Shown here: positions 1 to 64,000 of the stretch, in pieces
How positions within the stretch are numbered: the stretch's first letter is position 1
How the letters are laid out: each line of letters starts with the position of its first letter
Source of the DNA: Hexactinellida sp. DTS-2022
Lineage: Eukaryota > Porifera > Hexactinellida
NCBI GenBank assembly: GCA_028753945.1
Contig: JAPNXP010000003.1
Location: 1,488,001 to 1,552,000 of the forward strand
DNA length: 64,000 bases
Direction: 5' to 3'
Notes under the pieces: model-generated
The model's database searches: none
What the model saw: the letters and a program-made list of their open reading frames with translations, nothing else
Told to the model about the DNA's origin: nothing
Made by a program: the position numbers and the translations under genes

Positions 1-3000
1 CTCAATTTACATTCTTTTAAGAGCCTAATATCGAGAAAAACCAATTTTTGTTGTGCAATGACTGTCAAAATACAAAAATGATAAATTCATGGTTTCAGGA
101 CGTTTCCAGTTGTTTCTTTTGATGATATGAAGTATTCAACGTCAAATGTGTCCTAAAAGTGCCACTGAAACAGCACTCACACAATTTACAATAACTTAAG
201 AGCCTAATATCGAGAAACACCAATTTTTGTGTGCAATGACAATAATAAACTCCCAAATTGATAAATTAATGGTTTAAGGACGTTTCAGTTGTTTTTTTGA
301 TGATATCAAGTATTTATCTTCAAAGGTGTCCTAACACTGCCGCTGAAACCCCCCTCACTCAATTTACATTCATTTAAGAGTTTAATTTCGAGAAAAACCA
401 ATTTTGTGACAAACAATGTCAAAAACAACTAAATTGATTAATTAATGGTTTAATGAAGTTTCCAGTTGTTTCTTTTGATGAAGATAATTATTTACAGTTA
501 AAGTGATCCTAACAGTGCCACTGAGAACTCCACTCATTCAATTTACATTCATTTAAGAGCCTAATAACGAGAAACAACAATTTTTGAGTGCAATGACTAT
601 CAAAAATTACCAAAATGATAAATGAATGGATCAAGGACGTTTGCAGTTGGTTCTTTTAATGATATGTATTAAGTATCATCAAAGGTGTCCTAACAGTGCC
701 ACTGAAACACATCTAACTCAATTTACATTCATTTAGGAGCATAATATCGAGAAAAACCAATTTTTGTGCGCAATGACTATCAAAAACTTCCAAATTGATA
801 AATTAATGGTTTAAGGAAGTTTCCAGTTGTTCTTTTGAAGATAAGAAGTATTTATCGTAAAAGGGGTCCTAACAGTGCCACTGAAACACATCAAACTCAA
901 TTTACATTTATTTAAGAGCATAATATCGAGAAAAACCAATTTTTGAGTGCAAAGACTCTCAAAAACTACCAAATTGATAAATTCATGGTTTCAGGACGTT
1001 TCCAGTTGTTTCTTTTGATGATGTGAAGTATTTATCTTTAAAGGCGTCCTAACAGTGCCACTGAAACACCATTCACTCAATTTACATTCATTTAAGAGCA
1101 TAATATCGAGAAACACCAATTTTGGAGTGCAATGACTGTCAAAAAATACAAAAATGATAAATTCATGGTTTCAGGACGTTTCCAGTTGTTACTTTCGATG
1201 ATATGAAGTATTTATCTTCAAATGTGTCCTAAAAGTGCCACTGAAACATTACTCACTCAATTTACATTAACTTAAGAGCCTAATATCGAGAAACACCAAT
1301 TTTTGGGTGCAATAACAATAAAAAACTCCCAAATTGATAAATTAATGGTTTAAGGACGTTTCCAGTTGTTTCTTTATGATGAAATGAAGTAAGTATCATT
1401 TAAGGTGTCCTAACAGTCCCACTGAAACACCGCTCAGTCAATTTACAATCATTTATGAGCCTAATATGGAGAAAAAACTATTTTGTGTGCAATGACTGTC
1501 AAAAAATACCAAATGATAAATTAATGGTTTCAGGGCGTTTCCAGTTGTTTCTATTGATGATGTGAAGTATTTATCATCTTATGTGTCCTAACAGTGCCAC
1601 TGAAACAGCACTCACTAAATTTACATTAACCTACGAGCCTAATTTCGAGAAACACCAATTTTTGTGTGCAATGACAATAATAAACTCCCAAATTGATAAA
1701 TTATTGGTTTAAGGACGTTTCATTAGTTTTTTTGATGATATCACGTATTTATCTTCAAAGGTGTCCTAACAGTGCCGCTGAAACCCCACTCACTCAATTT
1801 ACATTCATTTAAGAGTTTAATTTCGAGAGACACCAATTTTGTGACAAAGAATGTCAAAAACAACCAAATTGATTAATTAATGGTTTCAGGACGTTTCCAG
1901 TTGTTTCTATTGATGATGTGAAGTATTTATCATCTTATGTGTCCTAACAGTGCCAATGAAGCAGCACTCACTAAATTTACATTAACCTACGAGCCTAATT
2001 TCGAGAAACACCAATTTTTGTGTGCAATGACAATAATAAACTCCCAAATTGATAAATTATTGGTTTAAGGACGTTTCATTTGTTTTTTTGATGATATCAC
2101 GTATTTATCTTCAAAGGTGTCCTAACAGTGCCGCTGAAACCCCACTCACTCAATTTACATTCATTTAAGAGTTAAATTTCGAGACACACCAATTTTGTGA
2201 CAAAGAATGTCAAAAACAACCAAATTGATTAATTAATGGTTTCAGGACGTTTCCAGTTGTTTCTATTGATGATGTGAAGTATTTATCATCTTATGTGTCC
2301 TAACAGTGCCAATGAAGCAGCACTCACTAAATTTACATTAACCTACGAGACTAATTTCGAGAAACACCAATTTTTGTATGCAATGACAATAATAAACTCC
2401 CAAATTGAAAAATTAATGGTTTAAGGACGTTTCAGTTTTTTTTTTGATGATATCAAGTATTTATCTTCAAAGGCGTCCCAACAGTGCCACTGAGACACCA
2501 CTCACTCAATTTACATTCATTTAAGAGCCTAATATCGAGAAACACCAATTTTTGAGTGCAAAGACTGTCAAAAAATACAAAAATGATAAATTCATGGTTT
2601 CAGGACGTTTCCAGTTGTTTTTTTGATGATATGAATTAAGTATCATCAAAGGTGTCCTAACAGTGACACTGAAACTCCACTCACGCAATTTACATTCTTT
2701 CAAGAGACTAATATCGCGAAAAACCAATTTTTGTGTGCAATGACTGTCAAAATACAAAAATGATAAATTCATGGTTTCAGGACGTTTCCAGTTGTTTCTT
2801 TTGATGAAATGAAGTATTTAACATCAAATGTGTCCTAAAAGTGCCACTGAAACAGCACTCACACAATTTACATTAACTTAAGAGCCTAATATCGAGAAAC
2901 ACCAATTTTTGGGTGCAATAACAATAAAAAACTCCCAAATTGATAAATTAATGGTTTAAGGACGTTTCCAGTTGTTTCTTTTTGATGAAATGAAGTAAGT

Positions 3001-5661
3001 ATCATTTAAGGTGTCCTAACAGTGCCACTGAAACACCGCTCTGTCAATTTACATTCATTTACGAGCCTAATATCGAGAAAAAACAATTTGTGTCTGCAAT
3101 GACTGTCAAAAAATACAAAAATGAAAAATTAATGGTTTAAGGACGTTTCCAGTTGTTTCTTTTGATGAAATGAAGTAAGATCATCAAAGGCGTCCTAACA
3201 GTGCCACTGAGACACCACTCACTCAATTTACATTCATTTAAGAGCCTAATATCGAGAAACACCAATTTCTGTGTGCAATGAGTTTCAAAAAATACAAAAA
3301 TGATATATTCATGGTTTCAGGACGTTTCTAGTTGTTTCTTTTGATGAAATGAAGTATTTATCATCAAATGTGTCCTATTAGTGCCACTAGAACAGCACTC
3401 ACTCAATTTACATTAACTTAAGAGCATAATATCGAGAAACACCAATTTTTGTGTGCAATAACAATTAAAGACTCCCAAATTGATAAATTAATGGTTTAAG
3501 GACGTTTCCAGTTGTTTCTTTTAGATGAAATGAAGTAAGTATCATTTAAGGGCTCCTAACAGTGCCACTGAAATACCGCTCAGTCAATTATCATTCATTT
3601 ATGAGCCTAATATCGAGAAAAAACTATTTTGTGTGCAATGACTGTCAAAAACTACCAATTGATAAACTATTCGGTTTATGGACGTTTCACTAGTTTTTTT
3701 TTATGATATGAAGTATTTATCATCAAAGGTGTCCTAACAGTGCCACTGAAACCCCATTCACTCAATTTGCATTCATTTAAGAGCATTATATCGAGAAAAA
3801 CCAATTTTTGTGTGCAATGACTGTCAAAAACTACCAAATTGATTAATTATTTGTGAATGAAGTTTCCAGTTGTTTCTTTTGAAGATAAGAAGTATTTATC
3901 GTTAAAGGGGTCCTAACAGTGCCACTGAAACACACCTAACTCAATCTAAATTAATTTAAGAGCATAATATCGAGAAAAACCAATTTTTGTGCGCAATGAC
4001 TATCAAAAACTTCCAAATTGATAAATTAATGGTCTAAGGAAGTTTCCATTTGTTTATTTGAAGAAATGAAGTATTTATCTACAAAGGTGTCCTAACAGTG
4101 CCGCAGAAACCCCACTCACTCAATTTACAATCATTTAAGAGTTTCATATCGAGAAACACCAATTTTGAATGCAAAGACTGTCGAAAACTACCAAATTGTT
4201 TAATTAATGGTTTAATGAAGTTTCTAGTTGTTTCTTTTGATGATAAAAATTATTTATTTTTAAAGGGGTCCTGACAGTGCCACTGAAACTCCACACATTC
4301 AATTTACATTCATTTAAGAGCCTAATAACGAGAAACAACAATTTTTGTGTGCAATGACTATCAAAAATTACCAAAATGATAAATGAATGGTCCAAGGACG
4401 TTTCCAGTTGTTTCTCTTGATGATAAGAAGTATTTATCGTTAAAGGGGTCCTAATAGTGCCACTGAAACACACCTAACTCACCTACATTAATTTAAGAGC
4501 ATAATATCGAGAAACAACAATCTTTGTGTGCAATGACAATCAAAAACTGACAAATTGATAAATTAATGGTTTAAGGACGTTTCAGTTTTTTTTTTTGATG
4601 ATATGAAGTATTTATCTTCAAAGGTGTCCAAACAGTGCCGCTGAAACCCCACTCACTAAATTTACATTCATTTAAGAGTTTAATATCGAGAAACACCAAT
4701 TTTGTGAGCAAAGACTGTCAAAAACTACCAAATTGATTAATTAATGGTTTAATGAAGTTTCCAGTTGTTTCTTTTGATGATAAGAATTATTTATCGTTAA
4801 AGGGGTACTAACAGTGCCACTGAAACTCCACTCATTCAATTTACATTCATTTAAGAGAAAATAACGAGAAACAACAATTTAAGTGTGCAATGACTTTCAA
4901 AAATTACCAAAATGATAAATGAATGGTCCAAGGACGTTTCCAGTTGTTTCTTTTGATGATATGAAGTATTCATCGTTAAAGGGGTGCAAACAGTGCCACT
5001 GAAACTCCACTGACTCAATTTACATTTATTTAAGAGCCTAATATCGAGAAACACCAATTTTTGTGTGCAATAACAATCAAAAACTCCCAAATTGATAAAT
5101 TAATGGTTTAAGGACGTTTCCAGTTGTTTCTTTTGATGAAATGCAGTAAGTATCATCAAAGGTGTCCTAACAGTGCCACTGAAACACCGCACACTCAATT
5201 TACATTCATTTATGAGCCTAATATCGAGAAAAAACAATTTTTGTGTTCAATGACTATCAAAAAATACCAAAATGATAAATTAATGGTTTCAGGACGTTTC
5301 CTGTTGTTTCTTTTGATGATATGAAGTATTTATCACCTTATGTGTCATAACAGTGCCTCTGAAACAGCACTCACTAAATTTACATTAACTTAAGAGCCTA
5401 ATATCGAGAAAAACCAATTTTTGTTTGCAATGACTGTCAAAATCTACCAATTGATAAACTATTGGTTTTAGGACGTTTCAGTACTTTTTTTTTATGATAT
5501 GAAGTAGTTATCTTTAAAGGTCTCCTAACAGTAGCACTGAAACCCCATTCACTCAATTTGCATTCATTTAAGAGCATAATATCGAGAAAAACCATTTTTT
5601 GTGTGCAATGACTGTCAAAAACTACCAAATTGATTAATTAATGGTTTAATGAAGTTTCCAG
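1..5661 (+). repeat. 180-bp satellite array, block A (left part)
   Basis: Head-to-tail monomers of about 180 bp. Recurrent landmarks in order are GGACGTTTCCAGTTGTTTC, the dyad TTTGATGATA..TATCATCAAA, TCCTAACAGTGCCACTGAAA, CTCAATTTACATTCATTTAA, TAATATCGAGAAA, TGTGCAATGACTGTCAAAAA and CCAAATTGATAAATTAATGG. Strand '+' here means this orientation. Monomers are clearly diverged from each other by substitutions and 1-4 base indels. The array runs off the left window edge. Short open frames on the complementary strand carry a 60-residue periodic peptide because 180 is divisible by 3; I do not call them genes. Confidence 0.97.
1520..2400 (+). repeat. Dimeric higher-order repeat, 356-357 bp period
   Basis: A two-monomer unit repeats about 2.5 times. 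The variant dyad region GATGTGAAGTATTTATCATC followed by TTATGTGTCC recurs with starts near 1561, 1917 and 2274. Within each dimer the second monomer carries TTATTGGTTTAAGGACGTTTCATT. The copies are almost identical while neighbouring monomers are not, so this is a local recent tandem duplication. Confidence 0.85.
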
Positions 5662-6055
5662 GGGCCGTATTCACTAAGAAGTTAAGCACTAAGTTTGAAC
5701 TTAAGTCTTAAGTTCGAACTTAAGTCTTAAGTTCAAACTTAGTTAAGTTCCAACTTAAGTCGTATTCACTAAGAGTTAAGTTCAAACTTAAGTTCAAACT
5801 TAGTTAAGTTTGAACTTAAGTATGAACTTTTTTACTTTTAATTTTATTTCACTCAATTTCTATTCTCTTGGAGTTTGGAATCGGCCTCAAATAATAATAT
5901 AGTTAAATATACCTAAATATTTACATAAATATTTGTTGGCTACAATGTTTTGTGAATCTCTTATTTATTAAAGAATGGCTACATAATATGGCTATAGTTT
6001 GGAAGCAACCAATGCTGGACGATTCGCCTATTGACCCACTTATGGATGAACCAAT
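5662..6055 (+). repeat. Left terminal region of the Harbinger-like element
   Basis: The terminal inverted repeat and subterminal palindromes occupy about 5662-5830. The rest is AT-rich. An open frame of 27 codons starts at ATG 5988 (MAIVWKQPMLDDSPIDPLMD..., acidic) and runs into the minisatellite, where it stops at 6069-6071. It may be a remnant of a longer gene or chance; I cannot assign it. Confidence 0.55.
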
Positions 6056-6260
6056 TGTTCTCTATACATGAAACAGTAAAGTTCTCTATTATATGAAACA
6101 GTTAAGTTCTCTATACATGAAACAGTAAAGTTCTCTATATATGAAACAGTTAAGTTCTCTATATATGAAACAGTTAAGTTCTCTATACATGAAACAGTAA
6201 AGTTCTCTATACATGAAACAGTTAAGTTCTCTATATATGAAACAGTTAAGTTCTCTATTC
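6056..6260 (+). repeat. 24-25 bp minisatellite inside the Harbinger-like element
   Basis: About eight to nine tandem copies of a unit like GTTCTCTATATATGAAACAG plus TTAA. Starts of GTTCTCTAT are at 6056, 6081, 6106, 6130, 6154, 6178, 6202, 6226 and 6250. Units alternate between ATACATG/GTAAA and ATATATG/GTTAA variants. It lies about 130 bp upstream of the Myb-like start codon and may be the leader or an upstream intron of that gene. Confidence 0.93.
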
Positions 6261-6387
6261 ATATACAAAGTAGCTTTGATGCCAAAATAACAAATGCATA
6301 TAATTCCATTGAAGATTAATTTTCATGATCAATGTTTTTTCTCCCATTTGTATAAATTGCAGTTGAACAAAACCAATTCTAAACGGA

Positions 6388-7131
6388 ATGGAAAAATCCA
6401 GGAAGATAAATTGGACTAAGGAAGAAGAGTGCGCGCTCATTGGTGAAATTGAATCTGCTGGCGACTTATTGAGAGGTTCAGGAAACAGCGCTGACCTCAA
6501 TAAGAAGAAGAAGGAACTGTGGAAAACCATTACAGGCAAAGTAAACGCTGTATATGGAAATAATAGAGGGGTAGAAGACTTAAGAAAGAAATGAAATAAC
6601 CTGAAGTTAGCTTCCAAGTCAAAAGTTGATGCTAGCTTTAGGGAATCTAGAATAACCGGAGGGGGCTCAAACTCCGCTGGGATTGTCGAAGACGAAGATA
6701 TATTAATTTTAGCTGCAGATAGGAGTATAAATAACTCTGATAGAATTAGAGAGATGTTTGAGAACACCCCAGCTTTTATCGGAATCTCAGGTGCTGTCGA
6801 TAATTTCGTACCACCAGCAACAGCAACCAGCAGCGAACAGATTCCTCAGCTAGGTACTGTAGACGATACGTCAATTTTGTATGCTCCCGAAGAATCCAAC
6901 ATTAACGTTAATCGTAATGGGAAGAGAAGTAGGAAGCGAAGACGTGATCCAACAAATTATCTACGTACAACGGAGTCCCAGCAGCAGCCGGAAATGAAGG
7001 TAGCGGACTTACTCCCTTTACAGCAGGAAGTGCTGCTACAACAGATGGCTGTATTCGCAGCACAACTTAAGCTAATTGAAGAGCAGAGGGAGTACTACAG
7101 GCTGAAACGTCAGAAGCTGTTAGAAAAATAA
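6388..7131 (+). pseudogene. Myb/SANT-like (Zeste/NAIF1-type) DNA-binding protein, one nonsense codon
   Basis: One reading frame of 248 codons, broken only by TGA at 6592-6594, where related proteins have a conserved Trp (the context is ...DLRKK, stop, NNLKLASKSK). N-terminal residues ~5-80 form the Myb/SANT-like domain: NWTKEEECALIGEI is helix 1 with the first Trp, then ELWKTITGKVNAVYG, then the K-K-(W)-N-N-L-K recognition-helix motif. The middle is polar and holds a basic cluster (KRSRKRRRDP). The C-terminus (LQQEVLLQQMAVFAAQLK onward) is a predicted coiled coil. This layout matches the Myb-like accessory protein of Harbinger transposons, which in known systems carries the transposase to the nucleus and binds the ends. 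The start at 6388 lies 27 bases after an acceptor-like TTGCAG, so a 5' intron is possible. The single TGA means recent inactivation, or a sequencing error. Confidence 0.82.
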
Positions 7132-7450
7132 TTAAATTAGTTACTAGCTAGACTAGATAGTGTGCAGAAATATAACGATTTTACTTGTATTATGTCTGCC
7201 AAATTAGAGAGTAGCATAAAAGTATACTATTATTATTACGAATCCGAAGAAATTCTTAATTTAGTCTAATACAAAATTACTTAAGCAACCTCCCTAGCTT
7301 GCTTAAAGTTCGTACTTAAGTTCGAACTTAAGTACGAACTAAAATCTTAGTGAATAACAATCTTAGTGAATACGACTTAAGTTCGAACTTAGTACTTAAG
7401 TCTTAAGTTCGAACTTAAGTTCGAACTTAACTACTTAGTGAATACGGCCC
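7132..7450 (+). repeat. 3' flank and right terminal region of the Harbinger-like element
   Basis: About 150 bp of AT-rich 3' sequence follows the Myb-like gene, then subterminal palindromes of the AAGTTCGAACTTAAG type from about 7290 and the terminal CTTAGTGAATACGGCCC. Extra end-like copies (CTTAGTGAATAAC at 7346 and CTTAGTGAATACG at 7362) lie inside the true end. I see no canonical AATAAA. Confidence 0.75.
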
Positions 7451-10400
7451 CAGTTGTTTCCATTGATGATAAGAATTATTTATCGTTAAAGGGGTCCTAA
7501 AAGTGCCACTGAAACTCCACTCATTCAATTTACATTCATTTAAGAGCCTAATAACGAGAAACAACAATTTTTGTGTGCAATGACTATCAAAAATTACCAA
7601 AATGATAAATGATTGGACCAAGGACGTTTCCAGTTGTTTCCTTTGAAGATAAGAAGTATTTATCGTTAAAGGGGTCCTAACAGTGCCACTGAAACACACC
7701 TACTTCAATCTACATTAATTTAAGAGCATAATATCGAGAAAAACCAATTTTTGTGCGCAATGACTATCAAAAACTTCCAAATTGATAAATTAATGGTCTA
7801 AGGAAGTTTCCATTTGTTTATTTGAAGATATGAAGTATTTATCTACAAAGGTGTCCTAACAGTGCCGCTGAAACCCCACTCACTCAATTTACAATCATTT
7901 AAGAGTTTAATATCGAGAAACACCAATTTTGAATGCAAAGACTGTCGAAAACTACCAAATTGATTAATTAATGGTTTAATGAAGTTTCCGGTTGTTTCTT
8001 TTGATGATAAGAATTATTTATCGTTAAAGGGGTCCTAACAGCGCCACTGAAACTCCACACATTCAATTTACATTCATTTAAGAGCCTAATAACGAGAAAC
8101 AACAATTTTTGTGTGCAATGACTATCAAAAATTTCCAAAATGGTAAATGAATGGTCCAAGGACGTTTCCAGTTGTTTCTTTTGATGATATGTAGTATTTA
8201 TCGTTAAAGGGGTCCTAACAGTGCCACTGAAACTCCACTCTCTCAATTTACATTCATTTAAGAGCCTAATATCGAGAAAACCAATTTTTGTGTGCAATGA
8301 CTGTCAAAAATACCAAAATGATAAATGAATGGTAAAAGGACGTTTCCAGTTGTTTCTTTTGATGATAAGAAGTATTTATCGTTAAAGGGGACCTAACAGT
8401 GCCACTGAAACACACCTAACTCAATCTACATTAATTTAAGAGCATAATATAGAGAAAAACCAATTTTTGTGCGCAATGACTGTCAAAAACTTCCAAATTG
8501 ATAAATTAATGGTCTAAGGAAGTTTCCATTTGTTTCTTTTGAAGATAAGAAGTATTTCTCGTAAAAGGGGTGCTAACAGTGCCACTGAAACAGCACTCAC
8601 TCAATTTAGATTAACTTAAGTGCCTAATATCGAGAAACAACAATCTTTGTGTGCAATGACAATCAAAAACTCACAAATTGATCAATTAATGGTTTAAGGA
8701 CGTTTCAGTTTTTTTTTTTGATGATATGAAGTATTTATCTTCAAAGGTGTCCTAACAGTGCCGCAGAAACCCCACTCACTCAATTTACATTCATTTAAGA
8801 GTTTAATATCGAGAAACACCAATTTTATGAGCAAAGACTGTCAAAAACTACCAAATTGATTAATTAATGGTTTAATGAAGTTTCCAGTTGTTGCTTTTGA
8901 TGATAAGAAATATTTATCGTTAAAGGGATCCTAACAGTGCCACTGAAACCCCACTCACTCAATTTACAATCATTTAATAGAAAATAACGAGAAACAACAA
9001 TTTAAGTGTGCAATGACTTTCAAAAATTTCCTAAATGATAAATGAATGGTCCAAGGACGTTTCCAGTTGTTTCTTTTGATGATATGAAGTATTCATCGTT
9101 AAAGGGGTGCAAACAGTGCCACTGAAACTCCACTGACTCAATTTACATTCATTTATGAGCCTAATATCGAGAAACACCAATTTTTGTGTGCAATAACAAT
9201 CAAAAACTCCCAAAATGATAAATGAATGGTCCTAGGACGTTTCCAGTTGTTTCTTTTGATGATATGAAGTATTTATCATCAAATGTGTCTAAAAGTTCCA
9301 CTGAAACAGCACTCTCTCAATTTACATTAACCTAAGAGCCTAAGATCGAGAAACACCAATTTATGCGTGCAATAACCATAAAAAACTACCAAATTGATAA
9401 ATTAATAGTTTCAGGACTTTTCCAGTAGTTTCTTTTGATGTATTGAATTAAGATAATCAAAGGTGTCCAAAAGGTGCCACTGAAATTAAAGTCACTCAAT
9501 GTACATTCATTTAAGCGCATAATACCGAGAAAAACCAATTTTACTGTGCAATGACCGTCAAAAACTACCAAAATATAAATGAATGTTTTAAGGACGTTAC
9601 CAGATGTATCTTTGAAGATATGAAGTATTTATCATCAAAAGTGTCCTAACGGCGGCTCTGAAACACAACTCACTCAATTTGAATTCATTTAAGGTCTTAA
9701 GAGCCTAATATCGAGAAAAATGAATTTTTGTGTGCAATGACTGTCAAAAATATCCAAAATGATAAATGAATGGTCTAAGGACGAGTCCAGTTGTTTCTTT
9801 TGAAGATAAGAAGTATTTATCGTTAAAGAGGTCCTAACAGTGCCACTGAAACTCCAATCACTCAATCTACATTCATTTAAGAGCCTAATATCGAGAAAAA
9901 CCAATTTTTGTGTGCAATGACTGTCAAAGATTTCCAAAATGATAAATGAATGGTTTAAGGAAGAGTCCAGTTGTTTCTTTTGATGATATAAAGTATTTAT
10001 CGTTAAAGGGGTCCTAACAGTGCCACTGAAACAAACCTAACTCAATTTAAATTCATTTAAGAGCATAATATCGAGAAAAACCAATTTTATGAGCAATGAC
10101 TATCAAAAACTTCCAAATTGATAAATTAATGGTTTAAGGAAGTTTCCAGTTGTTTCTTTTGAAGATAAGAAGTATTTATTGTAAAAGGGGTGCAAACAGT
10201 GCCACTGAAACTCCACTCACTCAATTTAAATTCATTTAAGAGCCTAATATCGAGAAACACCAATTTTTGTATGCAATGACCTTCAAAAAATGCAAAAATG
10301 ATAAATTTATGTTTTCAGCACGTTTCCAGTTGTTTCCTTTAATGATATGAAGTATTTATCATCAAAGGTGTCCAAACAGTGCCGCTGAAATCCCATTCAC

Positions 10401-12860
10401 TCTATTTACATTCATTTAAGAGCTTAATATCGTGAAACACCAATTTTGTGTGCAATGACAATCAAAAACTACCAAATTGATTAATTAATTGTTTAAGGAC
10501 TTTTCCAGTTGTTTCTTTTGATGATATGAAGTATTTATAATCAAAAGTGTCCTTACAGTGCCGCTGAAACACCATTACTCAATATATACATTCATTTAAG
10601 AGCCTAATATCGAAAAAAACCAATCTTTGTGTGCAATGAATATCAAAAACTCACAAATTGATAAATTAAAGGTTTAAGTACATTTCCCGTTGTTTCTTTT
10701 GATAATATGAAGTAAGTATCATCAAAGGTGTTCTAACAGTGCCACTGAAACAGCACTCACTCAATTTAAATTAACTTAAGTGCCTAATATCGAGAAACAC
10801 CAATTTTTGTGTGCAATAACAATAAAAAACTCCCAAATTGATAAATTAATGGTTTGAGGACGTTTCAGTTGTTTTTTTTTATTATATGAAGTATTTATCG
10901 TTAAAGGGTCCTAACAGTGCCACTGAAACTCCACTCACTCCAGTTACATTCATTTAAGAGCCTAATATCGAGAAACACCAATTTTTGTGTGCAATGACTG
11001 TCAGAAATTACCAAAATGATAAATGAATGGTCTAAAGACGTTTCCAGTTGTTTCTTTTGATGATATGAAGAATCTATCGTTAACGGGGTCCTAACAGTGC
11101 CACTGAAACATATCTAAATCAATTAACATTCATTTAAGAGCATAATATCGAGAAACACCAATCTTTGTGTGCAATGAATATCAAAAATTCACAAATTGAT
11201 AAATTAATGGTTTAAGTACGTTTCCCGATGTTTCTTTTGATGATATGAAGTAAGTATCATCAAAGGTGTCCTTACAGTGCCACTGAAACACCACTCACTC
11301 AATTTACATTCATTTAATGGCCTAATATCGCGACAAAGCAATTTTTGTGGCAATGACCTTCAAAAAATACAAAAATGATAAATTAATGTTTTCAGCACGT
11401 TTCCAGTTGTTTCCTTTGATGATATGAAGTATTTATCATCAAAGCTGTCCAAACAGTGCCGCTGAAATCCCATTCACTCAATTTACTTTCATTTAAGAGC
11501 TTAATATCGTGAAACACCAATTTTGTGTGCAATGACAGTCAAAAGCTCCCAAATTGATAAATTAATGGTTTAAGGACGTTTCAGTTGTTTTTTTTGATGA
11601 TATGAAGTATTTATCGTTAAAGCGCTCCTAACAGTGCTACTGAAACTCCACTCATTCAATTTACATTCATTGAAGAGAAAATAACGAGAAACAACAATTT
11701 AAGCGTGCAATGACTTTCAAAAATTACCAAAATGATAAATGAATGGTCCAAGGACTTTTCCAGTTGTTTCTTTTGATGATATGAAGTATTTATCGTTAAA
11801 GGGTCCAAACAGTGCCACTGAAACTCCACTCACTCCAGTTACATTCATTTAAGAGCCTAATATCGAGAAAATCCAATTTTTGTGTGCAATGACTGTCAGA
11901 TATTACCAAAATGATAAATGAATGGTCTAAGGACGTTTCCAGTTGTTTCCTTTGATGATATGAAGTAAGTATCATCAAAGGTGTCCTTACAGTGCCACTG
12001 AAACACCACTCACTCAATTTAAATTCATTTAATGTCTTAATATCGCGACAAAGCATTTTTTGTGGCAATGACCTCCAAAAAATACAAAAATGATAATTAA
12101 TGTTTTCAGGACGTTTCCAGTTGTTTCCTTTGATGATATGAAGTATTTATCATCGAAGGTTTCCAAACAGTCCCGCTGAAATCCCACTCACTCAATTTAC
12201 ATTCAGTAAAGAGCTTAATATCGTGAAACACCAATTTTGTGTGCAATGACAGTCAAAAACTACCAAATTGATTAATTAATGGTTTAAGGACGTTTCCAGG
12301 TGTATATTTTGATTATATGAAGTATATAATCAAAAGTGTCCTTACAGTTCTGCTGAAACACCATTACATAATATATACATTCATTTAAGAGCCTAATATC
12401 GAAAAAAACCAATCTTTGTGTGCAATGAATATCAAAAACTCACAAATTGATAAATTATTGGTTTAAGGACGTTTCCTGTTGAATCTTTTTATTATTTGTA
12501 ATATTTATCATCAAAGGTGTTCTAACAGTGCCACTGAAACAGTACTCACTCAATTTACATTAACTTAAGTGCCAAATATCGAGAAACACCAATTTTTGTG
12601 TGCAATAACAATAGAAAACTCCCAAATTGATAAATTAATGGTTTAAGGACTTTTCAGTTGTTTTTTTTGATGATATGAAGTATTTATCGTCAAAGGGTTC
12701 TAACAGTGCCACTGAAACTCCACTCACTCAATTTACATTAATTTAAGAGCCTAATATCGAGAAACACCAATTTTTGTGTGCAATGACTATCAAAGATTAT
12801 CAAAATGATAAATTAATGGTTTATGGACGTTTCCAGTTGTGTATTTTGATGATAAGAAGT
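7451..12860 (+). repeat. 180-bp satellite array, block A (right part)
   Basis: Resumes within the interrupted monomer at CAGTTGTTTCC and continues in the same orientation for about 30 monomers. Part of it is an older segmental copy of the left part: about 3,960-4,480 matches about 7,725-8,300 closely (shared GTGCGCAATGACTATC, GGTCTAAGGAAGTTTCCATT and GAATGCAAAGACTGTCG variants). Block A ends at an orientation switch near 12,860. Confidence 0.96.
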
Positions 12861-12880
12861 ATTACATAAAATAAAAAGAT
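12841..12880. repeat. Satellite orientation switch 1 (A to B), at the monomer dyad
   Basis: The forward monomer reads GTATTTTGATGATAAGAAGT up to about 12,860. The next bases are the reverse complement of the same half of the monomer (ATTACATA..AATAAAAAGATTCAACAGG, compare 13,751-13,782). The left half of the dyad is joined to its own inverse, and the right half (TTATCATCAAAGGTGTCC) is missing at this point. Confidence 0.9.
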
Positions 12881-15829
12881 TCAACAGGAAACGTGCTTAA
12901 AACATAAATTTATCAATTTGGGAGTTTTTGACAGTCATTGCACATAAAGATTTATTTTTCTCGTTATTAGGCTCTTAAATGAATGTAAATTGAGTGTATG
13001 GAGTTTCAGTGGCACTGTTTGGACACTTTTGATGATAAATACTACATATCATCAAAAGAAACAACAGGAAACGTCCTTAAACCAATAATTTATCAATTTG
13101 GGAGTTTTTGAAAGTCATTGCACACAAAGATTGGTTTTTCACGATATTAGGGTCTCAAATGAATGTTACTTGAGTGAATGGTGTTTCAGTGGCACTGTTA
13201 GCACACTTTGATGATAAATTCTACATATCATCACTAGAAACAACAAGAAACGTCCTTTAACCATTAATTTATCAATTTGGGAGTTTTTGACTCACATTGC
13301 ACATAAAAATTTCTTTTTCTCGTTATTAGGCACTTAAATGAATGTAAATTGAGTGACTGGTATTTCAGTGGCACTGTTAGGACACATTTGTTGATAAATA
13401 CTATATATCATCAAAAGATACAACTGGAAACGTCCTTAAACGACAAGTAATAAATTTGAGTGTTTTTGACAGTCACTGAACATAGAAAATTGGTTTTTCT
13501 CGTTATTAGGCTCTTAAATGAATGTAAATTGAGTGACTGGTATTTCAGTGGCACAGTTAGGACTCATTTGTTGATAAATACTATATATCATCATTAGATA
13601 CAACTGGAAACGTCCTTAAACCAATAAGTTATCAATTTGGTAGTTTTTGACAGTCATTGCACACAAAAATTGGTTTTTCACGATATTAGTCTCTCAAATG
13701 AATGTTACTTGAGTGAGTGGTGTTTCAGTGACACTGTTAGCACACGTTTGATGATAAATATTACACATAATAAAAAGATTCAACAGGAAACGTGCTTATA
13801 CCATTAATTTATCAATTTGGGAACAGTCATTGCAAAGAAAATTGGTTTTTCTCGTTATTAGTCACTAAAATGAATGTTACTTGAGTGAGTGGTGTTACAG
13901 TGGCACTGTTAGCACTCTTTTGATGATAAATATTACATATAATAAAAAGATTCAATTGGAAACGGGAATAAACCATTAATTTATCAATTTGGGAGTTTTT
14001 GACAGTCATTTCACATAAAAATTGGTTTTTCTCGTTATTAGGCTCTTGAATGAATGTAAATTGAGTGAATTGTATTTCACTGGCACTGTTGGGACACTTT
14101 TGATGATAAATACTTTATATCATCAAAAGAAACAACAGGAAACGTCCTTAAACAATTAATTTATCAATTTGAGAGTTTTTGCCAGTCATTGCACATAAAA
14201 ATTGGTTTTTCTCGTTATTAGGCTTTTGAATGAATGTAAATTGAGTGAATGGTATTTCACTGGCACTGTTAGGACACATTTGATGATAAATACTATATAT
14301 CATCAAAAGATACAACTGGAAACGTCCTTAAACCACAAGTTATCAATTTGGGAGTTTTTGACACTCATTGCAAATAAAAATTGGTTTTTCTCGTTATTAG
14401 GTTCTTAAATGAAAGTCAATTAAGTGAATGGTGTTTCAGTGGCACTATTAATACACTTTTGGTGATAAATAATTCATTTCATCAAAAGAAACAACTGGAA
14501 ACGTCGGTAAACCATTCATTTATCATTTTGGTAGTTTTTGACAGTCATAGGTCACAAAAATTGGTTTTTCTCGATATCTGGCTCTTAAATGATTGTAAAT
14601 TGAGTGAGTGGTGTTTCAGTGGCACTGTAGGGGCACTTTTGATGATAAACACTACATATCATCAAAAGAAACAACAGGAAACGTCCTTAAACCATTAATT
14701 TATCAATTTCGGAGTTTTTGTTATTCATTGCACATAGAAAATTGGTTTTTCTCGTTATTAGGCTCATAATGAATGTTACTTGAGTGAGTGGTGTTTCAGT
14801 GGCACTGTTAGCACACTTTTAATGATAAATATAACTGAAAATAAAAAGATTCGACAGGAAACGTGCTTATACCATTTATTTATTAATTTGGGTGTTTTTG
14901 ACAGTCATTGCAAATATAAATTGGTTTTTCTCGTTATTAAGCTCTTAAATGAATGTAAATTTAGTGAAGGGTATTTCAGTGGCACTGTTAGGACACATTT
15001 GATGATAAATACTATATATCATCAAAAGATACAACTGGAAACGTCCTTAAACCACAAGTTATAAATTTGAGTGTTTTTGACAGTCACTGAACATAGAAAA
15101 TTGGTTTTTCTCGTTATTAGGCAATAAATGAATGTAAATTGAGTGACTGGTATTTCAGTGGCACTGTAGGGACACTTTTGATGATAAACACTATATATCA
15201 TCAAAAGAAACTACAGGAAACGTCCTTAAACAATTAATTTATCAATTTGAGAGTTTTTGACAGTCATTGCAGATAAAAATTGGTTTTTCTCGTTATTAGG
15301 CACTGAAATGAATGTAAATTGAGTGAATGGAGTTTCAGTGGCACTGTTTGGACACTTTTGATGATAAATACTACATATCATCAAAAGAAACAACAGGAAA
15401 CGTCCTTAATCCAATAATTTATCAATTTGAGAGTTTTTGACAGTCATTGCAAATAAAAATTGGTTTTTCTCGTTATTTGGCTCTTAAATGAAAGTTCATA
15501 GAGTGAATGTTGTTTCAGTGGCACTATTAAGACACTTTTGGAGATAAATAATTCATATCATCAAAAGAAACAATTGGAAACGTCGGTAAACATTCATTTA
15601 TCATTTTGGTAGTTTTTGACAGTCATTGCACCCAAAAATTGGATCTTTCACGATATTAGGCTCTCAAATGAATGTTACTTGAGTGAGTGGTGTTTCAGTG
15701 GCCCTGTTTGCACACTTTTGATGATAAATATTACATATAATAAAAAGAAACAATAGGAAACGCGCTTAAACCATTAATTTATCAAATTGGGAGTTTTTGA
15801 CAGTCAATGCACACAAAAATTGGTTTTTC

Positions 15830-18800
15830 ACAATATTAGGCTCTCAAATGTATGTTACTTGAGTGAGTGGAGTTTCTGTGGCACTGTCAGGAAACCTTTG
15901 ATGATAAATACTTCATATCATCAAAAGAAACAACTGGAAACGTCGGTAAACATTCATTTATCATTTGGTAGTTTTTGACAGTCATTGCAAATAAAAATTG
16001 GTTTTTCTCGTTATTAGGCTCTTAAATGGAAGTTACTTGTGTGAATGGTGTTTGAGTGGCACTATTAATACACTTTTGGTGATAAATAATTCATATCATC
16101 AAAAGAAACAACTGGAAATTCGGTAAACCATTCATTTATCATTTTGGTAGTTTTTGACAGTCATAGGTCACAAAATTGGTTTTTCTCGATATCTGGCTCT
16201 TAAATGATTGTAAATTGAGTGAGTGGTGCTTCAATGGCACTGTAGGGACACTTTTGATGATAAATATAAAATATCATCAAAAGATACAACAGGAAACGTC
16301 CTTAAACCATTAATTTATCAATTTGGGAGTTTTTGAGAGTCATTGGACGGAAAAATTGGTTTTTCTCGATATTAGGCTCTTAAATGAATGTAAATTGAGT
16401 GAATGGTATTTCAGTGGCACTGTTAGCACACCTTTGATGATAAATACTACATATCATCAGATAAAACAATAGGAAACGTGCCTTAACCATTAATTTATCA
16501 ATTTGGGTGTTTTTGACATTCATTGCACATAAAAATTGGTTTTTCCAGATAATAGGCTCTTAAATGAATGGAAATTGAGTGAGTGGTGTTTCTGTGGCAC
16601 TGTTAGAACACCTTTGATGATAAATTATTCAAATCATCAAAAGAAACAACTGGAAACAACGGTAAACCATTCATTTATCATTTTGGTAGTTTTTTTTACA
16701 GTCCTCGCACTCAAAAATTGGATTTTTCACGATATTAGGCTCTCAAATGAATCTTAAAGAGTGAGTGGTGTTTCAGTGGCCCTATTAGCACACTTTTGAT
16801 GATAAATATAAAATATCATCAAAAGAAACAACAGGAAACGTCCTTAAACCATTAATTTATCAATTTGGAAGTTTTTGACATTCATTGCACACAGAAATTC
16901 GTTTTTCCAGATACTAGGCTCAAAAATGAATGTAAATTGAGTGAATGGTGTTTCAGTGGCAGTGTTAGGACACATTTGATGATAAATTCTATAGATCATC
17001 AACAGATACAACTGGTGGAAACGTCCTTAAACTTACAAGTTATCAATTTGGTAGTTTTTGACAGTCATTGCAGACAAAATTGGTTTTTCACGATATTAGG
17101 CTCTCAAATGTATGTTACTTGAGTGAGTGGTGTTTCAGTGGCACTGTTAGAACACCTTTGATGATAAATATTACATATAATAAAAAGAAACAACTGGAAA
17201 CGTGCTTAAAACATTCATTTATCAATTTGGGAGTTTTTGACAGTTATTGCACATAAAAATTGGTTTTTCTCGTTATTAGGCTCTTAAATGGAAGTTACTT
17301 GTGTAAATGATGTTTCAGTGGCACTATTAATACACTTTTGGTGATAAATAATTCATATCATCAAAAGAAACAACTGGAAACGTCGGTAAACCATTCATTT
17401 ATCATTTTGGTAGTTTTTGACAGTCATAGGTCACAAAAATTGGTTTTTCTCAATATCTGGCTCTTAAATGATTGTAAATTGAGTGAGTGGTGCTTCAGTG
17501 GTACTGTAGGGACACTTTTGATGATAAACACTACTTATCATCAAAAGAAACAACAGGAAACGTCCTTAAACAATTAATTTATCAATTTGAGAGTTTTTGA
17601 CAGACATTGCACATAAAAATTGGTTTTTCTCGATATTAGGCACTGAAATGAATGTAAATTGAGTGAATGGAGTTTCAGTGGCACTGTTTGGACACTTTTG
17701 ATGATAAATACTACATATCATCAAAAGAAACAACAGGAAACGTCCTTAATCCAATAATTTATCAATTTGAGAGTTTTTGACAGTCATTGCAAATAAAAAT
17801 TGGTTTTTCTCGTTATTTGGCTCTTAAATGAAAGTTCCTAGAGTGAATGGTGTTTCAGTGGCACTATTAAGACACTTTTGGAGATAAATAATTCATATCA
17901 TCAAAAGAAACAACTGGAAACGTCGGTAAACATTCATTTATCATTTGGTAGTTTTTGACAGTCATTGCACCCAAAAATTGGATCTTTCACGATATTAGGC
18001 TCTCAAATGTATGTTACTTGAGTGAGTGGAGTTTCTGTGGCACTGTCAGGAAACCTTTGATGATAATACTTCATATCATCAAAAGAAACAACTGGAAACG
18101 TCGGTAAACATTCATTTATCATTTGGTAGTTTTTGACAGTCATTGCAAATAAAAATTGGTTTTTCTCGTTATTAGGCTCTTAAATGGAAGTTACTTGTGT
18201 GAATGGTGTTTGAGTGGCACTATTAATACACTTTTGGTGATAAATAATTCATATCATCAAAAGAAACAACTGGAAATTCGGTAAACCATTCATTTATCAT
18301 TTTGGTAGTTTTTGACAGTCATAGGTCACAAAATTGGTTTTTCTCGATATCTGGCTCTTAAATGATTGTAAATTGAGTGAGTGGTGCTTCAATGGCACTG
18401 TAGGGACACTTTTGATGATAAATATAAAATATCATCAAAAGATACAACAGGAAACGTCCTTAAACCATTAATTTATCAATTTGGGAGTTTTTGAGAGTCA
18501 TTGGACGGAAAAATTGGTTTTTCTCGATATTAGGCTCTTAAATGAATGTAAATTGAGTGAATGGTATTTCAGTGGCACTGTTAGCACACCTTTGATGATA
18601 AATACTACATATCATCAGATAAAACAATAGGAAACGTGCCTTAACCATTAATTTATCAATTTGGGTGTTTTTGACATTCATTGCACATAAAAATTGGTTT
18701 TTCCAGATAATAGGCTCTTAAATGAATGGAAATTGAGTGAGTGGTGTTTCTGTGGCACTGTTAGAACACCTTTGATGATAAATTATTCAAATCATCAAAA

Positions 18801-20100
18801 GAAACAACTGGAAACAACGGTAAACCATTCATTTATCATTTTGGTAGTTTTTTTTACAGTCCTCGCACTCAAAAATTGGATTTTTCACGATATTAGGCTC
18901 TCAAATGAATCTTAAAGAGTGAGTGGTGTTTCAGTGGCCCTATTAGCACACTTTTGATGATAAATATAAAATATCATCAAAAGAAACAACAGGAAACGTC
19001 CTTAAACCATTAATTTATCAATTTGGAAGTTTTTGACATTCATTGCACACAGAAATTCGTTTTTCCAGATACTAGGCTCAAAAATGAATGTAAATTGAGT
19101 GAATGGTGTTTCAGTGGCAGTGTTAGGACACATTTGATGATAAATTCTATAGATCATCAACAGATACAACTGGTGGAAACGTCCTTAAACTTACAAGTTA
19201 TCAATTTGGTAGTTTTTGACAGTCATTGCAGACAAAATTGGTTTTTCACGATATTAGGCTCTCAAATGTATGTTACTTGAGTGAGTGGTGTTTCAGTGGC
19301 ACTGTTAGAACACCTTTGATGATAAATATTACATATAATAAAAAGAAACAACTGGAAACGTGCTTAAAACATTCATTTATCAATTTGGGAGTTTTTGACA
19401 GTTATTGCACATAAAAATTGGTTTTTCTCGTTATTAGGCTCTTAAATGGAAGTTACTTGTGTAAATGATGTTTCAGTGGCACTATTAATACACTTTTGGT
19501 GATAAATAATTCATATCATCAAAAGAAACAACTGGAAACGTCGGTAAACCATTCATTTATCATTTTGGTAGTTTTTGACAGTCATAGGTCACAAAAATTG
19601 GTTTTTCTCAATATCTGGCTCTTAAATGATTGTAAATTGAGTGAGTGGTGCTTCAGTGGCACTGTAGGGACACTTTTGATGATAAACACTACTTATCATC
19701 AAAAGAAACAACAGGAAACGTCCTTAAACAATTAATTTATCAATTTGAGAGTTTTTGACAGACATTGCACATAAAAATTGGTTTTTCTCGATATTAGGCA
19801 CTGAAATGAATGTAAATTGAGTGAATGGAGTTTCAGTGGCACTGTTTGGACACTTTTGATGATAAATACTACATATCATCAAAAGAAACAACAGGAAACG
19901 TCCTTAATCCAATAATTTATCAATTTGAGAGTTTTTGACAGTCATTGCAAATAAAAATTGGTTTTTCTCGTTATTTGGCACTTAAATGAAAGTTCCTAGA
20001 GTGAATGGTGTTTCAGTGGCACTATTAAGACACTTTTGGAGATAAATAATTCATATCATCAAAAGAAACAATTGGAAACGTCGGTAAACATTCATTTATC
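15830..20100 (-). repeat. Higher-order repeat, 2,158-bp unit, two copies
   Basis: A 12-monomer block is duplicated in tandem: copy 1 about 15,840-18,000, copy 2 about 18,000-20,100. Landmarks shift by exactly 2,158 bp (16,536 to 18,694; 16,865 to 19,023; 17,068 to 19,226; 17,338 to 19,496), including rare variants such as GAAACAACGGTAAACC and TTTTTTTTACAGTCCTCGC. A partly homologous 13-monomer version begins before copy 1 (15,301 corresponds to 17,641). Confidence 0.93.
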
Positions 20101-21000
20101 ATTTTGGTAGTTTTTGACAGTCATAGGTCACAAAATTGGTTTTTCTCGATATCTGGCTCTTAAATGATTGTAAATTGAGTGAGTGGTGCTTCAGTGGCAC
20201 TGTAGGGACACTTTTGATGATAAATATAAAATATCATCAAAAGAAACAACAGGAAACGTCCTTAAACCATTAATTTATCAATTTGGGAGTTTTTGACAGT
20301 CATTGGACGGAAAAATTGGTTTTTCTCGATATTAGGCTCTTAAATGAATGGAAATTGAGTGAGTGGTGTTTCTTTGGCACTGTTAGAACACCTTTGATGA
20401 TAAATTATTCAAATCATCAAAAGAAACAACTGGAAACAACGGTAAACCATTCATTTATCATTTTGGTAGTTTTTTTTACAGTCCTTGCACTCAAAAATTG
20501 GATTTTTCACGATATTAGGCTCTCAAATGAATGTTAAAGAGTGAGTGGTGTTTCAGTGGCCCTGTTAGCACACATTTGATGATAAATATAAAATATCATT
20601 AAAAGAAACAACAGGAAACGTCCTTAAACCATTAATTTATCAATTTGGGAGTTTTTGACATTCATTGCACACAGAAATTCGTTTTTCCAGATACTAGGCT
20701 CAAAAATGAATGTAAATTGAGTGAGTGGTGTTTAAGTGGCACTGTCCAGACACCTTTGATGATAAATACTTCATATCATCAAAAGAAACCAATGGAAACG
20801 TTGGTAAACCATTCATTTATCATTTTGGTGGTTTTTGACAGACATAGGTCACAAAAATTGGTTTTTCTCGATATTATACTATAAATGAATGTAAATTGAG
20901 TGAGTGGTGTTTCAGTGGCACTGTTAGCACACTTTTGATGATAAATATTACATATAATATCAAGAAACAACTGGAAACGTGCTTAAACCATTAATTTATC

Positions 21001-23500
21001 AATTTGGAGTTTTTGACAGTCATAGGTCCCAAAAATTGGTTTTTCTCGATAAAATACTCTTAAATGAATGTAAATTGAGTGAGTGGTGTTTCAGTGGCAT
21101 TGTCAGGACACCTTTGATGATAAATACTTCATATCATCGAAAGAAACAACTGGAAACGTCGGTAAACGATTCATTTTGGTAGTTTTCGACAGTCATTGCA
21201 CACAAAAATTGGTTTTTCTGGTCATTAGGCTCTTAAATGAATGTAAATTGGGTGAATTGTGTTTCATTGGCACTGTTAGGACACATTTAATGATAAATAC
21301 TTCATATCATCAAAAGAAACCAATGGAAACGTTGGTAAACCATTCATTTATCATTTTGTTCGTTTTTGATAGACATAGGTCACAAAAATTGGTTTTTCTC
21401 GATATTATACTATTAAATGAATGTTACTTGAGTGAGTGGTGTTTCAGTGGCAATGTTAGCACACTTTTGATGATAGATATTATATATAATATTAAGAAAC
21501 AACAGGAAACGTGAATAAACCATTCATTTATCATTTTGATAGTTTTTGACAGTCATTGCACTTAAAAATTGGTTTTTCTCGTTATTAGGCACTCAAATGA
21601 ATGTTACTTCAGTGAGTGGTGTTTCAGTGGATACTGTTAGCACACTTTTTATGATAAATATTACATATAATATTAAGAAACAACAGGAAACGTGCTTAAA
21701 CCATTAATTTATCAATTTGGGAGTTTTTGACAGTCATTGCACATAAAAATTTGGTTTTCTGGTTATTAGGCTCTTAAATGAATGTAAATTGAGTTAGTGG
21801 TGTTTCAGTGGCACTGTTAGGACACCTTTGATGATAAATACTTCATATAATCAAAAGAAACAACTGGAAACGTCGGTAAACGATTCATTTATCATTTTGG
21901 TTGTTTTTGACAGTCATTGCACACAAAAATTGGTTTTTCACGATATTAGGCTCTCAAATGAATGTTACTTGAGTGAGTGGTGTTTCAGTGGCACTGTTAG
22001 CACACTTTTGATGATAAATATTACACATAATATTAAGAAACAACAGGAAACGTGCTTAAACCATTACTTCATCAATTTGGAGTTTTTGACAGTCATAGGT
22101 CCCAAAAATTGGTTTTTCGCGATAAAATACTCTTAAATGAATGTAAATTGAGCTGAAGCGGTGTTTCAGTGGCACTGTTAGGAAGATTTTGGTGATAAAT
22201 AATACATATCATCAAAAGAAACAACAGGAAACGTCCTTAAACCATTAATTTATCAATTTGGAGTTTTTGACAGTCATAGGTCCCAAAAATTGGTTTTTCT
22301 CGATAAAATACTCTTAAATGAATGTAAATTGAGTGAGTGGTGTTTCAGTGGCATTGTCAGGACACCTTTGATGATAAATACTTCATATCATCGAAAGAAA
22401 CAACTGGAAACGTCGGTAAACGATTCATTTTGGTAGTTTTCGACAGTCATTGCACACAAAAATTGGTTTTTCTGGTCATTAGGCTCTTAAATGAATGTAA
22501 ATTGGGTGAATTGTGTTTCATTGGCACTGTTAGGACACATTTAATGATAAATACTTCATATCATCAAAAGAAACCAATGGAAACGTTGGTAAACCATTCA
22601 TTTATCATTTTGTTCGTTTTTGATAGACATAGGTCACAAAAATTGGTTTTTCTCGATATTATACTATTAAATGAATGTTACTTGAGTGAGTGGTGTTTCA
22701 GTGGCAATGTTAGCACACTTTTGATGATAGATATTATATATAATATTAAGAAACAACAGGAAACGTGAATAAACCATTCATTTATCATTTTGATAGTTTT
22801 TGACAGTCATTGCACTTAAAAATTGGTTTTTCTCGTTATTAGGCACTCAAATGAATGTTACTTCAGTGAGTGGTGTTTCAGTGGATACTGTTAGCACACT
22901 TTTTATGATAAATATTACATATAATATTAAGAAACAACAGGAAACGTGCTTAAACCATTAATTTATCAATTTGGGAGTTTTTGACAGTCATTGCACATAA
23001 AAATTTGGTTTTCTGGTTATTAGGCTCTTAAATGAATGTAAATTGAGTTAGTGGTGTTTCAGTGGCACTGTTAGGACACCTTTGATGATAAATACTTCAT
23101 ATAATCAAAAGAAACAACTGGAAACGTCGGTAAACGATTCATTTATCATTTTGGTTGTTTTTGACAGTCATTGCACACAAAAATTGGTTTTTCACGATAT
23201 TAGGCTCTCAAATGAATGTTACTTGAGTGAGTGGTGTTTCAGTGGCACTGTTAGCACACTTTTGATGATAAATATTACACATAATATTAAGAAACAACAG
23301 GAAACGTGCTTAAACCATTACTTCATCAATTTGGAGTTTTTGACAGTCATAGGTCCCAAAAATTGGTTTTTCGCGATAAAATACTCTTAAATGAATGTAA
23401 ATTGAGCTGAAGCGGTGTTTCAGTGGCACTGTTAGGAAGATTTTGGTGATAAATAATACATATCATCAAAAGAAACAACAGGAAACGTCCTTAAAACATT
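21001..23500 (-). repeat. Higher-order repeat, 1,254-bp unit, two copies
   Basis: A seven-monomer block: copy 1 about 21,001-22,254, copy 2 about 22,255-23,500. Landmarks move by 1,254 bp (21,083 to 22,337; 21,828 to 23,082), with identical short monomers such as the deletion variant AACGATTCATTTTGGTAG. Confidence 0.93.
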
Positions 23501-26500
23501 AATTTTTCAATTTGGGAGTTTTTGACAGTCATTGCTCTCAAAAATTGGTTTTTCCAGATATTAGGCTCTTAAATCAATGTAAATTGAGTGAGTGGTGTTT
23601 CAGTGGCACTGTCAGGACACCTTTGATGATAAATACTTCATATCATCAAAAGAAACAACTGGAAACGTCGGTAAACCAATAATTTTTCAATTTGGGAGTT
23701 TTTGACAGTCATTGCTCTCAAAAATTGGTTTTTCCAGATATTAGGCTCTTAAATGAATGTAAATTGAGTGAGTGGTGTTTCAGTGGCACTGTCAGGACAC
23801 CTTTGATGATAAATACTTCATATCATCTAACGAAACTACTGGAAACGTCGGTAAACCATTCATTTATCATTTTGGTAGTTTTTGCCAGTCATTGCGCTTA
23901 AAAATTGGTTTTTCTCGATATTATACTCTTAAATGAATGTAAATTGAGTGATTTGAGTTTAAGTGGCACTGTTAGCACACTTTTGATGATAAATATTACA
24001 TATAATATTAAGAAACAACAGGAAACGTCCTTAAACCATTAATTTATCAATTTGGGAGTTTTTGACAGTCATTGCTCTCAAAAATTGGTTTTTCCAGATA
24101 TTAGGATCTTAAATGAATGTAAATTGAGTGAGTGGTGTTTCAGTGGCACTGTCTGGACACCTTTGATGATAAATACTTCACATCATCAAAAGAAACCAAT
24201 GGAAACGTTGGTAAACCATAAATTTATCAATTTGGGATTTTTTGACAGTCATTGCACATAAAAATTGTTTTTCTCGTTATTAGGCTCTTAAATGAATGTA
24301 AATTGAGTGAATGGTGTTTCAGTGGCACTTTTAGGACTCTTTTGATGATAAATACTACATGTCATCAAAAGAAACAACAGGATACGTCCTTAAACCAATA
24401 ATTTATCAATTTGGGAGTTTTTGACAGTCATTGCACTCAAAAATTGGTTTTTCTGGTTATTAGGCACTTAAATGAATGTAAATTGAGTAATGGTGTTTTA
24501 GTGGCACTGTTAGGATACATTTGATGTTAAATACTTCATATCATCAAAAGAAACAACTGGAAACGTCGGTAAACCATTCATTTATCATTTTGGTATATTG
24601 TGACAGAAATTGCACTTAAAAATTGGTTTTTCTGGTTATTAGGCTCTTAAATGAATGTAAATTGAGTGAATGGTGTTTCAGTGGCACTGTTAGGACACAT
24701 TTGATGATAAATACTATATATCAAAAAAAGATACAACCGGAAACGTCCATAAACCACTAAGTTATGAATTTGGGAGTTTTGGATTGTGATTGCACACAAA
24801 AATTGGTTTTTCCAGATACTAGGATCAAAAATGGATGTAAATTGTTTGAGTGGTGTTTCAGTGGCACTGTTAGCACACTTTTGATGATAAATATTACATA
24901 TAATATTAAGAAACAACAGGAAACGTGCTTAAACCATTAATTTATCAATTTGGAGTTTTTGACAGTCATAGGTCCCAAAAATTGGTTTTTCTCGATAAAA
25001 TACTCTTAAATGAATGTAAATTGAGCTGAAGCGGTGTTTCAGTGGCACTGTTAGGAAGATTTTGGTGATAAATAATACATATCATCAAAAGAAACAACAG
25101 GAAACGTCCTTAAAACATTAATTTTTCAATTTGGGAGTTTTTGACAGTCATTGCTCTCAAAAATTGGTTTTTCCAGATATTAGGCTCTTAAATGAATGTA
25201 AATTGAGTGAGTGGTGTTTCAGTGGCACTGTCAGGACACCTTTGATGATAAATACTTCATATCATCAAAAGAAACAACTGGAAACGTCGGTAAACCAATA
25301 ATTTTTCAATTTGGGAGTTTTTGACAGTCATTGCTCTCAAAAATTGGTTTTTCCAGATATTAGGCTCTTAAATGAATGTAAATTGAGTGAGTGGTGTTTC
25401 AGTGGCACTGTCAGGACACCTTTGATGATAAATACTTCATATCATCTAACGAAACTACTGGAAACGTTGTAAACCATTCATTTATCATTTTGGTAGTTTT
25501 TGCCAGTCATTGCGCTTAAAAATTGGTTTTTCTCGATATTATACTCTTAAATGAATGTAAATTGAGTGATTTGAGTTTAAGTGGCACTGTTAGGACTCTT
25601 TTGATGATTTATACTACATATCATCAAAAGAAACAACAGGAAACGTCCTTAAACCAATAATTTATCAATTTGGAGTTTTTGACAGTCATAGGTCCCAAAA
25701 ATTGGTTTTTCTCGATAAAATACTCTTAAATGAATGTAAATTGAGTGAGTGGTGTTTCAGTGGCATTGTCAGGACACCTTTGATGATAAATACTTCATAT
25801 CATCGAAAGAAACAACTGGAAACGTCGGTAAACGATTCATTTTGGTAGTTTTTGACAGTCATTGCACACAAAAATTGGTTTTTCTGGTCATTAGGCTCTT
25901 AAATGAATGTAAATTGAGTGAATTGTGTTTCAGTGGCACTGTTAGGACACATTTAATGATAAATACTTCATATCATCAAAAGAAACCAATGGAAACGTTG
26001 GTAAACCATTCATTTATCATTTTGTTCGTTTTTGACAGACATAGGTCACAAAAATTGGTTTTTCTCGATATTATACTATTAAATGAATGTTACTTGAGTG
26101 AGTGGTGTTTCAGTGGCAATGTTAGCACACTTTTGATGATAGATATTATATATAATATTAAGAAACAACAGGAAACGTGCTTAAACCATTAATTTATCAA
26201 TTTGGGAGTTTTTGACAGTCATTGCACATAAAAATTTGGTTTTCTGGTTATTAGGCTCTTAAATGAATGTAAATTGAGTTAGTGGTGTTTCAGTGGCACT
26301 GTTAGGACACCTTTGATGATAAATACTTCATATAATCAAAAGAAACAACTGGAAACGTCGGTAAACGATTCATTTATCATTTTGGTTGTTTTTGACAGTC
26401 ATTGCACACAAAAATTGGTTTTTCACGATATTAGGCTCTCAAATGAATGTTACTTGAGTGAGTGGTGTTTCAGTGGCACTGTTAGCACACTTTTGATGAT

Positions 26501-29420
26501 AAATATTACACATAATATTAAGAAACAACAGGAAACGTGCTTAAACCATTACTTCATCAATTTGGAGTTTTTGACAGTCATAGGTCCCAAAAATTGGTTT
26601 TTCGCGATAAAATACTCTTAAATGAATGTAAATTGAGCTGAAGCGGTGTTTCAGTGGCACTGTTAGGAAGATTTTGGTGATAAATAATACATATCATCAA
26701 AAGAAACAACAGGAAACGTCCTTAAAACATTAATTTTTCAATTTGGGAGTTTTTGACAGTCATTGCTCTCAAAAATTGGTTTTTCCAGATATTAGGCTCT
26801 TAAATCAATGTAAATTGAGTGAGTGGTGTTTCAGTGGCACTGTCAGGACACCTTTGATGATAAATACTTCATATCATCAAAAGAAACAACTGGAAACGTC
26901 GGTAAACCAATAATTTTTCAATTTGGGAGTTTTTGACAGTCATTGCTCTCAAAAATTGGTTTTTCCAGATATTAGGCTCTTAAATGAATGTAAATTGAGT
27001 GAGTGGTGTTTCAGTGGCACTGTCAGGACACCTTTGATGATAAATACTTCATATCATCTAACGAAACTACTGGAAACGTCGGTAAACCATTCATTTATCA
27101 TTTTGGTAGTTTTTGCCAGTCATTGCGCTTAAAAATTGGTTTTTCTCGATATTAAACTCTTAAATGAATGTAAATTTAGTGATTTGAGTTTAAGTGGCAC
27201 TGTTAGCACACTTTTGATGATAAATATTACATATAATATTAAGAAACCGCAGGAAACGTCCTTAAACCATTAATTTATCAATTTGGGAGTTTTTGACAGT
27301 CATTGCTCTCAAAAATTGGTTTTTCCAGATATTAGGATCTTAAATGAATGTAAATTGAGTGAGTGGTGTTTCAGTGGCACTGTCTGGACACCTTTGATGA
27401 TAAATACTTCACATCATCAAAAGAAACCAATGGAAACGTTGGTAAACCATAAATTTATCAATTTGGGATTTTTTGACAGTCATTGCACATAAAAATTGTT
27501 TTTCTCGTTATTAGGCTCTTAAATGAATGTAAATTGAGTGAATGGTGTTTCAGTGGCACTGTTAGGACTCTTTTGATGATAAATACTACATGTCATCAAA
27601 AGAAACAACAGGATACGTCCTTAAACCAATAATTTATCAATTTGGGAGTTTTTGACAGTCATTGCACTCAAAAATTGGTTTTTCTGGTTATTAGGCACTT
27701 AAATGAATGTAAATTGAGTAATGGTGTTTTAGTGGCACTGTTAGGATACATTTGATGTTAAATACTTCATATCATCAAAAGAAACAACTGGAAACGTCGG
27801 TAAACCATTCATTTATCATTTTGGTATATTGTGACAGAAATTGCACTTAAAAATTGGTTTTTCTGGTTATTAGGCTCTTAAATGAATGTAAATTGAGTGA
27901 ATGGTGTTTCAGTGGCACTGTTAGGACACATTTGATGATAAATACTATATATCAAAAAAAGATACAACCGGAAACGTCCATAAACCACTAAGTTATGAAT
28001 TTGGAAGTTTTGGATTGTGATTGCACACAAAAATTGGTTTTTCCAGATACTAGGATCAAAAATGGATGTAAATTGTTTGAGTGGTGTTTCAGTGGCACTG
28101 TTAGCACACTTTTGATGATAAATATTACATATAATATTAAGAAACAACAGGAAACGTGCTTAAACCATTAATTTATCAATTTGGAGTTTTTGACAGTCAT
28201 AGGTCCCAAAAATTGGTTTTTCTCGATAAAATACTCTTAAATGAATGTAAATTGAGCTGAAGCGGTGTTTCAGTGGCACTGTTAGGAAGATTTTGGTGAT
28301 AAATAATACATATCATCAAAAGAAACAACAGGAAACGTCCTTAAAACATTAATTTTTCAATTTGGGAGTTTTTGACAGTCATTGCTCTCAAAAATTGGTT
28401 TTTCCAGATATTAGGCTCTTAAATGAATGTAAATTGAGTGAGTGGTGTTTCAGTGGCACTGTCAGGGCACCTTTGATGATAAATACTTCATATCATCAAA
28501 AGAAACAACTGGAAACGTCGGTAAACCAATAATTTTTCAATTTGGGAGTTTTTGACAGTCATTGCTCTCAAAAATTGGTTTTTCCAGATATTAGGCTCTT
28601 AAATGAATGTAAATTGAGTGAGTGGTGTTTCAGTGGCACTGTCAGGACACCTTTGATGATAAATACTTCATATCATCTAACGAAACTACTGGAAACGTCG
28701 GTAAACCATTCATTTATCATTTTGGTAGTTTTTGCCAGTCATTGCGCTTAAAAATTGGTTTTTCTCGATATTATACTCTTAAATGAATGTAAATTGAGTG
28801 ATTTGAGTTTAAGTGGCACTGTTAGGACTCTTTTGATGATTTATACTACATATCATCAAAAGAAACAACAGGAAACGTCCTTAAACCAATAATTTATCAA
28901 TTTGGAGTTTTTGACAGTCATAGGTCCCAAAAATTGGTTTTTCTCGATAAAATACTCTTAAATGAATGTAAATTGAGTGAGTGGTGTTTCAGTGGCATTG
29001 TCAGGACACCTTTGATGATAAATACTTCATATCATCGAAAGAAACAACTGGAAACGTCGGTAAACGATTCATTTTGGTAGTTTTTGACAGTCATTGCACA
29101 CAAAAATTGGTTTTTCTGGTCATTAGGCTCTTAAATGAATGTAAATTGAGTGAATTGTGTTTCAGTGGCACTGTTAGGACACATTTAATGATAAATACTT
29201 CATATCATCAAAAGAAACCAATGGAAACGTTGGTAAACCATTCATTTATCATTTTGTTCGTTTTTGACAGACATAGGTCACAAAAATTGGTTTTTCTCGA
29301 TATTATACTATTAAATGAATGTTACTTGAGTGAGTGGTGTTTCAGTGGCAATGTTAGCACACCTTTGATGATAGATATTATATATAATATTAAGAAACAA
29401 CAGGAAACGTGCTTAAACCA
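22960..29420 (-). repeat. Higher-order repeat, 3,231-bp unit, two copies
   Basis: An 18-monomer block duplicated in tandem: about 22,960-26,190 and 26,191-29,420. Offsets are 3,231 for landmarks at 23,082, 23,692, 24,052 and 24,647, and 3,232 at 25,749. Private differences exist, for example GGGAGTTTTGGATTG at 24,773 against GGAAGTTTTGGATTG at 28,003. Confidence 0.92.
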
Positions 29421-32400
29421 TTCATTTATCATTTTAATAGTTTTTGACAGTCATTGCACTTAAAAATTGGTTTTTCTCGTTATTAGGCACTCAAATGAAT
29501 GTTACTTCAGTGAGTGGTGTTTCAGTGGATACTGTTAGCACACTTTTTATGATAAATATTACATATAATATTAAGAAACAACAGGAAACGTGCTTAAACC
29601 ATTAATTTATCAATTTGGGAGTTTTTGACAGTCATTGCACATAAAAATTTGTTTTTCTCGTTATTAGGCTCAAAAATGAATGTAAGGTGAGTGAGTGGTG
29701 TTTCAGTGGCACTGTCAGGACACATTTGATGATAAATACTTCATATCATCAAAAGAAACAACCGGAAAAGTCGGGAAACGATTCATTTATCATTTTGCTT
29801 GTTTTTGACAGTCATTGCACACAAAAATTGGTTTTTCACGTTATTAGGCTCTCAAATGAATATTACTTCAGTGAGTGGTGTTTCAGTGGATACTGTTAGC
29901 ACACTTTTGATGATAAATATTACATATAATATTAAGAAACAACAGGAAACGTCCTTAAACCATTAATTTATCAATTTGGGAGTTTTTGACAGTCATTGCT
30001 CTCAAAAATTGGTTTTTCCAGATATTAGGATCTTAAATGAATGTAAATTGAGTGAGTGGTGTTTCAGTGGCACTGTCTGGACACCTTTGATGATAAATAC
30101 TTCACATCATCAAAAGAAACCAATGGAAACGTTGGTAAACCATAAATTTATCAATTTGGGATTTTTTGACAGTCATTGCACATAAAAATTGTTTTTCTCG
30201 TTATTAGGCTCTTAAATGAATGTAAATTGAGTGAATGGTGTTTCAGTGGCACTGTTAGGACTCTTTTGATGATAAATACTACATGTCATCAAAAGAAACA
30301 ACAGGATACGTCCTAAAACCAATAATTTATCAATTTGGGAGTTTTTGACAGTCATTGCACTCAAAAATTGGTTTTTCTGGTTATTAGGCACTTAAATGAA
30401 TGTAAATTGAGTAATGGTGTTTTAGTGGCACTGTTAGGATACATTTGATGTTAAATACTTCATATCATCAAAAGAAACAACTGGAAACGTCGGTAAACCA
30501 TTCATTTATCATTTTGGTATATTGTGACAGAAATTGCACTTAAAAATTGGTTTTTCTGGTTATTAGGCTCTTAAATGAATGTAAATTGAGTGAATGGTGT
30601 TTCAGTGGCACTGTTAGGACACATTTGATGATAAATACTATATATCAAAAAAAGATACAACCGGAAACGTCCATAAACCACTAAGTTATGAATTTGGGAG
30701 TTTTGGATTGTGATTGCACACAAAAATTGGTTTTTCCAGATACTAGGCTCAAAAATGGATGTAAATTGTTTGAGTGGTGTTTCAGTGGCACTGTTAGCAC
30801 ACTTTTGATGATAAATATTACATATAATATTAAGAAACAACAGGAAACGTGCTTAAACCATTAATTTATCAATTTGGAGTTTTTGACAGTCATAGGTCCC
30901 AAAAATTGGTTTTTCTCGATAAAATACTCTTAAATGAATGTAAATTGAGCTGAAGTGGTGTTTCAGAGGCAAAGTTAGGAAACTTTTGATGATAAATAAT
31001 ACATATAATAAAAAGAAACAACAGGAAACGTCCTTAAACCAATAATTTATCAATTTGGGAGTTTTTGACAGTCATTGCTCTCAAAAATTGGTTTTCCAGA
31101 TATTAGGCTCTTAAATGAATGTAAATTGAGTGAGTGGTGTTTCAGTGGCACTGTCAGGACACCTTTGATGATAAATACTTCATATCATCGAAAGAAACAA
31201 CTGAAAAATTCGGTATACCATTCATTTATCATTTTGGTAGTTTTTGCCAGACATTGCAGTTAAAAATTGGTTTTTCTCGATATTATACTCTTAAATGAAT
31301 GTAAATTGAGTGATTTGAGTTTAAGTGGCACTGTTAGGACTCCTTTGCTGATTTATACTACATATCATCAAAAGAAACAACAGGAAACGTCCTTAAACCA
31401 ATAATTTATAAATTTGGGAGTTTTTGACAGTCATCGGACTCAAAAATTGGTTTTTCCAGATATTAGGCTCTTAAATGAGTGTAAATTTAGGGTGTGGTGT
31501 TTAAGTGGCTTTGTCAGGACACCTTTGATGATAAATACTTCATATCATCAAAAGAAACTAATGGAAACGTCGGTAACCATTCATTTATCATTTTGGTAGT
31601 TTTTGACAGACATAGGTCACAAAAATTGGTTTTTCTCGATATTATACTCTTAAATGGATGTAAATTGAGTGAGTTGAGTTTCAGTGGCACTGTTAGGACT
31701 CTTTTGATGATTTATACTACATATCATGAAAAGAAACAACAGGAAACGTCCTTAAACCAATAATTTATCAATTTGGGAGTTTTTGACAGTCATTGCTCTC
31801 AAAAATTGGTTTTTCCAGATATTAGGCACTTAAATGAATGTAAATTGAGTGAGTGGTGTTTCAGTGGCACTGTTTGGACAACTTTGATGATAAATACTTC
31901 ATATCATCGAAAGAAACTACTGGAAACGTCGGTAAACCATTCATTTATCATTTTGGTAGTTTTTGCCAGTCATTACTCTTAAAAATTGGTTTTTCTCGAT
32001 ATTATACTCTTAAATGAATGTAAATTGAGTGATTTGAGTTTAAGTGGCACTGTTAGGACTCCTTTGCTGATTTATACTACATATCATCAAAAGAAACAAC
32101 AGGAAACGTCCTTAAACCAATAATTTATCAATTTGGGATTTTTTGACAGTCATTGCACATAAAAATTGTTTTTCTCGTTATTAGGCTCTTAAATGAATGT
32201 AAATTGAGTGAATGGTGTTTCAGTGGCACTGTTAGGACTCTTTTGATGATAAATACTACATGTCATCAAAAGAAACAACAGGATACGTCCTAAAACCAAT
32301 AATTTATCAATTTGGGAGTTTTTGACAGTCATTGCACTCAAAAATTGGTTTTTCTGGTTATTAGGCACTTAAATGAATGTAAATTGAGTAATGGTGTTTT

Positions 32401-35400
32401 AGTGGCACTGTTAGGATACATTTGATGTTAAATACTTCATATCATCAAAAGAAACAACTGGAAACGTCGGTAAACCATTCATTTATCATTTTGGTATATT
32501 GTGACAGAAATTGCACTTAAAAATTGGTTTTTCTGGTTATTAGGCTCTTAAATGAATGTAAATTGAGTGAATGGTGTTTCAGTGGCACTGTTAGGACACA
32601 TTTGATGATAAATACTATATATCAAAAAAAGATACAACCGGAAACGTCCATAAACCACTAAGTTATGAATTTGGGAGTTTTGGATTGTGATTGCACACAA
32701 AAATTGGTTTTTCCAGATACTAGGCTCAAAAATGGATGTAAATTGTTTGAGTGGTGTTTCAGTGGCACTGTTAGCACACTTTTGATGATAAATATTACAT
32801 ATAATATTAAGAAACAACAGGAAACGTGCTTAAACCATTAATTTATCAATTTGGAGTTTTTGACAGTCATAGGTCCCAAAAATTGGTTTTTCTCGATAAA
32901 ATACTCTTAAATGAATGTAAATTGAGCTGAAGTGGTGTTTCAGAGGCAAAGTTAGGAAACTTTTGATGATAAATAATACATATAATAAAAAGAAACAACA
33001 GGAAACGTCCTTAAACCAATAATTTATCAATTTGGGAGTTTTTGACAGTCATTGCTCTCAAAAATTGGTTTTCCAGATATTAGGCTCTTAAATGAATGTA
33101 AATTGAGTGAGTGGTGTTTCAGTGGCACTGTCAGGACACCTTTGATGATAAATACTTCATATCATCGAAAGAAACAACTGAAAAATTCGGTATACCATTC
33201 ATTTATCATTTTGGTAGTTTTTGCCAGACATTGCAGTTAAAAATTGGTTTTTCTCGATATTATACTCTTAAATGAATGTAAATTGAGTGATTTGAGTTTA
33301 AGTGGCACTGTTAGGACTCCTTTGCTGATTTATACTACATATCATCAAAAGAAACAACAGGAAACGTCCTTAAACCAATAATTTATAAATTTGGGAGTTT
33401 TTGACAGTCATCGGACTCAAAAATTGGTTTTTCCAGATATTAGGCTCTTAAATGAGTGTAAATTTAGGGTGTGGTGTTTAAGTGGCTTTGTCAGGACACC
33501 TTTGATGATAAATACTTCATATCATCAAAAGAAACTAATGGAAACGTCGGTAACCATTCATTTATCATTTTGGTAGTTTTTGACAGACATAGGTCACAAA
33601 AATTGGTTTTTCTCGATATTATACTCTTAAATGAATGTAAATTGAGTGAGTTGAGTTTCAGTGGCACTGTTAGGACTCTTTTGATGATTTATACTACATA
33701 TCATGAAAAGAAACAACAGGAAACGTCCTTAAACCAATAATTTATCAATTTGGGAGTTTTTGACAGTCATTGCTCTCAAAAATTGGTTTTTCCAGATATT
33801 AGGCACTTAAATGAATGTAAATTGAGTGAGTGGTGTTTCAGTGGCACTGTTTGGACAACTTTGATGATAAATACTTCATATCATCGAAAGAAACTACTGG
33901 AAACGTCGGTAAACCATTCATTTATCATTTTGGTAGTTTTTGCCAGTCATTACTCTTAAAAATTGGTTTTTCTCGATATTATACTCTTAAATGAATGTAA
34001 ATTGAGTGATTTGAGTTTAAGTGGCACTGTTAGGACTTTTTTGATGATTTAGACTACATATCATCAAAAGAAACAACAGGAAACGTCGTTAAACCAATAA
34101 TTTATCAATTTGGGAGTTTTTGACAGTGAGTGAACTCAAAAATTGGTTTTTCCAGATATTAGGCTCTTAAATGAATGTAAATTGAGTGAGTGGTGTTTAA
34201 GTGGCACTGTCCGGACACCTTTGATGATAAATACTTCATATCATCAAAAGAAACTAATGGAAACGTTGGTAAACCATTCATTTATCATTTTGGTGTTTTT
34301 TGACAGACATAGGTCACAAAAATTGGTTTTTCTCGATATTTTACTATTAAATGAATGTAAATTGAGCTGAAGTGGTGTTTCATGGGCACTGTAGGAAACT
34401 TTTGATGATAAATAATACATATAATCAAAAGAAACAACAGGAAACGTCCTTAAACCAATAATTTATCAATTTGGGTGTTTTTGACAGTCATTGCTCTCAA
34501 AAATTGGTTTTTCCAGATATTAGGCTCTTAAATGAATGTAAATTGAGTGAGTGGTGTTTCAGTGGCATTGTCAGGACACCTTTGATGATAAATACTTCAT
34601 ATCATCGAAAGAAACAACTGGAAACGTCGGTAAACGATTCATTTTGGTAGTTTTTGACAGTCATTGCACACAAAAATTGGTTTTTCTGGTCATTAGGCTC
34701 TTAAATGAATGTAAATTGAGTGAATTGTGTTTCAGTGGCACTGTTAGGACACATTTAATGATAAATACTTCATATCATCAAAAGAAACCAATGGAAACGT
34801 TGGTAAACCATTCATTTATCATTTTGTTCGTTTTTGACAGACATAGGTCACAAAAATTGGTTTTTCTCGATATTATACTATTAAATGAATGTTACTTGAG
34901 TGAGTGGTGTTTCAGTGGCAATGTTAGCACACCTTTGATGATAGATATTATATATAATATTAAGAAACAACAGGAAACGTGCTTAAACCATTCATTTATC
35001 ATTTTAATAGTTTTTGACAGTCATTGCACTTAAAAATTGGTTTTTCTCGTTATTAGGCACTCAAATGAATGTTACTTCAGTGAGTGGTGTTTCAGTGGAT
35101 ACTGTTAGCACACTTTTTATGATAAATATTACATATAATATTAAGAAACAACAGGAAACGTGCTTAAACCATTAATTTATCAATTTGGGAGTTTTTGACA
35201 GTCATTGCACATAAAAATTTGTTTTTCTCGTTATTAGGCTCAAAAATGAATGTAAGGTGAGTGAGTGGTGTTTCAGTGGCACTGTCAGGACACATTTGAT
35301 GATAAATACTTCATATCATCAAAAGAAACAACCGGAAAAGTCGGGAAACGATTCATTTATCATTTTGCTTGTTTTTGACAGTCATTGCACACAAAAAGTG

Positions 35401-38400
35401 GTTTTTCACGTTATTAGGCTCTCAAATGAATATTACTTCAGTGAGTGGTGTTTCAGTGGATACTGTTAGCACACTTTTGATGATAAATATTACATATAAT
35501 ATTAAGAAACAACAGGAAACGTCCTTAAACCATTAATTTATCAATTTGGGAGTTTTTGACAGTCATTGCTCTCAAAAATTGGTTTTTCCAGATATTAGGA
35601 TCTTAAATGAATGTAAATTGAGTGAGTGGTGTTTCAGTGGCACTGTCTGGACACCTTTGATGATAAATACTTCACATCATCAAAAGAAACCAATGGAAAC
35701 GTTGGTAAACCATAAATTTATCAATTTGGGATTTTTTGACAGTCATTGCACATAAAAATTGTTTTTCTCGTTATTAGGCTCTTAAATGAATGTAAATTGA
35801 GTGAATGGTGTTTCAGTGGCACTGTTAGGACTCTTTTGATGATAAATACTACATGTCATCAAAAGAAACAACAGGATACGTCCTAAAACCAATAATTTAT
35901 CAATTTGGGAGTTTTTGACAGTCATTGCACTCAAAAATTGGTTTTTCTGGTTATTAGGCACTTAAATGAATGTAAATTGAGTAATGGTGTTTTAGTGGCA
36001 CTGTTAGGATACATTTGATGTTAAATACTTCATATCATCAAAAGAAACAACTGGAAACGTCGGTAAACCATTCATTTATCATTTTGGTATATTGTGACAG
36101 AAATTGCACTTAAAAATTGGTTTTTCTGGTTATTAGGCTCTTAAATGAATGTAAATTGAGTGAATGGTGTTTCAGTGGCACTGTTAGGACACATTTGATG
36201 ATAAATACTATATATCAAAAAAAGATACAACCGGAAACGTCCATAAACCACTAAGTTATGAATTTGGGAGTTTTGGATTGTGATTGCACACAAAAATTGG
36301 TTTTTCCAGATACTAGGCTCAAAAATGGATGTAAATTGTTTGAGTGGTGTTTCAGTGGCACTGTTAGCACACTTTTGATGATAAATATTACATATAATAT
36401 TAAGAAACAACAGGAAACGTGCTTAAACCATTAATTTATCAATTTGGAGTTTTTGACAGTCATAGGTCCCAAAAATTGGTTTTTCTCGATAAAATACTCT
36501 TAAATGAATGTAAATTGAGCTGAAGTGGTGTTTCAGAGGCAAAGTTAGGAAACTTTTGATGATAAATAATACATATAATAAAAAGAAACAACAGGAAACG
36601 TCCTTAAACCAATAATTTATCAATTTGGGAGTTTTTGACAGTCATTGCTCTCAAAAATTGGTTTTCCAGATATTAGGCTCTTAAATGAATGTAAATTGAG
36701 TGAGTGGTGTTTCAGTGGCACTGTCAGGACACCTTTGATGATAAATACTTCATATCATCGAAAGAAACAACTGAAAAATTCGGTATACCATTCATTTATC
36801 ATTTTGGTAGTTTTTGCCAGACATTGCAGTTAAAAATTGGTTTTTCTCGATATTATACTCTTAAATGAATGTAAATTGAGTGATTTGAGTTTAAGTGGCA
36901 CTGTTAGGACTCCTTTGCTGATTTATACTACATATCATCAAAAGAAACAACAGGAAACGTCCTTAAACCAATAATTTTTAAATTTGGGAGTTTTTGACAG
37001 TCATCGGACTCAAAAATTGGTTTTTCCAGATATTAGGCTCTTAAATGAGTGTAAATTTAGGGTGTGGTGTTTAAGTGGCTTTGTCAGGACACCTTTGATG
37101 ATAAATACTTCATATCATCAAAAGAAACTAATGGAAACGTCGGTAACCATTCATTTATCATTTTGGTAGTTTTTGACAGACATAGGTCACAAAAATTGGT
37201 TTTTCTCGATATTATACTCTTAAATGGATGTAAATTGAGTGAGTTGAGTTTCAGTGGCACTGTTAGGACTCTTTTGATGATTTATACTACATATCATGAA
37301 AAGAAACAACAGGAAACGTCCTTAAACCAATAATTTATCAATTTGGGAGTTTTTGACAGTCATTGCTCTCAAAAATTGGTTTTTCCAGATATTAGGCACT
37401 TAAATGAATGTAAATTGAGTGAGTGGTGTTTCAGTGGCACTGTTTGGACAACTTTGATGATAAATACTTCATATCATCGAAAGAAACTACTGGAAACGTC
37501 GGTAAACCATTCATTTATCATTTTGGTAGTTTTTGCCAGTCATTACTCTTAAAAATTGGTTTTTCTCGATATTATACTCTTAAATGAATGTAAATTGAGT
37601 GATTTGAGTTTAAGTGGCACTGTTAGGACTCCTTTGCTGATTTATACTACATATCATCAAAAGAAACAACAGGAAACGTCCTTAAACCAATAATTTATCA
37701 ATTTGGGATTTTTTGACAGTCATTGCACATAAAAATTGTTTTTCTCGTTATTAGGCTCTTAAATGAATGTAAATTGAGTGAATGGTGTTTCAGTGGCACT
37801 GTTAGGACTCTTTTGATGATAAATACTACATGTCATCAAAAGAAACAACAGGATACGTCCTAAAACCAATAATTTATCAATTTGGGAGTTTTTGACAGTC
37901 ATTGCACTCAAAAATTGGTTTTTCTGGTTATTAGGCACTTAAATGAATGTAAATTGAGTAATGGTGTTTTAGTGGCACTGTTAGGATACATTTGATGTTA
38001 AATACTTCATATCATCAAAAGAAACAACTGGAAACGTCGGTAAACCATTCATTTATCATTTTGGTATATTGTGACAGAAATTGCACTTAAAAATTGGTTT
38101 TTCTGGTTATTAGGCTCTTAAATGAATGTAAATTGAGTGAATGGTGTTTCAGTGGCACTGTTAGGACACATTTGATGATAAATACTATATATCAAAAAAA
38201 GATACAACCGGAAACGTCCATAAACCACTAAGTTATGAATTTGGGAGTTTTGGATTGTGATTGCACACAAAAATTGGTTTTTCCAGATACTAGGCTCAAA
38301 AATGGATGTAAATTGTTTGAGTGGTGTTTCAGTGGCACTGTTAGCACACTTTTGATGATAAATATTACATATAATATTAAGAAACAACAGGAAACGTGCT

Positions 38401-40110
38401 TAAACCATTAATTTATCAATTTGGAGTTTTTGACAGTCATAGGTCCCAAAAATTGGTTTTTCTCGATAAAATACTCTTAAATGAATGTAAATTGAGCTGA
38501 AGTGGTGTTTCAGAGGCAAAGTTAGGAAACTTTTGATGATAAATAATACATATAATAAAAAGAAACAACAGGAAACGTCCTTAAACCAATAATTTATCAA
38601 TTTGGGAGTTTTTGACAGTCATTGCTCTCAAAAATTGGTTTTCCAGATATTAGGCTCTTAAATGAATGTAAATTGAGTGAGTGGTGTTTCAGTGGCACTG
38701 TCAGGACACCTTTGATGATAAATACTTCATATCATCGAAAGAAACAACTGAAAAATTCGGTATACCATTCATTTATCATTTTGGTAGTTTTTGCCAGACA
38801 TTGCAGTTAAAAATTGGTTTTTCTCGATATTATACTCTTAAATGAATGTAAATTGAGTGATTTGAGTTTAAGTGGCACTGTTAGGACTCCTTTGCTGATT
38901 TATACTACATATCATCAAAAGAAACAACAGGAAACGTCCTTAAACCAATAATTTATAAATTTGGGAGTTTTTGACAGTCATCGGACTCAAAAATTGGTTT
39001 TTCCAGATATTAGGCTCTTAAATGAGTGTAAATTTAGGGTGTGGTGTTTAAGTGGCTTTGTCAGGACACCTTTGATGATAAATACTTCATATCATCAAAA
39101 GAAACTAATGGAAACGTCGGTAACCATTCATTTATCATTTTGGTAGTTTTTGACAGACATAGGTCACAAAAATTGGTTTTTCTCGATATTATACTCTTAA
39201 ATGAATGTAAATTGAGTGAGTTGAGTTTCAGTGGCACTGTTAGGACTCTTTTGATGATTTATACTACATATCATGAAAAGAAACAACAGGAAACGTCCTT
39301 AAACCAATAATTTATCAATTTGGGAGTTTTTGACAGTCATTGCTCTCAAAAATTGGTTTTTCCAGATATTAGGCACTTAAATGAATGTAAATTGAGTGAG
39401 TGGTGTTTCAGTGGCACTGTTTGGACAACTTTGATGATAAATACTTCATATCATCGAAAGAAACTACTGGAAACGTCGGTAAACCATTCATTTATCATTT
39501 TGGTAGTTTTTGCCAGTCATTACTCTTAAAAATTGGTTTTTCTCGATATTATACTCTTAAATGAATGTAAATTGAGTGATTTGAGTTTAAGTGGCACTGT
39601 TAGGACTTTTTTGATGATTTAGACTACATATCATCAAAAGAAACAACAGGAAACGTCGTTAAACCAATAATTTATCAATTTGGGAGTTTTTGACAGTGAG
39701 TGAACTCAAAAATTGGTTTTTCCAGATATTAGGCTCTTAAATGAATGTAAATTGAGTGAGTGGTGTTTAAGTGGCACTGTCCGGACACCTTTGATGATAA
39801 ATACTTCATATCATCAAAAGAAACTAATGGAAACGTTGGTAAACCATTCATTTATCATTTTGGTGTTTTTTGACAGACATAGGTCACAAAAATTGGTTTT
39901 TCTCGATATTTTACTATTAAATGAATGTAAATTGAGCTGAAGTGGTGTTTCATGGGCACTGTAGGAAACTTTTGATGATAAATAATACATATAATCAAAA
40001 GAAACAACAGGAAACGTCCTTAAACCAATAATTTATCAATTTGGGTGTTTTTGACAGTCATTGCTCTCAAAAATTGGTTTTTCCAGATATTAGGCTCTTA
40101 AATGAATGTA
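28970..40110 (-). repeat. Higher-order repeat, 5,570-bp unit, two copies
   Basis: A 31-monomer block duplicated in tandem: about 28,970-34,540 and 34,541-40,110. At least fifteen landmarks shift by exactly 5,570 bp (28,981 to 34,551; 30,571 to 36,141; 31,773 to 37,343; 34,143 to 39,713). Divergence is a few substitutions only, for example T at 29,828 against G at 35,398. The unit itself contains the older 1,977-bp duplication. Confidence 0.95.
30570..33960 (-). repeat. Higher-order repeat, 1,977-bp unit nested in the 5,570-bp unit
   Basis: An 11-monomer block repeats with offset 1,977 (30,571 to 32,548; 31,075 to 33,052; 31,494 to 33,471; 31,773 to 33,750) and diverges after about 34,040. 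The pair is copied again inside the second 5,570-bp unit (36,141 and 38,118). Confidence 0.94.
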
Positions 40111-43100
40111 AATTGAGTGAGTGGTGTTTCAGTGGCACTGTCAGGACACCTTTGATGATAAATACTTCATATCATCGAAAGAAACAACTGGAAACTTCGG
40201 TAAACCATTCATTTATCATTTTGGTAGTTTTTGCCAGACATTGCTGTTAAAAATTGGTTTTTCTAGATATTATACTCTTAAATGAATGTAAATTGAGTAA
40301 TTTGATTTTAAGTGGCACTGTTAGGACTCTTTTGATGATTTATACTACATATCATCAAAAGAAGCAACAGGAAACGTCCTTAAACCAATAAATTATCAAT
40401 TTGGGAGTTTTTGACAGTCATTGGACTCAAAAATTGGTTTTTCAGGATATTAGGCTCTTAAATGAATGTAAATTGAGTGTGTGGTGTTTAAGTGGCACTG
40501 TCAGGATACCTTTGATGATAAATACTTCATATCATCAAAAGAAACTAATGGAAACGTCGGTAACCATTCATTTATCATTTTGGTAGTTTTTGACAGACAT
40601 AGGTCACAAAAATTGGTTTTTCTCGATATTATACTCTTAAATGAATGTAAATTGAGTGAGTTGAGTTTCAGTGGCACAGTTAGGACTCTTTTGATGATTT
40701 ATACTACATATCATCAAAAGAAACAACAGGAAACGTCCTTAAACCAATAATTTATCAATTTTGGAATTTTTGACAGTCATTGCACACAAAAATTGGTTTT
40801 TCCAGATACTAGGCTCAAAAATGAATGTAAATTGAGAGAGTGGTGTTTCAGTGGCACTGTCAGGATACCTTTGATGATAAATACTTCATGTCATCAAAAG
40901 AAACAACTGGAAACGTCGGTAAACGATTCATTTATCATTTTGGTTTTTTTACAGTCATTGCACACAAAAATTGGTTTTTCACGATATTAGGCTCTCAAAT
41001 GAATGTTACTTGAGTGAGTGGTGTTTCAGTGGCACTGTTAGCACACTTTTGATGATAAATACTTCATATCAAAAAAAGATACAACCGGAAACGTCCATAA
41101 ACCACTAAGTTATGAATTTGGGAGTTTTGGATTGTGATTGCACACAAAAATTGGTTTTTCCAGATACTAGGCTCAAAAATGGATGTAAATTGTTTGAGTG
41201 GTGTTTCAGTGGCACTGTTAGCACACTTTTGATGATAAATATTACATATAATATTAAGAAACAACAGGAAACGTGCTTAAACCATTAATTTATCAATTTG
41301 GAGTTTTTGACAGTCATAGGTCCCAAAAATTGGTTTTTCTCGATAAAATACTCTTAAATGAATGTAAATTGAGCTGAAGTGGTGTTTCAGAGGCAAAGTT
41401 AGGAAACTTTTGATGATAAATAATACATATAATAAAAAGAAACAACAGGAAACGTCCTTAAACCAATAATTTATCAATTTGGGAGTTTTTGACAGTCATT
41501 GCTCTCAAAAATTGGTTTTCCAGATATTAGGCTCTTAAATGAATGTAAATTGAGTGAGTGGTGTTTCAGTGGCACTGTCAGGACACCTTTGATGATAAAT
41601 ACTTCATATCATCGAAAGAAACAACTGAAAAATTCGGTATACCATTCATTTATCATTTTGGTAGTTTTTGCCAGACATTGCAGTTAAAAATTGGTTTTTC
41701 TCGATATTATACTCTTAAATGAATGTAAATTGAGTGATTTGAGTTTAAGTGGCACTGTTAGGACTCCTTTGCTGATTTATACTACATATCATCAAAAGAA
41801 ACAACAGGAAACGTCCTTAAACCAATAATTTATAAATTTGGGAGTTTTTGACAGTCATCGGACTCAAAAATTGGTTTTTCCAGATATTAGGCTCTTAAAT
41901 GAGTGTAAATTTAGGGTGTGGTGTTTAAGTGGCTTTGTCAGGACACCTTTGATGATAAATACTTCATATCATCAAAAGAAACTAATGGAAACGTCGGTAA
42001 CCATTCATTTATCATTTTGGTAGTTTTTGACAGACATAGGTCACAAAAATTGGTTTTTCTCGATATTATACTCTTAAATGAATGTAAATTGAGTGAGTTG
42101 AGTTTCAGTGGCACTGTTAGGACTCTTTTGATGATTTATACTACATATCATGAAAAGAAACAACAGGAAACGTCCTTAAACCAATAATTTATCAATTTGG
42201 GAGTTTTTGACAGTCATTGCTCTCAAAAATTGGTTTTTCCAGATATTAGGCACTTAAATGAATGTAAATTGAGTGAGTGGTGTTTCAGTGGCACTGTTTG
42301 GACAACTTTGATGATAAATACTTCATATCATCGAAAGAAACTACTGGAAACGTCGGTAAACCATTCATTTATCATTTTGGTAGTTTTTGCCAGTCATTAC
42401 TCTTAAAAATTGGTTTTTCTCGATATTATACTCTTAAATGAATGTAAATTGAGTGATTTGAGTTTAAGTGGCACTGTTAGGACTTTTTTGATGATTTAGA
42501 CTACATATCATCAAAAGAAACAACAGGAAACGTCGTTAAACCAATAATTTATCAATTTGGGAGTTTTTGACAGTGAGTGAACTCAAAAATTGGTTTTTCC
42601 AGATATTAGGCTCTTAAATGAATGTAAATTGAGTGAGTGGTGTTTAAGTGGCACTGTCCGGACACCTTTGATGATAAATACTTCATATCATCAAAAGAAA
42701 CTAATGGAAACGTTGGTAAACCATTCATTTATCATTTTGGTGTTTTTTGACAGACATAGGTCACAAAAATTGGTTTTTCTCGATATTTTACTATTAAATG
42801 AATGTAAATTGAGCTGAAGTGGTGTTTCATGGGCACTGTAGGAAACTTTTGATGATAAATAATACATATAATCAAAAGAAACAACAGGAAACGTCCTTAA
42901 ACCAATAATTTATCAATTTGGGTGTTTTTGACAGTCATTGCTCTCAAAAATTGGTTTTTCCAGATATTAGGCTCTTAAATGAATGTAAATTGAGTGAGTG
43001 GTGTTTCAGTGGCACTGTCAGGACACCTTTGATGATAAATACTTCATATCATCGAAAGAAACAACTGGAAACTTCGGTAAACCATTCATTTATCATTTTG

Positions 43101-43940
43101 GTAGTTTTTGCCAGACATTGCTGTTAAAAATTGGTTTTTCTAGATATTATACTCTTAAATGAATGTAAATTGAGTAATTTGATTTTAAGTGGCACTGTTA
43201 GGACTCTTTTGATGATTTATACTACATATCATCAAAAGAAGCAACAGGAAACGTCCTTAAACCAATAAATTATCAATTTGGGAGTTTTTGACAGTCATTG
43301 GACTCAAAAATTGGTTTTTCAGGATATTAGGCTCTTAAATGAATGTAAATTGAGTGTGTGGTGTTTAAGTGGCACTGTCAGGATACCTTTGATGATAAAT
43401 ACTTCATATCATCAAAAGAAACTAATGGAAACGTCGGTAACCATTCATTTATCATTTTGGTAGTTTTTGACAGACATAGGTCACAAAAATTGGTTTTTCT
43501 CGATATTATACTCTTAAATGAATGTAAATTGAGTGAGTTGAGTTTCAGTGGCACAGTTAGGACTCTTTTGATGATTTATACTACATATCATCAAAAGAAA
43601 CAACAGGAAACGTCCTTAAACCAATAATTTATCAATTTTGGAATTTTTGACAGTCATTGCACACAAAAATTGGTTTTTCCAGATACTAGGCTCAAAAATG
43701 AATGTAAATTGAGAGAGTGGTGTTTCAGTGGCACTGTCAGGATACCTTTGATGATAAATACTTCATGTCATCAAAAGAAACAACTGGAAACGTCGGTAAA
43801 CGATTCATTTATCATTTTGGTTTTTTTACAGTCATTGCACACAAAAATTGGTTTTTCACGATATTAGGCTCTCAAATGAATGTTACTTGAGTGAGTGGTG
43901 TTTCAGTGGCACTGTTAGCACACTTTTGATGATAAATACT
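38190..43940 (-). repeat. Higher-order repeat, 2,877-bp unit, two copies
   Basis: A 16-monomer block: about 38,190-41,066 and 41,067-43,943. Landmarks shift by 2,877 bp (38,400 to 41,277; 39,320 to 42,197; 40,041 to 42,918; 40,793 to 43,670). The first copy overlaps the end of the second 5,570-bp unit, so this duplication is later than the 5,570-bp one. Confidence 0.94.
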
Positions 43941-44101
43941 TCATATCATCAAAAGAAACAACTGGAAACGTCGGTAAACGATTCATTTATCATTTTGGTT
44001 TTTTTTACAGTCATTGCACACAAAAATTGGTTTTTCACGATATTAGGCTCTCAAATGAATGTTACTTGAGTGAGTGGTGTTTCAGTGGCACTGTTAGCAC
44101 A

Positions 44102-44130
44102 CTTTTGATGATAAATATTTATCGTCAAAG
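44102..44130. repeat. Satellite orientation switch 2 (B to C), near-perfect palindrome
   Basis: Inverted satellite ends with CTTTTGATGATAAATATT and forward satellite begins at once with TATTTATCGTCAAAGGTGTCC. The sequence across the junction is a palindrome with a single mismatched pair, made of the right half of the monomer dyad joined to its inverse. It is the reciprocal of the product at switch 1. Confidence 0.92.
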
Positions 44131-47100
44131 GTGTCCTAACAGTGCCACTGAAACTCCACTCACTCTATTTACATTCATTTAAGAGCCTAATATCGAGAAA
44201 AATGAATTTATTTGTGCAATGACTATCAAAAACTACCAAATTAAAAGATTAATGGTTTCAGGACGTTTCCGGTAGTTTCTTTTGATGATAAGAAGTATTT
44301 ATCATCAAATGGGTCCTAACAGTGCCACTGAAACAGCACTCACTCAAATTACATTAACTTAAGATCCTAAATATTGAGAAACACGAATCTTTGTTTGATA
44401 TGACAATAAAAAACTCCCAAAATGATAATTTCATGGTTTAAGGACGTTTCCAGTTGTTTCTGTTGATGACATGAAGTATTTATCATCAAAGGTGTCCTAA
44501 CAGTGCTACTGAAACTCCACTCACTCAATTTACATTCATTTGAGAGCCTAATATCGAGAAACACCTATTCTTGTGTGCAATGAAAATCAAAAACTCCCAA
44601 ATTGATAAATTAATGGTTTAGGACGTTTCCAGTTAATTTCTTTAATTATATGAAGTATTTATAATCAAAGGTGGATTAACAGTGCCAATGAAACACTACT
44701 CACTCAATTTATATTCATTTAAGAGCATAATATCGAGAAAAACCAATCTTTTATGTGCAATGACAAAAATAAACTCCCAAATTGATAAATTATTGGTTTA
44801 AGTACGTTTCCAGTTGTTTCTTTTGAAGATATGATGTATTTATCTTCGAAAGTGTCCCAACACTGCCGCTGAAACACCACTCACTGAAATTAGATTCATT
44901 TTACAGCCTAATATCGTGAGAAACCAATTTTTGTATACAATGACTGGCAGAAACTACCAAAATGATAAATTAAAGTTTCAAGGACGTTTCCAGTTGTTTC
45001 ATTTGATTCTAAGAAGTATTTATCGTCAAAGATGTCCGAACAGTGCCACTGAATCTCCACTCACCCAATTTACATTCATTTAAGATTGTAATATCGAGAA
45101 ACACCAATTGTTGTGTGAATGCCTGTCAAAAACAACCAAATTGATAAATTTATGGTTTAAGTACGTATCCAGTTGTTTCTTTTGATGATATGAAGTATTT
45201 AACTTCAAAAGTGTCCTAACTGTGCCACTGAAACACCATCACTCAATTTTCATTCATTTAAGAGCCAAATATCGAGAAACACCAATTTTTGTGTGTAATC
45301 ACAATCAAAAACTCCCAAATTGATAAATGTATGGTTTAAGGACCTCTCCAGTTGTTTCTTTTGGTGATAAGAAGTATTTATCGTCAAAGATGTCCGAACA
45401 GTGCCACTGAAACTCCACTCACTCAATTTACATTCATTTAAGATAATAATATCGAGAAACACCAATTCTCTGTGCAATGACTGTCAAAAACAACCAAATT
45501 GATAAATAATGGTTTAAGTACGTTTCCAGTTGTTTCTTTTGATGATATGAAGTATTTATCATCAAAAGTGTCCTAACTGTGCCACTGAAACACCATTACT
45601 CAATTTACATTCATTTACCTCCTAATATCGAGAAACACCTATTTTCTGTGCAATGACTGTCCAAAACAACCAAATTGATAAATAATGGTTTAAGTTACGT
45701 TTCCTGTTATTTCTTTTGATGATATGAAGTATTTATCATCAAAAGTGTCCTAACTGTGCCACTGAAACACCATCACTCAATTTACATTCATTTAAGAGCC
45801 TAATATCGAGAAACACCAATTTTTGTGTGCAATGACAATGAAAAAGTCCCAAATTGATAAATTAATGGTTAGGGTCGTTTCCAGTTGTTTCTTTTGATGA
45901 TATGAAGTATTTATCATCAAAAGTGTCCTAACTGTGCCACTGAAACACCATTACTCAATTTACATTCATTTACCTCCTAATATCGAGAAACACCTATTTT
46001 CTGTGCAATGACTGTCCAAAACAACCAAATTGATAAATAATGGTTTAAGTTACGTTTCCTGTTATTTCTTTTGATGATATGAAGTATTTATCATCAAAAG
46101 TGTCCTAACTGTGCCGCTGAAACACCACTCACTCAATTTACATTCATTTAAGAACCTAATATCGAGAAACATCAATCTTTGTGTGCAATGACAATCATAA
46201 ACTCCCAAATTGATAAATTATTGGTTTAAGTACGTTTCCAGTTGTTTCTTTTGAAGATATGATGTATTTAACTTCGAAAGTGTCCTAACACTGCCGCTGA
46301 AACACCACTCACTCAAATTAGATTCATTTAACAGCCTAAAATCGTGAGAAACCAATTTTTTGTATGAAATGACTAGCAGAAACTACAAAAATGATAAATT
46401 AAAGTTTCAAGGACGTTTCCAGTTGTTTCTTTTGATGATATGAAGTATTTATCGTCAAAGATGTCCGAACAGTGCCACTGAAACTCCACTCACTCAATTT
46501 ACATTCTTTTAAGATCCTAATATCGAGAAACACCAATTGTTGTGTGCAATGACTGTCAAATCAACCAAATTGATAAATTTATGGTTCAAGTACGTTTCCA
46601 GTTGTTTCTTTTGATGATAATAAGTATTCATCGTCAAAGTGTCCTAACAATGCCACTGAAACTCCACTGACTCAATTTTCATTCATTTATGAGCCTAATT
46701 TCAAAAAAACCAATTTTTGTTTGCAATGACTGTCAAAAACTACCAAACTGATAAATTTATGGTTTAAGGACGTTTCTAGTTGTTTCAAATGATGATAAGA
46801 AGTATTGATCGTCAAAGGGGTCCTAACAGTGCCACTGAAACTTCACTCACTCAATTTACATTCATTTAAAACCCTAATATCGAGAAACACCAATTTTTGT
46901 GTGCATTGACAATAAAAAAGTCCCAAATTGATAAATTAATGGTTTAGGGTCGTTTCCAGTTGTTTCTTTCGATGATAAAAAGTATTTATCATCAAAGGTG
47001 TCCTAACAGTGCCGCTGAAACACCACTCGCTCAATTTACATTCATTTAAAAGCCTAATATCGAGAAACATCAATCTTTGTGTGCAATGACAATCATAAAC

Positions 47101-50100
47101 TCCCAAATTGATAAATTATTGGTTTAAGTACGTTTCCAGTTGTTTCTTTTGAAGATATGATGTATTTATCTTCGAAAGTGTCCTAACACTGCCGCTGAAA
47201 CACCACTCACTCAAATTAGATTCATTTAACAGCCTAATATCGTGAGAAACCAATTTTTGTATGCAATGACTGGCAGAAACTCGAAAATGATAAATTAAAG
47301 TTTCAAGGACGTTTCCAGTTGTTTCTTTTGATGATATGAAGTATTTATCGTCAAAGATGTCCGAACAGTGCCACTGAAATTCCACTCACTCAATTTACAT
47401 TCTTTTAAGAACCTAATATCGAGAAACACCAATTGTTGTGTGCAATGACTGTCAAATCAACCAAATTGATAAATTTATGGTTCAAGCACGTTTCCAGTTG
47501 TTTCTTTTGATGATAAGAAGTATTCATCGTCAAAGTGTCCTAACAATGCCACTGAAACTCCACTGACTCAATTTTCATTCATTTAAGAGCCTAATTTCGA
47601 AAAAACCAATTTTTGTTTGCAATGACGGTCAAAAACTACCAAACTGATAAATATATGGTTTAAGGACGTTTCTAGTTGTTTCTTTTGATGATAAGAAGTA
47701 TTCATAGTCAAAGGGGTCCTAACAGTGCCACTGAAACTCCACTCACTCAATTTACATTCATTTAAAACCCAAATATCGAGAAACACCTATTTTCTATGCA
47801 ATGACTGTCCAAAACAACCAAATTGATAAATAATGGTTTAAGTTACGTTTCCAGTTATTTCTTTTGATGATAGGAAGTATTTATCATCAAAAGTGTCCTA
47901 ACTGTGCCACTGAAACACCATCACTCAATTTACATTCATTTAAGAGCCTAATATCGACAAACACCAATTTCTGTGTGCAATGACAATCAAAAACTCCCAA
48001 ACTGATAAATTAATGGTTTAATAAAGTTTAAAGTAGTTTCTTTTGATGATGAGATGTATTTATCATCAAATGTGTCCTAATAGTGACACTGAAACTCCAC
48101 TAACTCAAATAACAATTATTTAAGAGCTTAATAACGAGAAAAATATTTTTTGTGTGCAATTTACTTCTCAAAAACTACCAAAATGATAAAAGAATCGTTT
48201 AAGGACGTTCCCAGTAGTTTCTTTTGATGATAAGAAGTATATGTCGTCAAAGATGTCCTAAATGTGCCACTGAAACTCCACTCACTCAATTTACATTCAT
48301 TTAAGAGCCTAATATCGAGAAACACCAATTTTTGTGTGCAATGACAATGAAAAAGTCCCAAATTGATAAATTAATGGTTAGGGTCGTTTCCAGTTGTTTC
48401 TTTCTATGATAAAAAGTATTTATCATCAAAGGTGTCCTAATAGTGCCGCTGAAACACCACTCACTCAATTTACATTCATTTAAGAGCCTAAGATCGAGAA
48501 ACATCAATCTTTGTGTGCAATGACAATCATAAACTCCCAAATTGATAAATTATTGGTTTAAGTACGTTTCCAGTTGTTTCTTTTGAAGATATGATGTATT
48601 TATCTTCGAAAGTGTCCTAACACTGCCGCTGAAACACCACTCACTCAAATTAGATTCATTTAACAGCCTAATATCGTGAGAAACCAATTTTTGTATGCAA
48701 TGACTAGCAGAAACTACAAAAATGATAAATTAAAGTTTCATGGACGTTTCCAGTTGTTTCTTTTGATGATATGAAGTATTTATCGTCAAAGATTTCCGAA
48801 CAGTGCCATTGAAACTCCACTCACTCAATTTACATTCTTTTAAGATCCTAATATCGAGAAACACCAATTGTTGTGTGCAATGACTGTCAAATCAACCAAA
48901 TTGATAAATTTATGGTTCAAGTACGTTTCCAGTTGTTTCTTTTGATGATAAGAAGTATTCATCGTCAAAGTGTCCTAACAGTGCCACTGAAACTACACTG
49001 ACTCAATTTTCATTCATTTAAGAGCCTAATTTCGAAAAACCAATTTTTGTTTGCAATGACTGTCAAAAACTACCAAACTGATAAATATATGGTTTAAGGA
49101 CGTTTCTAGTTGTTTCTTTTGATGATAAGAAGTATTCATCGTCAAAGGGGTCCTAACAGTGCCACTGAAACTCCACTCACTCAATTTACATTCATTTAAA
49201 ACCCAAATATCGAGAAACACCAATTTTTGTGTGCAATGACAATAAAAAAGTCCCAAATTGATATATTAATGGTTTAACGACGTTTCCAGTTGTTTATTTT
49301 GATGAAAAGAAGTATTTATCGTCAAAGATGACCGAACAGTGCCACTGAAACTCCACTCACTCAATTTACATTCATTTAAGATACTAATATCGAGAAACAC
49401 CAATTTTTGTGTGCAATGACAATCATAAACTCCCAAATTGATAAATTTATGGTTTATGGACGTTTCCAGTTGTTTCTTTTGGTGATAAGAAGTATTTATC
49501 TTCAAAGATCTCCGAACAGAGCCACTGAAACTCCAATCACTCATTTACATTCATTTAAGATCCTAAAATCGAGAAACACCAATTTTCTGTGCAATGACTG
49601 TCCAAAACAACCAAACTGATAAATATATGGTTTAAGGACGTTTCTAGTTGTTTCTTTTGATGATAAGAAGTATTCATCGTCAAAGGGGTCCTAACAGTGC
49701 CACTGAAACTCCACTAACTCAATTTACATTTATTTAAAACCCTAATATCGAGAAACACCAATTTTTGTGTGCAATGACAATGAAAAAGTCCTAAATTGAT
49801 AAATTAATGGTTTAAGGACGTTTCCAGTTGTTTCTTTTGATGAAAAGAAGTATTTATCGTCAAAGATGACCGAACAGTGCCACTGAAACTCCACTCACTC
49901 AATTTACATTCATTTAAGTTCCAAATATCGAGAAACACCTATTTTCTGTGCAATGAGTGTCCAAAACAACCAAATTGATAAATAATGGTTTAAGTACGTT
50001 TCCAGATGTTTCTTTTGATGATTTGAAGTATTTATCATCAAAATTGTCCTAACTGTGCCACTGAAACACCATCACTCAATTTACATTCATTTAAGAGCCT

Positions 50101-50671
50101 AATATCGACAAACACCAATTTCAGTGTGCAATGACAATCAAAAACTCCCAAATTGATAAATTAATGGTTTAATGACGTTTAAAGTTGTTTATTTTGATGA
50201 TAAGATGTATTTATCATCAAATGTGTCCTAGCAGTGACACTGAAATTCCACTAACTCAAGTAACATTCATTTAAGAGCTTAATAACGAGAAAGATAATTT
50301 TTGTGTGCAATCACTGTCAAAAACTACCAAAATGATAAATGAATGGTTTAAGGACGTTCCCAGTTGTTTCATTTGATGATAAGAAGTATATGTCCACAAA
50401 GATGTCCTAAATGTGCCACTGAAACTCCACTCACTCAATTTGCATTCATTTTACAGCCAAATATCGAGAAAAACCAAATTTGTGTGCAATGACTTTAAAA
50501 ACTATCAAAATGATAAATGAATGGTTTAAGGACGTTTCCAGTTGTTTCTTTTGAAGATATAAAGTATTTATCATCAAAGCTGTCCTAACAGTGCCGCTGA
50601 ACCTCCACTCACTCAATTTACATTCATTTAAGAGCATAATATCGAGAAACACCAATTGTTCTGTGCAATCA
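44117..50671 (+). repeat. 180-bp satellite array, block C (left part)
   Basis: About 36 monomers in the block A orientation. Local higher-order structure: a 355-bp dimer near 45,590-46,100 (ATTTACCTCCTAATATCG variant twice), and a multi-monomer segment with AACATCAATCTTTGTGTGC starting near 46,168, 47,066 and 48,503 (spacings 898 and about 1,437 bp). It is interrupted at GTGCAAT by the P-like element. Confidence 0.96.
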
Positions 50672-50885
50672 TAGACTACTTAATACACAGACTGGCAACT
50701 CACCGAAATCGCAAATAAATAGAGAGGCCAGTTTATAATTTTCACTCGAGGGTTGGACTCTTTATTGAAAGTTACAATTTCGATATAAATGGGGTAAAAA
50801 GTCATGGCGAATCCATTGGGACGGTTTTTGCGATTCTCAGAGTTGCGGTTTGGGCGCCATTTATGATGATTTGGCATTATTTAAC
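50672..50885 (+). repeat. Left long terminal inverted repeat of the P-like element
   Basis: About 210 bp that pairs with 54,030-54,245 with few differences. Matching landmarks include AGAGAGGCCAGTTTATAATT, TTTCACTCGAGGGTTGGACT, TTGAAAGTTACAATTTCGAT and GTCATGGCGAATCCATTGGG. Confidence 0.9.
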
Positions 50886-51277
50886 ATAAAAATAAAATGG
50901 CAAATATTTGTTATTATTTAAACTCATATTCTTACATATTCACCTTTAAGTTTTAGTAAATCCTTAGATGTGTTTATAACTCGCTGAAGATATTTACTGA
51001 GAATATTTCACAATTTGGCAATTCTTCGAAAACGAGAATAATATATTGTAAAGCAACCATATGTCATATAAATATTAAATTTACCTTTACTGTTTACAAA
51101 ATTCATCGTTTATTTTGAATGATTTTCTTTATTTTGTTTAATTATTATGTTACAGATGCACTTTGTGCACGCACTGGCCCCGCATCTCCCCCATGCGGGA
51201 GCTTAATATCCATTATTATCCGAAATGTATTTTAATAACCTCTTATTTTCTGTTACCTTTAGTTAATTAATTTGCTG
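50886..51277 (+). other. Non-coding leader of the P-like element
   Basis: AT-rich sequence between the left repeat and the THAP start codon. It contains a GC-rich hairpin, CCCGCAT / ATGCGGG with a 7-nt loop (51,179-51,199), and two acceptor-like stretches (TTATGTTACAG near 51,154 and CTGTTACCTTTAG near 51,262) that could belong to a leader intron. No clear TATA box. Confidence 0.5.
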
Positions 51278-53827
51278 ATGCCTTTTAAATGTTCTGTGGT
51301 AAATTGCCGTTCTGGTTATATTGGCAGATCTGATAGAGCAATGTTTTCATTTCCTCAAAATGCTGATCTACGACAACGGTGGATCGAATTTCTTAACCGT
51401 GATGGTTTCGAAATTACTTCTTCATCGCGAATTTGTATGGAACACTTTGACTCGAAGTATATATCGTACCATCAGCACAAAACGAGGCTCAACATGTCAT
51501 TGAACCCAATCCCAACAATACATCCGACTTCAATTCGTCAGAGCCAAGCAATTATTCCAAAATCTGTCAAAGAAAACCGCCCGCTAAACGCGTTCTGCAA
51601 CCTGATCAGCTTCATCTCTTCAAAAAACGATTCGCGGTCACTAACTTTGACGACGTTGTTAAATACATAAAATCTGCTAGTGAATACTTAAAATTCACGC
51701 ATTGTATTTCTGAAGCTAGTATTACTACCTATCGTGTGGAATTTTCTTCAGGCATTGCTCTGGTGAAAGAGTGTATTCACATTACAAGTGACTTACATGT
51801 TAAGTTAAGCTTTGAAAGTTCTCCTATACCTCTACCAGAATTTATAACTAACTCAGCTAACTGCAAAATTACTTCCTTGGATATGCTCACCAATTTGCCG
51901 AATTATTGCAAGAATCCATCTCATAATTTTGACATAGATCCTGTTAAAGAACTCTTAAATCTTTGTAATTATTATCCTAAGGGCTGTACATACTCTTCGC
52001 ATGTTCTTCGATTCGCGCTTCAAATACGATACACATCTCATGCTGCATATATATTTCTACATCGCCACAGGCCTCTACCTAGTGTTCGATTATTACGCAA
52101 ACTCAAGTCAAACTCTATTGACAGTCTTAATGCACTTTGTAAACTTCGCGACGAAGGATGTATTGGTAATGACGTGGCTCTTCTCTTAGATGAAATGCAT
52201 CTTCAGCAGCAAGTGCAATTTGATGGCCAAGATATCATTGGTGTAATGAAAATCTTGAAATGTTCAAGAGCATTCTATGCTTCATGGTTATTTCTCTCAA
52301 AAAGACAGTTCCGTATGTCATTAAAGCTGTTCCAATTGTGAAATTGTCCTCAGATATTATCTTTGATTGGATACTCAACTGTCTCAAGGTTTTAAGTGAT
52401 GCCAATTTCCAGCCTAGTTGCATAATATCGGACAATCACCAGTGTAATATTTCTGGTTTCAATATGCTCACAAATTTTTTTCCTATTGCAGCAAAAACTA
52501 TTGCATGAGAAATCCTTTTACAGAACGAATAGTTTATTTGTTTTTTGATACCGTTCACCTCATTAAGAACGTTCCTAATTATTACTCAGTATCGTTTCTT
52601 TACCATCCCTAGAGTTGAGTTACCACTGCTGGATTCATTGATACGTGTTCCAGACGGTCACATACATTGGTCTATCCTCACAAGGTGCATGATTATGATT
52701 TCTCATTGGGCTGTCACTTTCGTAAAGCTTCTACTTAACTACTCAGTACTCCATCCTGGAAATAATAAGCAGTCAGTTTCTCTTACATTAGCTATTTTTG
52801 ATTCTAAAACAACAACTGCAATGCGCCAATATCTAATGGGAAACGATTCTGTAACACCAGCATTTCTAGAACTTATGAATGCATGGTTGCTTATGGCCAA
52901 TGCGAAGGAGCGGTATCACCCTAACCCGATCGGTATGCGATCGATTCGAATACTTGTGAGAATAAAATCGTGTTTCTGCGGGGAATGAACGAATGGCTTA
53001 CAACTTGGAAGCAGTCAGAAGCACTCGGTTTTTCCAAACAAACCTTTAATGCTATGATCACAACTAACAATGCTATTATCGAACTGTCTTCTGCATTGAT
53101 CCGAGATGGTTATGAGTTTGTGTTAACATGTCGATTCCAAACAGATCCTCTGGAAAGACGTTTCTCACATTACAGACAAATGAGTGGATGTCGTTTCCTT
53201 GTTAGTTTTACAGAGGTTCTCCGTTCAGAATCGATTATTTCTTACCAGGCGCTGCTTAAACGCGAAATTGATTTTATTGAATTACATCTCAATACTAAAG
53301 ACGACATCAATCAGCAAATTTAGGAGTTTATTTTTGGTGTTCACTCTAACCCTCTTGAGCAGCTTGTTTTATCAAATGATACAAAATATGTAGTTGTGTA
53401 TGTTTCAGGATACATTACCCGTTCTCTCCTTAAATACTCTGAATGCCAAGATTGTTCCGAGCTTCTTCATAAAGATCCAATTGAAACTTGTTTTATTAGC
53501 GCATTAAATAGGGGCGGCCTTCAGTTACCATCTTCAATCCTTTATAGTTACGTAGAAAGCGCGTTTTGCTGTGTTGAATATTTAGAAACAAGGATGCTTG
53601 CAACCAAGATACCATTGAAACTTCTTATATGCAGTCTACTTAAAGAGCTATCAAACCAATGGGACACAACCTTTTCTTGTGAATTACATTATCCTGAATG
53701 CCGAAATCGAATAAATTCCATCATTGCTAACTTATACCTTACAGGAATATCAAGAGAGATTAGTGAAACTAGACGCAAAGACCAAGTGGAATCGTTCAAG
53801 GCAAATAAGCGTAAAAGTCCTGTGTAA
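51278..53827 (+). pseudogene. P-element/THAP9-type transposase, multiply frameshifted
   Basis: Starts at ATG 51,278 (MPFKCSVVNC). Residues 1-~80 are a THAP zinc finger: C-x4-C, a Trp in RWIEFLNRDGF, ICMEHF as the C-x2-H pair, and NPIPTI as the AVPTIF box. Homology to P transposase then continues through frame changes near 51,505-51,560, 52,240-52,260, 52,500, 52,570, 52,680, 52,735 and 52,935, plus an in-frame TAG at 53,321-53,323. Recognisable blocks: LLLDEMHLQQQ, TVPYVIKAVP, IISDNHQCN (candidate catalytic Asp region), FFDTVHLIKN (GTP-binding insertion), LHPGNNKQSV, then the long C-terminal block GMNEWLTTWKQSEALGFSKQ and DPLERRFSHYRQMSGCRFLV. The C-terminal frame 52,970-53,827 has only the one stop. 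Short introns could explain some shifts, but no clear GT-AG pairs were found, so decay is likelier. Confidence 0.88.
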
Positions 53828-54029
53828 TTTTTATAAATTAATCTTCAATGTTTATAACTTTTCTATTATAAACTATTATCTCTGAACGAGTACAATTCTA
53901 TTTGTGACATTATAATTCAATAATTAATGCACTAGCTGATCATCTCTTATTTAGAGACTTCGGCGGTTGCCAGTTGTGTATTAAGTAAGTAGACTATAAC
54001 ATTTTGTACAATTTGTATATAGTACATAT
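53828..54029 (+). repeat. 3' region of the P-like element with an internal copy of its end
   Basis: After the last stop there are about 110 bp of AT-rich sequence. Then 53,945-53,998 (TTATTTAGAGACTTCGG, GGTTGCCAGTTGTGTATTAA, GTAGACTATAAC) resembles the element's own right terminus at 54,195-54,245 (TTATTTGTGATTTCGG, AATTGCCAGTCTGTGTATTA, GTAGTCTATG) in the same orientation. It looks like an older duplicated end. Confidence 0.7.
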
Positions 54030-54245
54030 TAAATATGATGCCAAGTCATCATAAATGGCGCCTAAACCGCAACTATGAGAATCTCAAAAACCATCCCAAT
54101 GGATTCGCCATGACTTTTTACCCCACTTATATCGAAATTGTAACTTTCAATAAAGAGTCCAACCCTCGAGTGAAAATTATAAACTGGCCTCTCTTTTTAT
54201 TTGTGATTTCGGTGAATTGCCAGTCTGTGTATTAAGTAGTCTATG
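54030..54245 (-). repeat. Right long terminal inverted repeat of the P-like element
   Basis: Inverse of 50,672-50,885. The inner boundary is near TAAATATGATGCCAAGTCAT and the outer end is AAGTAGTCTATG, followed directly by the target duplication GTGCAAT and the resumed satellite. Confidence 0.9.
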
Positions 54246-57200
54246 GTGCAATGACTGTCAAAAACTACCAAAATGATAAATGAATGGTTTAAGGACGTTC
54301 CCAGTTGTTTCTTTTGATGATAAGAAGTATATGTCTTCAAAGATGTCCTAACTGTACCACTGAAACTCCACTCACTCAATTTGCATTCATTTTAGAGCCT
54401 AATATAGGAAAAACCAAATTTGTAGGCAATGACTGTAAAAACTTCCAAATTGATAAATTAATGGTTTAAGGACGTTTCCAGTTGTTTCTTTTGATGATAT
54501 GAAGTATTTATCATCAAAGTTGTCCTAACAGTGTCTCTGAAACATCACTCACTCATTTTACATTCAATTAAGAGCCTAATAACCAGAAAACCAATTTTTG
54601 TGTGCAATGACTTTCTAAAACTACCAAAAAGACAAATTAATGGCTTAAGGACGTTTCCAGGTGAACATTTTGATGATATGAAGTATTTATCATCAAAGTT
54701 GTCCTAACAGTGTCACTGAAATACCAGTCACTCAATTTACATTCATTTAAGAGCCTAATATCGAGAAAAATCAATCTTTGTGTGCAATGACTATAAAAAA
54801 CTCCTAAATTGATAAATTATTGGTTTAAATACGTTTCCAGGTGTTTCTTTTGAAGATAAGAAGTATTTATCTTCAAAAGTGTCCTAACAGTGACACTTAA
54901 ACTCCACAAACTCAAATTACATTCATTTAAGAGGCTAATATCGAGAAAAAATAATTTTGTGTGTGTAATGACTGTCAAAATATACCTAAATGCTAATTGG
55001 ATGGTTTAAGGACGTTCCAGTTGTTTCTTTTGAGGATATAAAGTATTTATCCTCAAATGTGTCCTTACAGTGCCGCTGAACACCACTCACTCATTTACAT
55101 TCATTTAAGAGCTTAATAACGAGAAAGATAATTTTGTGTGCAATGACTGTCAAAAACTACCAAAATGATAAATGAATGGTTTAAGGACGTTTGCAGTCGT
55201 TTCGTTTGTTGACAGGAAGTTTTTATCCTCAAAAGTTCGCTAACTGTGATGGTGAAACACCACTCACTCAATTTACATTCATTTAAGATCCAAATATCGA
55301 GAAACACCAATTTTTGTGTGCAATGAAAATGAAAAAGTCCCAAATTGATAAATTAATGGTTTAAGGACGTTTCCAGTTGTTTCTTTTGATGATATGAAGT
55401 ATTTATCATCAAAAGTGTCCTAACTGTGCCACTGAAAACCATCACTCAATTTACATTCATTTAAGAGCAAAATATCGAGAAACAGCAATTTTTGTGTGCA
55501 ATGAAAATGAAAAAGTCCCAAATTGATAAATTAATGGTTTAAGGACGTTTCCAGTTGTTTCTTTTGATGAAAAGAAGTATTTATCATCAAAAGTGTCCTA
55601 ACTGTGCCACTGAAACACCATCACTAAATTTACCTTCATTTAAGAGCCTAATATCGACAAACACCAATTTATGTGTGCAATGACATTCAAAACTCCCAAT
55701 TGATAAATTAATGGTTTAATGACGTTTAAAGTTGTTTATTTTGATGATAAGATGTATTTATCATCAAATGTGTCCTAGCAGTGACACTGAAACTCCACTA
55801 ACTCAAGTAACATTCATTTATGAGCTTAATAACGAGAAAGATAATTTTGTGTGCAATGACTGTCAAAAACTACCAAAATGATAAATGAATGGTTTAAGGA
55901 CGTTCCCAGTTGTTTCTTTTGATGATAAGAAGTATATGTACTCAAAGATGTCCTAAATGTGCCACTGAAACTCCACTCACTCAATTTGCATTCATTTTAC
56001 AGCCAAATATCGAGAAAAACCAAATTTGTGTGCAATGACTGTAAAAATTATCAAAATGATAAATGAATGGTTTAAGGAAGTTTCCAGTTGTTTCTTTTGA
56101 AGATATAAAGTATTTATCATCAAAGGTGTCCTAACAGTGCCGCTGAACCTCCACTCACTCAATTTTCATTCATTTAAGAGCCTAATATCGAGAAACACCA
56201 ATTGTTGTGTGCAATGACTTTCTAAAACTACCAAAAAGACAAATTAATGGCTTAAGGACGTTTCCAGTTATTGCTTTTGATCATATGAAGTATTTATCAT
56301 CAAAGTTGTCCTAACAGTGTCACTGAAACACCATTCACTCAATTTGCATTCATTTAAGAGCCTAAAATCGAGAAAAACCAATTTTTGTGTGCATTGACTG
56401 TCAAAAACTACCGAATGATAAATTTAAAGTTTTAAGGATGTTACCAGTTTTATCCTTTAATGATATGAAGTATTGATCATCAAAAGTGTCCTAACAGTGC
56501 CACTGAACTCCACTAACTCTATTCACATTCTTTTAAGATCCTAATATCGAGAAAAACGAACTTATTTGTGCAATGACTGTCAAAAACTCCAAATTGATAA
56601 ATTTATGGCTTAATGACGTTTCCATTTTTTCATTCGATGTTAAGAAGTATTTAGCATCAAAAGTGTCCTAACAGTGCCACTGAAACTCCAATCACTCAAT
56701 TAACATTCATTCAAAAGCCTAATATCCAGAAAAACTAATTTTTGTGTGCAATGACTTTCAAAAACTCCCAAATTGATAAATTAATGGTTTAAGGATGTTT
56801 CCATTTGTTTCTTTTGATGATAAGAAGTATTTATCGTCAAAGGTGTTCTAACAGTGCCACTGAAACTCCATTCAAACAATTCACATTCATTAAAGAGCCT
56901 AATATCGAGAAAAACCAATTCTTGTGTGCAATGACTGTCAAAAACTCCCAAATTGATAAATTTATGGTTTAATGAAGTTTCCAGTTATTTCTCTTGAAAA
57001 TAAGAAGTATTGATCATCAAAAGTGTGCTAACAGTGCCACTGAACTCCACTAACTCTATTTACATTCATTTAAGAACGTAATATCTAGAAACACCAATTT
57101 TTGTGTGGAATGACTGTCAAAAACTATCAAAATGATAAATGAATGGTCTAAGGACTTTGGCAGTTGTTTCTTTTGATGTTAAGAAGTATTTATCATCAAA

Positions 57201-57430
57201 AGTGTCCTAACAGAGAAACTGAAACTCCATTCAATCAATTTCCATTCATTTAAGAGCCTCATATTCGAGAAAAGCCAATTTTTGTTTGCAATGACTGTCG
57301 AAAACTCCAAAATTGATAAATTAATGGTTTAAGGACGTTTCCATTTGTTTCTTTTGATGATAAGAAGTATTGTTCGTCAAAAGTGTCCTAACAGGGCCGA
57401 TGACCTCCATTTACTCAATTAACATTCATC
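54246..57430 (+). repeat. 180-bp satellite array, block C (right part) and array edge
   Basis: About 18 monomers in forward orientation. They become more diverged toward the right (deletions, TTGATCATC changes, AAGAGCCTCATATTCGAG). The last recognisable segment is TTACTCAATTAACATTCAT; the sequence from 57,431 is unrelated. The array therefore stops part-way through a monomer. Confidence 0.95.
55383..55415. repeat. Example of the perfect monomer dyad (12-bp stem, 9-nt loop)
   Basis: CTTTTGATGATA, then TGAAGTATT, then TATCATCAAAAG. The arms are exactly complementary. The same position in most monomers of all three blocks has this dyad with zero to a few mismatches. It is the structure at which both orientation switches occur. 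Confidence 0.9.
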
Positions 57431-58424
57431 ATGAACTACTATAGATAAGGACTGGAAACGACATTAAAAAATGGACCATGGATGAACTAGAAGTGCAATC
57501 GATATGTTTGCCTATTACAATTGGTTATGAACTTTACACATAAATTATGTTGTTTTTAGCTGGATTTGACTCTGTAAACTAAGTATGTAATATTGTCATA
57601 TATTTAATATTTGACATCCATTCATTGTAGAAATAAGTTATCCATTAACATACAAGCAATATTGTAAGTACTCAAATAACAAAATGTGAAATGAAAACAG
57701 AATTACTATGTACAGTATTTGTTATTAAATAATTGATTTCAATTTTCTTCCGAATATCTTTAGGTAATGTGCATTTAGTGGATATAAGTACTAAATATCC
57801 TGCGAACTCTACAACTATGAGAGATATTCCTCTAAGCAAGATTTATCAACGAATACGTTATGAGCTAGTCGAATTCACACTTTTCTAGAAGGCGGAGGAT
57901 ATGATTGTTTTTTAAAGCTTGATTTTAATCAAACTTGATTGATATCTCCCACAATACCACAATTGATTCAGTTTCAATATCTGAAGGCCATTTAATAGAA
58001 CCACGATCAATATATACATATCTTAGAAGGTCATATTTCGTAGCCTCTGTAATCTCAATATCCTTGTTTCAGTAAGTAGTTGATCGTTGAATACAATGAT
58101 GGCAGTTAGTGGTTTCAAGATAATAAGAGTAACCACAACAGATTGGAGAACATGAATGTCGAGGTCGATAGAGCTTAGATCATGAATAACTTCAATATCC
58201 TGGTCGCAAGAAAATGAATTATTTCCATCTGTTGTTGAAGAAAAGTGTGGATAAATTGATTAAGAAAAATTATAGGTTTAAGCAGACTGTGGAGTAGATG
58301 GATTTGTCAAATCCATAACTGGGTTTAGGCCAAGTTGACTCTTTAATACTATAGATTAGGTCATGTGATATTAAGCATCGCTCACCATTCAATATAAATC
58401 CCAAATAGGTGCTCTATAGGGTAT
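57431..58424. other. Non-satellite flank, no gene recognised
   Basis: AT-rich, low-complexity sequence immediately outside the array. A 51-codon open stretch (57,733-57,885, plus strand) follows a TTCTTCCGAATATCTTTAG acceptor-like sequence, but its length and composition are within chance. No repeat family was recognised. Confidence 0.6.
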
Positions 58425-58659
58425 CATAGGCGCCGAAAGGAGGGCCCCCTGGCCGAGGAGCAGTGAGGGAAGAAAAACGGAAAAATAATGATTCCATAGT
58501 GAGTTTGTATAAATATCAGTGGATGATGTATATATCTATATAATTATATCCGTCCAACATGCAACATTGATTCTATCCCCAATTCCCCATACGTATAGTT
58601 TTTGAACTTTGAATATTACGTCACACCCCCCCTAGCGTTGGAGAGTTTCGGCGCCCATG
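58425..58659. mobile_element. Short inverted-repeat element (MITE), CATAGGCGCC ends
   Basis: Termini CATAGGCGCCGAAA and TTTCGGCGCCCATG are inverted copies with one mismatch. Flanks TAGGGTAT (58,417-58,424) and TTGGGTAT (58,660-58,667) form an 8-bp target duplication with one difference. The element is 235 bp, non-coding. CA..TG ends with 8-bp duplication are compatible with the P or hAT superfamilies; I cannot choose between them. Confidence 0.75.
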
Positions 58660-60463
58660 TTGGGTATTCTGAAGTTATAGCTAAGAACATTCTCATAACC
58701 ACGATTAGAGTGAGCTGTGAAATGGTTAATGGCAGAGCAATACAAGATTGGGAAAACTATAACTTTTGAAATTGTGTGTTTATCATCCTTTCCAATTGTT
58801 GAACTCCATCGCTCAAGCAATTTACAAACTAATTCAAGAAACCCAAACGCTATGATGTCTAGAATACTCTTCATTCAAACGCACATGTTTAAGGATTGAC
58901 TTATTGAATTCGTGTCTGTTTGCAATGAATAATCTTTCTTTCTTTGCAGAATTTGCAGTATTTTTTAGGATCTCATTTTATAAGCCAAAATAGATTGAGT
59001 TTCAAATATTGAACGATTTCGTTTATTCGAAGTTGAGTTACAAGACTTTGTAGTTTCATAATGGATGGTCGTTTTAGTACAATTTCTCGATAACCTTTCA
59101 AGTTTTCCTTCTTAAATTTTCACCCACAGTCTTGATTGGTAGTATTGGCTTGGCAAATCAGTGTTTGTTATTAGTAATTTACTTGCAGTATAAACTCTCA
59201 GCATCATAAATTAGTTTATATAATCTTTTCTCTAAAATCTGTATTTAAAAAGTGCATTTTTCGATATTTCTTTCATAGAAATTGAAAATAACAAATTTCT
59301 TATTATAATGAGCTTCTTAAGTAATTGTTTCTAATAGCATGCAACTATATCAATACTTTTTGTATTGGAAACTATACTCTATCTAATTTGCATTTTGCAG
59401 GAAAACTGACGCTTGTATTCAGACTTATTATTTTTGAAAATTAAGAACAAAATTTATCAATTTATCTTACCAACATATTAATCCATGGTCCTGTAAACAT
59501 TTTCACTTGTATTTGCAATTTATGGTCTGTTTAAAAGAACATAACATTCAATGTTATCCCAAAGGAGAAACTAATCCCACATTTTGAATAACCCACTCTA
59601 GTTACATATTTTATACCTAGCTACATGGATGTACTGACTGAATTTATACATTTAATTATTTATTACTATATTAGTATTTCTTTTCTAGCTCTAAACGCTA
59701 TAGAATCATGTTCTGATTCAATTTTAATTTAGAACTTTCAATAGACTGACACTAAAAATAGCTAAATCCGAATCCAATAATATATCTTAAAATATATTGT
59801 TAGCAAATAATTCCTAGATTATATGAATGATCTAATAAGCACACATTCTATTTCTAAATTTATGCTTTTATTCATAAATTGCTCTTTGTGGGTGGTCTCT
59901 TGGTCTACAAAGTTTAATTTAGCTTCTGTTTACTAATGATTTTGGACGTTTTACAAGATCCCCCTGGGTACAATTTCACTACATTCACAATATTTTCTTT
60001 TTACTGGGCCGACTATAGTATAGTGGCCCAGTTTTTAAATCACTGCCTTGGATTTTTTTAGTATCGATGCCAGAGCGTATTTTGGAGGCTTGGAGATGAA
60101 TACTCCTACCATTCTTCCTGTTCCTCTGACTCCCCAATTTATAGACAGCTCTTTCGACATTAATCCAAAGCTTACTTCTCCCAGTATATTTCTGATTAAA
60201 AAAAAAGCTCAGTTCGTTACCTGCTCCGTCTTGCACTACTATTTATAAAGCAAACCCTTTCCTCTACGAGATCGAGGATAAAGTCAAATCAGCCTCGACT
60301 CAACCCCTCACCTGTCGCCAACTGCATCAAACACGCAGTCGGTCTGATAGTCTATTATGAGGTAACTACTCAGTCATATTTATGGGAATAAGTAGCCTGC
60401 CAAGCAACATGAAGAACCCCCTGGATCAGGGTATTATACAGGACTAGAATTGAACACTCCTAG
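58660..60463. other. AT-rich intergenic sequence, no gene recognised
   Basis: About 1.8 kb without convincing coding sequence; open frames up to ~80 codons around 59,985-60,248 overlap on both strands and resemble nothing I know. The one structured item is a hairpin at 60,003-60,032 with arms ACTGGGCC and GGCCCAGT around GACTATAGTATAGT. Confidence 0.55.
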
Positions 60464-60471
60464 GTCACTAC

Positions 60472-60923
60472 CATAGGCGTCAAGTTTTGGAAAATATAAT
60501 CAAAGATGGGGGGGCCCACTTGGGGGTCGGGGGGGGGGGGCTTACTGGGAGGTTTACTAATATTTCAAGATTTGTTTTTTCAGAAACAAAATCCGGATAT
60601 ATTGAGTAAACTAACGTAATTCTCACCCTCTATCATCCCTTGGTCGTTCAAAAGGACCACTTTCATATAAAGATTAAATCCACCGACAGGTCCGGGGGAT
60701 CGCTCCCAGTGATCCCAGCCTCCCCCCAGGGGTGGCGCTAGGGGGGAGGCAGGGGGCGGGGGGCAATAGCCTCCCGCCGGGGAAAGTTTATACTGGGCAG
60801 CTGATCGCGTTCCCTCTATTTAGCCCCCCCTGTCTGGGAAATCCTGGCGCCACCCCTGCCTCCCCCCCCCCCATCAGCAATTTGGGAGGGGACCGCCCCA
60901 AAACCCCAAACTTGGCGCCTATG
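60472..60923. mobile_element. MITE with CATAGGCG ends and exact 8-bp target duplication
   Basis: Ends CATAGGCGTCAAGTTTTGG and CCAAACTTGGCGCCTATG are inverted copies. GTCACTAC is present exactly on both sides (60,464-60,471 and 60,924-60,931). The interior contains long G and C tracts and a second, nested element. Ends resemble those of the element at 58,425-58,659, so both may belong to one family. Non-coding. Confidence 0.82.
60727..60858. mobile_element. hAT-like MITE nested inside the 60,472-60,923 element
   Basis: Inverted ends CAGGGGTGGCGCTAGG and CCTGGCGCCACCCCTG, element length 132 bp. CCTCCCCC flanks both sides (60,719-60,726 and 60,859-60,866), an 8-bp duplication. CAGGGG-type ends with 8-bp duplications are typical of hAT elements. 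The C-rich flanks make the duplication slightly less certain than usual. Confidence 0.78.
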
Positions 60924-60931
60924 GTCACTAC

Positions 60932-61690
60932 ATAATGAAATTTGACGGCTAAAAGGTTAGTTTTGTATTACTCTATGCGGACTTTCGGCAGTTTTCGCGT
61001 TCCTAAACGCAAACATATCTCTATTTATACGCCTCTATGCGTATGGCGCTCCTGGATATAACACTGCCCTAGATATCAAAGGTGGCCTGGCTTCCATAGG
61101 GCCAACTGTGACATCAACTTCACTGAATGAGGCCCGAAGCCACTAATGTCTTTCGACCGAGAAACGTGAATGTGTTATTAGGCTTTCATACATAGGTGAT
61201 GGATATTGTAGATATTGCCAACATTTTTTGCCAATTTGAATGAATGGATGCAAATTTAAAGATATGATAGGTCGCATGTCCACTGTTCGGATTACGAGGG
61301 TGTCCTTGAGCCTTCAATTGGGAAACTTTTTCTAGGGAGTTGGGGGTGGGAAGGGCGGCTACATAAGAAACAAAACATGTCAAACGAGTCGAACTTCAAT
61401 GTTCAAATTTCAATGAATTTGATTAATTCGCAGGCCACTTTCAACATATTCCATCAGTATTTTTCTAATCCCCAATTCCCGATATGGGACAAGGCCGTCT
61501 TCTACCATTGCCAACATCATCTCAAATATTTATTCTAGAATAAATGTTTGAGAATAAATGTTCCACTATATACTACTTCCCATAGAATAAATTAACTGAT
61601 GGTACGTGTAATTTACTCATGTTTGCAAGTCAATATTTTGAAGAAACTTATTTCTAAATTTAAAATTGGTAATACTTTACATACATTATA
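60932..61690. other. Intergenic sequence with a transposon-end relic
   Basis: No coding region recognised. TGTTCGGATTACGAGGGTGT (near 61,283-61,302) resembles the right end of the pogo-like element at 62,485-62,510 and is probably an isolated relic of the same family. The remainder is unassigned. Confidence 0.55.
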
Positions 61691-62037
61691 CAGTACACCC
61701 TCGCTAGTCCGAACAGGAGACCCCACATAATTTTTCGTTAAAACTGGGGAAAAAATAAAAAAAAATTTGTATTTTAGATTGGAATTATACAAAAATAAGT
61801 ATTTTAGGTAGTATTGTTGCATGATAAATTGAATTGCCGTGAGAAATTGAATATAACCATGGATGCCGTGAGAAATTGAATCTCCAAATTCAATTCAAAG
61901 CAATCAAGCAATAGTTCATTCATTACTCATTTTACAAAATACTTATATAGAGCTGAGTTACTGGTAACTGAAGTGGTTTTTATTTATGTCAAAATTTCAT
62001 TTCTGAGGTTATGTTTCTTTTAAAATTCAAACAACTC

Positions 62038-62079
62038 CTTATATGGAGTTCAGTTACCAGTAACTGAGCTCCATATAAG
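62038..62079. repeat. Palindrome, 20-bp arms with one mismatch
   Basis: CTTATATGGAGTTCAGTTAC, spacer CA, then GTAACTGAGCTCCATATAAG. A related copy of the same sequence (CTTATATAGAGCTGAGTTAC followed by TGGTAACTGAA) lies at about 61,942-61,972, so this may be a very short mobile or recombinogenic unit. Confidence 0.8.
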
Positions 62080-62199
62080 TAATCTGCTCATTTTATTATG
62101 ACAATAATAAAGAATAACAACAGACCTGTAAAATGACTAATTTAAAATATAGAAAATACTACATAAATTATATAAATTATTGAGTCAACAATATGAGTA

Positions 62200-62297
62200 C
62201 AGTAGAACCTGCGTAATTCGATCCCCTATAAACCGGAAGTCTCCTTAATCCGACACAAATTTCCTGTCCCTAGTGTCGGATTAGACAGCTTCTACGG
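62200..62297. mobile_element. Short pogo/Tigger-like MITE nested in the 61,691-62,510 element
   Basis: CAGTAGAACCTGCGTAATTC at the left and an imperfect inverse, GGATTAGACAGCTTCTACGG, at the right. TCCGACAC / GTGTCGGA pair inside. The left end is of the well-known CAGTAGAACCT pogo type. Ends are imperfect, so the exact limits are approximate. Confidence 0.6.
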
Positions 62298-62602
62298 TAT
62301 AGTATTATTTGCAATCTATAGAGACTAAAGATTCACATTATGTTAACAGGTTTTATTCAATTTCTCACGGCATCCATGGTTATATTCAATTTCTCACGGC
62401 AATTCAATTTCTCATGCAACAGGGTCTATAGAAAACGTATTATTTCACTAATCGGGACAGAATTTCTTTTGAAACGGAACACTTCTGTTCGGATTAGCGA
62501 GGGTGTACTGTTGTACTTTTCACTAATTTGTTTATCTATTTTGTAAAAATAAATAAAATATTCATATTTGGAATTTTACATGTAGAATCCAAAATATACA
62601 TA

Positions 62603-62750
62603 CAGTAACTCCCGTTATGATATAGTTGTATATAACGAATAATCGCCTTATAGCAAAGTAGATAATGCTAAAATGCATTTATTTTCCTCTACTTGTATTG
62701 AATTTACAACGAAGAAGCCCCTATCACTTCGTTATAACGGGAGTTCACTG
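62603..62750. mobile_element. Pogo/Tigger-like MITE, 148 bp
   Basis: Left end CAGTAACTCCCGTTATGATA after TA; right end TCGTTATAACGGGAGTTCACTG in inverted orientation, with 1-2 base differences. It is non-coding. No intact TA on the right side. Confidence 0.7.
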
Positions 62751-63008
62751 CTTGTTAACCTATATTAGCATTTGGAAGCTAGTCTCTAGGTTAATTTTGA
62801 ATTTCTCGAGTTTGTTACTTATTTTGTAATTAACAACAAATATTAATTTTGCTAAATTGCTAAATTAGTGTATTTACACTTCAAGTATGAACTAATGGGT
62901 ATTTATTTTTTCTTGCAAATGCCATTTTATTGACTCTGCCTTTTACGTATTCGAGAAATGATGTATTCACACTGTTGTGATTACAACTCTCTCAGTGTAC
63001 TATATATA
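62751..63008. other. AT-rich spacer
   Basis: No gene, repeat or regulatory structure recognised. Confidence 0.5.
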
Positions 63009-63074
63009 CAGTAGACCCAGGATAATCCTAGATTTTTTCATATCCCAATGGTTTTGGACTAGACAGGTCTACTT
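63009..63074. mobile_element. Very short pogo-like inverted-repeat unit
   Basis: CAGTAGACCCAGGATAATCC and the imperfect inverse GGACTAGACAGGTCTACT about 66 bp apart, preceded by TA. Ends resemble the element at 62,200. It may be a relic. Confidence 0.5.
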
Positions 63075-63116
63075 TAGATATAAATATACAGTAGTATATA
63101 GTATATACGTACATTA

Positions 63117-63187
63117 TTTTCTCTAATAGTCCATCAGTGGGCAAATGGCCCGAAGTGGGCAAACATATTAGTGGACTATAAGAGAAG
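63117..63187. repeat. Imperfect hairpin, ~70 bp
   Basis: CTCTAATAGTCCATCAGTG pairs with the inverse of TTAGTGGACTATAAGAG. The loop repeats AGTGGGCAAA around ATGGCCCGA. It may be a MITE remnant; no function assigned. Confidence 0.6.
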
Positions 63188-63432
63188 TGGGAATGAATAG
63201 AACAGAGTGGTATGTACTTCTATCCAGAATTATTATACATACGGCGTAAAAGATTTTGATTACTCTATGATAGTAAGATGACATCCACAGTCTTTTGTAC
63301 AATTCTTCGATTTATATAAATTTATTCTTTCGTCCTAACAAAGATAGGATAAGAAATAACTGGTTTTGACTTCCTATCTCGGTATGAAGGTCTCCAGTCT
63401 ACCAAATTTATGGATTGTTTCTGAGTCATATG

Positions 63433-63509
63433 CCGTAATTCCCTGAATAAGCGCCCGGTCGCTTTTTTTCATGATGAGAAACCCCGGCGCTTATTCAGAT
63501 CATTACGGT
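63433..63509. mobile_element. Hairpin MITE with CCGTAATTCCCTGAATAAGC end
   Basis: Arms CCGTAAT.CCTGAATAAGCGCC and GGCGCTTATTCAG..ATTACGG around a T-rich loop. A third, more diverged arm-like sequence (CCGGCGCATTTC .. TTTTTCAGAGTATTACCGTA) lies at about 63,589-63,634. Together they may be ends of a larger element that includes the open frame starting at 63,687. No superfamily assigned. Confidence 0.55.
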
Positions 63510-63686
63510 AGTGAACCCAGTTACTGTATTCAGAAATCTCCAAACCAATGATATCCTCACTGAATAGGTTGACAAATAATACATAACATCCCGGCGCATT
63601 TCAATTCACGGTGCTTTTTCAGAGTATTACCGTATTCATTCTTTATATTTATTATTATATTTTCTTAAATATTAGCTTTACTAATA

Positions 63687-64000
63687 ATGTCGAGCGAATC
63701 CAGCTTCGATGGAGAGATTTTCAATGAGCCTGATGATTTCATTCCCAAATCTAATTCAACAGATCAGGACAGCTTTCCTTCAGATACCGAGCCCCCCGTT
63801 GCTACCATCGCTTCACAAGCACCTGCGCCAACATCATCCCAAACATCTATACCTCCATCAACACCGGGGATTTCGGAGTCCTTTTTTTCACTTGACATAG
63901 AATCTCAGGCCACCGACAGTTTTCGAAACCGGAGACGTGGGGGTCGCCCTCGCAAGCGAATCTACGCCAGAAGACACACTGTTGGCAATCCTGATACCAA
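63687..64000 (+). CDS. AT-hook protein, N-terminal part (continues past window)
   Basis: ATG at 63,687 has A at -3 and an in-frame TAA 19-21 bases upstream (63,666-63,668). The frame stays open for 104 codons to the window end. Residues 1-35 are acidic and Ser-rich (MSSESSFDGEIFNEPDDFIP at the start), 36-62 are Pro/Ser/Thr-rich, and 82-96 are strongly basic with an AT-hook core GGRPRKR (GRP at residues 86-88). AT-hooks bind the minor groove of AT-rich DNA. GC content is far higher than in the surroundings, which supports real coding sequence. It could be the first exon of a host chromatin protein or the N-terminus of a transposase, since it follows a hairpin repeat and many DNA transposases begin this way. 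Function not assigned. Confidence 0.65.
   Translation, partial: MSSESSFDGEIFNEPDDFIPKSNSTDQDSFPSDTEPPVATIASQAPAPTSSQTSIPPSTPGISESFFSLDIESQATDSFRNRRRGGRPRKRIYARRHTVGNPDT

What the first reader, a model, noticed from the sequence alone, without database searches (positions are those of the whole stretch)
12841..44130. Reciprocal satellite inversion with both breakpoints in the monomer dyad
The array changes orientation only twice. At ~12,860 the left half of the monomer dyad is fused to its own inverse; at ~44,116 the right half is fused to its inverse. These are the two products expected from one inversion of ~31.26 kb whose ends both lie in the short hairpin (12-bp stem, 9-nt loop) present in each unit. 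In an array with about 290 dyads, two breaks at the same intra-monomer position suggest that the dyad itself is broken or drives template switching.
Basis: partly seen in the sequence, partly recalled or inferred. Interest (0 to 1): 0.78.

Follow-up and report, generated by a model that had tools for sequence, protein, structure and literature searches.

The report
Satellite array flipping at fixed sites
A 180-base satellite repeat in an unnamed eukaryote's genome changes direction again and again, mostly at the same two short spots inside the repeat, one of them a small hairpin-like sequence; the two flips noticed here belong to that pattern, but they are not shown to come from one inversion.

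Summary
The window (G000:C12:1488001-1552000) is a ~180-bp satellite that changes orientation twice, at 12,862|12,863 and 44,115|44,116, both inside the monomer's dyad. The 232 kb of satellite examined holds 15 switches, 13 without a duplicated block. Of 8 found by orientation alone outside the window, 3 lie strictly in the dyad (4 by a wider window) and 3 on one TTAA; random joins put 4-7% in the dyad. One of the 8 came from a blind fetch made after the clustering was seen. So the dyad is a recurrent switch site, but not the only one.

'One reciprocal inversion' is not established. Left-half and right-half fusion follows automatically once both breaks lie in the dyad. The two axes do match exactly (190/190), yet matched ends are no commoner than chance, and the inverted block is a separate young subfamily: 173 of 173 monomers have their nearest relative inside it. 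Junctions are unrelated in sequence, unlike Tribolium's homogenised inversion sites. The stem shows no covariation. Most likely: recurrent single strand-switches at two intramonomer sites; mechanism unproven.

The parts
1..12862 (+). Forward satellite block C (part of C12:1479502-1500862), interrupted by an insertion at 5662-7449
   Evidence: 103 near-full monomers of block C, best relatives outside C: A 63, B 36, D 2, E 2
12841..12880 (.). Junction J1, forward-to-inverse inside the dyad (forward to 97, inverse from 93; about 4 bp TATT shared by both sides, read by eye)
   Evidence: also found by genome-wide pattern
12863..44115 (-). Inverse satellite block D, 31,253 bp, 173 near-full monomers, young separate subfamily (mean best-relative identity 0.990 inside, 0.887 outside)
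44100..44135 (.). Junction J2, inverse-to-forward inside the dyad (inverse to 97, forward from 95; about 2 bp TA shared, read by eye), near-palindromic
44116..50669 (+). Forward satellite block E, first part
54246..57429 (+). Forward satellite block E, second part, after the P-like element

Best explanation
The two switches are members of a class of orientation switches in this satellite that arise one at a time, recurrently, at two preferred places inside the monomer: the imperfect dyad (positions 78-109) and a TTAA at 56-59. Shown: the switches, their positions, the symmetry (a forward copy is left and an inverse copy entered at nearly the same monomer position), and the lack of detectable shared ancestry between junctions. 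Inferred: a break or fork stall at these sites is healed by joining to, or template-switching onto, the opposite strand of a nearby copy, helped by a few to about a dozen bases of inverted homology. The inverse block D then expanded on its own into a young subfamily. Whether J1 and J2 come from one event or two is left open.
For: Of 8 switches found by orientation only and outside the window, 3 (strict) or 4 (76-118) lie in the dyad and 3 on the TTAA at 54-60, against 4.2%, 7.2% and 0.3% in 600 simulated joins; 5 of 8 leave and re-enter within 5 positions against 6.3% (P 5e-5); three in any one 7-bp window was reached in 0 of 20,000 random draws. A 10-kb fetch of the next stretch, made after the clustering was seen and with no switch known there, held one new switch, C12:1669110, in the dyad. 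Flanks of same-polarity junctions are no more alike (0.75-0.88) than unrelated satellite, except for one tandem-duplicated block, so the positions recur in unrelated contexts. Palindromy alone does not explain the TTAA class: the consensus has 12 four-base palindromes, and the TTAA at 56 is intact in 56% of monomers while others reach 86%. Adjacent switches are not axis-matched beyond chance.
Against: Small numbers (8 clean cases). One clean switch, C11:3986780 (170|36), lies at neither site, and C12:1629279 (115|100) only touches the dyad and follows a forward stub of 146 bases (its copy at 1636705 follows a longer forward stretch). Arms that mirror each other, expected of a fresh fold-back, stand out over ~540 bases at 1 of 13 junctions (1416755, 0.89), with a weaker sign at one more (11391387). 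No covariation in the stem, and the right arm falls in the least conserved tenth of the monomer. Most dyad junctions share only a few bases, off the dyad's exact axis. The TTAA site was recognised after seeing the data.
Confidence: 0.55

Rival explanations
1. One base-conserving inversion of 31.25 kb: two dyads broken in the loop, the piece between them re-joined backwards, followed by expansion of new monomers inside the inverted piece. It does not exclude the dyad being a recurrent site.
For: The junction axes agree exactly: forward end plus inverse start is 190 at J1, and inverse end plus forward start minus 2 is 190 at J2, as a cut without loss or gain requires. Among the six other near-dyad junctions 2 of 15 pairs agree (values), so chance gives about 13%.
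Against: Block D is unlike both flanks: 173 of 173 nearest relatives inside D; best outside relatives B 145, A 10, G 6, E 5, M 4, K 2, C 1. Re-uniting D's first half-monomer with E's gives a monomer whose best relative is worse than 99% of mismatched halves; re-uniting C's with D's last half is uninformative (P 0.37). Four other inverted blocks have unmatched axes, one of them with its middle not fetched.
Confidence: 0.3
2. Insertion: D is satellite that arose elsewhere (for example as an excised circle) and was inserted backwards into a forward C-E array at a dyad.
For: The first two full monomers of E have their best relatives in blocks B and C rather than E, and E's first half-monomer is closest to A and C monomers at 0.96; D is a self-contained subfamily.
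Against: The C-end plus E-start monomer is no better than random halves (P 0.43). It needs both the donor cut and the target cut in a dyad.
Confidence: 0.1
3. Assembly joins: the switches are chimeras made in reads or by the assembler.
For: No reads could be examined. A 2,000-base stretch of C12 recurs letter for letter, reversed, on C11, which could be a recent duplication or a duplicated piece of assembly.
Against: Fold-back chimeras would leave mirrored arms; J1 and J2 arms are 0.82 and 0.84 alike, as unrelated satellite is. A pair of junctions exists in two tandem copies that have since diverged (flanks 0.90-0.99), so those are old. Switches share monomer positions across two contigs.
Confidence: 0.08
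4. The TTAA class comes from TTAA-specific transposon cleavage (piggyBac-like), re-joined backwards; the dyad class has another cause. An addition to, not a replacement of, the main reading.
For: Junction sequences keep TTAA at 1416755, 1630550 and C11:2576653. A 716-bp insertion at C11:3984197-3984912 lies at the same TTAA, flanked by TTAA and with inverted ends alike at 12 of 14.
Against: The consensus has two other TTAA sites, at 48 and 158 (intact in 43% and 78%), and none of the 13 switches is there. 1658217 reads TCAA. One insertion is one case. That piggyBac elements use TTAA is recalled, not tested; no transposase was sought.
Confidence: 0.1

Closest known systems
Macro-dyad symmetries of Tribolium satellite arrays (PMC13081366; abstract and passages seen)
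   Same: Satellite arrays split into multi-kilobase subarrays of opposite orientation, with switch points at preferred places in the repeat.
   Different: There the inversion sites are a few sequences present in thousands of copies (98-99% alike for INV_1a and INV_1b). Here 13 junctions are mutually unrelated but share two intramonomer positions, so the position recurs, not the sequence. The interleaved second satellite of Tribolium was not seen in the fetched arrays.
Fold-back inversions primed by single-strand hairpins in yeast (PMC7467729; abstract and passages seen)
   Same: Inverted junctions at short inverted repeats, one class with loops under 15 nt; stems as short as 4 bp, with a hotspot of 15 bp.
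   Different: Fold-back copying makes mirror-image arms (my inference from the mechanism); here only 1 of 13 junctions keeps clearly mirrored arms over ~540 bases.
[quoted passage not shown] abstract and passages seen)
   Same: [quoted passage not shown] left and right ends can form separately and be unmatched.
   Different: ODIRA junctions prefer repeats spanning 40-80 bp. The monomer has such a one (8 bp, 41-48 with 96-103) and no junction has its axis; the dyad spans about 30 bp.

Membership tests
Tribolium-type macro-dyad satellite arrays | Multi-kilobase subarrays of opposite orientation within one satellite | tested here: met
Tribolium-type macro-dyad satellite arrays | Inversion sites are highly conserved copies of a few sequences | tested here: not met
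   Flanks of same-polarity junctions 0.75-0.88 alike except one duplicated block
Tribolium-type macro-dyad satellite arrays | Direct and inverted subarrays tend to equal length | not tested
   Blocks range from about 1.3 to 63 kb; no test was run
Single two-break inversion | Both ends of the inverted block share one axis (no gain or loss) | tested here: met
   190 and 190 for J1/J2; but 1 exact match in 8 adjacent pairs equals the permuted mean of 1.07
Single two-break inversion | Inverted block belongs to the flanking array when turned back | tested here: not met
   173 of 173 nearest relatives inside D; best outside mostly block B; half-monomer rejoining gives no support. Later expansion could hide it
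Hairpin-primed fold-back inversion | Junction at a short inverted repeat with a short loop | tested here: met
   Dyad class; not met by C11:3986780
Hairpin-primed fold-back inversion | Arms on the two sides are mirror copies | tested here: not met
   Self arm identity 0.77-0.86 for 14 of 15 junctions, 0.89 at 1416755; local signs at 1416755 and 11391387. Age could hide it
ODIRA | Inverted repeats spanning 40-80 bp preferred | tested here: not met
   Axes; inverted repeats
ODIRA | Amplified segment contains a replication origin | not testable with these tools
   No replication data

The most novel reading that the evidence does not exclude
The satellite monomer carries its own strand-switch sites: the dyad and the TTAA at 56-59 are recurrent points at which arrays reverse direction by independent events, so the repeat unit itself sets where its array can flip, and long-range array orientation is an evolving product of two short sequences in each unit.
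Probability: 0.45. Interest if true: 0.7.

Novelty: new variant of a known kind. Interest (0 to 1): 0.5.

Why it matters
Why satellite arrays change direction, and whether short dyads in satellite repeats cause breakage, is open. Here one array family gives a countable series of apparently independent switches with base-level positions, so the idea that an intramonomer dyad drives switching becomes a counting test on any long-read genome. A passage of the 2026 Tribolium paper says macro-dyad arrays had so far been documented only in that genus; this would be a case elsewhere, if the organism (not identified) is not a Tribolium, and with a different signature.

Tried and rejected
Stem selection: 10 core dyad pairs in 914 distinct monomers gave 98 double changes (40 of them paired) against 86.8 expected; slid controls gave 84-119: no signal. 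Fold-back origin of J1 and J2: 0-2 shared rare variants per monomer pair in the first eight offsets. Rejoining half-monomers to choose between inversion and insertion: uninformative or against. Same-orientation phase jumps as a second test of dyad fragility: 6 of 12 distinct contexts touch the dyad, but several are copies and some jumps are long, so nothing is claimed. Palindromic anchor patterns for other axes: none for GGAAACGTC..GACGTTTCC and GTGCAATGAC..GTCATTGCAC; 9 places for the shorter GGAAACG..CGTTTCC, none satellite by sight. For the dyad, CGTTTCC..GGAAACG gave 11 places, 3 of them satellite by sight, J1 among them; two inverse-to-forward patterns gave one each, 1479501 and J2. These patterns allow no mismatch, so absence is weak. 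Control satellite: 345 of 345 hits of the neighbouring 168-bp satellite (C12:1559354-1617311) are on one strand although its unit holds an 8-bp palindrome; one array proves little. Same-orientation blocks are not closer relatives: 0.375 of nearest outside relatives in blocks A-E are on the same strand. The organism was not identified.

Literature: (listings, judged by title and start of abstract, open-access library only); none listed appeared to describe recurrent switching at fixed places in a monomer with unrelated junction sequences. Three papers were opened, in abstract and passages only.
Full report
WHAT IS THERE. The window is G000:C12:1488001-1552000 of an unnamed assembly of 112.4 Mb in 18 contigs. 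Most of it is a ~180-bp satellite: arrays at 1-12,863, 12,844-44,117, 44,102-50,669 and 54,246-57,429. I built a consensus from 300 sampled full-length copies among 977 hits in a 264-kb stretch, closed it to 180 bases, and aligned everything to it with a Viterbi path that can run on either strand and pays to jump. The consensus dyad is positions 78-109, with 10 core pairs (80-89 with 99-108) round a 9-base loop (90-98). Inside the window there are two switches: J1 at 12,862|12,863 (forward to 97, inverse from 93) and J2 at 44,115|44,116 (inverse to 97, forward from 95). Both are in the dyad loop.

HOW GOOD THE MAPPING IS. In 600 artificial junctions made from real satellite pieces at random points, all 600 were recovered, with a position error of 0 at the median and 3 bp at the 90th percentile. 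Random joins put both ends in 76-112 in 4.2%, in 76-118 in 7.2%, in 54-60 in 0.3%, and within 5 positions of each other in 6.3%.

OTHER SWITCHES. The satellite run totals 231,988 bases with 15 switches (loci L001-L008, with no switch, and L037 are not in it). Last position before and first after: C12:1416755 (+55|-59), 1479501 (-79|+110), 1500862 = J1, 1532115 = J2, 1629279 (+115|-100), 1630550 (-60|+56), 1636705 and 1637976 (copies of the last two), 1658217 (+56|-59), 1669110 (-91|+87); C11:2576653 (-60|+56), 3986780 (-170|+36), 11391387 (+79|-108), 11454278 (-88|+89), 11473177 (+86|-90). Dropped before counting: the 2 copies, the window pair itself, and the 3 located by palindromic patterns (11391387 and 11473177; 2576653), which would favour palindromic positions. 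That leaves 8 found by orientation only: strictly in the dyad 3 (1479501, 11454278, 1669110), touching it 1 (1629279), on the TTAA at 56-59 3 (1416755, 1630550, 1658217), elsewhere 1 (3986780). A further TTAA match, C11:6297870, lies in 2,000 bases identical to C12 sequence and is not counted.

STATISTICS. Dyad strict 3 of 8, P 0.0036; 76-118, 4 of 8, P 0.0015; if any 43-bp stretch could have been called the site, P 0.018. Symmetry within 5 positions 5 of 8, P 5e-5. Three in any one 7-bp stretch: 0 of 20,000 random draws. The TTAA site was noticed from the data, so only this last scan value should be used for it. One switch came near a blind test: after the dyad clustering had been seen, the next 10 kb of C12 were fetched with no switch known there, and held one, in the dyad.

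INDEPENDENCE OF JUNCTIONS. Up to 540 bases on each side of every junction were compared with every same-polarity junction, straight and mirrored. Only the duplicated block stands out (0.90-0.99 in the straight comparison); the other pairs are 0.75-0.88, as the satellite generally is (region means 0.80-0.85). So the same position recurs in unrelated contexts. Homogenisation could have erased common ancestry, so independence is likely rather than proved.

IS IT ONE INVERSION? The left-half and right-half fusions carry no information once both breaks are in the dyad. What does is the axis: a cut without gain or loss requires equal sums at both ends, and J1 and J2 give 190 and 190. The six other near-dyad junctions give 187, 187, 176, 176, 175 and 215, of which 2 of 15 pairs agree, so chance is about 13%. 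Over 8 adjacent pairs of switches (copies left out), 1 matches exactly, 3 within 1 and 4 within 3; shuffles give means of 1.07, 1.61 and 2.14 (P 0.70, 0.20, 0.12). Inverted blocks C12:1416756-1479501 (114/187), 1629280-1630550 (215/114), 1658218-1669110 (115/176) and C11:11391388-11454278 (187/175; its middle was not fetched, only sampled by patterns) are unmatched. Inversion pairs are not shown to be the rule, but J1/J2 is the one exact match.

BLOCK D. Blocks on C12: A 1388001-1416755, B to 1479501 (inverse), C to 1500862, D to 1532115 (inverse), E to 1545429, F round 1629000-1631000, G to 1658217, H to 1661000; K, M and N are the C11 pieces. All 173 near-full monomers of D have their closest relative inside D (mean identity 0.990), against 0.887 for the best outside; the outside relatives are B 145, A 10, G 6, E 5, M 4, K 2, C 1. 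B is the largest block, and for the edge monomers listed a few B monomers account for many of the hits. Seven of the last eight monomers before J2 are identical to monomers further in. D is a young expansion; its present monomers cannot show what was there when the switch arose. Rejoining the broken monomers: C-end with D-end P 0.37, D-start with E-start 0.99 (worse than mismatched halves), C-end with E-start 0.43.

THE DYAD. Columns conserved: left arm 0.922, loop 0.865, right arm 0.872, all 0.896; positions 100-109 are the least conserved tenth (0.825). There is no excess of compensatory change. The dyad is imperfect in most units (54 of 286 window monomers have all 10 core pairs) and not visibly maintained. 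It is still the longest inverted repeat of the consensus (10 bp; next 8 and 7).

MECHANISM. Shown: position and symmetry. Inferred: breakage or stalling at the dyad, then joining to, or copying from, the opposite strand of a copy at nearly the same monomer position. On-axis junctions (1479501, 11391387) have the whole arm as homology; J1 and J2 share about 4 and 2 bases (read by eye), closer to joining of two ends broken at the dyad. The TTAA class keeps TTAA at three of four junctions; a 716-bp insertion uses the same TTAA as its target, which raises, but does not show, a TTAA-specific cleavage. Mirror arms, the mark of a fresh fold-back, stand out over the whole arm only at 1416755 (0.89 over 533 columns; one monomer pair 168/177 alike with 9 shared rare variants; rank 5 of 1,185, itself counted). 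11391387 has weaker local signs (mirror partners at ranks 3, 11, 8 and 9 for offsets 0, 1, 5, 6).

KNOWN SYSTEMS. Tribolium macro-dyad arrays are the closest, but their switch points are homogenised copies. Yeast fold-back inversions and ODIRA are the closest mechanisms: both make inverted junctions at short inverted repeats; neither's full signature is met here.

VERDICT. Real, non-random, and more general than the finding said; the single-inversion story is possible but not needed. Eight clean cases are few, reads were not available, and only about a quarter of the estimated satellite was examined.

Noticed in passing
window 50670-54245: P-like transposon inside the satellite: 28-bp matching inverted ends, 7-bp duplication GTGCAAT at 50663-50669 and 54246-54252 (read). 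The reading frame is in pieces; the first piece matches the THAP domain at E 4.2e-13, the other four pieces searched match no Pfam family at E 0.001.
   Followed up: partly
window 5662-7449: 1,788-bp insertion in the forward array with inverted ends (GGCCGTATTCACTAAG), TTAAGTTCGAACTTAA-like palindromic stretches and, at 6057-6262, a 24-bp tandem repeat.
   Followed up: no
C11:6296501-6298500 (L037) and C12:1629934-1631933: 2,000 bases identical letter for letter between two contigs in opposite orientation, including a TTAA switch: very recent inter-chromosome duplication or duplicated assembly.
   Followed up: partly
C12:1629280-1637976: A 1.3-kb inverted block bounded by a near-dyad and a TTAA switch exists in two tandem copies about 7.4 kb apart, now partly diverged.
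   Followed up: partly
C12:1559354-1617311: A second satellite of about 168 bp, 345 hits all on one strand, begins 7 kb right of the window.
   Followed up: partly
C11:3984197-3984912 (L031), C11:11455362-11460077 (L032, L033), C12:1453009-1453184 (L015): Of 8 insertions looked at in the satellite, one lies at the switch-site TTAA with TTAA duplicated and two in the dyad. Whether insertions prefer these sites beyond chance was not tested.
   Followed up: no
C12:1391712-1392330 and 1395738-1396355: Two ~618-bp elements beginning CATAGGCGCCGATC at the same monomer position about 4 kb apart (both ends checked for the first only), probably one insertion copied with the array.
   Followed up: no
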